64,000 bases of DNA, taken from assembly GCA_002691145.1 (NCBI GenBank), contig NZHE01000024.1:101271-165270 (forward strand), read 5' to 3'. Position numbers and translations under genes: made by a program. The notes beneath the pieces are model-generated. The model did not search any database and was not told the DNA's origin. It saw only the letters and a program-made list of their open reading frames with translations. The DNA is from Rickettsiales bacterium (GTDB lineage: Bacteria; Pseudomonadota; Alphaproteobacteria; Methylaequorales; Methylaequoraceae). Below are positions 1 to 64,000 of this stretch, in pieces. How positions within the stretch are numbered: the first letter of the stretch is position 1; the number at the start of each line of letters is the position of its first letter.

Positions 1-79
1 TATCGTTTCTTTTTGAAAGAACTTCTAAAAAAAGATTAATTTTTGCTGGAGAAAAAAATAAGTTCTTATTTTCTTTCAT
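1..79 (-). CDS. ispE: 4-diphosphocytidyl-2-C-methyl-D-erythritol kinase, N-terminal fragment
   Basis: This is the first 26 codons of a minus-strand gene that runs off the left edge, so it is absent from the ORF track. The translation begins MKENKNLFFSPAKINLFLEV and continues LSKRND. The PAKINLFL motif is the signature N-terminus of IspE, the GHMP-family kinase that phosphorylates CDP-methylerythritol in the MEP isoprenoid pathway in the cytoplasm. The start codon sits immediately after the stop of the TPR gene with no spacer, so the two are probably co-transcribed; a TPR gene beside ispE is a familiar alphaproteobacterial arrangement. The kinase ATP-binding part is outside the window, so integrity cannot be judged. 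Confidence 0.85.
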   Translation of the reverse strand, partial: MKENKNLFFSPAKINLFLEVLSKRND

Positions 80-1726
80 TTAAATACCGAATTTTATTTT
101 TTTTAAAACCTTGTTTTTATGTTCAAAATTAGGATCAAATATCAATACTTTCTTCCATTGAGAAACGGCTTCATCAAATCTCCCTGATTTCCAGTACACA
201 TCACCGAGGTGGTTATTTAAGGTAGGATCTGAGGGCATTATTCTGAGAGCATGTTCAAGTACGTCAATAGAATTCTTATAATCACCTAAATGGAAGTATG
301 CCCAACCTAACGAATCAAGAATATATGCGTCATTTGGTTCAATTTCAACAGCAAGTGATAATAAATCAAACGCTTCATTTATTCTAACACCTCTTTCTAA
401 CCAACTGTAAGCTAAATAATTTAAAACGTATGCTGCTTCAGGATTAAGTTCTAATGCTCTTACAAAGTCTTTCTCTGCTAAATTCCATTTTTTCATCCTC
501 TCGTAAGAGATCCCTCGAGAATAAAAAATATTCCAGTGTTTAGGCTTCACATCAGAAATATCATCAATTATGGTATTATAGAATTTTATAGCGTCTTTGA
601 ACAGTGATTGACTCCTTAAAGTATGCGCATAATAAAGTAAGAATTCCTTTTCTTCTGGATACTTTAAAATTAGGCTTTTAAGTAAATCATTTAACTTATC
701 TGTTTTTTCAAGATAGCTTAAAATCTTCAATTCAAGCTTATCAAACTTCACATCATAGATATTATCCTTTATTATTGAATTAATAATTTCAAGACTTCTT
801 TCTTGATGACCAATCTTGTCATATAAGTTTGCGGACAATAGTTTAAGTGCATAAAAATCCGGCCTTATTTTTAGGCCAATATTTGAAAAATAAATTGCAA
901 ACTTATATAATTTTTGATCAAAAAACCAACCCGAAATATTAAAATAAACCTCTGCAAGTGCTTCATCTGACTTAGATATTTTATTTAAGTCAAAAGTATC
1001 TAATTTGAACTTTTTTAAATTTAATTTTATACCCTCATCATTTATATTCTTTATTAAGTTCTCCAGCAAGATAGTATTGTTATTCTCTAAATACTTAATC
1101 ATTAGTAATTCAGAAAATCTTGAGGTATCTGAAAACTTATCTTTAATTAATCCAAAAAATTCGTTGCTCTTTTTCTTATCCCCTAAAATATTGTACATTA
1201 TTCCTGTATGAAGACATTCTAGTGGAGAACAAGTTTCTAGACCATTTTTATTCATATGATTTTTAAAATCAGGTTCCGCTGAAAAAGATATCCAATTTTC
1301 TATTAAATTTAAGAATACAGAATCTACTTCAGATTTTGTAATCGAGGCTAAATGTTTTTTGGCACTCTCAAAATCTTTTTTAATAAAGAAATCTGAAGAA
1401 AGGATAATATTAGAAAAAAAGTTACTAGGATCCAATTTCAATAACTTTTTAGAAAATTCCAGAGACATTTCCCAATTATTTATAAGTAATGAATAATACA
1501 ATGCTTTTTGTATTAGTTCTTTCCCTTCGATAGAACTTTTAATTTTTTTAAGAGACTTATATCCTTGATCTAGGTTCTTATTTTTTTCAAAAAAAATCCA
1601 AGATAAATAGTTGCCAGATATTGTTGATTCGTTATTTTTTGCACCTAGAGGACTAAAAGTTAAGAGACTTATCATTAAAAAAATGCTTAATTTTTTACAT
1701 GTTTGTATAATTTGGTCCTCCCGCAC
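80..1726 (-). CDS. TPR-repeat protein with signal peptide
   Basis: A 548-residue protein with a short N-terminal hydrophobic stretch (LSIFLMISLLTF) that looks like a secretion signal, so it is probably periplasmic or membrane-anchored. Tetratricopeptide repeats are clearest in the C-terminal half, with units such as HWNIFYSRGISYERMKKW, AYVLNYLAYSWLERG and AYILDSLGWAYFHLGDY, ending with NNHLGDVYWKSGRFDEA. TPRs mediate protein-protein contacts; the partner is unknown. The ORF opens with GTG and overlaps the end of the ETF-QO gene by 32 bases. A purine-rich GGGAGG lies just inside the GTG, so a slightly later start is possible; the internal ATG at residue 18 would cut the signal short. It sits between ETF-QO and ispE and is probably co-transcribed with both. 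Confidence 0.8.
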   Translation of the reverse strand: MREDQIIQTCKKLSIFLMISLLTFSPLGAKNNESTISGNYLSWIFFEKNKNLDQGYKSLKKIKSSIEGKELIQKALYYSLLINNWEMSLEFSKKLLKLDPSNFFSNIILSSDFFIKKDFESAKKHLASITKSEVDSVFLNLIENWISFSAEPDFKNHMNKNGLETCSPLECLHTGIMYNILGDKKKSNEFFGLIKDKFSDTSRFSELLMIKYLENNNTILLENLIKNINDEGIKLNLKKFKLDTFDLNKISKSDEALAEVYFNISGWFFDQKLYKFAIYFSNIGLKIRPDFYALKLLSANLYDKIGHQERSLEIINSIIKDNIYDVKFDKLELKILSYLEKTDKLNDLLKSLILKYPEEKEFLLYYAHTLRSQSLFKDAIKFYNTIIDDISDVKPKHWNIFYSRGISYERMKKWNLAEKDFVRALELNPEAAYVLNYLAYSWLERGVRINEAFDLLSLAVEIEPNDAYILDSLGWAYFHLGDYKNSIDVLEHALRIMPSDPTLNNHLGDVYWKSGRFDEAVSQWKKVLIFDPNFEHKNKVLKKIKFGI

Positions 1727-3335
1727 CTTCTGGAACTACCCATCTTATATTTTGGCTGGGATCCTTAATGTCGCAAGTTTTACAATGAATGCAATTTTGA
1801 GCATTAATTTGTAGTCTAGAAATATTATTTTCTTGTACGATTTCATAAACTCCAGCAGGACAATATCTTTGTTCTGGTGAGTCATAATGTTTCAAATTGT
1901 AATCGATTGGTATTTTTGGGTTGATCAATTTTAAATGACATGGTTGATTTTCCTCGTGGTAAGTGGACGTAAAAGCAACGTTGGTTAATTTATCAAAAGT
2001 GAGCACACCGTCAGGCTTTGGGTAATCAATTTTTTTGGCTTTTGTTTTTTCGATTAATCCCTCATGATCCTTTAAATGATGTTTAAATGTCCACGGAGCT
2101 TTACCTCTAAAAATAATTTGATCAATACCAGTTAAAGTCATGCCAATCTTCAACCCCCACTTAAATGCTGGTCTAACATTTCTGGCTTTTTTTAATTCTA
2201 CACCTACCCAAGAATTAGATAAATTATTTGAATAATTCTCTAGTTCATCATATTGTCTATTCTGACTTAAGGCCTCAAAAGCTGCTTCAGCAGCAATCAT
2301 TCCAGATTTCATTGCAGTGTGCGAACCTTTAATTTTAGGTGTGTTGAGGGTGCCTGCATCGCACCCTAAGAGCACACCCCCGGGAAATGAAACTTTCGGA
2401 AGTGACTGCCAACCACCCTCATTTAATGCTCTAGCTCCATATGATATTCTTTTTCCACCTTCAAATATCTTTCTAATTATCTTATGTGTTTTAAATCTTT
2501 GAAATTCGTCATATGGCGACAAGTAAGGATTTCTATAGTCTAATCCAATTACAAATCCAACGGAAACAAGATTTCTGTCCAAATGATATAAAAATGATCC
2601 TCCATACACATCTTGCTCGAGAGGCCATCCAACAGAATGAATAACCTCACCTGGATTTGAATTTTCATCTTTAACTTCCCAAAGTTCTTTAAGTCCAATT
2701 CCATAGGTCTGATGTTGACTATTTTTATCTAAACCAAACTTTCTGATTAATTCTTTTCCTAGATGTCCTCTACATCCTTCTCCAAAAAAAGTGTACTTTG
2801 CTCTAATATCAATGCCTCTTTGAAAGTTCGGACCTTCTTTACCATCTTTTTCAACTCCATGATCGCCAGTAGCAATACCGCAAACATTATTGTGTTTATT
2901 AAATAAAACATCTGAAGCGGCAAATCCTGGGTAAACTTCTACGCCAAGTTCTTCTGCTTTAACTTTTAGCCAAGCACAAAAATTTCCTAAAGAAATTATG
3001 TAGTTTTCAGAATTGTGCATTACGCTTGGTAGTAAAAAATTTGGAAATTTAAAGGAGCTATTTTCACCTAAATATAGAAATTTCTCACTAGTGACTTTCG
3101 TTTTTACAGGAGATTTTAAATCTTTCCAGTTTGGAAACAACTCATCTAAAGCTCTGGGTTCAAGAACCGCACCAGAAAGTATGTGAGAACCAACTTCTGA
3201 GCCCTTTTCAACTACGCATACGGAATAATTTTTATTATTTTTAATACAAAGCTGTTTAAAGCGTATAGCAGCTGATAGACCGGACGGCCCTGCACCTACA
3301 ATCACAACATCGTATTCCATTATATCTCTTGTCAT
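1695..3335 (-). CDS. Electron transfer flavoprotein-ubiquinone oxidoreductase (ETF-QO)
   Basis: A 546-residue membrane-associated flavoprotein that passes electrons from reduced ETF (fatty acid, amino acid and choline-type dehydrogenases) to ubiquinone. The FAD dinucleotide-binding motif DVVIVGAGPSGLSAA lies at about residues 8-24. The C-terminal ferredoxin-like part carries the [4Fe-4S] cysteines in YCPAGVYE and NCIHCKTCDIKDPSQN, and the tail WVVPEGAGGPNYTNM matches the family end, so the gene is complete. The length is usual for the family. The ATG at MTRDIMEYD is used here; the second ATG (MEYD) five codons later is also possible. It is divergent from the UDG gene across a 62-base spacer that contains an (AT)9 run. 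The ETF subunit genes are not in this window. Confidence 0.96.
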   Translation of the reverse strand: MTRDIMEYDVVIVGAGPSGLSAAIRFKQLCIKNNKNYSVCVVEKGSEVGSHILSGAVLEPRALDELFPNWKDLKSPVKTKVTSEKFLYLGENSSFKFPNFLLPSVMHNSENYIISLGNFCAWLKVKAEELGVEVYPGFAASDVLFNKHNNVCGIATGDHGVEKDGKEGPNFQRGIDIRAKYTFFGEGCRGHLGKELIRKFGLDKNSQHQTYGIGLKELWEVKDENSNPGEVIHSVGWPLEQDVYGGSFLYHLDRNLVSVGFVIGLDYRNPYLSPYDEFQRFKTHKIIRKIFEGGKRISYGARALNEGGWQSLPKVSFPGGVLLGCDAGTLNTPKIKGSHTAMKSGMIAAEAAFEALSQNRQYDELENYSNNLSNSWVGVELKKARNVRPAFKWGLKIGMTLTGIDQIIFRGKAPWTFKHHLKDHEGLIEKTKAKKIDYPKPDGVLTFDKLTNVAFTSTYHEENQPCHLKLINPKIPIDYNLKHYDSPEQRYCPAGVYEIVQENNISRLQINAQNCIHCKTCDIKDPSQNIRWVVPEGAGGPNYTNM

Positions 3336-3376
3336 AAAACCTTTTCCAAATTTATTGCATTACTTTTAACCACAAA

Positions 3377-3394
3377 ATATATATATATATATAT
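3377..3394. repeat. (AT)9 dinucleotide microsatellite between divergent genes
   Basis: An uninterrupted run of nine AT dinucleotides lies in the 62-base spacer between the divergent ETF-QO and UDG starts, ending three bases before the UDG ATG. It lies where the UDG ribosome-binding site would be expected; only a weak GAG is visible there. Length changes would alter the UDG leader and promoter spacing, which is an inference. Confidence 0.9.
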
Positions 3395-3397
3395 GAG

Positions 3398-4108
3398 ATG
3401 AATATTAAAAACACAAAGTCTTTTATGCAATTTTATAATGAATTAGGACTAAATGAGGTATTTTCAAAAAAAACATCTGGTAAACTAAAAATTAATACAA
3501 ATTTTAAAAAAGGCAAAATATTATCAACTTCAAAGAATAAAGAAAAACTTTTAAAAAATCTTGAAGCTGAGATATTAAATTTAGATATTGGATTGAAAGA
3601 TACAGCTACAAATTTAGTGTTTGGCTCGGGCAATGTTAATGCAGATGTAATGGTCCTTGGGGATGCTCCAGATTCAGAAGATGATAGAGAAGGACAACCT
3701 TTTCAGGGTGAAATTGGAAATCTACTCGAAAAAATTTTAGGATCAATCGGTCTTACAAATAAAAATACCTATTTATCAAATTTAGTATTTTGGAGACCTC
3801 CTGGAAATAGAATTGCAAACCAGGATGAAGTTAATTTATGTTTGCCATACACCGAAAAACATATTAAAATTATCAATCCTAAATATCTAATTCTTCTTGG
3901 AGGAATTACTTCTAAGTCAATACTAAAAACAGAAAAAAATATAACCCAATTAAGAGGTAGTTACTATGCATCTAAATTTTTTGAAAAAGTTCAAATCTTC
4001 CCAATATTTCATCCTAAATTTTTAATTCAAAACTCATTAGAAAAAAAAAAAACTTGGTTTGATTTACTTTACATATCTAAAATTATAAATAATAAAGGAA
4101 ATGAATAA
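3398..4108 (+). CDS. Family 4-type uracil-DNA glycosylase lacking most Fe-S cysteines
   Basis: A 236-residue protein of the UDG superfamily, family 4/5-like (SPO1 polymerase-related type), expected to remove uracil from DNA in base excision repair. The conserved blocks are present in order: TATNLVFGSGN, the active-site region GDAPDSEDDREGQPFQG, NLVFWRPPGNR, and the HPKFLI motif near the C-terminus. The protein contains a single cysteine (in NLCLP). Canonical family 4 enzymes use four cysteines for a [4Fe-4S] cluster, so the cluster is almost certainly absent. The usual GEAPG motif reads GDAPD, a change at an important position. It overlaps moaB by 8 bases (ATGAATAA) and leads a UDG-moaB-rnhB operon. 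The first 60 or so residues are poorly conserved, basic and low-complexity. Confidence 0.85.
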   Translation: MNIKNTKSFMQFYNELGLNEVFSKKTSGKLKINTNFKKGKILSTSKNKEKLLKNLEAEILNLDIGLKDTATNLVFGSGNVNADVMVLGDAPDSEDDREGQPFQGEIGNLLEKILGSIGLTNKNTYLSNLVFWRPPGNRIANQDEVNLCLPYTEKHIKIINPKYLILLGGITSKSILKTEKNITQLRGSYYASKFFEKVQIFPIFHPKFLIQNSLEKKKTWFDLLYISKIINNKGNE

Positions 4109-4631
4109 GTTAGATAATAATAAAAAATTTATACCTCTTAATATTTCAATAGCAGTCGTATCAGATTCAAGAAATGAAAAAACTGACAAATCTGGAATAA
4201 TACTAGAAAAAAAAATAATTAATTCTGGTCATAAGATTCATTCTAAAATTTTCATAAAAGATGATGAAAAAAAAATTATTGAATATCTTGATCAATCTGT
4301 AAAAGATAAAAAAATTGATGTAATAATAACAACAGGTGGAACTGGATTAACTGGTCGAGACTCAACACCTGAAGCTGTAAAAAAAATTATTTCAAAGGAA
4401 ATAGAGGGTTTTGGTGAGTTATTTAGAATGTTAAGTTATAAAAAAATAGGAACTTCCTCGCTCCAATCCAGAGCATTAGCCGGAATTAAGAGCAGAAAGT
4501 TTATTTTTGCTATACCAGGCTCTCCATCAGCCTGTAATGATGCATGGGACTATATTTTGAAGTTTCAATTAGACAGTAGATTCAAACCTTGTAATTTAGT
4601 GGAGTTACTTGATAGACTTCAAGAAAAATAA
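4101..4631 (+). CDS. moaB: MoaB/Mog-family molybdopterin biosynthesis protein
   Basis: A 176-residue protein of the MoaB/MogA fold, which adenylylates molybdopterin before metal insertion. The family motifs are visible: AVVSDSRNEKTDKSG near the N-terminus, then ITTGGTGLTGRDSTPEAV in the middle, and the downstream FAIPGSPSACNDAWD that lines the substrate pocket. The length matches MoaB. No other molybdenum-cofactor gene lies in the window, so the pathway cannot be confirmed here; E. coli MoaB itself is dispensable. It overlaps the UDG stop by 8 bases and its stop overlaps the rnhB ATG by one base, so translation of the three is probably coupled. Confidence 0.92.
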   Translation: MNKLDNNKKFIPLNISIAVVSDSRNEKTDKSGIILEKKIINSGHKIHSKIFIKDDEKKIIEYLDQSVKDKKIDVIITTGGTGLTGRDSTPEAVKKIISKEIEGFGELFRMLSYKKIGTSSLQSRALAGIKSRKFIFAIPGSPSACNDAWDYILKFQLDSRFKPCNLVELLDRLQEK

Positions 4632-5239
4632 TGAACGAATTAATAGATGAGATATCAAAGTTTACAATCGGAATTGATGAGGTTGGAAGGGGTTGTTTAT
4701 CAGGCCCAGTTGTAGCATGTTCTATTCTTTTAAAGAAAACAATTTTAACCGATCCTAGGCATTTGCAAATTGTCGATTCTAAAACTTTATCAATTATTAA
4801 AAGAGAAAAATTGGCTCACTTTATAAAACAACACTCAGTATTTAATTTTGGATTATCTAGTGTTTCAGAAATAGAAAAAAATAATATTCTAATCGCTACA
4901 AAAATTGCAATGCTTCGATCTTTTAATAATTTTTATAAATTCGACAGCCCAGTAAAAATCGATGGACCTAAATTTTTTGAATTAACAAAAAAAACAGAAT
5001 TTATAATTAATGGCGATAAAAAATCTAGGGTCATTGCAGCTGCTTCAATAGTTGCCAAGTCTTTTAGAGATCAATTGATGAATAGACTATCAAAAAAATT
5101 TCCACAATATAATTGGAAAAATAATAAAGGATATGGCACGAAAGAGCATATAAAGATGATTGAAAAATTTGGCGTAACTAAATATCACAGAAAAACGTTT
5201 GAACCCATTAAAAGTATGCAATTAAATAACACAAGGTAA
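4631..5239 (+). CDS. rnhB: Ribonuclease HII
   Basis: A 202-residue type 2 RNase H that cuts RNA in RNA-DNA hybrids and excises single misincorporated ribonucleotides. The metal-binding acidic residues are visible in IGIDEVGRGCLSGP (Asp16 and Glu17), in VKIDGPKF, and near the C-terminal AAASIVAKSFRDQLM block. The length is typical. The start overlaps the moaB stop by one base. The 3' end overlaps the histidine kinase on the other strand by 18 bases with no terminator between them. Its final residues (TKYHRKTFEPIKSM) match the usual substrate-contact tail. A second RNase H (rnhA, type 1) is also present in the window. Confidence 0.95.
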   Translation: MNELIDEISKFTIGIDEVGRGCLSGPVVACSILLKKTILTDPRHLQIVDSKTLSIIKREKLAHFIKQHSVFNFGLSSVSEIEKNNILIATKIAMLRSFNNFYKFDSPVKIDGPKFFELTKKTEFIINGDKKSRVIAAASIVAKSFRDQLMNRLSKKFPQYNWKNNKGYGTKEHIKMIEKFGVTKYHRKTFEPIKSMQLNNTR

Positions 5240-6589
5240 TTCAATATTTACTGATAAACCTTTGAATTTTGATTCAGACATCCAAACTTTACCTGAGTAA
5301 ATGTCTACAGTATCTTTAACAATGTTTAATCCCAAACCTGTTCCGGGAGTTTGTTCATCTAGTCTAAATCCACGAGCAAAAACTTTTTTTCTTTCAATTT
5401 CAGATAATCCAGGTCCATTGTCAGAAATTATGAACTTAATTTTATTTTCAGAACTCTTGGAAATGTTTACATTGACTAAATTCTTTGTCCACTTACAAGC
5501 ATTCTCTAATACATTTCCTAAAATCTCATTTAAATCGTCAGAATCCCCTAAAAACATAAGTTTTTTTCCTTCAAATTTATAATTTATTGTTATTTGCGGA
5601 TTAATTTTTTGAAAAACTTTTATTATCTTTTTGGTAGTTACTTCTACATCTATTTTTTTACTTACTATTTTAGTTTTTGAAGAGGTTCGTGCTTTATTCA
5701 AATATTTATCTACATATGTTTTTATCATTTCGACTTGCGGTACCATTATTTTCTCTCCCACACCTTTTTTATTTTTATCAAGTTGATTGCTTATGACTGC
5801 TAAAGGTGTTTTTAAAGCATGCGCTAAATTACCAACATGAGTTTTTGCTCTCTCTACAATCTTTTCATTATGTTCAAGTAAAATATTTATTTCTCTTGCT
5901 AATGGAGATACTTCAATTGGATAGTTTTCTTCCAGCTTTGTTGCATCACCGTTTCTTATTTTAAATAAAGAATTTTTTATTTTTTTTAACGGAAGCAAAC
6001 CGTATTTTACTTGTAAAAAAACCGACAAAAGAAGACCTAAACCTAAAACAACTAATGATGAAATCAAGATATTATTGTATAAGGAAATATTTTTTTCAAA
6101 TTCTTGAGTGTCACCACTTACCATAAAAGTTAACGGCTCATCAAATCCTGGAAACGAAATTTCTCTTTGTAATATAATTAACTTTTGTGATTGAACAAAC
6201 TCTTTCACATTTTTATTGTTTTTATTTGTATTTATAAATTGAGCTCTGCCTCCAATTAGTCTTTTATCAAGTGTTAAAACCTGATCCCACATAGATCTTG
6301 ATCTCACAAGAGTTTTTGAGCCCTCATTAATTTGCCAATACCATCCAGAGTATGGTTGAAAAAATCTTGGATCACCCAGTGAATTTACGACTGTTATGCT
6401 GTTTGTAGAATCAATTTTACTGGAACCAATTAAAGATTCCATGAATAAATTTAATTTATCATTGAATGACTTTTCAGTCGATTCTCTGAAAATATCAGAT
6501 AATAAAAGCCCCCCACTGAATAAAGTTAAAAGGATCCACACTGAAGCGCTTAAAAATAATCTCAAAGCTAAAGAATTTATAAGATTCAT
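5222..6589 (-). CDS. Membrane sensor histidine kinase (PhoQ/FeuQ-like)
   Basis: A 455-residue inner-membrane kinase. One transmembrane helix lies at about residues 9-30, a periplasmic sensor region of about 140 residues follows, and a second helix lies at about 174-193. A HAMP-like segment then leads to the dimerisation helix with the phosphoacceptor histidine in HVGNLAHALKTPLAV (His257). The ATPase domain has the N box ENACKWT, G1 box DNGPGL and G2 box GTGLGLNIV. It is encoded two bases after the response regulator, which it presumably phosphorylates. The periplasmic domain resembles the PhoQ/FeuQ class in layout, but the signal is not identifiable. Its 3' end overlaps rnhB convergently. Confidence 0.92.
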   Translation of the reverse strand: MNLINSLALRLFLSASVWILLTLFSGGLLLSDIFRESTEKSFNDKLNLFMESLIGSSKIDSTNSITVVNSLGDPRFFQPYSGWYWQINEGSKTLVRSRSMWDQVLTLDKRLIGGRAQFINTNKNNKNVKEFVQSQKLIILQREISFPGFDEPLTFMVSGDTQEFEKNISLYNNILISSLVVLGLGLLLSVFLQVKYGLLPLKKIKNSLFKIRNGDATKLEENYPIEVSPLAREINILLEHNEKIVERAKTHVGNLAHALKTPLAVISNQLDKNKKGVGEKIMVPQVEMIKTYVDKYLNKARTSSKTKIVSKKIDVEVTTKKIIKVFQKINPQITINYKFEGKKLMFLGDSDDLNEILGNVLENACKWTKNLVNVNISKSSENKIKFIISDNGPGLSEIERKKVFARGFRLDEQTPGTGLGLNIVKDTVDIYSGKVWMSESKFKGLSVNIELPCVI

Positions 6590-6591
6590 TG

Positions 6592-7254
6592 TTAATCTTC
6601 CAAAGATAATCTGTAACCATAACCTCTTTCTGTTTTTATCAAATTAGCACCTAGTTTTTTTCTTAGTCTTCCAATAAAAACTTCTATAGTATTTGAGTCT
6701 CTATCAAAGTCTTGATCGTATATATGTTCGGTTAACTCGGTTCTAGTTATAATCTTATCCTGATGATGAAGAAAATACTCAATGATTTTATATTCATGAG
6801 AAGTTAGTTTTAACTTAGTACCGTTGATAAAAACTTTATTTGATTTGGTATCAATTTTAAGCGGTCCACACTCAATATCTGATGATGCGTGACCGGCCGA
6901 TCTTCTAATAAGGGCTCTCAATCTAGCTAACAACTCTTCCATCTGAAATGGTTTTGTAACGTAATCATCTGCACCAGAATCAAATCCTGAAACTTTTTCA
7001 CTCCATCTATCTCTCGCTGTTAATATTAATACAGGAAATTTTTTTTTATCCTTTCTCCATTTTTCTAGTACTGTAAGACCATCAATTTTTGGTAATCCAA
7101 GATCTAAAATTACTGTATCATAGGGTTCCGTATCTCCAAGAAAATGACCCTCCTCACCGTCACTTGCTGTATCTACAGTATAACCATTATCCTCTAAGGA
7201 TTGTTTTATCTGTTTTAATAAATTAGGATCATCTTCTACTAATAAAACTCTCAT
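6592..7254 (-). CDS. OmpR/PhoP-family response regulator
   Basis: A 220-residue DNA-binding regulator. The receiver domain (about 1-115) has the acidic pair Asp8/Asp9, phosphoacceptor Asp51 in VILDLGLPKIDG, switch Thr79 in LILTARD and Lys101 in DDYVTKPF. The C-terminal winged helix (about 125-218) contains LTSHEYKIIEYFL and the recognition-helix region SNTIEVFIGRLRKKLG. It starts one base over the end of the PepSY gene and precedes the kinase gene by two bases, so all three form one transcription unit. The order PepSY protein, PhoP-like regulator, PhoQ-like kinase is seen in other alphaproteobacteria. Targets are unknown. Confidence 0.94.
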   Translation of the reverse strand: MRVLLVEDDPNLLKQIKQSLEDNGYTVDTASDGEEGHFLGDTEPYDTVILDLGLPKIDGLTVLEKWRKDKKKFPVLILTARDRWSEKVSGFDSGADDYVTKPFQMEELLARLRALIRRSAGHASSDIECGPLKIDTKSNKVFINGTKLKLTSHEYKIIEYFLHHQDKIITRTELTEHIYDQDFDRDSNTIEVFIGRLRKKLGANLIKTERGYGYRLSLED

Positions 7255-7571
7255 TATTTTGCCCCTCCTTCGATTAAAAGAACCGTCGAGGTTCCTGCAT
7301 CTACTCTTAAATTAATGACTTTGTTGTTCTCGTCTATCATTCTAATATCATATACCCATCCAAAAAGTCCTTTTTCGCTATCTTTTAAATTAATCGCTAA
7401 AATCCTTCCATCAAATTTTTCTTGAATTGATTCCAATATTTGAGCTAAAGGTAATATTTCTCCACTTTTTACCGCCTCAATTGCTTTTTCGTGATCATTA
7501 TAGTTTGCCAAACTATAAGTTGATAATTCAAAAAATGTTATAATCAAGCATAAAAAAAATCTAGATTTCAA
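7254..7571 (-). CDS. Small periplasmic PepSY-like protein
   Basis: A 105-residue protein with a clear signal peptide (about 1-22, ending STYSLA) followed by one compact domain. The pattern ILPLAQILESIQEKFDGRILAINL, then GWVYDIRMIDENNKVINLRVDAGT, matches the PepSY fold in which helix and paired strands form a small inhibitory or sensing module. In PhoPQ/FeuPQ-type operons such proteins are thought to modulate the kinase from the periplasm, which is inferred here from position only. It begins four bases inside the mutY 3' end and overlaps the response regulator start by one base. No enzyme motif is visible. Confidence 0.8.
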   Translation of the reverse strand: MKSRFFLCLIITFFELSTYSLANYNDHEKAIEAVKSGEILPLAQILESIQEKFDGRILAINLKDSEKGLFGWVYDIRMIDENNKVINLRVDAGTSTVLLIEGGAK

Positions 7572-8647
7572 TTAATAACCTCGCTTGTAATCTTTGACAT
7601 TAATTTTGAAAAAGGAAAATCAATGAATTTATCTTTTTCAACCCAAAGTCCAGAATTAGTAACTATCTTATCTTTTGTAGATTCTATCTTAACAATAAAA
7701 AGTTTTAAATCAAAACCAGAAAAATTATGTTTAATAGTACCTAACTCTAGGTAAGAATTTACTAAAAAATTAGATTTTATCCATGAATTAATTGTTTTTT
7801 TTTTTAATAAATTAATGTCACTTGTTTTATTAATTGAGAAAAAATCTGAAGTTGGAAATCCAAACATACCTTGTAAAAGTTTTTCTTCTGATTTAACAAT
7901 AAGATATTTTTTTTTAAATTTTATTAAAAATACTATTCCGAATTTTTTATTTCTAATTTTTTTTGGTTTTTCAACGTGTTCTCTTTTATTAATGTTGAAA
8001 TCACATAAACAGTTCACTGGACAAACACTACATTTAGGTTTTTTTGTAATACAAATAGTTGCACCTAAATCCATTAAACTTTGACAGTATTCTGAACGAT
8101 TGTTTTGAGGAGTTAAACTTTGTGCATAAAATAAAATTTTTTTAAGGTAGTTCTTTTCCTTTTCGTCAAGATTAAATGCTCTTGACAGGATTCTTTTAAT
8201 ATTTCCATCAATAACTGCCCTATTACCATTTTTAAGAATTGCTGAAATAGATGCAGCTGTATAATCTCCAATTCCTGGAAGCTTTATTAGATTATCAAAT
8301 GCTAGATAAATTTTTTTTTTTTTTAATATTTCAAGAGTTCTATAAATATTATGAGCTCTTTGATAGTATCCTAGTCCCTTCCAAGCTAATAAAATATCAT
8401 TAAGTGTGGCGGATTTAAAACTTTTAAAATTTGGCCATTTTTTTTTAAATTTTACAAAATATGGTATAACAGTATTAACTTTAGTTTGTTGCAACATGAC
8501 CTCGCTAATCCAAATAGAATAGAAATTTTGGTTTTTTTTTTTTCTCCACGGTAAATTTCTCTTATTAATTGCGTACCAATTCAATAAATGGTTTACCCAT
8601 GTCTTTTTTTTTTTTAAGATGATATTATTTGTTAAACTTTTAAGCAT
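7568..8647 (-). CDS. mutY: Adenine DNA glycosylase
   Basis: A 359-residue base-excision enzyme that removes adenine mispaired with 8-oxoguanine. The catalytic glutamate lies in WISEVMLQQTKV (Glu49), the helix-hairpin-helix in LPGIGDYTAASI and the catalytic aspartate in VIDGNIKRI. The [4Fe-4S] loop CITKKPKCSVCPVNCLC fits C-X6-C-X2-C-X5-C exactly. A divergent NUDIX-like C-terminal domain (about 230-355) provides 8-oxoG recognition. The coding sequence contains three in-frame A homopolymers of 12, 12 and 14 bases, unusual for a replication-fidelity gene. Its start lies only eight bases from the divergent dciA-like start. The PepSY operon follows with a four-base overlap. Confidence 0.96.
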   Translation of the reverse strand: MLKSLTNNIILKKKKTWVNHLLNWYAINKRNLPWRKKKNQNFYSIWISEVMLQQTKVNTVIPYFVKFKKKWPNFKSFKSATLNDILLAWKGLGYYQRAHNIYRTLEILKKKKIYLAFDNLIKLPGIGDYTAASISAILKNGNRAVIDGNIKRILSRAFNLDEKEKNYLKKILFYAQSLTPQNNRSEYCQSLMDLGATICITKKPKCSVCPVNCLCDFNINKREHVEKPKKIRNKKFGIVFLIKFKKKYLIVKSEEKLLQGMFGFPTSDFFSINKTSDINLLKKKTINSWIKSNFLVNSYLELGTIKHNFSGFDLKLFIVKIESTKDKIVTNSGLWVEKDKFIDFPFSKLMSKITSEVIN

Positions 8648-8655
8648 TTTTAAAT

Positions 8656-8985
8656 ATGAGTAAAAAAAATCTTTCTAATCCAAATTCTATAGCATCTATA
8701 ATCCCAACTATACTAAAACCAATTAAAAAAAAATTTTCTACTAAATTTTTGGAACTTAGTTGCAATTGGGAAAATATATTTGAAAAAGATTTTACCAGAA
8801 AATGTTCGCCTTTAAAATGTTATAAACTTAACGATAAAAATATTTTAGAAATAACGGTTGTTAGTATTTATGCACTCGAATATTCATTTCGTCTAGAGGA
8901 GATTAAAAAAAAAATTAATTGCTTTTTTAAAGCTGACTACATAGATAGTATAAAAATAAAGAAAATTTATGTAAATAATATATAA
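8656..8985 (+). CDS. DUF721/DciA-like protein
   Basis: A 109-residue basic protein with the DUF721 pattern: an N-terminal helix (SIASIIPTILKPIKKKF), the LSCNWENIFEKDFTRKCSPLK segment characteristic of the family, then a strand-rich KH-like part. DUF721 includes DciA, the helicase-loading factor of bacteria that lack DnaC/DnaI, so a role at the replisome is likely but inferred. It sits between mutY and the dsbA-like gene and upstream of smc, a very common alphaproteobacterial order. The dsbA-like ATG follows its stop by a single base. The start is separated from the divergent mutY start by only eight bases, so its promoter must lie inside mutY. Confidence 0.82.
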   Translation: MSKKNLSNPNSIASIIPTILKPIKKKFSTKFLELSCNWENIFEKDFTRKCSPLKCYKLNDKNILEITVVSIYALEYSFRLEEIKKKINCFFKADYIDSIKIKKIYVNNI

Positions 8986-8986
8986 A

Positions 8987-9601
8987 ATGATACCTTTTAA
9001 AAATAAAATAGTTTGCTTTTTATCAGTACTTGTTTTTTTACTACTACCAACTTTATCGAAATCTCAAATCGTAGATACACTAGAAGCACTTGAAGAAAAA
9101 GCCCTAGGAAATAAAGATGCTAAAATTAAAATGATAGAATTTGCATCATTAACTTGCGGACACTGTGCAAAATTTCATAATGAAGTTATGCCTCAGATTA
9201 AAGAAAAATATATAAAAAATGGGGATGTTCTTTTTGTTTATAATGATTTTCCGTTAGACAAATTTGCTCTCAAGGCCTCAATTATTGCTAGATGTTCAGG
9301 AAACAAAAATTATTTTAATTTCTTAGATGTATTTTATAAAAAACAGAAGGATTGGACTCGTACGAAAGATCCATTTAAATCACTTCTTAAGATTGCTAAG
9401 TTTGGAGGTCTTAAAGACGATGATATAAAAGTATGTGTTGGAAATAAATCAATTGAAGACGGAATTCTGAAAAATAGACTGAGATATACTAAAGAATATG
9501 AAATAAAAGCTACTCCTACTATTTATTTTAACAACAAGAAGTACGAGGGAGTTTTGAGTATTGAAGCTATTGAGAAAAAAATAGAATCTCTTTTAAAATA
9601 A
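8987..9601 (+). CDS. DsbA-family thiol oxidoreductase (periplasmic)
   Basis: A 204-residue exported thioredoxin-fold protein. An uncleaved-length signal sequence (about 1-26) precedes the fold. The redox motif is CGHC (Cys57 and Cys60) in FASLTCGHCAKFHNEV, and the cis-proline loop is IKATPTIYFN. The helical insertion between them marks it as DsbA/DsbG-like rather than a plain thioredoxin. It probably oxidises or isomerises disulfides in envelope proteins. The position directly upstream of smc is conserved in alphaproteobacteria. The DsbD-like reductase 8 kb away could be part of the same thiol system, which is an inference. Confidence 0.9.
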   Translation: MIPFKNKIVCFLSVLVFLLLPTLSKSQIVDTLEALEEKALGNKDAKIKMIEFASLTCGHCAKFHNEVMPQIKEKYIKNGDVLFVYNDFPLDKFALKASIIARCSGNKNYFNFLDVFYKKQKDWTRTKDPFKSLLKIAKFGGLKDDDIKVCVGNKSIEDGILKNRLRYTKEYEIKATPTIYFNNKKYEGVLSIEAIEKKIESLLK

Positions 9602-9614
9602 TAAATTAAAAAAA

Positions 9615-12600
9615 TTGATTAAAGTAAACAAGTTAAAAATTTCAGGATTTAAATCTTTCGCATTTCCATCTGAAATTGAAATCCATGACGGTGTCACAGG
9701 CGTAATAGGTCCTAATGGATGTGGAAAATCAAATATTTTTGAAGCTATAAGATGGGTAATGGGTGAAACATCATCCAAAAGCCTTCGTTCAGGATCAATG
9801 GACGAGGTTATATTTAGTGGAACAGAAAAGGTTCCCGCAAAAAATTTTGCAGAAGTAAATATTTATTTAGAGAAATTAGAACAAGATAATAATTCTAATA
9901 GAGAGCAAATTATTATTTCAAGAATATTAGAGAGAGGGGTTGGTTCTTTTTATAAAATAAATAATAAAGATGTTAGGGCGAAAGACGTTTTAGTTTTATT
10001 CTCAGACACAGGAAGTGGACCTCGCTCGAGTTCAATAATCGGACAGGGCAATATAGACCAAATCATTAATTTCAAACCAATTGAAAGAAAGATAATTCTA
10101 GAGGAAGCAGCCGGCACATCAGGATTACAGTCAAGAAGACACGAATCAGAACTAAAATTATCTGCTACCGAAGTTAATTTAGATAGATTATCTGATACTA
10201 TTTTGTCACTGGAGAATCAAGAAAAATCATTAAATAGACAAGCTCGACAGGCTGATAGATATCAAGAAATTACTGATAAAATTAAAAATAATGAATCCAA
10301 ACTTTTATTTCAAGAATGGAATCAATTCGAGTCTGAGCACGACACTTTAATAAAAAAATCAGAGGATCTGAAAAAAAGCTTAGCCTTATCAAATGACAAG
10401 TTAAAAACTTTCGAAAGGAAAAAAAAATCTATCGAATCAAGTTATAATATCTCAAGTGAGAAATTACTAAAACTTGAAAGAGAAGCGCAATTAAAATCAT
10501 CTGAAAAAAATATTTTAATTAATAAAAAAGATTTACTTTCTAACAAAAAGCAAGATATTTTGTACGCCCTGGAAATTATAGAAAAAGACAGTTCAAACGA
10601 AAAAAATAAGATTGTAGAGTTTGAAAGAAAGATTAAGAATATAAAAAATGAAGTTAATAATTTTAACATAGAAAAGTTAAAGACATTATTTAAAAATCAT
10701 CAAACTGAGGAGTTCAAACTTCAGGAAAAATTAAAAGTTTTTGAATCAAGTCTTGCCAATGAAATGCAACTTGTATTGGGTGAAGAATTTAAGCAAGATA
10801 CCATAAAAGAATCTAAAGATTTTTTAGAAAAGAAAAAAAATCAATTATCATTACAAGCAGACGAATTAAGTGCGAAAATTTTGCAATTGAAACAAAATCT
10901 TAAAAATGACAAAACTAATGAATATAAGAAAAAAATTGCAGTTCAGAGAACAAATATTCAAGAAAGACAAAATGAAAGTAATAAACTAAACAATCAGAAA
11001 GAAAAAGAAATCGAAAAATTAAAAAAACATCAGCTTAAAATAGAAAACACGAAGAATAAAATAACAGAGATTAAAACTGAAATAAATACTTTAACTAATC
11101 TAATTAAAAAATTTGATATTAACGAGAATTCAATTTTCAATCTTCTCAAAATAAAAAAAGGTTATGAAAATGCGGTATATTCAGTATTAGAGAATGAGTT
11201 AAGTGCTGATATTAACCAATATAAAAAAAGATGGACTAAAAAAGAGATTGCTAGTTTAGTAGAGGACGACAAAGACTCTTTAAAAAATTATGTACTTGCC
11301 CCCGTTGAATTAGAGGCAATTTTATCTCAATTTATATTATTGAAAAATGATAATCTTGATTTTGATGATAAAAAAATAAAAGTTGGTCAAGTGTTTGTTA
11401 CGAAAAAAGGCAGTTTTAAAAGATGGGATGGATATATAAAAAATAAAAATAATGAAGAAAAAAACTGGTACGATTACAAAGATACAATTAAAAGTTTAAA
11501 TTTTGATTTAGAAAAATACAATAAAGTTCTAATAGAGCTAAATATAGATAAAGAAAAGTGTGAAGAAATAATTAATTCAAATGAGGAGAATACAAATAAT
11601 TTAATATTAAGCATACAGAATTTGAAAAATGATATGGATGAAACAACTAATGCTCAACGAACTTATCAAGAGGAAAGAGCCTCACAATTAAATAGTTTTG
11701 ATAAGTTAAATGAAAACTATAAGTTTTTGAACGAAGAAATTCTATCAATAAATACAGAGTTAAAAAAAATAAGCCAAAACAAAGAGAAATCTATTTCTAA
11801 CGGAAATGGAAATAAAAAAAATAATAGTCTTAGCATAAAATTATCAATTAAAGAGATTCAATCAAAATTAAGTGCAAAAAGAAGAATATTATCTGAACTG
11901 AACGAAAAAATTTTAGGTATGGAAATAAATTTAAAGTATTTAAAGAATGACCTAAAACAGACTGAAAGTTTTAAAGTTCAAGCCGAAGAACAACTTTTGA
12001 ATTTGAAAGAAAGATTTAAAAAATATAGTTATGAAAAAGAAGATCTTTCAAATTCTCCCATCGAGTTAGATAATAAGATTTTAGATCTTAATGAAAAACT
12101 GAAAGATATTGATATAAAGTTCAAAGTGAAAGATTTAGAAGTTGTAAATCTAAAAAAAGAATTAAACCAAATTAATGAAAACATAAAAGAAATTGATTTT
12201 TCAAGGGCTGATAAAAAGACTGACCTAATAAGAAATGAGGAGAATCAAGTCCATTTAAATGAGAAAAAAAATGACTTACGGGGTATAATATTTCAAAGGC
12301 TAAAATGTAATCCAGAGGAGATAACACATAAGTTTGGAATACAAAATAATAATGGTGAATTAATTGAAGATTTAAAAGAAAGCCTAAATAGATTGAATCT
12401 TCAAAGAGAACAGATGGGGCCTGTGAATTTACGTGCAAATATTGAAAAAAAAGAAATAACTAAAAAAATAGAGGAATATGAATTAGAGAAAAATGATTTG
12501 TATCAAGCAATTCAAAAACTAAGACAAGGAATTAGTCAAATTAATAGTGAAGGTAAAAAAAAACTATTAAGTGCATTCGAGGATGTTAATAAAAATTTCG

Positions 12601-13037
12601 CTTATTTATTTGAAAAATTATTTGAGGGTGGTAATGCACGTCTTGAGTTATTAGCTTCTGATGATCCTCTTCAGACTGGTGTAGAAATATTTGCTAGACC
12701 TCCTGGAAAAAAGCTAACAAGTATTAACCTCTTATCTGGTGGTGAGAAAACTCTAACTGCCATAGCTCTAATATTTTCAATTTTTTTAATAAATCCCTCT
12801 CCAATCTGTATTCTTGACGAGGTTGATGCTGCACTTGACGATTCTAACGTAGAAAAATTTTGTCAACTGATGAATGAAATTAAAAATAATACTAGAACAA
12901 AATTCTTAATAATTTCACATCATAAAACAACTATGTCTATGGTAGACAGAGTTTATGGTGTTACAATGAGTCAAAAAGGAATATCTGATATTGTGTCAGT
13001 TGATTTTAGTGACAGTACAAGCTTAAATTCAATATAA
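9615..13037 (+). CDS. smc: Chromosome segregation protein SMC
   Basis: A 1140-residue condensin ATPase that organises and segregates the chromosome. The N-terminal head carries Walker A GPNGCGKSN (about 32-40) after the family start KLKISGFKSF. Two long charged coiled coils flank a hinge at about 500-600. The C-terminal head carries the ABC signature LLSGGEKT (about 1039) and Walker B ICILDEVDAALDD (about 1065-1075). The start codon is TTG, because there is no in-frame ATG between the dsbA-like stop and the conserved N-terminus. The length is typical of alphaproteobacterial SMC. ScpA/ScpB are not in this window. atpI follows after five bases. Confidence 0.97.
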   Translation: MIKVNKLKISGFKSFAFPSEIEIHDGVTGVIGPNGCGKSNIFEAIRWVMGETSSKSLRSGSMDEVIFSGTEKVPAKNFAEVNIYLEKLEQDNNSNREQIIISRILERGVGSFYKINNKDVRAKDVLVLFSDTGSGPRSSSIIGQGNIDQIINFKPIERKIILEEAAGTSGLQSRRHESELKLSATEVNLDRLSDTILSLENQEKSLNRQARQADRYQEITDKIKNNESKLLFQEWNQFESEHDTLIKKSEDLKKSLALSNDKLKTFERKKKSIESSYNISSEKLLKLEREAQLKSSEKNILINKKDLLSNKKQDILYALEIIEKDSSNEKNKIVEFERKIKNIKNEVNNFNIEKLKTLFKNHQTEEFKLQEKLKVFESSLANEMQLVLGEEFKQDTIKESKDFLEKKKNQLSLQADELSAKILQLKQNLKNDKTNEYKKKIAVQRTNIQERQNESNKLNNQKEKEIEKLKKHQLKIENTKNKITEIKTEINTLTNLIKKFDINENSIFNLLKIKKGYENAVYSVLENELSADINQYKKRWTKKEIASLVEDDKDSLKNYVLAPVELEAILSQFILLKNDNLDFDDKKIKVGQVFVTKKGSFKRWDGYIKNKNNEEKNWYDYKDTIKSLNFDLEKYNKVLIELNIDKEKCEEIINSNEENTNNLILSIQNLKNDMDETTNAQRTYQEERASQLNSFDKLNENYKFLNEEILSINTELKKISQNKEKSISNGNGNKKNNSLSIKLSIKEIQSKLSAKRRILSELNEKILGMEINLKYLKNDLKQTESFKVQAEEQLLNLKERFKKYSYEKEDLSNSPIELDNKILDLNEKLKDIDIKFKVKDLEVVNLKKELNQINENIKEIDFSRADKKTDLIRNEENQVHLNEKKNDLRGIIFQRLKCNPEEITHKFGIQNNNGELIEDLKESLNRLNLQREQMGPVNLRANIEKKEITKKIEEYELEKNDLYQAIQKLRQGISQINSEGKKKLLSAFEDVNKNFAYLFEKLFEGGNARLELLASDDPLQTGVEIFARPPGKKLTSINLLSGGEKTLTAIALIFSIFLINPSPICILDEVDAALDDSNVEKFCQLMNEIKNNTRTKFLIISHHKTTMSMVDRVYGVTMSQKGISDIVSVDFSDSTSLNSI

Positions 13038-13042
13038 TTTAG

Positions 13043-13312
13043 ATGGCAGAAAGAAATAATATCGAACAGAAAATAAAGAGTTTTAAGCAGAAAAACAAGA
13101 CTAAAAATAATGAAGTAAAAAAAAACAGTTTTGGTTTTGCATATAAAATTTCCGTTGATTTGATAGCGTCAGTTGTTGTTGGATGTTTGATAGGATTAGG
13201 ACTAGATTCTATATTTAACTCTAAACCAGTCTTTTTTTTAATTTTTTTATTTTTAGGTATTGCGGCGGGTTTCTGGAATATGTATCGTACAATTTTAAAT
13301 TTAGATAAATAA
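13043..13312 (+). CDS. atpI: ATP synthase protein I (AtpI)
   Basis: An 89-residue small membrane protein. The N-terminal third is charged (lysine and asparagine rich), and two transmembrane helices follow (about 37-58 and 64-84), with the conserved glycine-rich VVGCLIGLGLD and GFWNMYRTI segments of AtpI. AtpI assists assembly of the c-ring in F0. It opens the atpI-B-E-b'-b cluster, which in alphaproteobacteria is separate from the F1 genes. It lies five bases after smc, so read-through from smc is likely. Confidence 0.88.
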   Translation: MAERNNIEQKIKSFKQKNKTKNNEVKKNSFGFAYKISVDLIASVVVGCLIGLGLDSIFNSKPVFFLIFLFLGIAAGFWNMYRTILNLDK

Positions 13313-13329
13313 CATTTGTTAACATAAAA

Positions 13330-14070
13330 ATGGCTAGTCCCTTAGAACAATTTGAGATTAAAACAATTATACCAATTGAATTATCTGGTTATGATATCTC
13401 ATTTACAAATTCATCTCTTGCCATGTTAGGATCAATTTTTATAGTTACTTTTGTATTATTTTTAGGATTAAGAAAAACAACTCTTATACCTGGAAAACTT
13501 CAATCGTTTATTGAGCTAAGTTACGAGTTTATAGCTAATATGATTTCAGATAATATTGGTAAAGAAGGTATAAAGTATTTTCCTTTTATATTTACTCTTT
13601 TCTTTTTTATTTTATTAGGTAATTTAGTTGGAATGTTGCCATTTAGTTTTACATGGACAAGTCATATTATTGTAACTTTTGCAATTTCATTTTTCATTTT
13701 TTTAGCAGCTACTTTTATAGCGATTTTCAAACATGGAATCATAAATTTTCTTGCTTTCTTTGCTCCCTCTGGAGTTCCAAAAGTAATGTTATTACTTTTA
13801 GTTCCAATTGAAATAATCTCATATCTTTCAAGACCTGTAAGCTTATCAGTACGATTATTTGCAAATATGATGGCTGGTCATACCTTATTAAAAGTAATTG
13901 GCGGCTTTGTTTTTGTTTTAGGGATTAATACATTTTTGGTCGGTGCTTTAATTCCAGTAACCTTTTTAATTGCATTAACTGGTTTAGAGATAGTGATAGC
14001 TTTTTTGCAGGCTTATGTATTTGCAATTTTAACTTGTTTATATATAAATGATGCAATACATTTACATTAA
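13330..14070 (+). CDS. atpB: F0F1 ATP synthase subunit a
   Basis: A 246-residue integral membrane protein that forms the two proton half-channels of F0. The essential arginine lies in the conserved helix SRPVSLSVRLFANMMAGHTL (about 167-186), and the C-terminal helix has ALIPVTFLIALTGLEIVIAFLQAYVF. The N-terminus (MASPLEQFEIKTIIPIEL) and the HIVVTF-like segment are typical of alphaproteobacterial and mitochondrial subunit a. The length is normal. It lies between atpI and atpE on the same strand with short spacers. Confidence 0.97.
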   Translation: MASPLEQFEIKTIIPIELSGYDISFTNSSLAMLGSIFIVTFVLFLGLRKTTLIPGKLQSFIELSYEFIANMISDNIGKEGIKYFPFIFTLFFFILLGNLVGMLPFSFTWTSHIIVTFAISFFIFLAATFIAIFKHGIINFLAFFAPSGVPKVMLLLLVPIEIISYLSRPVSLSVRLFANMMAGHTLLKVIGGFVFVLGINTFLVGALIPVTFLIALTGLEIVIAFLQAYVFAILTCLYINDAIHLH

Positions 14071-14084
14071 ATTTAATTTTTAAT

Positions 14085-14090
14085 AGGAGA
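14085..14090 (+). promoter_or_regulatory. Strong Shine-Dalgarno (AGGAGA) ahead of atpE
   Basis: AGGAGA lies four bases before the atpE ATG. Most genes in this window have weak or no visible Shine-Dalgarno, so this site stands out. It fits the need for many c subunits per complex, a translational bias known for atpE in E. coli; the link here is inferred. Confidence 0.6.
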
Positions 14091-14094
14091 TATT

Positions 14095-14322
14095 ATGGAT
14101 ATTGAAGCTGCAAAATTGTTAGGTGCTGGAATCGCCGTTCTTGGTGTTATTGGCTCAGGAATAGGTATTGGTAATATTTTTGCAGCATTTATTAATGCTG
14201 TAGGAAGAAACCCAGGTGCTAGAGAGCATGTATTTACAATGACTATGCTTGGTTTTGCTCTTGTGGAAGCCCTTGCTTTATTTGCCCTTATCATTGCATT
14301 GTTACTCCTATTTGTCTTTTAA
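14095..14322 (+). CDS. atpE: F0F1 ATP synthase subunit c
   Basis: A 75-residue proteolipid forming the rotary c-ring. Two transmembrane helices are joined by the polar loop GRNPGAREHV, which contacts the F1 stalk. The proton-carrying carboxylate is Glu58 in MLGFALVEALALFAL. The glycine-rich first helix (GAGIAVLGVIGSGIGIG) is typical. The ligands look proton-type rather than sodium-type. It has the best ribosome-binding site of the cluster. The b' subunit starts three bases after its stop. Confidence 0.97.
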   Translation: MDIEAAKLLGAGIAVLGVIGSGIGIGNIFAAFINAVGRNPGAREHVFTMTMLGFALVEALALFALIIALLLLFVF

Positions 14323-14325
14323 GAA

Positions 14326-14889
14326 ATGTGCTTAAACAAAAAATATATTTTAATTTTTTTATATTTTTTTCCCTTATTTTTAAAAGCTGAAGAATCAAAA
14401 GGAGGAATGCCTCAACTTGATCCTTCATCATATGTTTCTCAAGTTTTTTGGTTAGTTATTTTTTTTACTATTCTATATTTACTAGTTAGTTTTATTTTCT
14501 TTCCAAAAATAATTGATATTAGAGAATATCGAGAGAAAGTCATAAATGATTATATAAAATCAGCAGAAAATTTAAATACTGAAGCTAACGAACTTGAAAA
14601 AGAGATTAAAGATGAAATAGCAGCTTGTGAGAATGAAGTTAACAAAATTATAAAGAAATCTATGGATAGTAGTAAATCCTTTTTTGATGCAGAAATAAAA
14701 GTTGTAAATGGCGAAATTGAAAAAAAAATTGAAAGAGCAACAGAAGAATTAAAAGAAAGAAAAAATGAAATAGAAAATTCTCTATATTTGCATTCCTCAG
14801 AATTATCAAATTTAATGTATAAGAAAATTCTTACTACAGAAAATGCTATAAGTCCTGATGAATTTAAAAAAATATTAAATACAAGCTAG
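14326..14889 (+). CDS. F0F1 ATP synthase subunit b' (second peripheral stalk subunit)
   Basis: A 187-residue stalk subunit. A signal-like hydrophobic N-terminus (YILIFLYFFPLFLKA) is followed by the conserved GGMPQLDPSSYVSQVFWLVIFF, which spans the membrane helix (about 37-60). A long charged helix follows to the end. The MPQLDP motif identifies b' of alphaproteobacteria, where b and b' form a heterodimer in place of the b2 homodimer. It lies between atpE and the b gene on the plus strand. Confidence 0.92.
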   Translation: MCLNKKYILIFLYFFPLFLKAEESKGGMPQLDPSSYVSQVFWLVIFFTILYLLVSFIFFPKIIDIREYREKVINDYIKSAENLNTEANELEKEIKDEIAACENEVNKIIKKSMDSSKSFFDAEIKVVNGEIEKKIERATEELKERKNEIENSLYLHSSELSNLMYKKILTTENAISPDEFKKILNTS

Positions 14890-14900
14890 GATAATATATT

Positions 14901-15392
14901 ATGGAATTTTTAAACGATGCAACTATTTGGGTTGCTACCTCATTTATACTGTTTATTCTTCTTGTAATAAAACCAATTTTACGTTCTTCAAATCAGATGT
15001 TGTCTCAAAAATCAAAGCTAATCGAAGACCAAATAAATGATGCGAAAGCAATTAGGGATGAGTCGAAAAAAGTATTAGAAAACTTTAAAAAGGAAAAGCT
15101 TATTACCGATAAGAAGATTATAGAGATGATTGAAAACGCAAAAAAAGAAGCCTTAGATATACAAAATAAAATGAAAAAAAGTCTTTCTGATACCATTAAA
15201 AATAAAGAAAAAACTTGCGAAGAAAGAATAAATCAAGTTAAACAAAAAATAGAAAAAGAAATCTCAAAAAAAATCCTCATCACTGCTAGCAAAGTAACTA
15301 AAGAAAGGATCTTAAAAGATCTTTCTGAACAAAAAGATGAAGAATTAATAAAAAAATCAATTAAAAATGTAGACTTTAAAATTAATGAATAA
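14901..15392 (+). CDS. atpF: F0F1 ATP synthase subunit b
   Basis: A 163-residue stalk subunit. One N-terminal transmembrane helix (about 8-27, beginning DATIWVATSFILFI) precedes a long lysine- and glutamate-rich coiled coil that links F0 to F1. The N-terminal WVATSFILF motif is typical of alphaproteobacterial b subunits. It closes the F0 cluster. The thrB ATG follows its TAA directly with no spacer, so thrB and rnhA are probably transcribed with the ATP synthase genes. Confidence 0.93.
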   Translation: MEFLNDATIWVATSFILFILLVIKPILRSSNQMLSQKSKLIEDQINDAKAIRDESKKVLENFKKEKLITDKKIIEMIENAKKEALDIQNKMKKSLSDTIKNKEKTCEERINQVKQKIEKEISKKILITASKVTKERILKDLSEQKDEELIKKSIKNVDFKINE

Positions 15393-16334
15393 ATGGCCGT
15401 TCATACCGTTTTATCTGAAAAAGAAATTAATGAAATTATACGTTCTTACGAAATTGGTTTTTTAAGTAGGTATGAAGGCATTGTTCAGGGTATCGAAAAT
15501 ACAAACTATTTTATTGAAACCTCTGTTAATAAATTCATACTAACAATTTATGAAAAAAGAGTAAATATCCATGATTTACCATTTTATTTTGATTTATTAG
15601 AACACAGTAAGTTCAAAAAAATTAATTGTCCGATTCCTATAAGAAATAGAAATAATAAAAGGTTGCAGAAATTCGATGAAAAATATTTCTCGCTATTTTC
15701 TTTTATTAATGGAGAATGTTTAAATAGATGGGGTCCTAACGTCTGTTTTCACGTGGGTAAAATACTAGGGAAGTTTCACCAAAAAAATAAGTCATTTTTA
15801 AAAAAAAAGTTGAATGATTTTGGCCTAACAAGTTGGACTTCTTTATTCAAGAAATGTAAGAATCAAATGGATTCTATTGTACCGGAATCGTCTGAATTTA
15901 TTACTAGAGAGATTGAATATATTACTAGCAATTGGCCATCAAATCTTCCAGAAGGAATCGTGCATGCAGATTTATTTCCAGATAATATTCTATTTATTAA
16001 TGAAAAAATATCGGGAATTCTTGATTTCTATTTTTCGTGTGTAGACTTTTATATATATGATTTAGCGATTTTAATAAATGCTTGGAGTTTTCAAAATGAA
16101 AAATTTGAAATTGAGAATTTTAAAAGTTTGATCAAAGGGTATCAGTCTGAAAGAGTTATAAACAAAGATGAGAAAAATGCTTTAAATATTTGTCTGAGAG
16201 GGGCATCAATAAGATTTTTACTAACTCGAGCCAATGATTTTATATATAATAAACCCAAAATCGAAAATAAAGATCCAATGAGTTATTTTAAAATCCTACA
16301 ATTTCATCATACAAATTATTTAAAAATAGATTGA
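15393..16334 (+). CDS. thrB: Homoserine kinase (APH-fold type)
   Basis: A 313-residue kinase of the aminoglycoside-phosphotransferase fold, the ThrB variant common in alphaproteobacteria and pseudomonads, which phosphorylates homoserine in threonine synthesis. The N-terminus MAVHTVLSEKEINEII is family-typical. GIENTNYFIET forms part of the nucleotide-binding sheet. The catalytic loop is VHADLFPDNILF and the metal-binding motif is GILDFYFSCVDFYIYDLA. Threonine synthase (thrC) lies 4 kb away on the other strand at the end of the cytochrome oxidase operon. rnhA follows after one base. Confidence 0.93.
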   Translation: MAVHTVLSEKEINEIIRSYEIGFLSRYEGIVQGIENTNYFIETSVNKFILTIYEKRVNIHDLPFYFDLLEHSKFKKINCPIPIRNRNNKRLQKFDEKYFSLFSFINGECLNRWGPNVCFHVGKILGKFHQKNKSFLKKKLNDFGLTSWTSLFKKCKNQMDSIVPESSEFITREIEYITSNWPSNLPEGIVHADLFPDNILFINEKISGILDFYFSCVDFYIYDLAILINAWSFQNEKFEIENFKSLIKGYQSERVINKDEKNALNICLRGASIRFLLTRANDFIYNKPKIENKDPMSYFKILQFHHTNYLKID

Positions 16335-16335
16335 T

Positions 16336-16782
16336 ATGAATAAAGATTTAATTACTGTCTATACAGATGGTGCATGTTCCGGTAATCCTGGACCAGGTGG
16401 ATGGGCTTATATAGTTTTTCAGAAGATAATCGTAAGAAAAGATTCAGGCGGCGAGGTAAAAACTACAAATAATAGAATGGAAATGACTGCTATTATAAAT
16501 GCTTTAAAAATTTTTCGAAAGAATTCCCATATAATCATAAATACTGATAGTAAATATGTTATTAATGGGATTACAAAATGGATTATAAATTGGAAAAAAA
16601 ATAATTGGGTTGGAAGTAATAAAAAAAAAGTAAAAAACTGTGACTTATGGAAAGAACTCGATTATCTTAAAGATAGACATGAAATTAAATGGCAATGGAT
16701 TAAAGGACATAGCGGTGAATATATGAACGAGATGGTTGATAAAATGGCTAGAAAGGAGTCTGAAAAATTACAAAATTTTTAA
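16336..16782 (+). CDS. rnhA: Ribonuclease HI
   Basis: A 148-residue type 1 RNase H that degrades the RNA strand of RNA-DNA hybrids. The active-site acids are in VYTDGACSGNPGPGGW (Asp), NRMEMTAIINAL (Glu), INTDSKYVING (Asp) and the C-terminal NEMVDKMARKE (Asp), with the conserved WQWIKGHSG loop. The length is standard. It follows thrB by one base. Its last 15 bases overlap the convergent peroxiredoxin gene. Confidence 0.97.
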   Translation: MNKDLITVYTDGACSGNPGPGGWAYIVFQKIIVRKDSGGEVKTTNNRMEMTAIINALKIFRKNSHIIINTDSKYVINGITKWIINWKKNNWVGSNKKKVKNCDLWKELDYLKDRHEIKWQWIKGHSGEYMNEMVDKMARKESEKLQNF

Positions 16783-17244
16783 TACTTCGTCAGCTTTGCT
16801 TTTTTCTAGTTCTCCTCCATTATCATCGAAAATTTTCTCTACAATATTATTTCTAATTAACATTGCAAAACGTGATAATCTAACTCCAAGTCCAATTTGT
16901 GTTAAATCCATTTTAAAATCTATTATTTTTGCAAGCTCAGCAAAGGGATCTGAAAGAAAGACAATATCCGTTTCATTATATTTTTTGCCCCATTCGTTCA
17001 TAACAAAAGGATCATTTACGGAGACAAAAAAAATTTTATCTATATTCTTCTTGAAAATCTTATCTTTACTCTTAATGTAACCAGGCAGATGATTTTCACT
17101 ACAGGTTGGGGTAAAAGCGCCAGGAACAGCTACAAGAAGGCAGTTTTTATTTGCGAATAAATCTGAAGCTGAGACTTTTTTAGGACCTGAATCAAACATG
17201 TACAAATCTACATTTGGAAAGGTTTCGTTTATTTTAAGTTTCAT
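16768..17244 (-). CDS. Peroxiredoxin (Prx5/AhpE-like)
   Basis: A 158-residue thiol peroxidase that reduces hydrogen peroxide and organic peroxides. The peroxidatic cysteine is Cys48 in the motif PGAFTPTCSENHLPGY, and VSVNDPFVMNEWGK is the Prx5 signature. The only other cysteine is Cys35, so the resolving mechanism is unclear. Such enzymes often use glutathione or glutaredoxin as reductant, and gshA is present in the window. The gene lies four bases after the DsbD-like gene end and overlaps rnhA convergently, an order common in alphaproteobacteria. Confidence 0.94.
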   Translation of the reverse strand: MKLKINETFPNVDLYMFDSGPKKVSASDLFANKNCLLVAVPGAFTPTCSENHLPGYIKSKDKIFKKNIDKIFFVSVNDPFVMNEWGKKYNETDIVFLSDPFAELAKIIDFKMDLTQIGLGVRLSRFAMLIRNNIVEKIFDDNGGELEKSKADEVLKIL

Positions 17245-17248
17245 AATT

Positions 17249-19201
17249 CTATTTTACCAAATTTAAATTTGTTTTTACAGTTTCTTTTGTCAAAATTTCA
17301 GATAAAACTATTCCGTCTAGATTCTTTGGGCCATAAATAATATTAAAAGGTATTCCGTATTTATTATATCTTTTGAGAAAATTCAGTATATTATCATCTC
17401 TTCTAGTCCAATCTGCTTGCATAAGCTTAACGTTATTTTTATTGAAAAAAACTTTTATTTCGTCGGTATCGAGGGTTGTAAGTTTATTAAATTTACAAGT
17501 TATGCACCAATCAGCAGTTATATCTAAGAAAATAATCTCTTTATTGTTAATATATGTATTTAATCTGTTTTCATTAAATTTTTCCCATTGTAAACCTTCT
17601 GAAGGTTTCCTCCAAAAAGAATAGGTTAATAAAAAAGAAACAATTAAAATTAAATATAAAAAAAGGTTCTTGGATTTAATTTTAGATATAAAAACTAAAA
17701 GAGATATAAAGATCAATCCACCTAATATTATAAAATCGACATATACTATACTTGATATTTTGAGTAACCAAAATGACATAAGCAACACCATAATTCCAAG
17801 AATCGCTCTCAAGTTAATCATCCATCCTCCAGGTTTCGGAAAAATATTTATTACTTTAGGTGATAGAATTATTAAAAAATATGGTGAGGCAAAACCAGAA
17901 GCTAACGCTACAAATATTATTATAGTAGAGATATTTTCTTGTGAAAAAGCAAAACTTATTGCTGTACCTAAGAATGGAGCACTGCAAGGAGTTGCCAAGA
18001 TAGTAGCTAGTAATCCAGAAAAAAAGGCGCTGAGATACTCATTTTTACTAGTGATAGAGAATTTTTGATTTAAAGAACTAGGCAGATTTATTTCATAAAA
18101 GCCCATTAAATTTAATGAGAATACAAATAAGATAATTGAGAAGAATAATAAAAACTCTTTACTTTGAAATTGCATGCCCCAACTGACTTCTCTTCCTAAT
18201 TCTTTAAAAAAAATTATTGTAACAGCTAAGACGATAAAGGAACAAAAAATTCCAAATATTGTACTTAGTGAAAGTCTAATCATTTTAAACTGGTTTTCAT
18301 TACTTAAATTAATGAAAGAATATATTTTCAACGAAAGTATGGGAAGCACACACGGCATAAAATTTAATATTAATCCACCAATAAAAGCTAGAAACAAAAT
18401 AGAAGCCAATTTAATCTCACTATTAACTTTTAAGTCGATTATTTTTTCTTCAGAAAAATTCTTACCCGAAATTAAAACAAATAGATTATCTGGCGATTTA
18501 AATTCTTTTGAATCAATTTCTAATTCAAATACTATTTGTCGATTATTAATTGATTTTTTTTTTTTAAGGAAATCAAAATTTGCGTGTAAAAATAAATCAA
18601 CTTCAGAAGAAATATTTTTCTTATTTTCCAACTCTATAATAAATTTATTTCCTCTATTTTTTACCTCTTTCAACTGGAAAAAAATATTTTCTTTAGAGGG
18701 AAGCCTCTTTATAGAATCACTAAGTTTGTTAAGTTTAGAATTGATATTTGTATTTAAAGAAATCTCTTTAGTTTTTATTACGGGAATACAAATTTCCTTG
18801 CAAACTAAATATTCTAATTGAATATCAAAATTCATCGAATTTTGATATTCAAATGTTTCCACTTTAATGGGAAAAATTATTTCTTTTTCATATCCAATAG
18901 TTTCGATGCCTAAATCAAAAAATCTTTGTGGAGTTGGAAAAAGAATCTCTAAATTTTTTATTCTATTGTCGTCAAAATTTATTGTTAAAGGTGCCCCGGA
19001 ATCCCCCGGATTTTTCCAATAGGTTTTCCAACCTTCATCTAGTTTAATAGATATACCAAAAAAAAAAGAATTATCAGATTTTAAGGTATTTTCTTTATCT
19101 AAAATTTCTAAAGAACTATGCTCAGATAATGAGCGTATTTGAGCTTTTAATTCTGAGAAATAGGTTAAAATAAAAAATATTAGAATAATAATCCTTGTCA
19201 T
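17249..19201 (-). CDS. DsbD-like thiol:disulfide reductase (ScsB type)
   Basis: A roughly 650-residue inner-membrane protein that carries cytoplasmic reducing power to the periplasm. After a signal peptide (TRIIILIFFILTYFSELKA) comes a periplasmic domain with LVCKEICIPV (CxxxC). A membrane domain follows with the CcdA/DsbD cysteines in LNFMPCVLPILSLK and LATPCSAPFLGTA. A C-terminal thioredoxin-like domain carries ADWCITCKFN. All three redox-active cysteine pairs are intact. The ORF track begins at a TTG; the next codon is ATG at 19201, used here. It probably supplies electrons to periplasmic oxidoreductases or to cytochrome c maturation. The peroxiredoxin gene follows by four bases. Confidence 0.9.
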   Translation of the reverse strand: MTRIIILIFFILTYFSELKAQIRSLSEHSSLEILDKENTLKSDNSFFFGISIKLDEGWKTYWKNPGDSGAPLTINFDDNRIKNLEILFPTPQRFFDLGIETIGYEKEIIFPIKVETFEYQNSMNFDIQLEYLVCKEICIPVIKTKEISLNTNINSKLNKLSDSIKRLPSKENIFFQLKEVKNRGNKFIIELENKKNISSEVDLFLHANFDFLKKKKSINNRQIVFELEIDSKEFKSPDNLFVLISGKNFSEEKIIDLKVNSEIKLASILFLAFIGGLILNFMPCVLPILSLKIYSFINLSNENQFKMIRLSLSTIFGIFCSFIVLAVTIIFFKELGREVSWGMQFQSKEFLLFFSIILFVFSLNLMGFYEINLPSSLNQKFSITSKNEYLSAFFSGLLATILATPCSAPFLGTAISFAFSQENISTIIIFVALASGFASPYFLIILSPKVINIFPKPGGWMINLRAILGIMVLLMSFWLLKISSIVYVDFIILGGLIFISLLVFISKIKSKNLFLYLILIVSFLLTYSFWRKPSEGLQWEKFNENRLNTYINNKEIIFLDITADWCITCKFNKLTTLDTDEIKVFFNKNNVKLMQADWTRRDDNILNFLKRYNKYGIPFNIIYGPKNLDGIVLSEILTKETVKTNLNLVK

Positions 19202-19251
19202 CAAAATATCTTCTAATTGAAATTAAAAAAAAATACTGTCATAATTTATAT

Positions 19252-19815
19252 ATGAAAAATAAAAATTATTTAACAGGTAATATAATTTGTGCAATTCCAC
19301 AATTAAAGGATATTTTTTTCTCGAAAAGTATTATTTATATAACTCATCACAACAAAAATGGTGCAGTTGGTATCGTCCTAAACTATAAACTTATGAAGAT
19401 TAAAAGCTCAGATATTATTAAAAAGTTAAATTTAGATATAAAAAATACCAGCAACAACTTTTCAATCCATATTGGAGGGCCAATGAATCAGGAAAATGGG
19501 TTTATACTTCATTCTCAGGAATATTTTGAACCCAATACCATTAAAATTACTAAAGATATAAACCTAACTTGCACAAGAAAAATTTTTGAAGATATTGCCA
19601 TGAACAAAGGACCTAAAAAGTATTTTATTTCACTTGGATATGCAGGATGGGGGCCAGGTCAATTAGAGGACGAGCTTATCAAAAATAGTTGGATACACAT
19701 TACAGAAAAGTTAGATTTAATTTTCGATATTGATGCTAGAGATAAATGGGATAAGGCCATTAAATTATCAGGAATTGACTTTTCAAAGTTTATACCAAAC
19801 TCAGGAACTGCATAA
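19252..19815 (+). CDS. UPF0301/YqgE (AlgH) family protein
   Basis: The ORF track starts at 19195, but the ATG at 19252 (MKNKNYLTGNIICAIPQL) fits the family N-terminus and avoids overlap with the DsbD-like gene, giving 187 residues. The family motifs follow: DIFFSKSIIYITHHNKNGAVGIVLN, HIGGPMNQENGFILH and SLGYAGWGPGQLEDEL. Members are cytoplasmic and lack an assigned biochemical role. The stop codon abuts the convergent thrC stop with no bases between. Confidence 0.9.
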   Translation: MKNKNYLTGNIICAIPQLKDIFFSKSIIYITHHNKNGAVGIVLNYKLMKIKSSDIIKKLNLDIKNTSNNFSIHIGGPMNQENGFILHSQEYFEPNTIKITKDINLTCTRKIFEDIAMNKGPKKYFISLGYAGWGPGQLEDELIKNSWIHITEKLDLIFDIDARDKWDKAIKLSGIDFSKFIPNSGTA

Positions 19816-21198
19816 CTAGTTATTACTCTGAATATAATTTTTAAGCTTTTCAACATCATTATCTAAAATGTCAAATTTCTCTTCATAGCTTTTCAAGTTA
19901 TTTAATTTATCAGGTAACTTCATTTTTTTTTCTAAAGATTTATTAATTGTATTTAAGAATTTTCCATAATGAGCTGTAGCAAGATATACATTTTTTATAT
20001 TCTCTTTATTCAAAAAACGTTTTCCTATCGAAATACCGACTGCTGTATGAGGGTCAACTACTATTTTATATTTTAAAAACATTTTTTTTATGCAATCTGT
20101 TGTTTTGTTGTCATCTAACCTACCTACCTGGAATCTTTTTTTCATTTTGCTAATGATAGATTTGCTTAATTGAAAATCTCCTTTTGACTTTAATCTCAAA
20201 AAAAGTTGGTTGACTTCAACTTTATCAATGTAATGATATAATAATCTTTCAAAGTTACTTGAAACTTGTATATCCATACTTGGGCTTAGTGTCTCAAAGG
20301 TTTTTAACTTCTTCATTTGACCAGTCTCAAAAAATCTAGTGAGAACATCGTTTTTATTTGAGGCAATAATAATCTTATTTATTGGAAGTCCCATTTTCAT
20401 GGCTATAAATGCAGCATACGCATTACCAAAATTACCAGTTGGAACTGAAAAGTTAATCATTTCATTATCATCGCAACAATTAAAATATGCCCAAAAATAG
20501 TAAACAATCTGACCCATTATCCTTACCCAATTAATTGAATTAACAGCAGCAAGATTAAATTTCTTTTCTTTTTCATTAATTTCAAACAAACTTTTAACGA
20601 GATTTTGACAATCATCGAAGTCACCTTTAATTGCAAGATTGAACACGTTACTTTTGTTAAAAGTAGTCATCTGCATTCTTTGAATGGGACTAACTTTATT
20701 ATATGGAAAGAGGATAAACATCTTTATTAAATTAGATTTAGAACAACCATGAATTGCTGCTGAACCAGTATCTCCAGATGTTGCTCCGACAATTGTAAGC
20801 TTTATCTTTTTCTTTTTAAGAATAAAGTTGTATATATTTCCTAATAATTGAAGTGCATAGTCTTTAAAAGCAAGAGTTGGACCATGAAAAAGGTTTAGAA
20901 TATATTCTTTATTATTTAACTTTTTGATCGAAATAATCTCATTATCTGAAAATTCATTGTATGTTATCTCACATATTTTGGTATAATCCTCCTTTGATAT
21001 ATTAGACTTCACAAAAATCCATGTAATTTGATGCACAAGCTCTGAGTAGGATAAACCTCTCATATTATTAAGTTTTGATTTTGAGATTTGAGAAATTTCA
21101 TCCGGGACAAACAAACCCCCGTCAGAAGCTAAACCACTTAAAACAACTTTTTCAAATTCTACAGAATTTTCACTACCTCTTGTTGAAGAATATAACAT
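19816..21198 (-). CDS. thrC: Threonine synthase
   Basis: A 460-residue PLP enzyme that converts O-phosphohomoserine to threonine. The N-terminus MLYSSTRGSENSVEFEKVVLSGLASDGGLFVP is family-typical. The PLP lysine lies in HGPTLAFKDYALQLLG. The phosphate-binding region includes GATSGDTGSAAIHG, and VPTGNFGNAYAAFIA is also present. The length fits the class II enzymes of proteobacteria. It is the last gene of the cytochrome oxidase operon, 17 bases after surf1. In many alphaproteobacteria an M16 peptidase follows thrC; here the M16 genes are elsewhere (47.9-50.5 kb). Confidence 0.96.
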   Translation of the reverse strand: MLYSSTRGSENSVEFEKVVLSGLASDGGLFVPDEISQISKSKLNNMRGLSYSELVHQITWIFVKSNISKEDYTKICEITYNEFSDNEIISIKKLNNKEYILNLFHGPTLAFKDYALQLLGNIYNFILKKKKIKLTIVGATSGDTGSAAIHGCSKSNLIKMFILFPYNKVSPIQRMQMTTFNKSNVFNLAIKGDFDDCQNLVKSLFEINEKEKKFNLAAVNSINWVRIMGQIVYYFWAYFNCCDDNEMINFSVPTGNFGNAYAAFIAMKMGLPINKIIIASNKNDVLTRFFETGQMKKLKTFETLSPSMDIQVSSNFERLLYHYIDKVEVNQLFLRLKSKGDFQLSKSIISKMKKRFQVGRLDDNKTTDCIKKMFLKYKIVVDPHTAVGISIGKRFLNKENIKNVYLATAHYGKFLNTINKSLEKKMKLPDKLNNLKSYEEKFDILDNDVEKLKNYIQSNN

Positions 21199-21215
21199 TT
21201 AATACTTTTAAATTT

Positions 21216-21932
21216 CTATTTTATTTTTTTTAAAGAAGCAGCCATGAAAACACCGATAAGACCTAAAGCAATCAAGAACCAGGTTATAGCATATTGCAAA
21301 TGGTTATTTCTTATGTAAATTCTTGTTTGTCCTCCTAGAGGAGATCCTCCTGGACCATTATTTACTGCTTCTAAATAAAAAGATTTTTCTAAATTTAAGC
21401 CAGTAAATTCTGACATTTGGACTGGGTCAATAAAAAACCAAAAATTATTTTCTAATTCATTATCCGGCTGATACTTACCTTTCCTACCTGGAGTTCTAAT
21501 TACTGCCTCTATATCATGAAAACCCTCAACTAAATTCTCTAATCTTTTTTCTTTCAATTTTTTTCTTAACGGGATCCAACCACGATCAAATACTACGTAG
21601 GAATTTTCTGATAATTCTAAAGGAACAATGATATGATAACCATTATTTCCATTTTTGCTAAGAGCCGCCATATACATTTCTAATTCATTGAAAAAAGAAC
21701 CATTTAAACTTACTTTCGTAAATTCCTGTTGTTCAGGGTGTTCTATTGAATCCAAAGATACAATTTTTTTTTCAAATCTTTCTATTCTTATTTTGATTAA
21801 TTCTTCTTTCCAAGCTAATCTTTTAATTTGCCACACGCACAAGCTTAAAAGTATTGATAAAGCTACTAGAAAGGAAAATAAAGGAATTATTTTAGTTTCA
21901 AAAACATAGTTTTTATTTAATCTGATTTTCAT
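21216..21932 (-). CDS. SURF1 family cytochrome oxidase assembly protein
   Basis: A 238-residue inner-membrane protein with two transmembrane helices, one N-terminal (about 14-31, IIPLFSFLVALSILLSLCVW followed by QIKRLAWKEEL) and one C-terminal (about 214-234). The periplasmic part has the family motifs HIIVPLELSENSYVVFDRGWIP and NNHLQYAITWF. SURF1 helps insert heme a into subunit I. Its place after ctaE fits this role. The length is normal. Confidence 0.93.
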   Translation of the reverse strand: MKIRLNKNYVFETKIIPLFSFLVALSILLSLCVWQIKRLAWKEELIKIRIERFEKKIVSLDSIEHPEQQEFTKVSLNGSFFNELEMYMAALSKNGNNGYHIIVPLELSENSYVVFDRGWIPLRKKLKEKRLENLVEGFHDIEAVIRTPGRKGKYQPDNELENNFWFFIDPVQMSEFTGLNLEKSFYLEAVNNGPGGSPLGGQTRIYIRNNHLQYAITWFLIALGLIGVFMAASLKKIK

Positions 21933-21948
21933 TTCTTAAATTTAGGAG

Positions 21949-22770
21949 CTAAATCGAGGCCCACCAGTAAACAAATGCAAATAGAAAAAGCCAGACTACA
22001 TCTACAAAATGCCAATACCAGGCGGCAAATTCAAAACCCAAATGTTTTTCTGGTTTAAAATGGCCTTTTAAACCCCTAAAAAAGCAAACTAGTAAAAAAA
22101 TTGAACCTATGAGGACATGCGCACCGTGAAAACCAGTAGCCATATAAAATGTTGATGGATAGATTCCTTCGTCAATTGAGAATTCAGCAACCATGTATTC
22201 ATAAGCTTGAAAACCTGTAAAAATTATTCCTAGTAATATTGTCAAAAATAGAAATATCAAAAATTTTTTTCTATCATTGTCTTTTAACGCATGATGAGCA
22301 ACAGTAACAGTCGCTCCCGAAGCAAGGAGAATTAATGTATTAAGAAGAGGAACTCCAAAAGGATTAATCAAATTAATATCTTCCGGAGGAAACACTCCTC
22401 CAATTGAATCTATTCTTCCGATTAACTCAGGGCTGTCAGAACCTGGATAGAAAGCCACATCAAAGAAAGCCCAAAACCATGCAGCGAAGAACATAATTTC
22501 TGAAGCTATGAAGAGCAACATTCCATATCTCAAACCAATCTGAACAATTTTATTATGAAAAACACCTTTTTGAGACTCGTTTACAACATCTTTCCACCAC
22601 AATAAACTAGATATAACAACAGCTAAGGATCCTACATAAAAGAGGGTTTGCTTTTCATAATGCATAAACAATATTGCGCCAACGGCCATTAATAATGTTG
22701 CCATAGAGACAACTAGTGGCCACGGGCTTGGGTCTACAAGATGATAGGGATGTTTTTGATTTTCACTCAT
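21949..22770 (-). CDS. ctaE: Cytochrome c oxidase subunit III
   Basis: A 273-residue integral membrane subunit with seven predicted helices. Diagnostic stretches include KHPYHLVDPSPWPL at the N-terminus, RYGMLLFIASEIMFFAAWFWAFF, and the C-terminal GFHGAHVLIGSIFL and FEFAAWYWHFVDVVWLFLF. It supports proton uptake and stability of the aa3 oxidase. It overlaps ctaG by one base (TAATG), so the two are translationally coupled. The length is usual. Confidence 0.97.
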   Translation of the reverse strand: MSENQKHPYHLVDPSPWPLVVSMATLLMAVGAILFMHYEKQTLFYVGSLAVVISSLLWWKDVVNESQKGVFHNKIVQIGLRYGMLLFIASEIMFFAAWFWAFFDVAFYPGSDSPELIGRIDSIGGVFPPEDINLINPFGVPLLNTLILLASGATVTVAHHALKDNDRKKFLIFLFLTILLGIIFTGFQAYEYMVAEFSIDEGIYPSTFYMATGFHGAHVLIGSIFLLVCFFRGLKGHFKPEKHLGFEFAAWYWHFVDVVWLFLFAFVYWWASI

Positions 22771-23321
22771 TATTTCCTCGCAATAGAACTGTTCTTTTCA
22801 AACATTGTATAAGATAACGTTAATTGTTGAACATTTTTTACAAAATTATCATTTAATATATCAGGATTTATAAAAAAAGAAACAGGCATTTCAACTTCTT
22901 GACCTGGTTCAAAAACTTGTTCTTCAAAACAAAAACATTCTACCTTATTAAAATATTGAGCGGCGCCTAAAGGTGTTACATTGAAAGATGCCATCCCGGT
23001 TATAGATTCTTTGGAACTGTTCCTTGCTTTGTAAAATATTAATTTACTTTCACCAGGATTAACTTTTACTTTTTTTAAAACAGGTTCGAAAATTAATGGT
23101 GAATTTTTTTCCACAGATGAATCAAATCTGACTTCATAAGTGCTCGAATTGATTTCATGTGTATTTTTTTCTACAATCTTAGGTGTTCCACCATACCCAG
23201 TAACTGCGCAAAAGATCTTGTACAAAGGAACCGAAGCGTAGCTTACAGCAATCATAAAAAAAACAAAAGTTGTCAGATAAACTGCATACCTTTTTAAGTT
23301 TTTATTTGTATCAATTTTCAT
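22770..23321 (-). CDS. ctaG: Cytochrome c oxidase assembly protein CtaG (Cox11)
   Basis: A 183-residue copper chaperone that delivers copper to the CuB site of subunit I. One N-terminal transmembrane helix (about 13-32) is followed by the sequence SVPLYKIFCAVTGYGGTP. The periplasmic beta domain carries the copper-binding CFC in VECFCFEEQVFEPGQEVEMPV. The family block FFINPDI follows. It lies between the coxF-like mini-ORF and ctaE. Intact and of normal length. Confidence 0.96.
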   Translation of the reverse strand: MKIDTNKNLKRYAVYLTTFVFFMIAVSYASVPLYKIFCAVTGYGGTPKIVEKNTHEINSSTYEVRFDSSVEKNSPLIFEPVLKKVKVNPGESKLIFYKARNSSKESITGMASFNVTPLGAAQYFNKVECFCFEEQVFEPGQEVEMPVSFFINPDILNDNFVKNVQQLTLSYTMFEKNSSIARK

Positions 23322-23325
23322 AGTC

Positions 23326-23417
23326 TCATATTTTAATTATAGTAACAACATAAAATATTGTAGCCAAACTAAATAATAAAAGAGCTATGGCTATGTTTTT
23401 TTTTTTTTATTATCCAT
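23326..23417 (-). pseudogene. CoxF-like single-helix mini-protein, frame broken in poly-A
   Basis: In the 100 bases between ctaB and ctaG, an ATG at 23417 opens MDNKKKK and is followed by a run of 13 A. In the frame as written the ORF ends at once (ACA TAG). Shifting by one base inside the run gives NIAIALLLFSLATIFYVV and then TIIKI and a stop at 23326, a product of about 29-30 residues with a basic N-terminus and one transmembrane helix. Alphaproteobacterial oxidase operons usually carry such a small CoxF-type gene at exactly this place. A run of 11 or 14 A would restore the frame. The gene is too short for the ORF track. It could be slippage-controlled, decayed, or a sequencing error. Confidence 0.6.
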
Positions 23418-23421
23418 TATC

Positions 23422-24342
23422 TTACAAGGCAAAATTCTTATCAAATAAGACGGAGAGAAATAAAATATATAAATAAATAATTGAATATTTGAACAGAAAT
23501 GAGGCTTTCTTGTCTGAATTTTTGGGATTAGAGTTCATAAGGTCAATTGCTCCATAAACAAAAATTAAATTCAAAAAACAAGAAACAATGAAATAAATAT
23601 TTGTAGTTAAATTCATTATGTATGGAAGAGATGATATAAAAAAAAGAATAAAACTGTAAATTAAAATTTGAATCTTAGTATTTTTCTTTCCATATTTTAC
23701 AGGTAACATAGGTATATTTACTTTTGAATACTCTGTATCTTTAAATAACGCTAGTGACCAGAAGTGTGGTGGTGTCCAAAAAAAAATTATTAAAAATAAA
23801 ATTACAGGAAACAAGGATATATCATTAGTTACACAAGCCCAACCTATAACAGGAGGAAAAGCACCAGCTGCGCCGCCAATAACAATGTTATGATGCGTAG
23901 ATCTCTTTAACCACATTGTATAAATCACAATGTAAAAGAAAATTGAAAAACCTAGTAAAAATGCTGCAAAATAACTAACTGCCAGACCTAATAATATTAA
24001 TCCTGTCACACCTAATAGTATTCCAAAACCAAGTACATTTGAACTATCAATCTTACCTAATGGTATAGCTCTATTTTTAGTTCTTTCCATTTTTGAGTCA
24101 ATATCTCGGTCATACCACATATTTATTGCTGCGCAACAGCCCGCGCCAAGAGAGATACAGATAATCGAAACAAAAGACAAAAACGGATGTAATGTTCCTG
24201 GTGCCAGAGACAGTCCAATGACGCTAGTAAAAATAGCCAAGGACATAACTCTAGGTTTTAACAGCGAGAAATAATCTGATATTGTACTATCCTCAGAATC
24301 AATGACCTTATTTAACTCATGCTTTGTAGAAGAAACGCCCAT
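23422..24342 (-). CDS. ctaB: Protoheme IX farnesyltransferase (heme O synthase)
   Basis: A 306-residue UbiA-superfamily membrane enzyme that attaches the farnesyl tail to heme b, the first step to heme a. The first aspartate-rich motif is NMWYDRDIDSKMERTKNRAIP. The second conserved region is IFFWTPPHFWSLALFKDTEYSKVNIPMLP. About eight to nine transmembrane helices are evident. It lies 12 bases after ctaD and before the coxF-like mini-ORF. The length is normal. Confidence 0.96.
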   Translation of the reverse strand: MGVSSTKHELNKVIDSEDSTISDYFSLLKPRVMSLAIFTSVIGLSLAPGTLHPFLSFVSIICISLGAGCCAAINMWYDRDIDSKMERTKNRAIPLGKIDSSNVLGFGILLGVTGLILLGLAVSYFAAFLLGFSIFFYIVIYTMWLKRSTHHNIVIGGAAGAFPPVIGWACVTNDISLFPVILFLIIFFWTPPHFWSLALFKDTEYSKVNIPMLPVKYGKKNTKIQILIYSFILFFISSLPYIMNLTTNIYFIVSCFLNLIFVYGAIDLMNSNPKNSDKKASFLFKYSIIYLYILFLSVLFDKNFAL

Positions 24343-24354
24343 AAATAATTTAAT

Positions 24355-25941
<1,587 letters not shown>

Positions 25942-26766
25942 TTATTTAAGTACAAAATTATTATCTGGAATATCGCTAGCGAATTCTTTTTTTGCATCTA
26001 CTAACCAACTAGCAAATTCATCTTCAGTTACTGCTTTAATTGTTATAGGCATAAATCCATGTCCTGGACCGCATAGTTCTGAACATTGTCCATAATACAT
26101 ACCAGGTTCTTTTACATTAAAATAAGTCTCATTGAGTCTGCCAGGAATGGCATCAGTTTTAACTCCTAGTGAAGGCACAGCCCATGAGTGAATAACACCA
26201 GACGGATCACTAGTTATGAGAACTTTAATATTCTTGTTAGTCGGAACTACAACAACGTTATCGGTTTGAAGAAGTCTGGGTTGACCCTCTTTTAATTCGT
26301 CTTCAGACAGCATGATTGAATCAAAGGCCAAATCATCATGGTCTGGATATTCATAAGCCCAAAACCATGTGTAACCAGTAGCCTTGATAGTCATATCAAT
26401 ATTTGAAAAATCGTTTTGTTTATACAAAAGTCTGAAAGATGGAATTGCAATAACCACTAATATTAGAACTGGTATTAAAGTCCATGCAACTTCAAGGGCA
26501 GAGTTATGAGTGACTTTACTAGGCTTTTTGTTTCTTTTGGCGCTAAATTTGTAACAAACATATGCCAATAAAAGAAAAACAAAAACGGTTATTGCGGTAA
26601 TAATCCAAAAAACTAAAGTATGAAAATCTACTAATTCTTCCATCAAAGGGGATGCAGGAGCTTGAAAACCAGTTTGCCATTCTGTTGGTTGCCCTTTAGC
26701 TAATAACAAGCTTGGAAAAAATAAAATGGTAGTAAAAAATTTAATTGTAAAGTTCATAATAGCCAT
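25942..26766 (-). CDS. ctaC: Cytochrome c oxidase subunit II
   Basis: A roughly 274-residue subunit that accepts electrons from cytochrome c at the CuA centre. A signal peptide (MNFTIKFFTTILFFPSLLLA) is followed by two transmembrane helices (about 50-72 and 92-112) and a periplasmic cupredoxin domain. The CuA ligands are in GVIHSWAVPSLG and GQCSELCGPGHGFMPI. The aromatic patch YTWFWAYEYPDHD transfers electrons. The ORF track begins at a GTG; ATG at 26766 or, better for the signal peptide, ATG at 26757 are the likely starts. It is the first gene of the oxidase operon and is divergent from tldD. Confidence 0.97.
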   Translation of the reverse strand: MAIMNFTIKFFTTILFFPSLLLAKGQPTEWQTGFQAPASPLMEELVDFHTLVFWIITAITVFVFLLLAYVCYKFSAKRNKKPSKVTHNSALEVAWTLIPVLILVVIAIPSFRLLYKQNDFSNIDMTIKATGYTWFWAYEYPDHDDLAFDSIMLSEDELKEGQPRLLQTDNVVVVPTNKNIKVLITSDPSGVIHSWAVPSLGVKTDAIPGRLNETYFNVKEPGMYYGQCSELCGPGHGFMPITIKAVTEDEFASWLVDAKKEFASDIPDNNFVLK

Positions 26767-26880
26767 CACTTATCATATAGTAGTCAATTTAAAAAAAACA
26801 ATTGTTTCATTTATAATATTTTGTATTAATAATAGAATTTTGCAATAATTAAAAGAGATTTTTTAAAATTAGGAATAAAT
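26767..26880. other. Divergent ctaC/tldD spacer; no clear promoter
   Basis: This 114-base spacer is one of the three longest gene-free stretches in the window and must hold promoters for the oxidase operon (minus) and tldD (plus). It is almost wholly A and T. I see a TATAAT-like hexamer on the plus strand (TTTATAATATT) but no convincingly spaced -35 partner in either direction. A short AGGA lies ahead of the tldD ATG. No operator-like inverted repeat stands out. Confidence 0.35.
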
Positions 26881-28281
26881 ATGAGTAAAATATTTAAAGA
26901 ATTGGAAAATATAAAAACCTTAAAAAAAGTTGATGAATTATTTAATAATTATGATGACGGCGATTTATTCCTTGAAAAAACATATACTGAAAATTTTGTG
27001 TATGATGATAACAAAGTTAAAAACGCAAGTTTTAATGAGGATAAGGGTTTTGGTTTAAGAGTCATAAAAGAGGACTCTATAGGTTTTGCACATTGCTCTG
27101 ACTTGAATGAAGTTACTTTAAAAAATGCAATAGAAATGGTGAGTAAAATTGATAAAAGTAAAAGTTTTAATCAAATAGTACCTAACAAATATCACAGATC
27201 ACTTTATTCAGATAAAAATCCTTTGTCATTGTATGAGTTTAAAGCAAAAATACAATTTTTAGAAAAAATTAATGGTTATGCAAGAGCAAAAGATAGTGCA
27301 ATAAGTCAAGTTTCTATCTCACTAGCTGGTAATTATCAAGAGGTAGAAATACTCAAGAATCTTGGCAACATTTTTTCCGATTTACGGCCGCTTGTTCGTC
27401 TTAATGTAAGTATAACAGTCAGAAAAAATAACATCACTGAAACTGGTTCATTCGGATTAGGTGGCAGATATATGTACGACACTTTATTCAATGAAAATGT
27501 ATGGAAGGACGCAGTAGACTCTGCGTACAATCAAGCTTTGATAAGACTTGAAGCAATTGAAACACCAGCAGGAGAGCAAAACGTAATTCTTGGGCCTGGT
27601 TGGCCTGGTATATTGCTTCATGAAGCAATTGGACACGGCTTAGAAGGAGATTTTAATCGAAAAAAGACTTCAGTGTTTCACAATCTAGTGGGACAAAGTG
27701 TTGCTTCGGAACAAATTACTATCGTAGATGATGGCACAATTCCCGATAGAAGGGGTTCATTAACGATTGATGATGAGGGCACCCCAACCCAAAATACAGT
27801 ACTTATTGAAAACGGTATCTTAAAAAACTTTATGCAAGATAGACTAAATGCAAAACTTATGAATAAAAAACCGACAGGAAATGGAAGAAGGGAGGATTAT
27901 TCTTGTATACCTATGCCAAGAATGACTAACACTTACATGATCAATGGAAAATATGAACATGAAGAACTCATTAAAAGTACAAAAAATGGTGTGTATGCTA
28001 CCCAGTTCAGCGGAGGTCAAGTTGATATTACCTCTGGAAAGTTTGTTTTTAGTGCTTCTGAAGCTTTTAAAATCGTAGATGGAAAAATTGATAGACCTCT
28101 TAAGGGTGCGACTTTAATAGGTAATGGTCCAGAAGTTTTAAAAAAAGTTTCCATGGTAGCTAACAACATGAAACTTGACAATGGAATTGGAACCTGTGGA
28201 AAAGAAGGGCAATCAGTTCCGGTTGGAGTTGGACAACCTAGCCTTAAGGTAGATAATCTTACTGTTGGAGGAACAGTTTAG
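26881..28281 (+). CDS. tldD: Metalloprotease TldD
   Basis: A 466-residue subunit of the TldD-TldE (PmbA) zinc protease. The zinc motif HEAIGHGLEGD lies near residue 247 in the stretch GWPGILLHEAIGHGLEGD. The downstream block DDEGTPTQNTVLIENGILKNFMQD and the C-terminal GQSVPVGVGQPSLKVDNLTVGG are family hallmarks. The partner pmbA is 3.5 kb downstream on the same strand rather than adjacent. The complex matures small peptides and degrades antitoxins in other bacteria; its substrate here is unknown. The gene converges with the chorismate mutase gene with two bases between stops. Confidence 0.96.
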   Translation: MSKIFKELENIKTLKKVDELFNNYDDGDLFLEKTYTENFVYDDNKVKNASFNEDKGFGLRVIKEDSIGFAHCSDLNEVTLKNAIEMVSKIDKSKSFNQIVPNKYHRSLYSDKNPLSLYEFKAKIQFLEKINGYARAKDSAISQVSISLAGNYQEVEILKNLGNIFSDLRPLVRLNVSITVRKNNITETGSFGLGGRYMYDTLFNENVWKDAVDSAYNQALIRLEAIETPAGEQNVILGPGWPGILLHEAIGHGLEGDFNRKKTSVFHNLVGQSVASEQITIVDDGTIPDRRGSLTIDDEGTPTQNTVLIENGILKNFMQDRLNAKLMNKKPTGNGRREDYSCIPMPRMTNTYMINGKYEHEELIKSTKNGVYATQFSGGQVDITSGKFVFSASEAFKIVDGKIDRPLKGATLIGNGPEVLKKVSMVANNMKLDNGIGTCGKEGQSVPVGVGQPSLKVDNLTVGGTV

Positions 28282-28283
28282 TT

Positions 28284-28574
28284 CTATTTTTTATGAACTT
28301 TATCATATATATCTCTCTCGTACTTAATAAAACCATTTATCATTGTCTTCCAGATTTTAACAATAAGACCTTCTGGTAGATTTTTTTTTTGAGACTCAGA
28401 GTCAAGTTCATTCAGAATTTCTTGAATCCTTTTTTTATCTACTATTTGATTTTTCTTTTTTAGTCTTACTGCTTCCTCAACTAACAATTTTCTTTTGTAA
28501 ATTAATTCTAGTAATTTGGAATCAATTTTGTCAATCGAATTTCTTACCTGGTTTATCGTTTTAAAATTTTTCAT
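28284..28574 (-). CDS. Chorismate mutase (AroQ class)
   Basis: A 96-residue all-helical protein. The N-terminal NQVRNSIDKIDSKLLELIYKRKLLVEEAVRLKK pattern (Arg and Asp-rich helix, then R/K kinase-like basic face) is that of AroQ chorismate mutases, which convert chorismate to prephenate for phenylalanine and tyrosine. The family residues Arg11 and Lys38 equivalents are visible in NQVRNSID and VRLKKKN. The length matches monofunctional alphaproteobacterial forms. It lies 24 bases after gshA on the same strand. Confidence 0.85.
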   Translation of the reverse strand: MKNFKTINQVRNSIDKIDSKLLELIYKRKLLVEEAVRLKKKNQIVDKKRIQEILNELDSESQKKNLPEGLIVKIWKTMINGFIKYERDIYDKVHKK

Positions 28575-28598
28575 CTATTAAAGTAAATATCATTTTTC

Positions 28599-29936
28599 TT
28601 AACCAAATGAATTAAATTTATAAATATTATCAATTTTTTTATTCCATTTGTTTAAAAAAAGATGTTTCCATACCTCGGCTGGTGATTGTCCGTTCTTTAA
28701 AATTTGAAAAAGAGGGTTTAAAAAAATTGATTCATTTTCCCCGTTGTCATTTAAAATATTTCTTTTAATCAATCCTTTTTTGGAGAGGATTAGCATTTTT
28801 TTTAAAAAAGACTTTATATCCTCTCCATCTGGAGTCATCGAGTTGAGAGCATTTAATGATACAGTTGAATAGAATTCTTTTCTTTGAATATTTGTCCATT
28901 TTTTGACCATCTCGTAAACTTCATCAAGAATATCTCGATCATATAAAATTCCCGTCCAAAATGCTGGAAGGGCACATACGCTTGACCAAGGGCCACCATC
29001 CGCTCCCCTCACTTCAAGAATTTTCTTTAATCTTACTTCAGGAAATACAGTTGTGGCATGATCAATCCAATCATCAATTGTCAAGCTTTCTCCATCATTA
29101 GAATTATGTAACTCTAGAATTTTTCTAAACGATTTTCCAGTATAATCGATGTAATCATTGTTTCTTTTTAAAAAATACATGGGTACATCTAATAAGTAAT
29201 CAACATACATTTCAAAAGAAAATCCATCATCAAAAACGAAGGGTAAAATTCCGCATCTATTCTTATCTGTTTTGGTCCAAATCCAGGAACGATAGCTTAG
29301 ATGTGAAGAGAGTTTTCCCTCTAAAAAAGGGGAATTTGCATACAACGCTATCACTGCTGGCTGAATAGCAAGACATACCCTATATTTTTTTATCATATCT
29401 ATTTCTGATTCATAGTCAAAATTCACTTGAATAGTGCATGTTCTGAACATCATATCAAGACCGTGTTCACCAGTTTTTTTCATATAATTTTTCATTATTT
29501 CGTAACGCTTTTTTGGGATTGTTGGGAAATGTTCTAGCGCCCACTTTGGATTAAAACCCATTCCCATGTAATTTACTCCAAACATTTTGGAAACAGAGTT
29601 TAACTCAAATTGGTGAGTATTTACCTCTGAACATGTATCAAAAATATTACTCAATGGAGCTCCAGATAATTCAATTTGACCTCCTGGTTCAAGTGAAATA
29701 GAGCTTCCAGACTTTTTCATTCCGATGACAAAATCATTTTCATAAATATTCTTCCATCCAAATTTTTTATTTAGTTCTAGAAAAATATTTTTGATGACAT
29801 CGTATTTAATTGGTTTTAAATCATCAACCAAGTAGCCAAATTTTTCATGTTCAGTTCCGATTTTCCAATTTTTTTTTTCTTTGCAACCACTTTTAAAGTA
29901 ATTTATTAGATCTTCTTTGATAATTTTTTTATTCAT
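28599..29936 (-). CDS. gshA: Glutamate-cysteine ligase (plant/alphaproteobacterial GCS2 type)
   Basis: A 445-residue ATP-dependent ligase that makes gamma-glutamylcysteine, the first step of glutathione synthesis. Motifs of the GCS2 class are visible: WKIGTEHEKFGYL at the N-terminus, SISLEPGGQIELSGAPL, MFRTCTIQVNFDY and the C-terminal LEVRGADGGPWSSVCALPAFW. The length is close to that of plant and alphaproteobacterial enzymes. It overlaps the rsmE end by eight bases. The glutathione synthetase gene is not in the window. Confidence 0.95.
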   Translation of the reverse strand: MNKKIIKEDLINYFKSGCKEKKNWKIGTEHEKFGYLVDDLKPIKYDVIKNIFLELNKKFGWKNIYENDFVIGMKKSGSSISLEPGGQIELSGAPLSNIFDTCSEVNTHQFELNSVSKMFGVNYMGMGFNPKWALEHFPTIPKKRYEIMKNYMKKTGEHGLDMMFRTCTIQVNFDYESEIDMIKKYRVCLAIQPAVIALYANSPFLEGKLSSHLSYRSWIWTKTDKNRCGILPFVFDDGFSFEMYVDYLLDVPMYFLKRNNDYIDYTGKSFRKILELHNSNDGESLTIDDWIDHATTVFPEVRLKKILEVRGADGGPWSSVCALPAFWTGILYDRDILDEVYEMVKKWTNIQRKEFYSTVSLNALNSMTPDGEDIKSFLKKMLILSKKGLIKRNILNDNGENESIFLNPLFQILKNGQSPAEVWKHLFLNKWNKKIDNIYKFNSFG

Positions 29937-30654
29937 TTAAATTCTCCATGAATATCTTACAACAAGCCACACTAAAGATTGAAGCAGTATCCATTTTAAA
30001 AACGCTTGATCCTAGTGAAACAGGATATAAATTTTTTAATTCATTTAAATAAAAACGATCTTTTTCTGACCATCCACCTACTGGTCCAATCAGAACGGCT
30101 AGTTTTTTTAATGTATTTTTTGACAAAAAGTCGAGAATATTAGGTGATTTCAAATTTTCATCACAAAGGATGACCAATCTATCGTCAGTCAAGTTTTTAA
30201 CAAATATTTCTAAATTAACATTAAATTCGATTCGTGGGAGATTAATCTGATTGGACTGCTCAGTTGCCTCTATTACTACTCTCCTCATCTTATCAACATT
30301 CATTTTTATTTTTTCCGAAAATTCTGTGTTAATCGGAACAATCTTAGAAACACCAATTTCCGTTACTTTTTCAACCAGAAATTTTACTTTTTTTGATTTT
30401 GTCATTCCAAAACAAAGCCAAATATCTTGTTGATTAATTGGTTTTCTTTTTAAAAACTTTACTTTTACAGAAATTGACTTTTTAATTTTTATAATAAATG
30501 CATCCCATTCTCCACAACTTTCGTTAAAAATATTTATTTGATCTCCAACATTTTTCCTCATAACATTAACTAAATAATGGTAGTTTTCTTTAGAAAGATT
30601 AATGACTTTATCCTTAAAAATATCCTCTGGAGTAAAAATACGTATCTGTGCCAT
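29929..30654 (-). CDS. rsmE: 16S rRNA (uracil-1498-N3)-methyltransferase
   Basis: A 241-residue SPOUT-fold methyltransferase that acts on U1498 of 16S rRNA. An N-terminal PUA-like part (about 1-70) precedes the knotted domain. Conserved stretches include KSKKVKFLVEKVTEIGVSKIVPI, ERSE-like FSEKIKMN, ATEQSNQINLPRI, and the SAM-binding knot LIGPVGGWSEKDR and SLGSSVFKMDTASI. It lies upstream of gshA and is divergent from ubiA across 32 bases, an order shared by many alphaproteobacteria. Confidence 0.94.
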   Translation of the reverse strand: MAQIRIFTPEDIFKDKVINLSKENYHYLVNVMRKNVGDQINIFNESCGEWDAFIIKIKKSISVKVKFLKRKPINQQDIWLCFGMTKSKKVKFLVEKVTEIGVSKIVPINTEFSEKIKMNVDKMRRVVIEATEQSNQINLPRIEFNVNLEIFVKNLTDDRLVILCDENLKSPNILDFLSKNTLKKLAVLIGPVGGWSEKDRFYLNELKNLYPVSLGSSVFKMDTASIFSVACCKIFMENLNE

Positions 30655-30686
30655 CTACTTACAGTGTAATAAAATTTTAACTTATC

Positions 30687-31565
30687 ATGTTTAATCAAAT
30701 AATCATTAAGATTCAGAACTTTTTAATTTTGGGTAGATATAACAAACCATATGGCTCTCTCCTATTGATGTGGCCATGCTTCTGGGGTGTAATTTATGGT
30801 CAAAAGTTTAGTTTGGAAAGTTTTAAGATTCTAATCTTATTATTACTTGGCTCATTTGTAATGAGGGGTGCAGGTTGCACTATTAATGATATATTAGACG
30901 TAAATTTTGATAAGAAGGTTAAAAGAACAAAAAGTCGCCCGTTAGCTAGTAATTTAATCAAAGTCAATGAAGCTATTTATTTTTTATTATTTCAATTACT
31001 ACTTGGATTTTTGATTGTACTAAATTTTAAAATAAAAATCATCTTTTTAGGTTTTGCAATAATACCTCTTGTTTTTTGTTATCCACTATTTAAAAGAGTT
31101 ACTTTTTTTCCTCAGATTATTTTAGGAGTCATTTTTAATTGGGGTATACTCATAGGTTTTTTAAGCTTTTCAGAAAGTTTGGAAATAGGTCTAATATTTC
31201 TATACTTAGGGGGAGTTTTTTTAACAGTTGGATACGATACAATTTACGCTTTTCAGGATTTAGATGATGACAGAAAAATAGGGGTTAAATCGTTAGCAAT
31301 AAAAGTAAGTCAAAAGCCAAAATTGTTTTTAAGTCTAATATATAGTTTGAGTTATATTCTATTTTTAATTTCATTTATTTTTATTAAAGCAGATTTTTTT
31401 TTAAATTTTATACTATCAATCCCTATAATGGTTCATTTTTTCTTTCAAATAAAAAGATTTGATGTCAATAATCCTGACTTACTTAATAAAATATTTATAT
31501 CTAATACTCATTTAGGTGGATTAATTTTTTTAATTTTGATAGGTGTAAAATATGTTAGTCATTAG
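30687..31565 (+). CDS. ubiA: 4-hydroxybenzoate polyprenyltransferase
   Basis: A 292-residue membrane prenyltransferase of ubiquinone synthesis that attaches the polyprenyl chain to 4-hydroxybenzoate. The first aspartate motif is NDILDVNFDKKVKRTKSRPL (about 67-86) and the second is YDTIYAFQDLDDDRKIGVKS (about 180-199). About eight transmembrane helices are visible. It is complete and of normal length. Its product feeds the ubiquinone pool used by ETF-QO. The 3' end overlaps the convergent DUF4170 gene by 11 bases. Confidence 0.95.
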   Translation: MFNQIIIKIQNFLILGRYNKPYGSLLLMWPCFWGVIYGQKFSLESFKILILLLLGSFVMRGAGCTINDILDVNFDKKVKRTKSRPLASNLIKVNEAIYFLLFQLLLGFLIVLNFKIKIIFLGFAIIPLVFCYPLFKRVTFFPQIILGVIFNWGILIGFLSFSESLEIGLIFLYLGGVFLTVGYDTIYAFQDLDDDRKIGVKSLAIKVSQKPKLFLSLIYSLSYILFLISFIFIKADFFLNFILSIPIMVHFFFQIKRFDVNNPDLLNKIFISNTHLGGLIFLILIGVKYVSH

Positions 31566-31740
31566 AAATAATAGTATATCGGACATAACAATCATCTACG
31601 TGCTTCCAAGAATTTTCATACCACTTATTTTTAGCTTTTTCATAACTATCATAAGGTCCATATTTTTCTAACTCAAAATCTTTTTTAATTTCAAAAAATT
31701 TTGTGTTCTCATATTTCCCTCCAACAACCCAGTATTTCAT
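31555..31740 (-). CDS. DUF4170-like small protein
   Basis: A 61-residue soluble protein. The pattern KYWVVGGKYENTKFFEI, GPYDSYEKAKNKWYENSW and VDDCYVRYTII matches the small alphaproteobacterial DUF4170 family, which has no assigned function. Its presence beside pmbA, the inositol-phosphatase-like gene and msbA is a known alphaproteobacterial context. It is divergent from pmbA across 66 bases and overlaps ubiA at the 3' end by 11 bases. Confidence 0.8.
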   Translation of the reverse strand: MKYWVVGGKYENTKFFEIKKDFELEKYGPYDSYEKAKNKWYENSWKHVDDCYVRYTIISND

Positions 31741-31806
31741 AACTCATTAAAATAAAATTAAATAATTAATATTGTAAATATATCATTAAAATTATAAAGA
31801 GATAAT

Positions 31807-33147
31807 ATGAATAAAAATTTAATCATAGATATAATTGAAAAACTTAAAAAAAAAGGCTGTGATCAGTCTGATGTTTTTTTAAAACAGAATGTTACAAAAA
31901 GTTCCTCAGTAAGATTGAGAATGCTTGAAAAAAATGAATCATCTCAAAACACTCAGATTGGAATTCGAGCAGTAAAGGGAAAAAAACAATCAATAATTTC
32001 GTCTAGTAACATAGATCCTAAAAATATTGATGTGTTAGTTCAAAAAGTAGTAGATATGGTAGCTGTAGTGCCAGACAATAATTACTGTGGATTAGCTGAA
32101 GATAATCTTATCAAAAAATTTGATGAAAATCTTTTAAAAAGTTTAGACTTGTTCGATACTTTTGAGCCCTCTATTGATGAACTTAAAGCTAAAGCTATAT
32201 TACTCGAAGATAGTGCCTTAAAGAATAAGCAGATTATTAATTCTGAAGGTGCAGAAGTTTCATGGACAAAATCAAAATATTTGCTTGCTGGCTCAAATAA
32301 TATGTTTCAAGAATACACTAAAACATTTAGCAGTTTTATTTTAGCTGTTCTTGCGGGAAATAATTCAGGAATGGAAAGAGAATATGATTTTAAAAGCAAG
32401 GTTTATTTTGAAGACCTTGGAAATTTTGAAAAAATAGGCGAGGAAACAGCTAGAAAAGCAGTTAGTAAATTAAATTCAAAAAAAATTAAAACATGTAAGG
32501 CTGATGTTATATATGATGCCAGGATATCTTCTTCATTATTAAGACATTTAGCTGCTGCTGCTAATGCAGTTTCAGTTGCTCGAGGTACTAGTTTTCTCAA
32601 AGATAAACTAGGAAAAAAACTGTTTAATAAAGAAATAAATATTATTGATGACCCAAGACTAGCAAGAATGTTAAATACAAAAATTATTGATTGTGAAGGA
32701 ATTGAGACAAAAACAATGAAATTAATTAAAAATGGAGAGTTGCAATTTTATTTTAATTCTCTTGAATCTGCAAGACAACTTAATCAAAAAGCAACCGGTC
32801 ATGGAACAAGAGGAGTTACCAGTTTACCCTATCCATCAGTTTCAAACCTTTTCTTAGAAAATGGAAAAGTTTCAAGAGAAGATCTCATAGGGAGTTTAAA
32901 AAAAGGTCTATTAGTTACCGAATTAATGGGTACTTCAATTAATCCTTCTAATGGAGATTATAGCAGAGGAGCGTCAGGATTTTGGATTGAAAATGGAGAA
33001 ATTTCACACCCTGTCTCTGAAATTACAATAGCTGGAAATCTTTTTGATATTTTTAATTGTTTGATTCCAGCAAACGACTTAAGATTCAATTACTCAATTA
33101 ATAGTCCATCATGCTTAGTTCAAAACATGACTATAGCTGGAATTTAG
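31807..33147 (+). CDS. pmbA: PmbA/TldE, non-catalytic partner of TldD
   Basis: A 446-residue member of the TldD/PmbA family. It has the family C-terminal block NPSNGDYSRGASGFWIENGEI, typical of PmbA, and lacks the HExxxH zinc motif, as expected for the TldE/PmbA subunit. The N-terminal half contains SSSVRLRMLEKNESSQNTQIGIRAV. It heads a plus-strand run with the phosphatase, msbA, DUF374, waaA and lpxK genes; spacers are three bases or fewer or overlaps, so this looks like one operon. Confidence 0.95.
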   Translation: MNKNLIIDIIEKLKKKGCDQSDVFLKQNVTKSSSVRLRMLEKNESSQNTQIGIRAVKGKKQSIISSSNIDPKNIDVLVQKVVDMVAVVPDNNYCGLAEDNLIKKFDENLLKSLDLFDTFEPSIDELKAKAILLEDSALKNKQIINSEGAEVSWTKSKYLLAGSNNMFQEYTKTFSSFILAVLAGNNSGMEREYDFKSKVYFEDLGNFEKIGEETARKAVSKLNSKKIKTCKADVIYDARISSSLLRHLAAAANAVSVARGTSFLKDKLGKKLFNKEINIIDDPRLARMLNTKIIDCEGIETKTMKLIKNGELQFYFNSLESARQLNQKATGHGTRGVTSLPYPSVSNLFLENGKVSREDLIGSLKKGLLVTELMGTSINPSNGDYSRGASGFWIENGEISHPVSEITIAGNLFDIFNCLIPANDLRFNYSINSPSCLVQNMTIAGI

Positions 33148-33150
33148 TTA

Positions 33151-33948
33151 ATGATATCTGATGTTTCACACTTAGGACCGGATTTAAAAAAAGAAATCTT
33201 AAATGCTATTATACAAGCAGGACAAATTGCGAAAGATTATGGCAAAAAAGAAATTAAGGTTTGGCAGAAATCAGAATCTCAGCCTGTTACTAATGCAGAT
33301 ATAGAGATAAATGAGTTCTTAAAAAAATTTTTTGAAAAAATTTCTCCCGATTTTGGTTGGTTATCAGAGGAATCCCAGGACGATTCATCAAGAAAGAATA
33401 AAAGTTATTTTTGGTGTGTTGACCCAATCGACGGAACAAGGTCTTTTATTAATAAAAAACCCGAATACACTATTTCTGTAGCCCTCATTAAAAAAAATAT
33501 CCCAATTATTGGAATTATATATAACCCACTTACTAAGGAGTTATTTTTTGCAGAGAAGAATAAAGGGGCTGTTTGTAATGACAAAAAGATAACAGTAAAT
33601 AATGAGAAAAATATTAAAAATTGTAAAATTGCAATAAGCTCATCTGAGGAAAGAACTATAAAAAATTTTAGTTTTTTTAAAAATCTAAACTCTATAAAAA
33701 TGGGTTCCATTGCTTACAAGGTTGCTCTTGCTGCGAAGGGTGAAATTGACATTGCTTTAAGTTTTACAAAAAAAAATGATTGGGATTTGGCAGCCGCATT
33801 TGTTTTACTCAGTGAAGCAGGAGGAACCATGACAAATTTGGATGGTAAAAATATTAAATTTAATTCAGACAGTTTAAAAATCACAAATGTTTTAGCTTGC
33901 AACAAAATGCTTCATAAAAGGATTATAAATGAAACTGAAATGAGTTGA
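33151..33948 (+). CDS. Inositol monophosphatase family phosphatase (CysQ/SuhB-like)
   Basis: A 265-residue metal-dependent phosphatase. The metal site is in WLSEESQDD, WCVDPIDGTRSFINKKPEY and NDWDLAAAFVLLSEAGG. Family members hydrolyse inositol phosphates, PAP/PAPS (CysQ) or other sugar phosphates; the substrate cannot be assigned here. CysQ-like members beside pmbA and LPS genes are common in alphaproteobacteria. Its stop overlaps the msbA ATG by one base (TGATG). Confidence 0.92.
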   Translation: MISDVSHLGPDLKKEILNAIIQAGQIAKDYGKKEIKVWQKSESQPVTNADIEINEFLKKFFEKISPDFGWLSEESQDDSSRKNKSYFWCVDPIDGTRSFINKKPEYTISVALIKKNIPIIGIIYNPLTKELFFAEKNKGAVCNDKKITVNNEKNIKNCKIAISSSEERTIKNFSFFKNLNSIKMGSIAYKVALAAKGEIDIALSFTKKNDWDLAAAFVLLSEAGGTMTNLDGKNIKFNSDSLKITNVLACNKMLHKRIINETEMS

Positions 33949-35714
33949 TGAAGAAAAATACAACTGAAAGATTGCTCAAAAGATTAATAAAGAATTATGT
34001 TGCTAAACATAAAATTAAATTAATAATTGCATTAGGGTGTATGATAATTGTGTCAGCATCAACTGCAATACATGCTTGGATGATGCAACCTGTATTAGAC
34101 GACATTTTTTTAAATAAGGATTCGAAAATGTTAATTTTACTGCCCTTGCTGATTTTATTTATAGCTGTAACAAAAGGAATGGCATCCTACTTTCAATCAA
34201 TATATATGAATTTTATAGGATTTCGTATTGTTGCTGATATCCAATCTGAAATGTTTTCATCAATAATTAAATGTGACTTATCGTATTTTAATGATTTAAA
34301 TACTGGAACACTAGTTTCTAGATTCTTAGCTGATGTAGGTTCTTTAACAAGAGGAGTTCATACGGTAATTACAAATATTATTAAAGATTTTTTGACAATC
34401 TTTTTTCTTGTAGGTGTTATGTTTTATCATGATTGGAAGTTGGCTATTTTGGCATTCGTCGTGTTTCCAATTTCGATATTACCAATTGTGAAAATAGGAA
34501 AAAAAATAAGAAAAATTTCCACACAAACTCAAGTAGGTTTTGGAGAACTTACCTCAAAACTAAGTCAAACTTTTTCAGGTATTAAAACGGTAAAGTCATT
34601 TAATGCACAAGCTTTTGAGAAAAATAGAGTTGATGATTCAATAGAAAATATATTTAAACTTACTTTTAAATCAAATAAGATTAGCTCAATTGCTAGACCT
34701 TTAATGGAAACACTGGGTGGTTTAGCAATTGCATTTGTAATTTGGATTGGCGGAAGTCAAGTAATAGAAGGAACAACAACACCCGGGACTTTTTTTTCTT
34801 TTATTACTGCACTTTTAATGGCCTATCAACCGGTAAAGTCACTTGCAAGTCTCAATGCAACATTACAAACTGCTATGGCCTCAGCAGAAAGAGTATTTTC
34901 TATAATTGACACAAAGCCGAAAATCAAAGATCAAGATTTAACAAAAGAAGAAAAACTTAAGAATATTAGAGAAATTAGATTTTCTAAAGTATTTTTTAAG
35001 TATAATAATTCTCAAGATGACATAATAAAAAATTGTAATATAAGGATTACAAAAGGAAAAAAGATCGCATTAGTTGGTCACTCAGGCGCTGGTAAAAGTT
35101 CGTTATTAAATTTAATTCCAAGATTTTATGAGCCTTACAAAGGAGACATTTTTTTGGATGATATTAATATCAAAGACATTAAACTTGAAAAACTTAGAAA
35201 TCTTTTTTCAGTTGTTAGTCAAGACATTAATTTATTCGATGGCACTGTCAATTTTAATATTAGTTATGGTTCCAAAAAAAAAAGTTATGAAGAAATTTTA
35301 AATGCCTTAAGGGATTCTGGAAGTGAAGAATTTGTAAATTCGTTGCCGCATGGTATTGATACGGAAATTGGAGAAAATGGAGTAAAACTATCTGGAGGAC
35401 AGAGGCAGAGAATAGCAATAGCAAGAGCTTTTTTAAAAAACGCCCCTTTTCTGCTGTTAGATGAAGCAACTTCATCACTAGATTCAAAGTCTGAAAAAAA
35501 AATTCAAGTTGCTTTGAATAAGCTTATGAGGGATAGGACCTCACTGATTATTGCTCATAGACTTTCTACAATAAATGACGCAGATAAAATTATTGTTATT
35601 GATAATGGAATGATTTCAGATTCAGGAACGCACATTCAGCTAATGAAAAAATCAAAATTATATAAAAATTTATATAAACTTCAATTTAAAGAGAATGCTA
35701 AAAAAATTATTTAG
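33948..35714 (+). CDS. msbA: MsbA-like lipid A ABC exporter
   Basis: A 588-residue half-transporter with six transmembrane helices in the first 300 residues and a C-terminal ATPase. Walker A is GHSGAGKSSLLN, the signature is LSGGQRQRIAIARAF and Walker B is FLLLDEATSSLD. The gene begins at the ATG at 33948; the ORF track shows an upstream TTG. Position ahead of DUF374, waaA and lpxK strongly suggests it flips lipid A core across the inner membrane, although the family also holds drug and peptide exporters. Its end overlaps the DUF374 start by 20 bases. Confidence 0.9.
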   Translation: MKKNTTERLLKRLIKNYVAKHKIKLIIALGCMIIVSASTAIHAWMMQPVLDDIFLNKDSKMLILLPLLILFIAVTKGMASYFQSIYMNFIGFRIVADIQSEMFSSIIKCDLSYFNDLNTGTLVSRFLADVGSLTRGVHTVITNIIKDFLTIFFLVGVMFYHDWKLAILAFVVFPISILPIVKIGKKIRKISTQTQVGFGELTSKLSQTFSGIKTVKSFNAQAFEKNRVDDSIENIFKLTFKSNKISSIARPLMETLGGLAIAFVIWIGGSQVIEGTTTPGTFFSFITALLMAYQPVKSLASLNATLQTAMASAERVFSIIDTKPKIKDQDLTKEEKLKNIREIRFSKVFFKYNNSQDDIIKNCNIRITKGKKIALVGHSGAGKSSLLNLIPRFYEPYKGDIFLDDINIKDIKLEKLRNLFSVVSQDINLFDGTVNFNISYGSKKKSYEEILNALRDSGSEEFVNSLPHGIDTEIGENGVKLSGGQRQRIAIARAFLKNAPFLLLDEATSSLDSKSEKKIQVALNKLMRDRTSLIIAHRLSTINDADKIIVIDNGMISDSGTHIQLMKKSKLYKNLYKLQFKENAKKII

Positions 35715-36351
35715 AGTCAAATTTATTCAATCTTTTTTCAGCTGGCTTATTTCTGTTTACTTAAAAATTTGTTACCACACTTCAATATGGAGAGTGAAGA
35801 ATTTACGAAATGCACAACAAGTAATAAATAGTGAAACATCATGCATAGTTTGCTTTTGGCATGGACGATTATTAATGACTCCATTTTGTTGGAATGATAA
35901 TAAAAAGTTCTCGATGCTAATTTCTAGTCATCCTGACGGTGTTTTAATTTCAAAAGCTGTGTCATATTTTGGAATAAAAACAATAGTTGGTTCATCTTCA
36001 AAAAATAAATTCTCATCATTTAAAAACATCATCAAAGAAATAAAATCAAATAATGCAGTTGGAATTACTCCAGACGGACCGAGAGGACCAAAAAGAAAGG
36101 TTAAAGAGGGCATTATATCTCTAGCAAAACTTACACAAGTTCCTATTCTTCCGCTTGCTTTTGGCTCAAAATTTGGAAAAGAGCTAAATTCTTGGGACAA
36201 ATTTTTATTAATATCTCCATTTAATAAATTTGTTGCAGTATGGGGAAATCCTATTCATATTAAAAAAAATAAAGATATAAAAATAGCAATGAAAAATCTT
36301 GAAAAAGAGTTAAATAGAATCACAAATCTAGCAGATAACCTATCAAATTGA
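35695..36351 (+). CDS. DUF374 lysophospholipid acyltransferase-like protein
   Basis: A 218-residue protein with an N-terminal hydrophobic segment. It carries the acyltransferase-like motif CFWHGRLLMTPF (HGR replaces the classic HxxxxD) and the acceptor-site motif ITPDGPRGPKRKVK. DUF374 proteins sit beside waaA and lpxK in alphaproteobacteria and are thought to act in lipid A or glycerolipid acylation; the acceptor is not known here. It overlaps msbA by 20 bases and waaA by one base. Confidence 0.88.
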   Translation: MLKKLFRVKFIQSFFSWLISVYLKICYHTSIWRVKNLRNAQQVINSETSCIVCFWHGRLLMTPFCWNDNKKFSMLISSHPDGVLISKAVSYFGIKTIVGSSSKNKFSSFKNIIKEIKSNNAVGITPDGPRGPKRKVKEGIISLAKLTQVPILPLAFGSKFGKELNSWDKFLLISPFNKFVAVWGNPIHIKKNKDIKIAMKNLEKELNRITNLADNLSN

Positions 36352-37616
36352 TGATATTAAATACCTATAGAATAATAACAAACTTTTTGTATTTTCCTTT
36401 TTTTATTTATTTTCTTTTAAGAATGTTAAGAAAAAAAGAAAGCTTAGAAAGTCTAAAAGAAAAAAATGGTTTTTACTCAATAAAAAAACCTCCTGGTAAA
36501 TTAATTTGGATAAATGCAATTAGTATTGGTGAATCCCTTTCAACTTTATCTCTTATAAAAAAAATCTCAACGGATTTTCCAAACTCCACGATTCTTTTAA
36601 CCACGTCAACCCAATCTTCTAATAAAGTCATTAGAAATAGAAAAATTAAAAACGTAATTCTCCAATTTGCACCAATAGATATTCAATTTGTCATGAAAAA
36701 ATTTTTAAACTATTGGAAACCAGATATTTGTATATTAATAGAATCAGAAATATGGCCTAATTTAATTTTTCATGTTAAAAAGCAGAAAATTCCTTTGATA
36801 CTTCTTAATGCTAGAATGTCAGAAAAATCATTCAAAAGATGGAGTCATATAAAGAAAATTTCAAATAAGCTGTTTCAAGAGTTTGATCTTTGTCTAGTAC
36901 AAAACGAGAAATCTAAAAATATGTTTAAGGAATTGGGAACCAAAAATGTGGAATATCTTGGGAATTTAAAATTTTTTTCAGAACAGCTTCCTGTTAACTT
37001 ACAAAAGCTAAAAGAGTTTAGTAATCAAGTGAAAGGCAGGGATATCTTAGTATTAGCAAGCAGTCATTTTAATGAAGAAGAAATTTTTACAAATGTATAT
37101 TTGGAACTTAAAAAAAAACATTCTAATTTATTATTTATTATTGTTCCTCGCCACGTTTACAGATCTGACCAAATTACGAAGATGTTAAAAAAAAAAAAAA
37201 TGAATTATAAACTCAGATCAAATCAGGAGAAGATTTGTCCTTTAACTGATTGTTATCTTGCTGACACTTTTGATGAGTTAGGCTTATTTTATAAGACATC
37301 AAAATGTGTAATTATTGGTGGCTCTTTTATAAATCATGGAGGACAAAACTTGATAGAAGCTGCTAATTTTAACTGCCCTATAATTACTGGACCTTATATG
37401 GATAATTTTATTGATATAGAAAAAATATTTTTAAATAAACAATCGATAATTAAATTAAATAACTCTTATGACGCTTGTAATAAAATTTCAAAGATTTTAA
37501 CAAATCAAGACTACACGAAAGAGTTAAAAAAAAAACTCCATGATTTATGCATTTCTGAAAAAGGAAAAAAGAATATTATCTGGTCGAAATTAAAAGCTTA
37601 TTTAAAAGAAATCTAA
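36351..37616 (+). CDS. waaA: 3-deoxy-D-manno-octulosonic acid transferase
   Basis: A 421-residue GT30 glycosyltransferase that adds Kdo to lipid A precursor at the inner membrane. An N-terminal hydrophobic anchor (YRIITNFLYFPFFIYFLL) precedes ISIGESLSTLSLIKK, the acceptor-side motif. ILIESEIWPNLI is the family core motif, and the donor site contains GGSFINHGGQNLIEAAN. The start used is the ATG at 36351, overlapping the DUF374 stop by one base; the ORF track shows a TTG one codon earlier. A 14-A run at about 37187-37200 stays in frame (MLKKKKMNYK). Confidence 0.95.
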   Translation: MILNTYRIITNFLYFPFFIYFLLRMLRKKESLESLKEKNGFYSIKKPPGKLIWINAISIGESLSTLSLIKKISTDFPNSTILLTTSTQSSNKVIRNRKIKNVILQFAPIDIQFVMKKFLNYWKPDICILIESEIWPNLIFHVKKQKIPLILLNARMSEKSFKRWSHIKKISNKLFQEFDLCLVQNEKSKNMFKELGTKNVEYLGNLKFFSEQLPVNLQKLKEFSNQVKGRDILVLASSHFNEEEIFTNVYLELKKKHSNLLFIIVPRHVYRSDQITKMLKKKKMNYKLRSNQEKICPLTDCYLADTFDELGLFYKTSKCVIIGGSFINHGGQNLIEAANFNCPIITGPYMDNFIDIEKIFLNKQSIIKLNNSYDACNKISKILTNQDYTKELKKKLHDLCISEKGKKNIIWSKLKAYLKEI

Positions 37617-37619
37617 TTT

Positions 37620-38582
37620 ATGAAAAAACCTAAATTCTGGAAAAAAAGATCTAATATTTTTGATGTTATTCTAAAGCCTTTATCCATTATCTACATATTA
37701 CTAAGTTTACTAAATACAGCCTTTAAAAAAGAAAAAAGAATGAAAGTTCCAGTATTGTGCGTTGGTAATCTAATAATGGGAGGAGCAGGCAAAACCCCCA
37801 CGGTTATAGCAATATCTGATCTTTTAGTAAAAAATTTTAATTTAATTCATATTTTAATGCGGGGTTATAAAGGTAAAAATAGTAAAGCTAAGTTGGTTGA
37901 TGAAAACGATAATATAGCTAGTGTTGGGGATGAAGCATTAATTCATTTTGAAAATAACCAAGTATGCATTTCTAGAAACAGATATATAGGTGCAGAACTA
38001 TGCCAAAAAAACGGTGCTGACTTAATTATTCTAGACGATGGATTTCAAAGTAAACATATAGTGAAGAATTTATCCTTTGTAGTAGTAGATAATTATTTTC
38101 AATTTGGAAATAAAAAAGTCTTTCCAGCAGGTCCGTTAAGAGAGCCATTATTTTTAGGTTTTAAAAGAGCTGACGCCGTGATTCTAATCAAAAATATAGA
38201 AGATAAAATCTTTGATCTAAGTTTTTCTAAGTTACCAATTTTTTTCGCAAAAAAAGTAATAATTTTACCAAAATTAAAAAAAAAGAATGCACTGGCTTTT
38301 TGTGGAATTGGTAATCCTGAAAATTTTTTTCAATCCTTGAAAGATTATAAAGTTAATGTGAAACATAAATTAATATTTCCTGATCACCACATGTATGAGG
38401 AAAAAGAAATAAAAAATATTATTAAAAGTGCAGAAAAATCTGATTTACAGATTTTGACTACTAAAAAAGACTTTATTAAGATTCATAAGAAATACCATTC
38501 AAAGATTAAAATGGTTGACATGTATATTAAGTTTGAGAAAGAAGAAAAATTAAAACAATTTATTTTATCTAATTTGAAATAA
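37620..38582 (+). CDS. lpxK: Tetraacyldisaccharide 4'-kinase
   Basis: A 320-residue kinase that phosphorylates the lipid A disaccharide at the 4' position, just before Kdo addition. The P-loop is GNLIMGGAGKTPT (about 48-60). LDDGFQSKHI is the LpxK signature with the catalytic aspartates, and VFPAGPLREP is another family hallmark. The N-terminal hydrophobic segment anchors it to the inner membrane. It ends the LPS block and converges with the M23 gene, one base between stops. Confidence 0.96.
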   Translation: MKKPKFWKKRSNIFDVILKPLSIIYILLSLLNTAFKKEKRMKVPVLCVGNLIMGGAGKTPTVIAISDLLVKNFNLIHILMRGYKGKNSKAKLVDENDNIASVGDEALIHFENNQVCISRNRYIGAELCQKNGADLIILDDGFQSKHIVKNLSFVVVDNYFQFGNKKVFPAGPLREPLFLGFKRADAVILIKNIEDKIFDLSFSKLPIFFAKKVIILPKLKKKNALAFCGIGNPENFFQSLKDYKVNVKHKLIFPDHHMYEEKEIKNIIKSAEKSDLQILTTKKDFIKIHKKYHSKIKMVDMYIKFEKEEKLKQFILSNLK

Positions 38583-38583
38583 G

Positions 38584-39372
38584 TTAAAAGCTGTAATCAA
38601 TCAGACTCATAGGATCTACTGGTTTATTTTTTAAATACACTCCCCAATGTAGATGAGGACCTGATGCTCTTCCTGTTTTTCCAACTGAGCCAATTAGATC
38701 ACCTTTTTTAATTATATCACTTTTATTGACATAAAAATCTTCTAGATGGGCAAAGATTGAAATTATACCAAGCCCATGATCAACAATAATGGTATTTCCA
38801 GTATAAAACATATTTTCAAAAACCCCCTTTACTTTTCCCTCAGCTGGTGACCTTATAGGTGCTCCTATTGGTGCAGCAATGTCTAATCCATAGTGAGGTC
38901 TTTTAGGAACTTTATTTAGTATTCTTTGGCTACCAAAAACCCCAGATATTCTGCCTTTTACCGGTATAATAAAATTATTTTTAAATAATCTTTTATTGAC
39001 ACCAAGTTTCTTAGACTTATCAATATTTTTTTTATCATTTATAATGTTATTAAAATCCTCTTTATTAGGATTAACTTTCCTTGGTTTAAGATTAGTAATT
39101 CTTTCAATTCTATACTTTTTTTTGGTTACAGGATATTTTTTTTGAACACCATCAATTTCAATATATACATGCTGTTCAAACTTTCTTCCGAATGCGAATA
39201 AGAAATGGTTATCATCAGATAATTTAATAGGTTCATTATTAACTTTTATTTTTTGATATGATTCAAATTTACCAATAATTAAACCACCTTCGCAAAAACA
39301 ACCTTTAATATTATTAAAATCAGAGGAAAATATGGGAGTAGAAAAAAAAAAAAAGATTATAAATATTTTCAT
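38584..39372 (-). CDS. Periplasmic M23 (LytM) family protein
   Basis: A 262-residue exported protein. A signal peptide (about 1-16, ending TPIFSS) precedes an N-terminal strand-rich part and the LytM domain (about 140-260). The zinc ligands are visible as HYGLDIAAP (H and D) and PHLHWGVYL (HxH), and the intervening SIFAHL also matches, so the domain should be active as a peptidoglycan endopeptidase. Length and layout resemble the small single-domain cell-wall peptidases of alphaproteobacteria. It overlaps the xseA end by four bases (ATGA). Confidence 0.9.
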   Translation of the reverse strand: MKIFIIFFFFSTPIFSSDFNNIKGCFCEGGLIIGKFESYQKIKVNNEPIKLSDDNHFLFAFGRKFEQHVYIEIDGVQKKYPVTKKKYRIERITNLKPRKVNPNKEDFNNIINDKKNIDKSKKLGVNKRLFKNNFIIPVKGRISGVFGSQRILNKVPKRPHYGLDIAAPIGAPIRSPAEGKVKGVFENMFYTGNTIIVDHGLGIISIFAHLEDFYVNKSDIIKKGDLIGSVGKTGRASGPHLHWGVYLKNKPVDPMSLIDYSF

Positions 39373-40712
39373 TTGACTTTCTTTAATGTCACTTTACTAG
39401 AAAAAAACTCTATTTCAACTTTACTATTTAATGATATTTTTTTCCCATCACTTATAATCTTTTTATCCATTCTCGCCACACTAAACCCCCTCTTCAAAAT
39501 ATTTTTATAAGATAATGAGTTTAAAAGTTTGGTCTTACTATTACATTCTTGCTTGTTCTTTTGAATTTTTAATATAATTTTATTGTTTAATCTTAATAAA
39601 ATTTGTTTTATTTTTTGTTCAATAATTTTTATTTTAGTTTCAAATTTGGTTGGTTGAAAATTAATAGAGAAATCTTTAAGATTTAATTTTTTTTTTCTTA
39701 ACAGACTATTAATTAAACTATTGAGCCTAATCTCAATAAAATCTAGTGACTGAAAATTTTGTTCAATTACATGGTTTAAATTTGGTAATTTATTTTTTTC
39801 TCTCTCCAATTTTATTAATTTGTGTTCAATTATTCCCTGTAAAAGTTTAGATGCGAAATTTGTTTTTCCCTTTAAATTTTCTAAAAGTTCTTTTTTAACT
39901 GGTAATGCTAATTCAACTGCAGCTGTTGGCGTTGAGGCTCTTAAATCAGAAACAAAATCAGATAATGTTACATCTGTTTCATGACCAATAGCAGATACTA
40001 CTGGGATTACTGAATTATCTATAGCTCTAACTACTTTCTCATCGTTAAAAGACATTAAATCTTCAAAACTACCTCCCCCTCTAGCAATTATAATAAAGTC
40101 AACATGAAAAATTTTATTTCCATACATTTTTTCAGAATTAACAACATTAATAGCATTAACTATTTCTTCAACTGAATCTTTTCCTTGAACTTTAACTGGG
40201 TATATAATTATTTCCAATTGAAACCTTTCTTTCACCCTATGGATTATATCTCTTATTACTGCCCCAGATTGCGAAGTAATAACACAAATTTTTTCTGAAA
40301 CTAATGGTAATGCTTTTTTCTTTTCATCATCAAACAAACCCTCATCTAGAAGTTTTTTTTTTAAAATTTCAAATTTTTTTAATAGATACCCTTCACCCTC
40401 ATAATCAATACTATCCACAATTAATTGATATTTTGATTGAGGGGCGTAGGTCGTTATTCTTCCCTTAATAATTATATAATCTCCATCTTTAGGTATAACT
40501 TTCAAAGTCTTAACATTAGTTCTCCAACAAACCGATGAAATATTATCAATTTCGTCTTTTAGAGTAAAATATAGATGTCCGGAAGAATGTTGAAATATTT
40601 TAGAAACTTCACCACTTACTTTTATGTAATTAAATTGATTTTCAATAATTTGTTTAATAGACTTATTTAACTCAGAAACAGTAAATTGTTTTATGTTTGA
40701 ACTTTCATGCAT
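39369..40712 (-). CDS. xseA: Exodeoxyribonuclease VII large subunit
   Basis: A 447-residue nuclease subunit for single-stranded DNA. The N-terminal OB fold (about 8-100) begins [15 protein letters not shown] and contains [22 protein letters not shown]. The catalytic domain contains [20 protein letters not shown], the [19 protein letters not shown] core and [28 protein letters not shown]-like residues, followed by a helical coiled-coil region. The small subunit xseB is not recognised in the window. It is divergent from purD across 42 bases. Confidence 0.95.
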   Translation of the reverse strand: [447 protein letters not shown]

Positions 40713-40754
40713 ATAATAATCTTATAAAATTAATTTTAAAGTTAAAGGAAATAT

Positions 40755-42020
40755 TTGAATATACTTATTATTGGAGGTGGGGGTAGAGAACATTCCTTAT
40801 GTTGGGCTGTTTCTAAGTCCCCAAAATGTAAAAAACTTTTCTGTATCCCAGGAAACGGTGGAATTGCAGAGATAGCAACATGCATTGAAAAAAATCCAGA
40901 AAACCAACTTGAAATTTTTAATTTTTGTAAAAAAACAAAAATAGATTTAGTAATTATAGGTCCTGAAAAATATTTAGAACAAGGGTTAAGCGATTATCTT
41001 AGGAAACGAGACATTAATGTCTTTGGTCCATCAAAAAAAGCTTCAAAAATTGAAACATCAAAGACCTTTTCAAAACATTTTCTCAAAAGAAATAGTATAC
41101 CAACTGCTGATTATCATTGTTTCAATGAAATAAATGAAGCAAAAAAATATATAAAATGCAATAATCCACCTTATGTAATTAAAGTTGACGGTCTTGCTTC
41201 GGGTAAGGGTGTATTAATATGTAAAACTAAAACTGAAGCAAACAATACATTAAAAAATATTTTTGTAAAAAAAATATTTGGTAATGCAGGTAAAAAAATT
41301 TTAATCGAAGAACACCTAGATGGATTTGAAGTAAGTTTTTTTTCTTTTTTTGATAAAAATAAAATTGTAATGCTAGATTATGCGCTTGATCATAAAAGGG
41401 CATTTGATGGTGATAATGGTCCAAATACAGGAGGCATGGGTGCTTTTACTCCATCAAAAAAAATAACTAGAGAGTTATATGAAAAAATATTCAAAACAAT
41501 AATAGAACCTACCAAACAGTCCTTAGATAAAGAGCAGATAATGTTTCAGGGAATTTTATTTTTTGGAATTATGGTTACTGAAAATGGTCCAAAGGTTATA
41601 GAATACAATGTTAGATTTGGTGATCCTGAGTGCCAATCAATCGTTAGAAAAGTAAAGAGTAATTTCTTAGATATTCTATATAACACCGCAACAAATAAAC
41701 TTAAAGAAGTAAAATCTATCGTAAATAATAATTTTTCTGTCTGCGTTATACTTGCATCAAAAGGTTATCCGGAGAGATTTGAAACAAATCTGGAAATAAA
41801 AAATATAGAGAAAGCGAATAAGGTTAAAGGAGTAATAATATTTCATTGCGGAACAAAATTAGAGGATAAAAAAATATTTTCAAATGGTGGGAGAGTTCTA
41901 GCAATTACTGCCGTTGACTCAAATTTTCTAAAGGCAAGAGAGAAAGTCTATAAAGCACTAAAAATTATCAATTGGAAACATGGATTTTTCAGAAACGATA
42001 TTGGCTTCAAGAATTTTTAA
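40755..42020 (+). CDS. purD: Phosphoribosylamine-glycine ligase
   Basis: A 421-residue ATP-grasp enzyme that makes GAR in purine synthesis. The N-terminus NILIIGGGGREHSLCWAVSKSP fits the family exactly, so the TTG start codon is well supported; no ATG is available. The ATP-grasp core has KVDGLASGKGVLIC, GFEVSFFSFFD, DNGPNTGGMGAFTPS and the metal-binding IEYNVRFGDPECQ. Complete and of normal length. Its last 14 bases overlap the convergent tadA gene. Confidence 0.97.
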   Translation: MNILIIGGGGREHSLCWAVSKSPKCKKLFCIPGNGGIAEIATCIEKNPENQLEIFNFCKKTKIDLVIIGPEKYLEQGLSDYLRKRDINVFGPSKKASKIETSKTFSKHFLKRNSIPTADYHCFNEINEAKKYIKCNNPPYVIKVDGLASGKGVLICKTKTEANNTLKNIFVKKIFGNAGKKILIEEHLDGFEVSFFSFFDKNKIVMLDYALDHKRAFDGDNGPNTGGMGAFTPSKKITRELYEKIFKTIIEPTKQSLDKEQIMFQGILFFGIMVTENGPKVIEYNVRFGDPECQSIVRKVKSNFLDILYNTATNKLKEVKSIVNNNFSVCVILASKGYPERFETNLEIKNIEKANKVKGVIIFHCGTKLEDKKIFSNGGRVLAITAVDSNFLKAREKVYKALKIINWKHGFFRNDIGFKNF

Positions 42021-42474
42021 TTTTTCTTAACCTTTGAAAAAAATCATTGATTAAGGTTTTGCAATCTTTTTCATACATCCCTCCAAAAAAATGCTCTTCG
42101 CCTTTGCAGCTATGATATTTTTTTCTTTTATTTGAAAATTTCTTTTTGAAATTTTGGTCATATGCTCCAAAATAAACTTTTTTTATACCCGACATTATAA
42201 TTGCTGCTTCGCACATTGGGCATGGCTCTAAGGTTACATATAAACTTAATTTTCGAAATTCATATCTTTGTAAGAATTTTGAAGCTTTTTTAATTGCCTC
42301 AATTTCTGCATGAGCGGTAGGATCATTTTTTTTTCGTGAATTATTTTTAGCTTTACTTACTAAAATATTATTTTCATTTACAATTACGCATCCAACTGGA
42401 ATGTCTTCATACGATTGGCTTTCTTTTGCTAATTTTATGGCAAGTTTCATAGGATCGTTAATTTTTTTTTTCAT
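42007..42474 (-). CDS. tadA: tRNA adenosine(34) deaminase
   Basis: A 155-residue zinc deaminase that makes inosine at position 34 of tRNA-Arg. The zinc and proton-shuttle residues are in PTAHAEIEAIKKA (HAE) and LEPCPMCEAAIIMSGI (PCxxC). The N-terminus MKLAIKLAKESQSYEDIPVGCVIV and the C-terminal region with KCC-like CKGEEHFFGG fit TadA rather than other deaminases. It starts one base after the cyclophilin-like gene. Confidence 0.93.
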   Translation of the reverse strand: MKKKINDPMKLAIKLAKESQSYEDIPVGCVIVNENNILVSKAKNNSRKKNDPTAHAEIEAIKKASKFLQRYEFRKLSLYVTLEPCPMCEAAIIMSGIKKVYFGAYDQNFKKKFSNKRKKYHSCKGEEHFFGGMYEKDCKTLINDFFQRLRKIKNS

Positions 42475-42475
42475 A

Positions 42476-42850
42476 TTATATTTTAGTTATTTCTATAAAT
42501 TCGTCATTGTTAACAGCATTTAGTCCACTCAAAGAGTCGTTAGTTTTTCCCCAAATGTTGCAGTCAGCTGCCAACCGTATCTCATTTTTAATAGATATTG
42601 GAGTTGGGCCAAATCCAATTGCAATAAACTTTCCATCCGGCCAATAGACTATTTCTCCTAGACTTATAATTGATTTAGCATTATCCTCTAAATCAACATT
42701 TACGTCACAGGAAAAATATATTTCCTTTCCCCAAGTTTTTAATTTTTTTTTTATTGGTAATTTGTTCCAAATCAAATCAGCGGTTTTCGTATTTAATAAT
42801 TCACAAATAATTTCAATTTCTTTTATACATATTTTACATTTCCTTCTCAT
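42476..42850 (-). CDS. Cyclophilin-like-fold protein (TM1367/DUF3830-like)
   Basis: A 124-residue protein. The pattern AKSIISLGEIVYWPDGKFIAIGFGPTPIS, preceded by TWGKEIYFSC, resembles the small cyclophilin-like family typified by TM1367. These proteins share the cyclophilin barrel but lack clear isomerase residues, and their substrates are unknown. Three cysteines lie in the N-terminal third (CKICIKEIEIIC) and could bind metal, which is speculative. It is immediately upstream of tadA and divergent from the PuuD-like gene across 32 bases. Confidence 0.65.
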   Translation of the reverse strand: MRRKCKICIKEIEIICELLNTKTADLIWNKLPIKKKLKTWGKEIYFSCDVNVDLEDNAKSIISLGEIVYWPDGKFIAIGFGPTPISIKNEIRLAADCNIWGKTNDSLSGLNAVNNDEFIEITKI

Positions 42851-42882
42851 ATGCTAATGTTTTCAGTTAAATATTTAATATT

Positions 42883-43602
42883 ATGACTAAACCAATAATT
42901 GGGATAACACTTGACCTCGAGGAAAACAACAAATATTCAAAATTTCCTTGGTATGCTCTTAGAAAAAATTATTCTGATTCAGTGATAAAAGGGGGAGGAC
43001 TTCCTGTTTTTATTCCGAATGAAATCTCTTTAATAAAAAAATATATTAATTTGATTGATGGATTATTAATTACTGGAGGAAACTTTGATATTCATCCCAA
43101 AATTTACGGAGAGAAATTAATAACTGATAAAATTAATATAAAAAAAGACAGAACTTACTTTGAGCTTAAAATTACAGAAAGTGCAATAAAAAATAATATG
43201 TCAATTCTCGGTATATGCGGAGGTCAACAGTTATTAAATGTTGTCTTTGGTGGGAATTTATTTCAACACATTCCATTTGAATTTGATACCAAAATTGAAC
43301 ATGAACAAGAAAATCCTAGGAATGAAGCAAGTCATAAAGTGAATATTATCAGGAATACAAAACTACGAGACATTGTTAGTTCTGAAACAATGTTTGTTAA
43401 TTCTGCACATCACCAGTCTGTTAAAAAAATTGGTGCTGGCTTAAAAGTTAATGCAACAGCTGAAGACAGTGTTATTGAGGGCATTGAGGCTGAAAATCTT
43501 CGCTTTTGTCTAGGAATTCAATGGCACCCAGAATTTTTAATTGATAAGAATGATATAGTTATATTTAATGAATTTATTAAAGCTGCCAAAACCAAAGAGT
43601 AG
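42883..43602 (+). CDS. Gamma-glutamyl-hydrolase-like class I amidotransferase (PuuD family)
   Basis: A 239-residue peptidase C26 family hydrolase. The nucleophile elbow is LGICGGQQLLNVVFGG with Cys, and the catalytic His-Glu pair is QWHPEFL. GLLITGGNFDIHPKIYGE also matches the family. PuuD-like members cleave gamma-glutamyl-GABA in putrescine breakdown, but other members act on other gamma-glutamyl compounds; no polyamine gene is nearby, so the substrate is not assigned. The RsuA-like gene starts within its last 35 bases. Confidence 0.88.
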   Translation: MTKPIIGITLDLEENNKYSKFPWYALRKNYSDSVIKGGGLPVFIPNEISLIKKYINLIDGLLITGGNFDIHPKIYGEKLITDKINIKKDRTYFELKITESAIKNNMSILGICGGQQLLNVVFGGNLFQHIPFEFDTKIEHEQENPRNEASHKVNIIRNTKLRDIVSSETMFVNSAHHQSVKKIGAGLKVNATAEDSVIEGIEAENLRFCLGIQWHPEFLIDKNDIVIFNEFIKAAKTKE

Positions 43603-44338
43603 ATTAATTAGACTTGTAAAGTTAATTTCACATTCTGGTATATGTTCTAGAAGAGATGCTGAAAAGTTAATCAATGAGGGAAAAATTACTTTAGACGGAG
43701 AAATTTACAAAAATTTTATAATTGAAGCTGAAAAAATCTCTAAAATAAAAGTAAACGGAACTCACATGATATTTGAGGATATTAGATTATGGATTTTTAA
43801 TAAGTCTAAAGGCCTTGTTTGTTCTAATAAAAGTCAATTTAAAAAAAAAACAATTTTTCAAGTGTTTCCTAGAGCCATGCCAAGGGTAGTTTCTGTGGGG
43901 AGACTTGATGAAAACTCTGAGGGGTTGATAATTCTTACCAATAATCCAAGTGTTTCCTCATATCTTGAAAATCCAGAGAGCAAAATTCAAAGAAAGTATT
44001 TAGTCGAAGTTTCTGGTAAATATAATTCCAAAATAAAGGAAATACTGTCTAATGGATTTTCGATACATGGTATAAATTATAAACCAATGATAATTAAAAA
44101 AATTAATAGTTTTGAAAATAAAACTTCTTTTGAAATAACTCTTTTTGAAGGAAAGAATAGAGAGATTAGAAAAGCAATGCAATATTTTGGGCTAAAAGTA
44201 ATTATGCTAAAAAGATTTGAATATGGTCCATTTAAACTCCAAAAAATCAAACAAAATAAAATTTACGAACTAAATAAAAAAGATGTACTTAATAAATTAA
44301 AAAAAATAGGTTTTAAAATTGAAAGTAGTTTCTGGTAA
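43568..44338 (+). CDS. RsuA/RluB-family rRNA pseudouridine synthase
   Basis: A 256-residue synthase with an N-terminal S4 RNA-binding domain (VKLISHSGICSRRDAEKLINEGKITLDGE) and the catalytic domain. The catalytic aspartate is in VSVGRLDENSEGLIILTN. The conserved KYLVEVSG and GKNREIRKAMQYFG blocks follow. RluB (23S U2605) fits better than RsuA by overall layout, but the two are hard to separate. The ATG overlaps the PuuD-like gene by 35 bases; no later ATG is present before the S4 domain. rsmD starts within its last 20 bases. Confidence 0.92.
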   Translation: MNLLKLPKPKSRLIRLVKLISHSGICSRRDAEKLINEGKITLDGEIYKNFIIEAEKISKIKVNGTHMIFEDIRLWIFNKSKGLVCSNKSQFKKKTIFQVFPRAMPRVVSVGRLDENSEGLIILTNNPSVSSYLENPESKIQRKYLVEVSGKYNSKIKEILSNGFSIHGINYKPMIIKKINSFENKTSFEITLFEGKNREIRKAMQYFGLKVIMLKRFEYGPFKLQKIKQNKIYELNKKDVLNKLKKIGFKIESSFW

Positions 44339-44877
44339 CTTGAAAGGTCGTTCTCTTCTAAGCCCATCAAATAAAAAAATAAGACCGACCGGGAGCAGGG
44401 CTAGGTCAATGATTTTTAATACTTTAAATAGCATGTTGAAAAAAGAAGGTCTTAATTTATCCGATTTAAGAGTTTTAGATTGTTTCTGTGGCTCAGGTTC
44501 TATTGGAATCGAAGCGTTATCTCAAGGCGCTAAAAATGTTCTATTTCTTGATTCTTCATATGAATCTTTATCTTTGACAAAAAAAAACTGTGAAAAACTT
44601 AAACTAAGTAAAAAATCTTTATTTCATCACGCAAATATTTTAGATGAAATATCGTTTAAATATGTATTTGATTTAATATTTCTAGATCCTCCCTATGGAC
44701 AGGATGTTGTTATGAAAGCAATAAAAAACTTATATATTCATAAATGTATAAAAGAAAATTGTTTTGGTGTATTTGAAGTTGATAAAAAAACTTATATTAA
44801 AGAAGAAAATTTTTTCAAAATTATAAAGATAAAAAAAATAAGTAACTCAGCTTTTTTTTTTTTTCAAAATTTTTTAG
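44319..44877 (+). CDS. rsmD: 16S rRNA (guanine-966-N2)-methyltransferase with frame slip at the end
   Basis: An rRNA methyltransferase with SAM-binding DCFCGSGSIGIEALSQGA and the catalytic LIFLDPPYGQD. It begins with TTG (MKVVSGNLKGRSL), overlapping the RsuA-like end. The ORF track runs on to 44987, over 100 bases into antisense mutL, with an atypical tail. The cause is a run of 13 T at 44852-44864. With 12 T the frame reads SAFFFFKIF and stops at 44877, giving about 185 residues (the family norm) and ending four bases before the mutL stop. I therefore give the shifted end. The catalytic parts are upstream of the slip, so function is probably kept either way. Confidence 0.85.
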
Positions 44878-44880
44878 TAA

Positions 44881-46644
44881 TTATTTCCTTCCAAATAATT
44901 TTTCAATATCGTCAATTTTTAATTCAACATATGTTGGACGTCCGTGATTGCATTGTCCAGAAAAAGGAGTGCTTTCCATATCTCTAAGTAACTTGTTCAT
45001 TTCATCAACATTCATTTCTCTCCCTGACCTAATAGAACCGTGACACGCCATAGATGAGCAAATTTTATTTATTTGAGTTTCTAAAACCTCTGTCTCCCCA
45101 ATTTCAGAAATTTCGGCTATTGCATCTTCAACCATTTGTCTTATATTACAATTAACTAGAATTAAAGGTATTTCTCTTACGACTATTGAGTCTTTGCCAA
45201 ATCTCTCAAGGAATAGACCGTAATGCTCTAACTTTGGAATAAAAATATCAACTACAGGTATGATAGTCGAATCTAATTTTATTACTTCTGGAATCAATAA
45301 GATTTGAGTTTCAGTTTTTTTGCTGAAATAGTCTTTTTTTAATTTTTCGTAAACTATTCTCTCATGAGCAGCATGCTGATCTACAATGATCAATCCGTCA
45401 TTTGTCTGAGATATAATGTAATTTTCATGATATTGACATTTTGCATATCCCAATGAGTAGCTATTTTCTTCATTTTTAAATTCATATTTATGTTTAACGT
45501 TTTCTAAATCGTTTTGCCCCAAGGTTTTCAGACTTTCATTCTTAACATCGTTAAACCAGAAATTAAGATTGTTTTTTGGATAATTTATACTCTTGTAGAA
45601 TGATTTAACCGCTCTTTCTGTATTAATACTACTAGCTCTGTGACCTGCTTCTGAAAGTGAGTTTCTGATAGAGCTTATTAGTAAAGAACGTATTTTACTG
45701 TTATTTTTAAATCTTACCTCGTTCTTTGCAGGATGTACATTTACATCTACATCCTCAAATGGAATTTCAATAAAGATTATTACTTGGGGATATCTATCAT
45801 ACGACTGAAAATCCTTATAAGCTGCTTTGATGCATCCGTTGATATTTTTATCACTAATTATCCTTTTATTAACGAATGTAAATTGGTTCAAACTGTTAGA
45901 ATGATGAAAAGTGGGAAGTCCAACTAAACCCCTAAAACGTACTTTTTCAAAAACTTGATTTAATGTCACTAGATTTGAATCAAAATCTGTTCCTAAAATA
46001 TCAACAACAGTTTTTCTCAATGACATTTCTAGAATATTCTCGTATGATTTTGTTGAAAAAATTTTCTTACCATCATTAAAATAATTGAATTCAACTACGG
46101 GATTTGAAAGTGCCAATTTTTGTAAAATTCTTTTAATCATTAAATTCTCATATTTTTCTGATTTTAAGAATTTTAACCTTGCTGGAGTTGAGAGAAAAAT
46201 ATCTTTTATTGTTATGGTAGTCCCATATATTTTTGCAGTCGGTTTTAAATATTCTAGAGTACCAAAGTTTAAAAAAATCTCAGATTGTGATTCATCAAAC
46301 CTTGATTTAGTTTCTATCCTCATTTTTGAAACAGAGGCAATAGATGGTAAAGCTTCACCTCTAAATCCGAAGCTATTAATTTCTTCTAAGTTATTAAAAT
46401 TTAGTTTTGATGTAGCATGTCTTTTGACTGATAATTTAATTTCTGAATAAGGTATACCGTCACCATCATCAACAATTTTAATTTCTGTTTTACCTCCGTT
46501 ACGTATAAAGATGTCAATTTTTGATGAATTTGCATCTAGACTGTTTTCTACCAATTCTTTAACAACGGAAGATGGTCTTTCAATTACTTCCCCAGCAGCT
46601 ATTTTATTAATTAATTCGTTTGTAAGTAATTTTATATGATTCAT
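44881..46644 (-). CDS. mutL: DNA mismatch repair protein MutL
   Basis: A 587-residue GHKL ATPase. The ATP-binding motifs are ERPSSVVKELVENSLDA, KIVDDGDGIPYSEI and NSFGFRGEALPSIASVS (with the RHATSK segment). The C-terminal dimerisation domain includes IIVDQHAAHERIVYEKL. The endonuclease-associated motif ACHGSIRSGREM and the GQCNHGRPT ending are present, as expected for an organism without MutH. The start overlaps the pgi end by four bases (ATGA). MutS is not in this window. Confidence 0.96.
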   Translation of the reverse strand: MNHIKLLTNELINKIAAGEVIERPSSVVKELVENSLDANSSKIDIFIRNGGKTEIKIVDDGDGIPYSEIKLSVKRHATSKLNFNNLEEINSFGFRGEALPSIASVSKMRIETKSRFDESQSEIFLNFGTLEYLKPTAKIYGTTITIKDIFLSTPARLKFLKSEKYENLMIKRILQKLALSNPVVEFNYFNDGKKIFSTKSYENILEMSLRKTVVDILGTDFDSNLVTLNQVFEKVRFRGLVGLPTFHHSNSLNQFTFVNKRIISDKNINGCIKAAYKDFQSYDRYPQVIIFIEIPFEDVDVNVHPAKNEVRFKNNSKIRSLLISSIRNSLSEAGHRASSINTERAVKSFYKSINYPKNNLNFWFNDVKNESLKTLGQNDLENVKHKYEFKNEENSYSLGYAKCQYHENYIISQTNDGLIIVDQHAAHERIVYEKLKKDYFSKKTETQILLIPEVIKLDSTIIPVVDIFIPKLEHYGLFLERFGKDSIVVREIPLILVNCNIRQMVEDAIAEISEIGETEVLETQINKICSSMACHGSIRSGREMNVDEMNKLLRDMESTPFSGQCNHGRPTYVELKIDDIEKLFGRK

Positions 46645-47892
46645 TTATTTAGAAACTTTAAAGTTAGTTTCTTCCCCTCCTCAACAGCAGGTTGATCATA
46701 CGGATTTATATCTAGTAAATAGCAAGTATAAATTGTTTCTAGAATAAAATGCATTAGCAAGTTACCAAGCGTTTCTTCGTTGATTGTTTCTACCTCAATC
46801 AATCTAGTTGGAATTTTTTTTTTTTTTACTGTCTCAAATGTTGCCTTACACTCTGCACTCAACAACTCAAACATACTCACATTATGTAATTTTTCAAAAA
46901 CTAAATCCTCTGAAATATTACAGTTTAACTTACCGTCAAAACTATTACTTTTAGACATAATAAATGTTATGAATTTATCTTTTGGTCCTTCTAAATATAA
47001 TTGTATTTGACTGTGTTGATCAACTGTTCCTAAAGCATTTATCGGAGTACTCCCTAAGCCAGATTTTCCAATGCTTTCAGCCCATAATTGTCTGTACCAA
47101 AAAGAAAAATCATATAATTTGTCCAAATAAGGCATTAATACGAATTGATTATATCCCTTTGATATTAAATGTAAATTTTGGATGGCTGCTTGCGCTGGTG
47201 CAAATTTGGTTACCTCTGACAAATTTAACATTCTGTCAATTACTTCCAAACCACCCTTTCTTATTCCTGCAATATCTACCCCTAATAATTTAGCTGGAAG
47301 TAATCCAACTATTGAAAAAACTGAATACCTACCTCCAATATTTAAATCATGTTTCAAAAATTTAAATTTCATTTTCTCTTGAATCACTTTTAGTGAACTT
47401 TTTTTATCCTCAGTAATAACTAAAACTTTTTTATGTAAATCTTCTTTTTTTTTTTTTAAAAAAATTTTCAACCATAAAAAACTGGGCCAATGTTTCAAGT
47501 GTTTCTCCAGATTTTGAAATAATTATGACACCAGTTTTATCTGGTTCCGTTCTCAAAAGAATTTCATATATTGGTTCAGGATCAACATTTTCAATGAAAT
47601 ATAATTCAATTTGTTTTGTTAATTCCTTCTTTAATGATGTCAAAGTTTTACCACCAAGACTTGAGCCGCCAGTACCCAATACTAAAATTTTATTAAATCT
47701 TTTAAAAAAAGAAATGATTTCTTCAACTCTTTCTATTTCGTGGGTAGTTTTTACAACGGACAAAAATTTTAATTTGTCATTTTTAGTCTCATCTAGAATT
47801 CTTTTATGAACATCATTTATTTTTATCGTAAGAGCCTTTTGATCTACATTAAAATTTTTAATTTCATTGAATGTATTATGAGAGTATTTCAT
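46641..47892 (-). pseudogene. pgi: Glucose-6-phosphate isomerase, frameshifted in a poly-A run
   Basis: Two overlapping ORFs together make one isomerase. The N-terminal part (from ATG 47892) has LVLGTGGSSLGGKTL and VIIISKSGETLETLAQF. The C-terminal part has IGGRYSVFSIVGLLPAKLLG, the catalytic region GTVDQHSQIQLY and the tail NPYDQPAVEEGKKL. The break is at a run of 13 A on the coding strand (47445-47457). With 12 A the frame reads ENFFKKKKEDLHKKVLVITE and the gene is continuous, about 416 residues, the size of short alphaproteobacterial Pgi proteins. All catalytic blocks are present. The stop overlaps the mutL ATG, and the start overlaps the M16 stop by one base, so operon structure is intact. 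Sequencing error or slippage is more likely than loss. Confidence 0.85.
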
Positions 47893-49178
47893 CAACTACC
47901 TCCAACAATTGCAAAAAATAATTTTTCAGAATCAAAAATATCTCTAGCAATTTTATTTACTTCTTCATGTGAAATATTATTTATAATCATTTTACGATCT
48001 TGAAAATAGTTTATATCTAATTCATAGAATTGAATTGTATTAAGTAAAGAAGCAATTGACCTTGTGCTAGTATAGTTTCTTGAAAAAGAACCTAAGTAAT
48101 AAGACTTAGCCTCAATAAATTCAGATTTTGTAATTCCATCTGTTTTGATCTTATTCCACTCGCTCTTCAAAATGTTTATAGTTTCATTAACTGATTCGTT
48201 TTTGGTTTGGAAACCACCAAGTATTACACCATCATCATTATATGGAATTAAATATGAGTAAATAGAATAAACTAGTCCATTTTGCTCTCTAATTTTTTTG
48301 TACAGTCTCGATTGGAAACCTCCTCCACCTAGTACGTAATTTACGATTCTTAATGCAAAAAAATTTTTATCTTTTCTTGATAAACCTTTTTGTCCAAAAA
48401 CAACGGCCGTTTGCGGTGAGGTTTTTTTTTGGTACTTTTTACCAATTGCAAGTTTTTCAAATTTTGGAATTTTTACATCTTTTTTTGATCTTAATTCTAA
48501 ATCTCCAAAAACGTAATCGATATATTTTAAAAGTTCTGTTTGGAGTATATTTCCTGAAACTCCTATTTTAAGACCAGATTTGACGAAGAAATCGTCTCTA
48601 AATTTTAACAAATCAATTGAAGATATTCTATCAATTGATTCACTATTTCCTTCTATTGGATTAGAAAATTTATGACCTAAATAAAAACTTTCTGTAAATA
48701 ATCTTGAAGAGATACTTGAAATATCTGACTGCTTGAATCTTAAACTGGCTTTAATTTGATTTTTTACTTTTTTTACGTCATCTTCATCAAAAGTCTCTCT
48801 ATTAATAGCCATTTTTAGTAACTCGAAACTTTCTTGTACATTTTCTGAAATAGTTTGAAACGTTCCCGAAAACTTATTTTTCGAAGTCGTAAATCTTAAC
48901 TTCATTCCAATTGATTTCATCTTTTCCTGAAATTTTTTTGAATTAAAATTCGCTGTGCTTTCATCTAACATTGAAGCGAGTAAATTTGCTGTACCAGATT
49001 TTTGTTCGTTCTCATGAAAAGACCCATAATTAAAACTAAAATTTATACTTATAATTGGCAATGAATCATCTTTTACGAACCATAATTTTATATCTTTTTT
49101 TGTTGTTAATTCTACAACTTCAAGGGAGCTTAGGTTGTAAGGAAAAGTTAGTAAAACAAATAAAAAAAATAGTCTCAT
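47892..49178 (-). CDS. M16 peptidase-like protein lacking the zinc motif
   Basis: A 428-residue exported protein (signal peptide about 1-17) of the pitrilysin M16 family. The place where HxxEH should be reads GTANLLASMLDEST, so the zinc site is missing. The glycine-rich stretch VNYVLGGGGFQSRLYKKIREQNGLVYSIYSY is that of non-catalytic partners such as mitochondrial MPP alpha. It lies two bases after the active M16 gene, and the two probably form a heterodimer in the periplasm, as known for paired M16B proteases; this is inferred. The stop overlaps the pgi ATG. Confidence 0.92.
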   Translation of the reverse strand: MRLFFLFVLLTFPYNLSSLEVVELTTKKDIKLWFVKDDSLPIISINFSFNYGSFHENEQKSGTANLLASMLDESTANFNSKKFQEKMKSIGMKLRFTTSKNKFSGTFQTISENVQESFELLKMAINRETFDEDDVKKVKNQIKASLRFKQSDISSISSRLFTESFYLGHKFSNPIEGNSESIDRISSIDLLKFRDDFFVKSGLKIGVSGNILQTELLKYIDYVFGDLELRSKKDVKIPKFEKLAIGKKYQKKTSPQTAVVFGQKGLSRKDKNFFALRIVNYVLGGGGFQSRLYKKIREQNGLVYSIYSYLIPYNDDGVILGGFQTKNESVNETINILKSEWNKIKTDGITKSEFIEAKSYYLGSFSRNYTSTRSIASLLNTIQFYELDINYFQDRKMIINNISHEEVNKIARDIFDSEKLFFAIVGGS

Positions 49179-49179
49179 T

Positions 49180-50487
49180 TTATTTTAATATGCCAGTAAC
49201 AAAGCTTTTATTATATTTAAAATTATTTAACTCTTTTTTTACTTCTTCAAAGGTTATCTCTTCTAGATAATTATTCCAATTTTTGATTTCACTTAATTCT
49301 AAACCAACAGAAAGAGCTTCCCCAACAATTTGTGCCGGTTGTGAAATACTATCCATTAAATATATAGAATCATAGAAATATTTTTTTTTTTCAATTAAGA
49401 ACATTTCTTTAGTAATTTTTTTATTAATTGCATCTTTAATGTTTTCATCAATCATTACCTCCAAATCTAGCAAATTAATTTTTTCATTTGGAACTGCATA
49501 AAAATAAATAACACCATCTCCTCTGGTTAAGCCATTATAATAACCACCTATAGCAGAGACTACTTTTTTTTTTTTTACTAACTCATCATATAATATGCTT
49601 GTTGTACCTCCGGCTAAAATTTTTAACCCTAGATCCAGAGCTATACCTTTTTTGACTGAATCTACATAAGAGTATGTCTTGTAAAATCTTTTCCAAATTC
49701 TTTGTTTACTCTCTTTGTCAATGAGCTCCACACGAATATTTGTTTTTAATTCAGGGTCTACTAAATTTAATCTATGATTTTTTCTTGATAAATTGTATAT
49801 TTTTCCAAAATATTTTCTTGTTAATTTCATAAGTTTTTTTTTGTCTATATTCCCTGAATAAACTAGAATGAGATTTTCTGGTTGATAAAAAGTTTTATAG
49901 AACTGTTTAACATCATCGAAACTCAATGTATCAATTTCGTGCTTCCAGCCAATTATTGGTGTTCCATATGTACTATTTGGAAATAAAACTTTTTGCATAG
50001 ACTCGTCTAATAATGATGAGGAATCACTGTCGATTCTTTGGTATCGCTCTTCCAAAATAACCTTTTTTTCCGTTTGGACTTGATTATTAGTTAAAAGTAA
50101 GTTCTTCATCCTATCTGCTTCCATTTTAATTATATCCTCAAGAAATTCTGAAGGAACAGTCTGATAATATGCTGTATAATCAAAACTAGTAAATGCATTC
50201 TCACTTCCTCCATTCTTTGAGATGAAATTTGAAAAAAAATTATTTTTATATTTTTTGGTTCCCTTAAACATTAAATGCTCTAAAAAGTGAGCTATACCAC
50301 TTTTACCGTATGGTTCATCTATTGAGCCTACATTGTACCATGCCATTTGAGTGACTACAGGAGCCCTATTATTTTCAATAAGTACAACTTTTATTCCGTT
50401 AGGTAATACAAAACTTTGTGGTTCCAAGTCTTTGGAATATGACTTCGACCATAATAAAATTATAAGAGAAATGTAAATTAACCTCAT
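49180..50487 (-). CDS. M16 zinc peptidase (catalytic subunit)
   Basis: A 435-residue exported metallopeptidase. A signal peptide (about 1-19) precedes the N-terminal domain with the inverted zinc motif HFLEH at residues 67-71, and the distal glutamate in KVILEERYQR (about 146-147) completes the site. The SENAFTSFDYTAYY block is also diagnostic. The substrate is unknown. Members of this pair type turn over small periplasmic peptides. It contains an in-frame 13-A run (VKKKKV). It is followed by its inactive paralogue and preceded by two lipoprotein genes. Confidence 0.94.
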   Translation of the reverse strand: MRLIYISLIILLWSKSYSKDLEPQSFVLPNGIKVVLIENNRAPVVTQMAWYNVGSIDEPYGKSGIAHFLEHLMFKGTKKYKNNFFSNFISKNGGSENAFTSFDYTAYYQTVPSEFLEDIIKMEADRMKNLLLTNNQVQTEKKVILEERYQRIDSDSSSLLDESMQKVLFPNSTYGTPIIGWKHEIDTLSFDDVKQFYKTFYQPENLILVYSGNIDKKKLMKLTRKYFGKIYNLSRKNHRLNLVDPELKTNIRVELIDKESKQRIWKRFYKTYSYVDSVKKGIALDLGLKILAGGTTSILYDELVKKKKVVSAIGGYYNGLTRGDGVIYFYAVPNEKINLLDLEVMIDENIKDAINKKITKEMFLIEKKKYFYDSIYLMDSISQPAQIVGEALSVGLELSEIKNWNNYLEEITFEEVKKELNNFKYNKSFVTGILK

Positions 50488-50489
50488 AG

Positions 50490-51098
50490 CTACTCAAGTA
50501 CAGGCAGTTCACCTATTGATTGAGAAGAAGGGGAATCACTATCAAACATTTTTTCTTCAAAATTTCTATTTTGAATTATATTATTCGATTGTATCGTTTG
50601 ATTTTGTAACTCTTTGTTTCTAAATTGGCGCGGTACGTATTTTCTAGAAAAGTTGTAACCTTTTTCATAATTAGGTATATAATAAAAGTTACTCGAACGA
50701 AAATCATCAATAGATTGTTGGTAAACCCACTCACCAAGTGTAAAGTTTCTACTATTACTGAATTTTTTTATTGAATCAGATGGTGAATTGGCCAAGGGTT
50801 TAGGTACTTTTGGGGCTAAAAAGTTTTTAGTAGAAGGAATATCATAAGCGTTTTTAATTATATTACGATTTTCATCTATCTTTTTTTCTTCATTATTATT
50901 TGAGTATGAATTCACATTTTCATTCTTAGGAGTAATATTAAAATCGGGAGGAAGGACTAGCTCTGGCGATTCAAAGGACTGGCTATCATCTATTATATTT
51001 TTAGAAACCCCCAGAGATTTTTTTAAATAATCACAGGAGAATAAAAATAAAGTAGATAGTAGTAAACAATAAGTTTTTATATGTTTAATCAAAGTCAT
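50490..51098 (-). CDS. DUF3035-like lipoprotein
   Basis: A roughly 202-residue protein beginning MTLIKHIKTYCLLLSTLFLFSC, a lipoprotein signal with lipobox LFSC. Just after the cysteine come LGVSKNIIDDSQSFESPELVLPPDFNI, which matches the DUF3035 pattern of alphaproteobacterial lipoproteins that lie between lspA and the M16 pair. The rest is asparagine- and serine-rich and poorly conserved. Function is unknown. The ORF track starts at a GTG one codon upstream; the ATG at 51098 is preferred. It overlaps the upstream lipoprotein gene by 14 bases. Confidence 0.78.
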   Translation of the reverse strand: MTLIKHIKTYCLLLSTLFLFSCDYLKKSLGVSKNIIDDSQSFESPELVLPPDFNITPKNENVNSYSNNNEEKKIDENRNIIKNAYDIPSTKNFLAPKVPKPLANSPSDSIKKFSNSRNFTLGEWVYQQSIDDFRSSNFYYIPNYEKGYNFSRKYVPRQFRNKELQNQTIQSNNIIQNRNFEEKMFDSDSPSSQSIGELPVLE

Positions 51099-51735
51099 CA
51101 CACTTAAATCCTCCGTTCATGTAATCTTCAATCACTCTAATGCAACTATTTTCGATACCGTAAAGCTCCATTTCTTCCTCATAGCTTAGAATACTTCTAT
51201 CATTAATAAGATTTTCATTTATCTGATTATTGTCAAATTCAAAATTTTGATTATCAAATTTTGGCACTGTATTTAAACTCTCATATCCGTATTTTCTGGA
51301 CGGCTCTGACGAATAAAATCTAGATTGATTTTCAATTGAATATTGAGGAAATGGTGGCGGAGGAGGTGCAGGCATCGGAGAGCCATTTGGACTGACAAAA
51401 TAATATTGTCTAGCACTTTTATAGACTGGATTTCCAAGAAAAATTTCTGATGGTTGATTCCTACTTGAATCTAATTGTATGTTCTGGTTGTTTTCTATTG
51501 GTTTAAAATCAGGTACTTCAGCAATTTCTTCTATAATCATAACTTCAGATTCAACTGGATCTTCGTCATCACCCCAAAAGATAACTGAATCATAAAAATA
51601 ATCTCCTGCTTCCGAAACTGAATCTGACACAGAATCCCATGTTGATTCTATCGTTGAACAGGATTGGATGATAATAAAAGCTATGATTAAAGTGACTTTT
51701 CTAAAACTAGATAAGATATTTTGTAGATTATTCAT
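51085..51735 (-). CDS. Uncharacterised lipoprotein with proline-rich segment
   Basis: A 216-residue protein that I do not recognise. The N-terminus has a hydrophobic stretch ending IIAFIIIQSC, a plausible lipobox with Cys26. An acidic tryptophan-containing region (WDSVSDSVSEAGDYFYDSVIFWGDDED) follows. Then comes a short conserved-looking motif YYFVSPNGSPMPAPPPPPFPQ. A disordered Asn/Gln-rich part leads to a C-terminal end with two cysteines (NSCIRVIEDYMNGGFKCDDFD), which could form a disulfide. It is the first gene after the lspA 3' repeat and probably starts the lipoprotein-M16-pgi-mutL operon. A role in the envelope is inferred from the signal only. Confidence 0.7.
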   Translation of the reverse strand: MNNLQNILSSFRKVTLIIAFIIIQSCSTIESTWDSVSDSVSEAGDYFYDSVIFWGDDEDPVESEVMIIEEIAEVPDFKPIENNQNIQLDSSRNQPSEIFLGNPVYKSARQYYFVSPNGSPMPAPPPPPFPQYSIENQSRFYSSEPSRKYGYESLNTVPKFDNQNFEFDNNQINENLINDRSILSYEEEMELYGIENSCIRVIEDYMNGGFKCDDFD

Positions 51736-51830
51736 TTTTTGTACTAAATATTGTTATTTTTTTAGCCCCGATAGATACATATAGTATTGATTATATAAAT
51801 ATCATTAGTTAAAATAATTTTAAAGCAGAA

Positions 51831-51881
51831 TTTTTTTTTTCATGTTTTTTTTTCATGTTTTTTTTTCATGTTTTTTTTTTT
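51831..51881. repeat. Tandem repeat (CATG + poly-T) at the lspA 3' end
   Basis: Ten T are followed by two exact 13-base units of CATG plus nine T and a third CATG with eleven T. On the minus strand these are ACATGA separated by A runs. The TGA that ends lspA lies inside the second unit from the gene side (51866-51868). One-base changes in the A run would move the lspA stop to another copy and change its tail. The tract may also act as a weak end signal for the lspA transcript. Confidence 0.85.
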
Positions 51882-52366
51882 AAATTTGTGAACAAGTATA
51901 AAAAAGCGCCTATTGTTATAAAGAAATCGGCAAAATTGAAAGCTGGCCAATGAAATTTAAAAAGATGGAAGTCAATAAAATCAATTACATAATGATTTAA
52001 TAACCTATCTATTCCGTTTCCTAAAGCACCGCCAAGGATAAAACTTAAACCTAAAAGTTCAATTCTGTGTTTTGTTGTTAAAATTAAATAAATAATAAAA
52101 AAAGAAATTGTCAAAGAGATAAGGCCAAGATAAAAAGAAATATTCATTTCAGAAAAAAAACCAAAACTTATTCCTTTATTTAAAACATATACTAAATTTA
52201 AATTTTCAAAAATCTTTATTTCTTGAATGAAACTTTGAACATTTTGATTAACCCAATATTTGGTAATTTGATCTATAAAAATAACAATTAAAGTGATTAA
52301 AAAATATTTAAATTTTTTCAGACTTTGAGTTAATCGCGATTTCACATCTTTCACATAATAGTTCAT
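51866..52366 (-). CDS. lspA: Lipoprotein signal peptidase
   Basis: A roughly 166-residue inner-membrane aspartyl peptidase that cleaves the signal peptide of prolipoproteins. The family blocks are VIFIDQITKYWV, NKGISFGFFSE, GGALGNGIDRLLNHYVIDFIDF and FNFADFFITIG; the catalytic aspartates are in GNGIDR and FNFAD. Four transmembrane helices are visible. The start overlaps ileS by 59 bases (ATG) or by 38 (GTG at 52345); no ATG exists downstream of the ileS stop ahead of the first helix. The tail NLKKKT ends inside a homopolymer-rich tandem repeat. Two lipoproteins follow directly. Confidence 0.92.
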   Translation of the reverse strand: MNYYVKDVKSRLTQSLKKFKYFLITLIVIFIDQITKYWVNQNVQSFIQEIKIFENLNLVYVLNKGISFGFFSEMNISFYLGLISLTISFFIIYLILTTKHRIELLGLSFILGGALGNGIDRLLNHYVIDFIDFHLFKFHWPAFNFADFFITIGAFLYLFTNLKKKT

Positions 52367-55124
52367 TGTTTATTTCTTTTTTATCGAAAATTTTCCAGCA
52401 TCTTTCACACTTAACTCCATTGAATTTTTCAATCTTTAATAGAAAATCATCATATTCATCTAAACCAATCAAATTCTTGTGCTCTGATGAGATGATTTCT
52501 ATTTTGGAGACTATTAAGATTTCACAAAGGTCTACATTCTTGACAATATCTTTAATCAAATCGTTTTTGAAACATAATATTACTTTTGCTTCAAGACTAG
52601 TTTTTAAAAATTTTTCGTCTCTAAGTTTTTCTATTTTTGAACTTACAGCCTTTTTAATATCGAATATTTTTTCCCAATCTGATACAATTTTTTTATTTTC
52701 CCACTTAGATGGTGCATCTTTAAATTTTTTTAAATGACAACTCTCTTCAGCTTTCAAATCAATTTCATTTTTCCAACACTGCCATGATTCTTCAGCTGTA
52801 AAAACAAGAACAGGTGATAACCACTTTATCAAAAAAGTATAGACATCAAACATTACTGTCCTGACAGAGTTTCTTTTTGTTGAGTTTTTGCTATCGCAAT
52901 ATAGAGTGTCTTTTTTTACATCAAAAAAAAGGGAAGAAAGTTCATTATTACAAAAGTTAGAAATCATATGAAAAACTTTGTAAAAATCAAAATTTTTAAA
53001 ACTTTGAGACATTAATTTATCAATTCTGAAAATTTCATTTCTAATTAATTTCTCCAAAGGGGGAAGATCTTCATGAATGACAACTTCTGAAAAATCCCAT
53101 GAATGTAAATTTCCAAGAAGAAATCTGATACAATTTCTTATTTTTCTGTACGTTTCTGCTTGCCTCTCTAAACTTTCATAACTTATTTTAAGGTCTTCAT
53201 TATAATTACTAGTTGCTACCCACAACCTTAGAATATCAGCCCCATACTTTTTGATTACATCATTCGGAGAAATTATATTTCCCAATGATTTTGACATTTT
53301 TTTCCCTTTCTCGTCTAATACAAAACCATGCGTTAGTACTGACTTATATGGACTTTCTCCATAAACTGCACATGACTGTAATAATGATGATTGAAACCAT
53401 CCTCTATGCTGATCTGAGCCCTCAAGGTATAAATCTGCCTTGTCCTTTATGCCTCTATTTTTTAGAGCAAAAACATGGCTTGAACCAGAATCAAACCAGA
53501 CATCAAGAATATCATGCACTTTTTCATAATTTTTTGAGTTATAATTAGGACCGAGAAATTCTTTTGATGGAATAGAAAACCAGGCGTCTGTTCCTTTTTT
53601 TTCTATCTCTGCTATAATTCTTTTATTTACACTCTTATCGATCAATGGATTTCCAGTTTGCTTATTTAAAAAAATGGTTATCGGAACTCCCCAGCTTCTC
53701 TGTCTTGAAACGCACCAATCTGGTCTTTCAGAAACCATTGATAAAATCCTATTTTTACTTGCTTCTGGGAACCAAGATACATTTTCTATAGATGATAAAG
53801 CTACCTCCCTCAACTTTTTGATCTCCATAGAAATAAACCATTGAGAAGTTGCTCTAAAAATTAAGGGAGCCTTTGAACGCCAAGAATGAGGATAACTGTG
53901 TCTTAAACCATTTGCTAGTAATAAATTCCTGTTTTCTTTCAACTTTTCAATTATAATTTGGTCTGATTTAAAAATATGTTGTCCGGCAAAGAATGGGGTC
54001 TGTTTTGTATAGACACCATTGCTCTCAACTAATAGAGGTATATTTAAATTGAATTTTTTCCCTAGTTGAAAGTCCTCAATTCCATGACTTGGTGCTATGT
54101 GAACAAAACCAGTTCCAACATCGTTAAGTACATGGTCACCTGGAACTAGAGGAACCTCATTTGTATAACCTAAATCTTTCAAAGGATGACTGCATACATT
54201 GCCTTCAAGTTGACTATCTCTAATTACATGCAAAATCTCAAAATCATTTAAATTATTTTTTTTTAAGAAGGATTCAGCTAAATTCTTTTCAAAAATAATT
54301 TTCTCATTATTTTTAATATTAAAATTTTGCACATCCTTATTGAACTTAATAACTAAATAATCAAATTCTTTTGAAAAGGCTATCGCTCTGTTACAAGGCA
54401 AAGTCCAAGGGGTAGTTGTCCAGATAATTATGCTCGATTTTTCCAAGACAGAACTAGTAGCATTTTTAATTGGAAATTTTACAAATATAGAATTTGAAAG
54501 TTTTTCCTGATATTCAACTTCGGCTTCTGCTAAAGCCGTTTTTTCAACAACCGACCACATTACAGGCTTATAACCTAGATAAAGTCTTCCATCTTCAAGA
54601 AATTTTAATAACTCTGATACAATTGTTCCTTCTGACTTATGTGTCATAGTTGTATATTTCGATTCCCAATTACAATCAATCCCTAATCTTTTAAATTCAT
54701 CACATTGTATATCAATCCAAGATTCAGCAAATTTTCTACAATCATCTCTGAAATTTAGTTGATTAATTTCATTCTTATCTAATCCCTCTTTTCTATAATT
54801 TTCTTCAATCTTCCACTCAATTGGCAATCCATGACAATCCCAGCCTGGAATATAGTCAACGTCAAATCCCATTTGAAAATATGCTCTACAGATTATATCT
54901 TTTAGTATTTTATTTAAAGCATGCCCTAGATGAATATGACCATTTGCATAAGGAGGGCCGTCATGTAAAACAAATTTTTTATTTTTCCTAACACTTTTTT
55001 TTAACTTTTTAAAAATCTTGTTTTCATTCCAGAAATCCATCCACTTAGGCTCAGTCTTATTTAAGTTTGCCCTCATTGAAAAATTTGTTTTTGGTAAATA
55101 TATTGTTTTCGAAATTTCAGTCAT
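52308..55124 (-). CDS. ileS: Isoleucyl-tRNA synthetase
   Basis: A 938-residue class I synthetase. The HIGH-type motif is HIHLGHALNK near residue 63, and KMSKS is present exactly in EKGKKMSKSLGNIISP. The editing domain lies at about 190-400 and includes IIWTTTPWTLPCNRAIAF. WDCHGLPIEWKIEE and YLEGSDQHRGWFQSSL are further family blocks. The C-terminal zinc site is CERCWKIF and LCERCEIAI. The length is typical. It overlaps the ribF end by four bases and lspA by up to 59. Confidence 0.98.
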   Translation of the reverse strand: MTEISKTIYLPKTNFSMRANLNKTEPKWMDFWNENKIFKKLKKSVRKNKKFVLHDGPPYANGHIHLGHALNKILKDIICRAYFQMGFDVDYIPGWDCHGLPIEWKIEENYRKEGLDKNEINQLNFRDDCRKFAESWIDIQCDEFKRLGIDCNWESKYTTMTHKSEGTIVSELLKFLEDGRLYLGYKPVMWSVVEKTALAEAEVEYQEKLSNSIFVKFPIKNATSSVLEKSSIIIWTTTPWTLPCNRAIAFSKEFDYLVIKFNKDVQNFNIKNNEKIIFEKNLAESFLKKNNLNDFEILHVIRDSQLEGNVCSHPLKDLGYTNEVPLVPGDHVLNDVGTGFVHIAPSHGIEDFQLGKKFNLNIPLLVESNGVYTKQTPFFAGQHIFKSDQIIIEKLKENRNLLLANGLRHSYPHSWRSKAPLIFRATSQWFISMEIKKLREVALSSIENVSWFPEASKNRILSMVSERPDWCVSRQRSWGVPITIFLNKQTGNPLIDKSVNKRIIAEIEKKGTDAWFSIPSKEFLGPNYNSKNYEKVHDILDVWFDSGSSHVFALKNRGIKDKADLYLEGSDQHRGWFQSSLLQSCAVYGESPYKSVLTHGFVLDEKGKKMSKSLGNIISPNDVIKKYGADILRLWVATSNYNEDLKISYESLERQAETYRKIRNCIRFLLGNLHSWDFSEVVIHEDLPPLEKLIRNEIFRIDKLMSQSFKNFDFYKVFHMISNFCNNELSSLFFDVKKDTLYCDSKNSTKRNSVRTVMFDVYTFLIKWLSPVLVFTAEESWQCWKNEIDLKAEESCHLKKFKDAPSKWENKKIVSDWEKIFDIKKAVSSKIEKLRDEKFLKTSLEAKVILCFKNDLIKDIVKNVDLCEILIVSKIEIISSEHKNLIGLDEYDDFLLKIEKFNGVKCERCWKIFDKKEINNELLCERCEIAINSKSEKI

Positions 55125-56050
55125 CCTATGTCTTTACATATCCTTACATCTTCTTCTATTTGATTTTTTAATTCTTTGAAGTTGTTAAACTTTTTTTCTT
55201 TTCTGATAAATGAAATAAAAAAAACTTCAAGATATTCATGATAAATAACTTTATTAAAATTAAAAATATTAACCTCTAAAATTGGTTCAATTCCATTAAA
55301 AGTTGGCTTAATTCCGTAATTTGCAATCCCTTCAAATTTTGTAGCATCACCATTCATTTTATAAATCACCAAAACTTTATAAACACCAAAGCAAAGTTTA
55401 CAATATTTGTCTATTTTTAAATTTGCGGTTGGAAATCCAATTTTACTGGCAAGTTTTTTTCCTCGCATAACTCTTGATTTGATATGCCAATTTCTCCCCA
55501 AAATATCTTTTACTTTTTTTAAATTACCAACTTTTAAATTCTTTCTTATTTCAGATGAAGAAATTTTTATATTTTCTTGTAACTTTTTTTCTTTAACTAA
55601 AGTGAATTTAAATAATTTTTTTTTTGATTCATTAATCAGTAAATTTGTATCACCCTCTTGCTTATTACCAAATACAAAGTCAAACCCGGTGACCACATGA
55701 TGAACCCGAAGCTCTTTAACTAAAATATTTTTGATGAATTTATTTGCGCTTATATTTGAAAAATTGTGATTAAAATTAAAATTCAAATAGTAGTCAATTT
55801 CCAATTTTTTAATCATTTCAAATTTATCTCTAAAAGGAGTAATTCTGAAATTTACTTTTCTATTTTTAAAAAAACATTTTGGATGAGGTTCAAAAGTAAG
55901 CAATGAGATCTTTTTTTTACTCTCCTTTGCTATCCTCTTTGCTTCGTCGATTACACTCTTATGACCAATATGGATTCCATCAAAATTTCCAATAGCCACA
56001 ACCGAACCCTGTATCTTATTATCTTGAAACCTATTTCTAATTAAAATCAT
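55121..56050 (-). CDS. ribF: Bifunctional riboflavin kinase/FAD synthetase
   Basis: A 309-residue enzyme that makes FMN and FAD. The N-terminal adenylyltransferase domain has AIGNFDGIHIGHKSVI and LTFEPHPKCFF, with SSSEIR-type SSSEIRKNLKVG closing the domain. The C-terminal kinase domain has GRNWHIKSRVMRGKKLASKIGFPTANL and GVYKVLVIYK. The genes ETF-QO and the response to flavin demand make sense here only generally. It lies upstream of ileS, the standard proteobacterial order, and four bases after the MaoC-like gene. Confidence 0.95.
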   Translation of the reverse strand: MILIRNRFQDNKIQGSVVAIGNFDGIHIGHKSVIDEAKRIAKESKKKISLLTFEPHPKCFFKNRKVNFRITPFRDKFEMIKKLEIDYYLNFNFNHNFSNISANKFIKNILVKELRVHHVVTGFDFVFGNKQEGDTNLLINESKKKLFKFTLVKEKKLQENIKISSSEIRKNLKVGNLKKVKDILGRNWHIKSRVMRGKKLASKIGFPTANLKIDKYCKLCFGVYKVLVIYKMNGDATKFEGIANYGIKPTFNGIEPILEVNIFNFNKVIYHEYLEVFFISFIRKEKKFNNFKELKNQIEEDVRICKDIG

Positions 56051-56053
56051 GTT

Positions 56054-56489
56054 TTAATTCTTTGATTGAACCATTATTTCTGCCTGACCTGTTAAAACTT
56101 TATCGGTGTCTCTTGTACAAAAAGTATCAAGAACAATTCTCTTTTTTTCTTTAATAATTTCTTTTACAAGGACGCGAGTTATTATTTTCTCCCCGATATA
56201 AACTGGTGCTAAAAATTTCAAACTTTGACTTAAGTATATACTGCCTGGACCCGGCAACTTCATCCCTATTACACTTGAGATTAAGCTTGCAGTTAAAAAG
56301 CCATGTGCTATTTTTTTTTTTGAAAATTGAGTTCTTAGCAAATTTAGAGTCAATATGTAAAGGGTTTAAATCCCCAGTAATTTCTGCAAAAACATCAATG
56401 TCCTTTTCATAAATTATTTTTGAAATTGAAGCTTCTTGTCCAACAAATAAATCCTCTAAATAGTACGTTTTATTTATTTTAGAATTCAT
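56054..56489 (-). pseudogene. MaoC-like (R)-specific enoyl-CoA hydratase, frameshifted in poly-A
   Basis: Two overlapping ORFs form one hot-dog-fold protein. The N-terminal part (from ATG 56489, behind GGGGTG) has YLEDLFVGQEASISK and the catalytic aspartate-histidine region DLNPLHIDSKFAKNS. The C-terminal part has KKIAHGFLTASLISSVIGMKLPGPGS, the rest of the active-site motif. The break is at 11 A (56311-56321 on the plus strand). With 10 A the frame reads SIFKKKIAHGF and gives about 144 residues, the usual length of PhaJ/MaoC single-domain hydratases. The substrate (crotonyl-CoA or longer) is not known. The gene lies directly before ribF. Confidence 0.8.
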
Positions 56490-56577
56490 AAACACCCCAT
56501 TTAATAAATTTTAATTTTTATAAACTTATCAAGATTAATATATATTTAAATCAAATTTTCACTATAGTGTTAAATAA

Positions 56578-57807
56578 ATGTCATTTTTATCAAAATTATC
56601 CTGCTTATTTTTTGGAATTTCGTTTTCATTAAGGATGCATTCTGCCATTGCATTTGGTGTTTGTTTATCGATTGGTGTTGTTTTGATATTGATTGAAAAA
56701 AGACTATCGTTAAAACATTGGCTTTATAAATGCAAAAAAAACGAACTCACTTTTCCAATTATTTTATTTCTTATAACATTTTCAATAAGCTGTTTTTTTT
56801 CAATTAATCAAATTAGATCCATTAGTGTTTTAGGCTATTTGTGTTTGTTTATATTTTTTTCATATATAATTTTTCAAAATTTTAAATCACATCCAAAGGA
56901 GCTAAAACTTTTAAGTAATTTTCTATACATATCAATTATTTTTTCTGTTTTATTCGTTCTATTTTATAATTTTAATGAAGGTCAAATTTTTGAAACATTA
57001 CAACGTAAAGAAACGCCAATAGAAGTTATTAGGTTTAAAGGCTTTGTGAATGTGCTAACTATTTTAGTATTAATATTACCTTTGTTAAACAAAAAAATTG
57101 GTCATAAAAAAATATATGTTTCTACATTACCTATTATTTTAATTATCCCTGTAATAATAACTAGTAATTGTAATTCAGCAGTGTTAGGAATATTCGTAGG
57201 GATATTGTCTATATTTTTTTTTAAAATACTAATTTCATTGAAATTTGATAAAAACAAACTCTTAAGCCTTCTAATATTTAAAGCTATTTTTATTATTTCA
57301 GTAACATATTATTTTTCGTATAATCACAAAATAAATACAATCGAGAATTATGAATTTCTTGTTTCGACTAATCTTATAGATGCCCATAGACAAATTATTT
57401 GGGGCTTTTCACTTGAAAATTTCGAAGAAAATCCAATTTTTGGAGTCGGGCCAGATACATCAAATTTCATAAAAGGAAGTCAGAAAGTAATTGGCCATGA
57501 ATCAACTGGTACGATGCACTATATACCAAGCCATCCACATAATTTTTTTATTGAGCTTTTACTAGAAACTGGAGTTGTTGGAACATTAAGTTTTATTTTT
57601 CTTATATTTTCTATAAATTATTTTATTTTTAAAAGAATTATCACTAAAGATTTTTCATACGTAATTTTTTTTAACGGATATTTTTGGGGGGCATCATTGG
57701 TAAATTTTTCTTTTTGGAATGCTTGGTGGCAAGTTAGCTATTTTTTTATTCTTGCAATTATAAGCTCAATTTTGTATTCCAAAAAAATTAAAAAATTTAA
57801 ATTTTAA
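56578..57807 (+). CDS. O-antigen ligase-like (Wzy_C) membrane protein
   Basis: A 409-residue polytopic membrane protein with about eleven hydrophobic segments. The large periplasmic loop contains HRQIIWGFSLENFEENPIFGVGPDTS and the conserved SHPHNFFIELLLETGVVG, the signature of the O-antigen ligase/polymerase family. It probably joins or polymerises a polysaccharide onto lipid A core, or a similar surface glycan. No glycosyltransferase or sugar-nucleotide gene is adjacent. The start ATG lies 13 bases before the next gene's spacer and 82 bases from the MaoC start. The PQQ dehydrogenase gene follows by 12 bases. Confidence 0.82.
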   Translation: MSFLSKLSCLFFGISFSLRMHSAIAFGVCLSIGVVLILIEKRLSLKHWLYKCKKNELTFPIILFLITFSISCFFSINQIRSISVLGYLCLFIFFSYIIFQNFKSHPKELKLLSNFLYISIIFSVLFVLFYNFNEGQIFETLQRKETPIEVIRFKGFVNVLTILVLILPLLNKKIGHKKIYVSTLPIILIIPVIITSNCNSAVLGIFVGILSIFFFKILISLKFDKNKLLSLLIFKAIFIISVTYYFSYNHKINTIENYEFLVSTNLIDAHRQIIWGFSLENFEENPIFGVGPDTSNFIKGSQKVIGHESTGTMHYIPSHPHNFFIELLLETGVVGTLSFIFLIFSINYFIFKRIITKDFSYVIFFNGYFWGASLVNFSFWNAWWQVSYFFILAIISSILYSKKIKKFKF

Positions 57808-57819
57808 TACTATGCAATA

Positions 57820-58980
57820 ATGATAAAAAAAATCTCTTTCAGTAAATTTATATTTTTAATATTTTTTCCCTATTTAGCTGCAAATAGTTTAGATAACTTC
57901 AGTAATATTAAAAATTATAAAGTTTCTGAAACGAAGTACAAATTAACTGAAGTAATGACTGGTCTTGATTATCCATGGGGTATGACATTCATTGATAAAA
58001 ATAATTTACTTGTTACTCAAAAAAATGGAGAATTGCTTAAAGTTAATGTTATTGATGGTAGGTCTAAAAAAATTTCTCACAATATAGAAAATATTTTTTT
58101 TAAAGGTGGTGCAGGGCAAGGCGGTTTATTAGATGTGCTTCATAATAATGGAATTATTTACTTCTCATATAGTCATTATGATGATGAAAATTCGTCTTTA
58201 AAAGGTTTACGAGAAGGGAGTACAGCAATAGGTAAAGGCAAGCTTATTAATGATAGAATTGAAAATTTTGAAAATTTACTTGTTAGTAAGCCAAAATTCA
58301 ATTCAAATCTACATTGGGGCTCCAGATTAGCAATTAAGGACAACCATATTTATGCTAGTTTGGGTGAGAGAGGAATGGGAATGATTGCACAAGATCCAAC
58401 GAAACATCCAGGAAGTATAATAAGAATAAATATCGATGGGAGCATACCAAAAAATAATCCCTCAAATCAAAATAAAAGTTATTGGCTACCAGAAATTTTT
58501 CAAATAGGATTAAGAAATCCTCAAGGAATGACAATTTCACCATTTGATGAAAATATATATTTTAGTCAGCATGGTCCAAAAGGTGGCGATAATATTGGAA
58601 TCGTTAAATTTGCAGGTAATTACGGCTGGAAAGATATTGCATGGGGTGGAAAAGAATACAGCGGAAAAAAAATTGGGAATGTCTCATTTAAAAAAAAATA
58701 TGATGAAAATCTAATTTCATGGGTTCCATCAATTGGGGTAAGTCAGATCGCTTTTTATAAGGGAAATGAATTTCCTGAATGGAATGGAGACCTAATTGGA
58801 GGATCACTAAAGTATAATATTTTTTTCAAAATTCGGTTTGAAGACAAGAAAATTATTAGCGAGGAAATTATCTTAAAAAATAAAATAGGGCGAATCAGAG
58901 ATTTTGAGTTAAATCAACAAGGAGAAATTTTTATTATTACAGACCATAAAAATTCGTCATTATGGAAACTCTCAAGGTAA
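57820..58980 (+). CDS. PQQ-dependent sugar dehydrogenase-like protein (YliI/Asd type)
   Basis: A 386-residue exported beta-propeller. The signal peptide (about 1-22, ending LAANS) is followed by GLDYPWGMTFIDKNNLLVTQ. The family blocks are GAGQGGLLDVLH, LHWGSRLAIKDNHIYASLGERG, PEIFQIGLRNPQGM and GWKDIAWGG. The soluble aldose sugar dehydrogenase family oxidises aldoses with PQQ in the periplasm and passes electrons to a quinone or cytochrome. The natural substrate is unknown. No PQQ synthesis genes are visible, so cofactor supply is unknown. It converges with ftsY, with 10 bases between stops. Confidence 0.88.
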   Translation: MIKKISFSKFIFLIFFPYLAANSLDNFSNIKNYKVSETKYKLTEVMTGLDYPWGMTFIDKNNLLVTQKNGELLKVNVIDGRSKKISHNIENIFFKGGAGQGGLLDVLHNNGIIYFSYSHYDDENSSLKGLREGSTAIGKGKLINDRIENFENLLVSKPKFNSNLHWGSRLAIKDNHIYASLGERGMGMIAQDPTKHPGSIIRINIDGSIPKNNPSNQNKSYWLPEIFQIGLRNPQGMTISPFDENIYFSQHGPKGGDNIGIVKFAGNYGWKDIAWGGKEYSGKKIGNVSFKKKYDENLISWVPSIGVSQIAFYKGNEFPEWNGDLIGGSLKYNIFFKIRFEDKKIISEEIILKNKIGRIRDFELNQQGEIFIITDHKNSSLWKLSR

Positions 58981-58990
58981 AAAAACTAGC

Positions 58991-59899
58991 TTAAAAATCA
59001 AGTAAAGTTTTTGAGAAATCCTGGGCTTTAAAATCAATCAAATCCTCTTTTTTTTCACCGACTCCAATACTTACAATGGGAATCTTTAATTGTTCACTGA
59101 TTGGTATTATCGCTCCTCCTTTAGAGGTTCCATCAAGTTTTGTAATAATTAAACTCGATATATTACAGATCTCTTTAAATTTTTCTGCTTGTTTAATTGA
59201 ATTTTGACCCGTGTTACCATCTAAAACTAGTATAATTTCGTTTGGAGCTGAATTTTCTATTTTTTTTATTACACGAATCATTTTTGAAAGTTCGTCCATT
59301 AAATTGGATTTATTATGGAGTCTTCCTGCAGTATCGATTAAAAGTACATCTAATGATTTCTCTTTTGCTTTGTGCATAGAAGAATAAACTAAAGACGCAG
59401 GATCAGAATTACTTTCAGCAGAAAAAAACATAGAGTTTGTTCTTTTGGACCAAATCTCAAGTTGTTCTACCGCAGCAGCCCTAAAAGTATCAGCAGCAAC
59501 TAAACCTACTTTCTTATTTTCTGAATGAAATTTATGAGCTAGCTTTCCAACTGTAGCCGTTTTACCGACACCATTTACACCTACTAAAAAAATAACATTT
59601 GGAGTTTTAAGGCATTCAATTTTTTTTTCTAAAGGAAGTAATATCTCTAAAATCAAAATACTTATTTGTTCTTTTATAATTCTAATATCATTGTCTAATA
59701 ATTTGATTTTCCTTAATCTTTCAATTACTTTATTAGCAAATACAACCCCTATATCAGATTCAATTAATAAGTCCTCGAGTTCTTCAAGAGTTTTCTGCTC
59801 AATTTTTTTTCCTTTGAAAATTAAGTTAATTCCGCTACCAACCTTATTTGTGGACTTTTTTAAACCCTTTTTAAATTTGTCAAACCATTTTATAACCAT
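58991..59899 (-). CDS. ftsY: Signal recognition particle receptor FtsY
   Basis: A 302-residue SRP GTPase without a long acidic A domain, typical of small genomes. The N domain (about 1-80) leads to the G domain with G1 GVNGVGKTATVGKLA, G3 LIDTAGRLHNKSNLMDE, G4 TKLDGTSKGG and the closing GVGEKKEDLIDF. DTFRAAAVEQLEIW is the insertion-box motif. It docks the Ffh-bound ribosome at the membrane, and ffh lies 3 kb away on the other strand. The ATG overlaps the mtaB stop by one base. Confidence 0.97.
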   Translation of the reverse strand: MVIKWFDKFKKGLKKSTNKVGSGINLIFKGKKIEQKTLEELEDLLIESDIGVVFANKVIERLRKIKLLDNDIRIIKEQISILILEILLPLEKKIECLKTPNVIFLVGVNGVGKTATVGKLAHKFHSENKKVGLVAADTFRAAAVEQLEIWSKRTNSMFFSAESNSDPASLVYSSMHKAKEKSLDVLLIDTAGRLHNKSNLMDELSKMIRVIKKIENSAPNEIILVLDGNTGQNSIKQAEKFKEICNISSLIITKLDGTSKGGAIIPISEQLKIPIVSIGVGEKKEDLIDFKAQDFSKTLLDF

Positions 59900-61158
59900 T
59901 AGTTTAATATTTCCCCCACAAAAAAATCTCCCAAAATATCTTTAAGTTTAACTTTAACTAATTGTCCATTAAGTTGTGAGTGGGAATCTTTTTCATTATG
60001 AATTCTTACTTTGAAATAATCATCAGTGTAACTTAGCTTAGTATTTTCAAATAATATTTTTTTTTCTGTTCCAATTAATTTTTTCATCTGCATTTCCTTA
60101 ACTTTACTATAAATTTTATTTAATCTTTTCATTCTTTCTATTTTAATTCTCTCAGGTATCTGAGGCATCCTTGATGCTGGTGTGCCTTTTTTTGGAGAAA
60201 ATCTAAATGCATGAATATTAGTAAAATTACATTTTTCTATACAATCTAATGTTTTTTGAAACTCTACTTCTGACTCTGTGGGAAATCCAACAATTATATC
60301 AGCCCCAAAATGTACTTCACTTCTTTGCCTCTTAATGTTTTTGCAAATGTCAATAATTTTCTCTCTTGTGTGTCTACGCTTCATTCTTTTGAGTATTAAA
60401 TTATCACCAGATTGCATTGAAAAATGTATGTGTGGTAAAATTTTCTTTTCACTTACGATTAGTTCTAGCAAATCTTCATCTAATTCTGCCGGATCAATTG
60501 AAGATAACCTAATTCTACACAATCGTTTTTCAATTCTAATTAATCTTTTGAGGATTTGTCCTAAACTTGGTCTGCCAGGAAGATCTTCACCGTAGGATGT
60601 CAGATCTACTCCGGTTATTGTTATTTCTTTATAGCCTAGATCAATTAATTTTCCGACTCTTTTTAATATTACACTTAAGGGCAAACTTAACGAATTACCC
60701 CTTCCAAATGGTATAATGCAAAAAGTACATCTGTGATTGCAACCTTGTTGAATTTGGAGAAGAGCTCTTGTTCTTGTTCCAGACCTTCCAAAAGAAACAG
60801 AAAAATTTTTTACTCTTTTTTTTTCTTTTTTTAATAAATTCTGAATATTATTTAGGTAAAAATCTTCTTCATTTTTATCCTTATTATAAATAATTTTGTC
60901 TACTTCTTTCATATCAGAAAATATTTTAGGTTCAATTTGTGATGCACACCCAGTTACCAAAATTCTATTATTAGGATCTCTCTTCTTGGCTTCTATTATT
61001 TTTTTTTTTGAATTAACTACCGCTTGATTTGTAACAGCACAAGTATTGATAACCGTAGTATTAATGATTTTTTTTTTTTTTAGTAAATTTTTAATGCCCT
61101 CAGATTCGCAAATATTTAATCTGCAGCCTAAAGTGATTACTTTTGAAGTTTTCTTCAT
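59899..61158 (-). CDS. mtaB: tRNA t6A37 methylthiotransferase
   Basis: A 419-residue radical SAM enzyme that converts t6A37 to ms2t6A37. The N-terminal UPF0004 domain has ITLGCRLNICESEGI, NTCAVTNQAVVNSKK and VTGCASQIEP, which hold the auxiliary cluster cysteines. The radical SAM motif is QQGCNHRCTFCIIPFGRG (CxxxCxxC). A C-terminal TRAM domain (about 350-419) follows. MtaB is favoured over MiaB by its length and by the CRLN start. It lies directly after the restored end of dapF and before ftsY. Confidence 0.94.
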   Translation of the reverse strand: MKKTSKVITLGCRLNICESEGIKNLLKKKKIINTTVINTCAVTNQAVVNSKKKIIEAKKRDPNNRILVTGCASQIEPKIFSDMKEVDKIIYNKDKNEEDFYLNNIQNLLKKEKKRVKNFSVSFGRSGTRTRALLQIQQGCNHRCTFCIIPFGRGNSLSLPLSVILKRVGKLIDLGYKEITITGVDLTSYGEDLPGRPSLGQILKRLIRIEKRLCRIRLSSIDPAELDEDLLELIVSEKKILPHIHFSMQSGDNLILKRMKRRHTREKIIDICKNIKRQRSEVHFGADIIVGFPTESEVEFQKTLDCIEKCNFTNIHAFRFSPKKGTPASRMPQIPERIKIERMKRLNKIYSKVKEMQMKKLIGTEKKILFENTKLSYTDDYFKVRIHNEKDSHSQLNGQLVKVKLKDILGDFFVGEILN

Positions 61159-62002
61159 TTAAATAAACTCATCAAATATATGATTGTTTAAAATCCCTGT
61201 AAAAACTTTAGAAGCTGGACCCGTTTTAATAATGTGACCATCATTTAAGATTTCGACACTTAATTCTCCACCTGGCATAACAATTTTTATTTTTTTTTTT
61301 TGTTAAATTTAAACTCTTACAAACTGCGAGTGTGGCACAAGCACCTGTTCCACATGCATTTGTAAAACCAACACCTCTTTCATAAACAATTAACTCAACT
61401 AAATCTGGATTTTTTATATTTACTATATTTATATTTACACCATCCTCAAAAATTTTTAAATTTGAAATTTTTTTGCAATCCTCAATCAAATTTTCCTTAT
61501 TCAATTCTTTTTGAAAAAAAACTACATGTGGATTACCAACATTGACACAGCTCCCACCCTTCAGTGTTTTTGTATCTATTTCTAAGTTAGAAGTGTTAAA
61601 TGGATGACTTAAAGGTATATCTCTCCAATCAAATTTTGGAATACCCATATCTACGCTAACAAGCTCGTTTTCTGATATTTCAACATCAATTAATCCAGAT
61701 TTTGTTTCAATAATAAAATTATTATTTTTTTTAGTATCAAAGAGAAGTTTTCCAACACATCTTAATGCGTTTCCACAATTTTCAGCCTCTGAACCATCTG
61801 CATTAAAAATCTTAATTCTGCAATCTGCAAGGTTATCTGAGCTTTCTTCAATTAAAATCAATTGATCGCAACCAACACCAGTTCTTCTATCGTTAATAAT
61901 GATAATGTCTTTGATTCTGATTGATATTTTTGTCTCTCTAATGTCTATAATGACAAAATCATTACCCAATCCATGCATCTTAAAAAATTTAAGTTCATTC
62001 AT
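61159..62002 (-). pseudogene. dapF: Diaminopimelate epimerase, frameshifted in a poly-A run
   Basis: The epimerase of the lysine and peptidoglycan pathway. ATG at 62002 opens MNELKFFKMHGLGNDFVIID; the ORF track start at 62095 is an extension through a hairpin. Both active-site cysteines are upstream of the break, in AENCGNALRC and GVGFTNACGTGACAT. A run of 12 A (61290-61301 on the plus strand) then puts the frame off. With 11 A it continues KIKIVMPGGELSVEILNDG and ends FDEFI at a stop at 61159, adjacent to the mtaB ATG, for 280 residues, the family length. As written, the protein loses the last 43 residues or so, including the conserved MPGGEL strand. Since the epimerase is essential in such organisms, an error or slippage is more likely than loss. 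Confidence 0.88.
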
Positions 62003-62071
62003 TTTCTTAAAAAAATATAAATTTACTTTAAGAAAATATATTTTTTTGATATAAAAACAATACTTTATTTC

Positions 62072-62106
62072 AGTCAGTCCACGAGTTTCGTGCACTGACT
62101 TTTTTT
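62072..62106 (+). terminator. Terminator-like hairpin upstream of ffh
   Basis: AGTCAGTCCACGA and TCGTGCACTGACT form a 13-pair stem with one C-C mismatch and a three-base GTT loop, directly followed by seven T on the plus strand. This is the clearest rho-independent terminator shape in the window. No plus-strand gene ends here; it is 30 bases before the ffh ATG and 70 bases upstream of dapF. It may attenuate ffh, end a short leader RNA, or be a processed small RNA; this cannot be resolved here. Confidence 0.6.
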
Positions 62107-62136
62107 GTTTTGTTTAATAATTTAGTTTAATTAAAG

Positions 62137-63507
62137 ATGTTTAGTTCACTTTCAGAAAAAATTTCAAATTCTTTCAAAATTTTGAGGGGGCAAGGTACCA
62201 TTACGGAATCAAGCCTAAACGAGGCTTTAAGAGAAATTAGAGTAGCTCTTCTAGAAGGAGATGTTTCTTTGTTAGTTGCCAAAGAATTCATTGAGAGAAT
62301 AAAAGTTCAGGCATTGGGTAAAAACGTAATTTCAAGTGTTAGTCCGGGACAAATGGTAGTGAAAATAGTAAATGATGAGTTGATAAAACTACTTGGTTCA
62401 GAAAACAACAATTTAGCAAACGCCAAGCCTCCTGTTACTTTAATGATGGCTGGACTTCAAGGTTCTGGCAAAACAACAACGTCAGCAAAGTTAGCCAAAA
62501 GACTTATTGAAAAAAATAAAAAAACAGTTTTATTAGCATCCTTTGATATTTATAGACCGGCAGCACAAAAACAACTTCAGACACTTGCAATACAAAACCA
62601 AATTGATTCTCTTGATATTTTAGATGGAGAAAATCCAATCGAAATTTGTCTCAGAGCAAAAAAAAAAGCTGAAGTTGAAAATTATGATTACTTGATCTTG
62701 GACTCGGCTGGAAGAAATCATATTGATAAAGTAATGATGAATGAATTGGTTGATATCGCAGAAAATATTAAAATAGATGAAACGCTTCTAGTTGTAGATT
62801 CAATGGCCGGACAAGACTCTGTGAACACGGCAAAAAGTTTCTCAGAACACTTAAATGTTACAGGAATTATTCTTACAAGAATCGATGGTGATAGTAGAGG
62901 AGGAGCAGCTCTTTCGATGAAGTCTATTACTAAAAAACCGATAAAGTTCATTGGTACCGGAGAAAAAATTGATGAACTTGAAGAATTTCATGCTGATCGA
63001 ATAGCTAATAGAATATTAGGCATGGGTGACGTTGTAACACTCGTAGAAAAAGCTGCAGAACAAATTGATGAGGAAGATGCAAAGAAAATGCAGGGAAAAC
63101 TGTTAAAAGGTAGATTTTCATTATCAGATTACTCAAAACAACTTGATCAGATTACAAAAATGGGAGGCATAAAGAGTTTATTAAATTACTTGCCTGGAAT
63201 GAGTTCCTTAAAAGATAAAATGGATGAATCCTTAGAAAAAAATGAAGTAATTAAATTTCAACAGTCAATAATTTCTTCAATGACAAAAAAAGAAAGAAAC
63301 TTTCCAGACATAATTAAAGCTTCTAGGAAGAAAAGAATAGCAAAGGGTTCAGGTACCAGCATTCAAGAGATAAATAAACTTTTAAAGCAATTTAAAAAAA
63401 TGGCATTAATGATGAAAAAAATGGGTAAAAATAAAAAATTACAAAATATGATGAACTCAAATCAATTCGATGTGTCATCGCTAAATAATTTAAATAAAAA
63501 ACTATAA
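62137..63507 (+). CDS. ffh: Signal recognition particle protein Ffh
   Basis: A 456-residue SRP54 GTPase that binds 4.5S RNA and signal sequences on the ribosome. N domain about 1-85. The G domain has G1 GLQGSGKTTTSAKLA, G3 LILDSAGRNHID (Ser replaces the usual Thr) and the alphaproteobacteria-like G4 TRIDGDSRGGAALS. The GTGEKIDELEEF end of the G domain leads into a methionine-rich M domain. This includes SGTSIQEINKLLKQFKKM for RNA binding. The length is normal. rpsP follows, 15 bases after the stop. The 4.5S RNA gene was not found in the window. Confidence 0.97.
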   Translation: MFSSLSEKISNSFKILRGQGTITESSLNEALREIRVALLEGDVSLLVAKEFIERIKVQALGKNVISSVSPGQMVVKIVNDELIKLLGSENNNLANAKPPVTLMMAGLQGSGKTTTSAKLAKRLIEKNKKTVLLASFDIYRPAAQKQLQTLAIQNQIDSLDILDGENPIEICLRAKKKAEVENYDYLILDSAGRNHIDKVMMNELVDIAENIKIDETLLVVDSMAGQDSVNTAKSFSEHLNVTGIILTRIDGDSRGGAALSMKSITKKPIKFIGTGEKIDELEEFHADRIANRILGMGDVVTLVEKAAEQIDEEDAKKMQGKLLKGRFSLSDYSKQLDQITKMGGIKSLLNYLPGMSSLKDKMDESLEKNEVIKFQQSIISSMTKKERNFPDIIKASRKKRIAKGSGTSIQEINKLLKQFKKMALMMKKMGKNKKLQNMMNSNQFDVSSLNNLNKKL

Positions 63508-63522
63508 TGAAAGGAATTAAAA

Positions 63523-64000
63523 ATGGCAGTAGCTTTAAGATTATCTAGAGGAGGCTCAAAGAAAAGACCTTTTTACAGAATTGTAGCAGCAGATGTTAGA
63601 AGTCCAAGAGATGGTAAATTTATTGAACGTTTAGGTACATATAACCCAATGAGATCAAAAGATGATCCTGAGAGAGTTCTAATAAAAAAAGAAAGAGTAT
63701 CTTATTGGTTATCCGTAGGTGCTAAACCCACCAATAGGGTAGCAAAATTTTTAGCAAATGAAGGTATAGTGGATAAACTTAAAATTTATCCTCAGACCAA
63801 AAAAGATAAGCCTAGAACAAAGACCCTTGAGAAATTAAAAGCTAAAGAAGAAAAAGTTAAAAATAAAAACTTAAAACCTGAAAATAGCATTGAAGCAAAA
63901 GTAACCGAAGAAAAAACAGCTGAACCAGTAGCTGAAACAAAAGTAACTGAAGAAAAAACAACTGAGCCAGTTGCTGAATCAAAAGTAACTGAAGAAAAAA
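63523..64000 (+). CDS. rpsP: 30S ribosomal protein S16 with repeat-bearing C-terminal extension (partial)
   Basis: The gene runs off the right edge and is therefore not in the ORF track. A good Shine-Dalgarno (AAGGA) precedes the ATG. The S16 core (about 1-85) starts [20 protein letters not shown] and contains [12 protein letters not shown] and [17 protein letters not shown]. After it comes a lysine- and glutamate-rich extension of more than 60 residues. Its last part is a tandem repeat of 14 residues ([34 protein letters not shown]) coded by a 42-base unit. At least 159 residues are encoded here, against 80-90 for E. coli S16. Alphaproteobacterial S16 often has an extension, but repeats are unusual. 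The gene should be followed by rimM, trmD and rplS outside the window. Confidence 0.93.
63898..64000 (+). repeat. 42-base tandem repeat in rpsP (2.4 or more units)
   Basis: Units begin at 63898, 63940 and 63982, the last cut by the window end. They code KVTEEK-T-(A/T)-EPVAE-(T/S). Third-position differences show that the copies have diverged a little. The array continues past the edge, so the total copy number is unknown. A run of six A in each unit could itself slip. Confidence 0.85.

Follow-up and report, generated by a model that had tools for sequence, protein, structure and literature searches.

Frame breaks at long A/T homopolymers of an alphaproteobacterial assembly are most probably consensus length errors

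Five otherwise intact genes in a 64-kb window (the whole stretch of DNA analysed, G000:C18:101271-165270) are interrupted within A/T homopolymers of at least 10 bases, and these interruptions are probably errors of run length in the assembled consensus, not biology. Because such breaks occur across the whole assembly and are absent from the sampled relatives' copies of these genes, homopolymer error of the assembly is the most likely cause. The breaks are confined to homopolymers, become more frequent as runs lengthen, are private to this assembly, strike genes regardless of their importance and differ between near-identical contigs. The raw molecules would accordingly be expected to carry frame-keeping lengths, with the sequencing platform or the consensus step as the probable source of the error.

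Results

Five broken genes in the window

Three-frame translation located a frame switch at each of the following runs, in genes that are otherwise intact:

about 23325-23417, minus strand: coxF-like mini-gene between ctaB and ctaG, broken by A13 in the coding sense (T13 forward) at 23396..23408
44319 to about 44877 in the alternative frame, plus strand: rsmD, with T13 at 44852..44864, near the 3' end
46641-47895, minus strand: pgi, with A13 in the coding sense at 47445..47457, split into ORFs of 154 aa and 285 aa
56054-56495, minus strand: MaoC-like gene, split by A11 in the coding sense (T11 forward) at 56311..56321
about 61160-62002, minus strand: dapF, with A12 in the coding sense (T12 forward) at 61290..61301, near the 3' end

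Pfam and NCBIfam assigned both sides of the break to the expected family for PGI and for the MaoC-like protein, and RsmD and DapF were likewise placed in theirs. As assembled, the rsmD ORF continues to 44987, into the convergent mutL. An earlier note on this DNA had reported five breaks in A/T runs of 11-13 bases, and every position and length it gave was reproduced here.

Two tandem repeats were also observed in the window. A perfect 13-bp repeat (3.7 copies of TTTTTTTTTCATG) lies at 51832-51879, where it spans the 3' end of an ORF (51866-52366) that looks lspA-like by eye; on the minus strand it places ATG codons in successive frames. The contig end at 63891-64000 is a 42-bp tandem repeat coding for a Thr/Glu/Lys/Val-rich protein, and the same repeat stands at the end of contig C7.

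Relatives are in frame at all five genes

The earlier note had proposed comparison with related genomes as a check, and relatives proved to be in frame at all five genes. Intact orthologues cross the pgi site in 10-11 relatives and the rsmD site in about 11, where the RsmD C-terminus (..F(I/L)KI) falls at the same place as the ..FFKIF of the alternative frame in the window. dapF is intact in 7 relatives, the MaoC-like gene is represented by intact ORFs of 151-158 aa in 8, and an intact gene of 28-34 aa occupies the coxF-like site in about 17. This last site itself carries long runs in the relatives, namely A11 (L222, L224, L229), A14 (L225, L227, L233) and one A10, compared with A13 in the window; A11 and A14 are both equal to 2 modulo 3. 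Among the sampled family relatives, an out-of-frame state held in common was not found at any of the five genes. When the relatives' ORFs were used as tblastn queries, 16 breaks were detected, most of them at runs of at least 9 bases; the pgi break was recovered independently (10 relatives), and those in the MaoC-like gene and dapF were each backed by 4 relatives.

A separate observation concerns an isoleucyl-tRNA-synthetase-like gene that is frame-broken without a long homopolymer in two relatives (G002:C11 near 490, L047; G004:C51 near 13440, L041), the G004 break being surrounded by many Ns.

Long runs in the window that keep frame

Runs of the same length class also pass through coding sequence of the window without a frame switch, those of mutY and the second run of pgi serving as internal controls:

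7568..8647, minus strand: mutY, with T11 at 7795, T14 at 8311, T12 at 8532 and T12 at 8604, four of four in frame
4041: A12 in a uracil-glycosylase gene, in frame
18554: T12 in dsbD, in frame
37187: A14 in waaA, in frame
39342: A13 in an M23 peptidase gene, in frame
46814..46827, minus strand: second run of pgi, A14 in the coding sense (T14 forward), in frame
49381 and 49564: T11 and T13 in an M16 gene, in frame
60999 and 61068: T11 and T14 in a radical-SAM gene, in frame

The earlier note had counted at least five in-frame runs; such runs do exist, but the figure was an undercount, as about 13 coding runs of at least 11 bases keep frame in the window.

Break rate across the assembly rises with run length

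For an assembly-wide frame test, 637 kb of low-GC contigs were compared with approximately 770 kb drawn from 11 relatives within the family, all of other genera (MutL identity 48-61%), and the frame before and after each run was read from a codon-usage score over 40-codon flanks. Testable coding runs of at least 10 bases were out of frame in 29/99 cases in the assembly versus 2/163 in the 11 relatives (Fisher p = 7e-12), which thus kept frame at 161 of 163. The result was robust to flank size, with 35/111 versus 4/183 out of frame when 30-codon flanks were used. Random positions were out of frame at 2.3% in assembly and relatives alike and, together with runs of up to 7 bases (2-4% in both sets), define the background of the method. 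In the assembly, the break rate stayed near this background to about 8 bases and then reached 14% at 10, 39% at 11, 36% at 12 and 5/6 at 13 bases; in additional sequence sampled from it, 4/8 runs of at least 11 bases were out of frame. No excess of breaks away from long runs was seen in the assembly relative to the 11 relatives, and no clear difference emerged between sense strands (A-sense 27/88, T-sense 2/11 out of frame).

One of the 29 calls, that at cysK, probably marks a gene junction and not a break. With 40-codon flanks, only pgi and dapF of the five broken genes in the window pass the test, which makes a higher true count of breaks probable. Broken genes elsewhere in the assembly include serS, pheT, argH, lysA, pepA, a transketolase and a CCA tRNA nucleotidyltransferase, and the presence of serS, pheT and other such genes among them indicates that the breaks are blind to gene importance.

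The direction of the length change was uneven, with 24 of the 29 breaks being either one base too long or two too short and 5 going the other way. When the 24 were treated as one base too long, the run-length spectrum of the relatives was reproduced (p = 0.74). Reading this main class as two bases too short is disfavoured, as the implied spectrum differs from that of the relatives (p = 6e-4). The earlier suggestion that most runs are one base too long therefore extends to the genome as a whole (24 versus 5).

Near-identical contigs disagree in run length

The alphaproteobacterial assembly (2.03 Mb, 29 contigs) is a mixed bin: some contigs have 28-29% GC, and others, which lack long runs, have 34-44% GC. 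The contigs of other GC content (C1, C2, C3, C5, C6, C10-C14, C16, C19, C21-C24, C26, C28 and C29) account for the difference between 2.03 Mb and the approximately 1.3 Mb of the relatives; some are clearly phage, with matches to phage tail or virion proteins in at least one set (C2, C10, C26), and several form near-identical variant pairs. Many contigs are paired in this way, mostly at 99.6-99.8% identity, and share exact stretches of 0.6-3.4 kb. Since exact stretches of up to 3.4 kb lie in separate contigs, the bin is not one single short-read de Bruijn assembly; its contigs were either assembled by overlap or from long reads, or brought together from more than one assembly.

Where contig copies differ by a single-base indel, it mostly falls inside a homopolymer. 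At their ends, C4 and C9, which belong to the bacterium, overlap over 2.2 kb and carry T11 in frame (C4) and T10 out of frame (C9), where strain polymorphism is possible because their identity is only 98.8%. In the unrelated DNA of the assembly, the contaminant contigs offer too few long runs for a strong control, and one phage gene is broken in 1/3 copies: it has A8 in C26 and C2 and A9 in C10, being intact at 347 aa in C26 and reduced to 290 aa with A9. Copies in C5 and C23 differ as T7/T6 at two places.

Long A/T runs are a family-wide feature

Runs of at least 12 bases number 162 in the bin and 107 in the relative G006; 140 other alphaproteobacterial genomes sampled held 0-6, except G053 (73) and G128 (15). 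Throughout the family of the assembly (G001-G019), runs of at least 10 bases occur at 20-65 per 100 kb and are kept in frame; in the majority of the other families of the class that were sampled, long runs are almost lacking. The assembly has about 20 runs above 10 bases per 100 kb, and long-run density is the same in the relatives. In small samples, family runs of at least 10 bases came to about twice the first-order Markov expectation, and those of other class members with 29-31% GC fell under it. Among bacteria at large, long runs are reported to exceed one per 100 kb in only 18 of 1598 genera (PMC9262707).

Mismatch-repair loss was considered as a cause and rejected, as both genes are intact, mutS on contig G000:C8 and mutL in the window:

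44881..46644, minus strand: mutL, intact

The excess of long A/T runs across the family, which keep frame and coexist with intact mutS and mutL, is a real and mildly unusual feature. G053 (L244), the genome with 73 runs of at least 12 bases, belongs to another alphaproteobacterial family and is 0.8 Mb in size; no match to mutL or mutS was found in it at its 71% completeness.

Discussion

The proposed explanation is that either the reads or the consensus step failed to count long runs reliably in this assembly, usually adding one base and sometimes dropping one, and that the genes would be intact in the living organism. The errors would be so numerous because the genomes of this family have an unusual abundance of long A/T runs. 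Nanopore long-read consensus resolves homopolymers reliably only below about 11 bases (PMC9262707), but the usual effect of nanopore reads is to shorten runs (PMC8486125), which the bias towards one additional base (24 versus 5) does not resemble.

A close rival, which partly overlaps with miscounting, is that the lengths reflect true polymorphism at hypermutable homopolymers in a wild population, with the consensus recording minority or composite and often longer lengths while each cell is mostly in frame. Run length does differ between near-identical strain contigs, the single Ns scattered through the assembly suggest a consensus over variants, and the +1 excess would suit a consensus that keeps insertion columns. 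However, the break rate is not clearly higher near Ns (9/27 versus 20/72 elsewhere), and the assemblies of the relatives, presumably population consensuses too, are free of such breaks; we regard this reading as unlikely. Merging of variable contigs as the origin of the breaks is unsupported for lack of a clear link with the Ns.

The earlier note had weighed assembly error, which the present data favour, against slips that the genome tolerates through slippage. According to the latter, the runs are truly out of frame and full-length protein is restored by transcriptional or ribosomal slippage, as shown for a small number of Buchnera and Blochmannia genes. A/T runs of at least 10 bases are the right substrate, slippery runs of about 9 or more bases do lie here in otherwise intact genes, and AT-rich symbionts provide a precedent (PMC3017870). 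Yet the breaks are private to one assembly: frame is kept in 11 relatives whose run density is equal, and at the coxF-like site it is conserved across the family; contigs of the same bin, phage included, are discordant in run length; and the calls, serS and pheT among them, number at least 29 over 637 kb, against 4-8 genes per genome in Blochmannia. Rescue by slippage is thus unsupported and improbable. It is equally improbable that real indels became fixed in many genes, tRNA synthetases included, of a bacterium whose mismatch repair is intact, with the products made by a genome-wide slippage that arose after the split from the family relatives. Least credible of all are true pseudogenes, left when a lineage in decay, or a mutator, recently underwent a burst of homopolymer indels: the sequence does contain frame breaks, but mutS and mutL are intact, essential genes such as serS and pheT are affected, and there is no break excess outside long runs. 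Further decay beyond the runs was not found, the break rate at random positions equalling that of the relatives.

With consensus length error as the preferred reading, the assembly taken at face value would seem to have lost tens of genes, including pgi, dapF, serS and pheT, and its breaks could pass for gene decay of the endosymbiont kind. Homopolymer errors weigh most heavily on lineages in which long A/T runs abound, and there any claim of gene loss should wait for run-aware checks. The modest real finding is an alphaproteobacterial family in which many long A/T runs remain in frame and mismatch repair is intact.

The breaks resemble the poly(A)-tract frameshifts of Blochmannia and Buchnera, which are rescued by slippage, affect 4-8 genes per genome and are in part common between species (PMC3017870), in that the genome is AT-rich and an otherwise undamaged gene has one indel within a long A/T tract. 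They differ in their number (29 calls or more in the 637 kb) and in their restriction to one assembly whose relatives are in frame. They also resemble the homopolymer indel errors known from long-read genomes and MAGs (PMC9262707), as frameshifts are limited to runs of about 10 or more bases, increase in rate with length and ignore gene function in genes that are otherwise intact. In contrast to nanopore errors, which mostly shorten runs (PMC8486125), the runs here are mostly one base too long, and the load is large because long A/T runs abound in the family.
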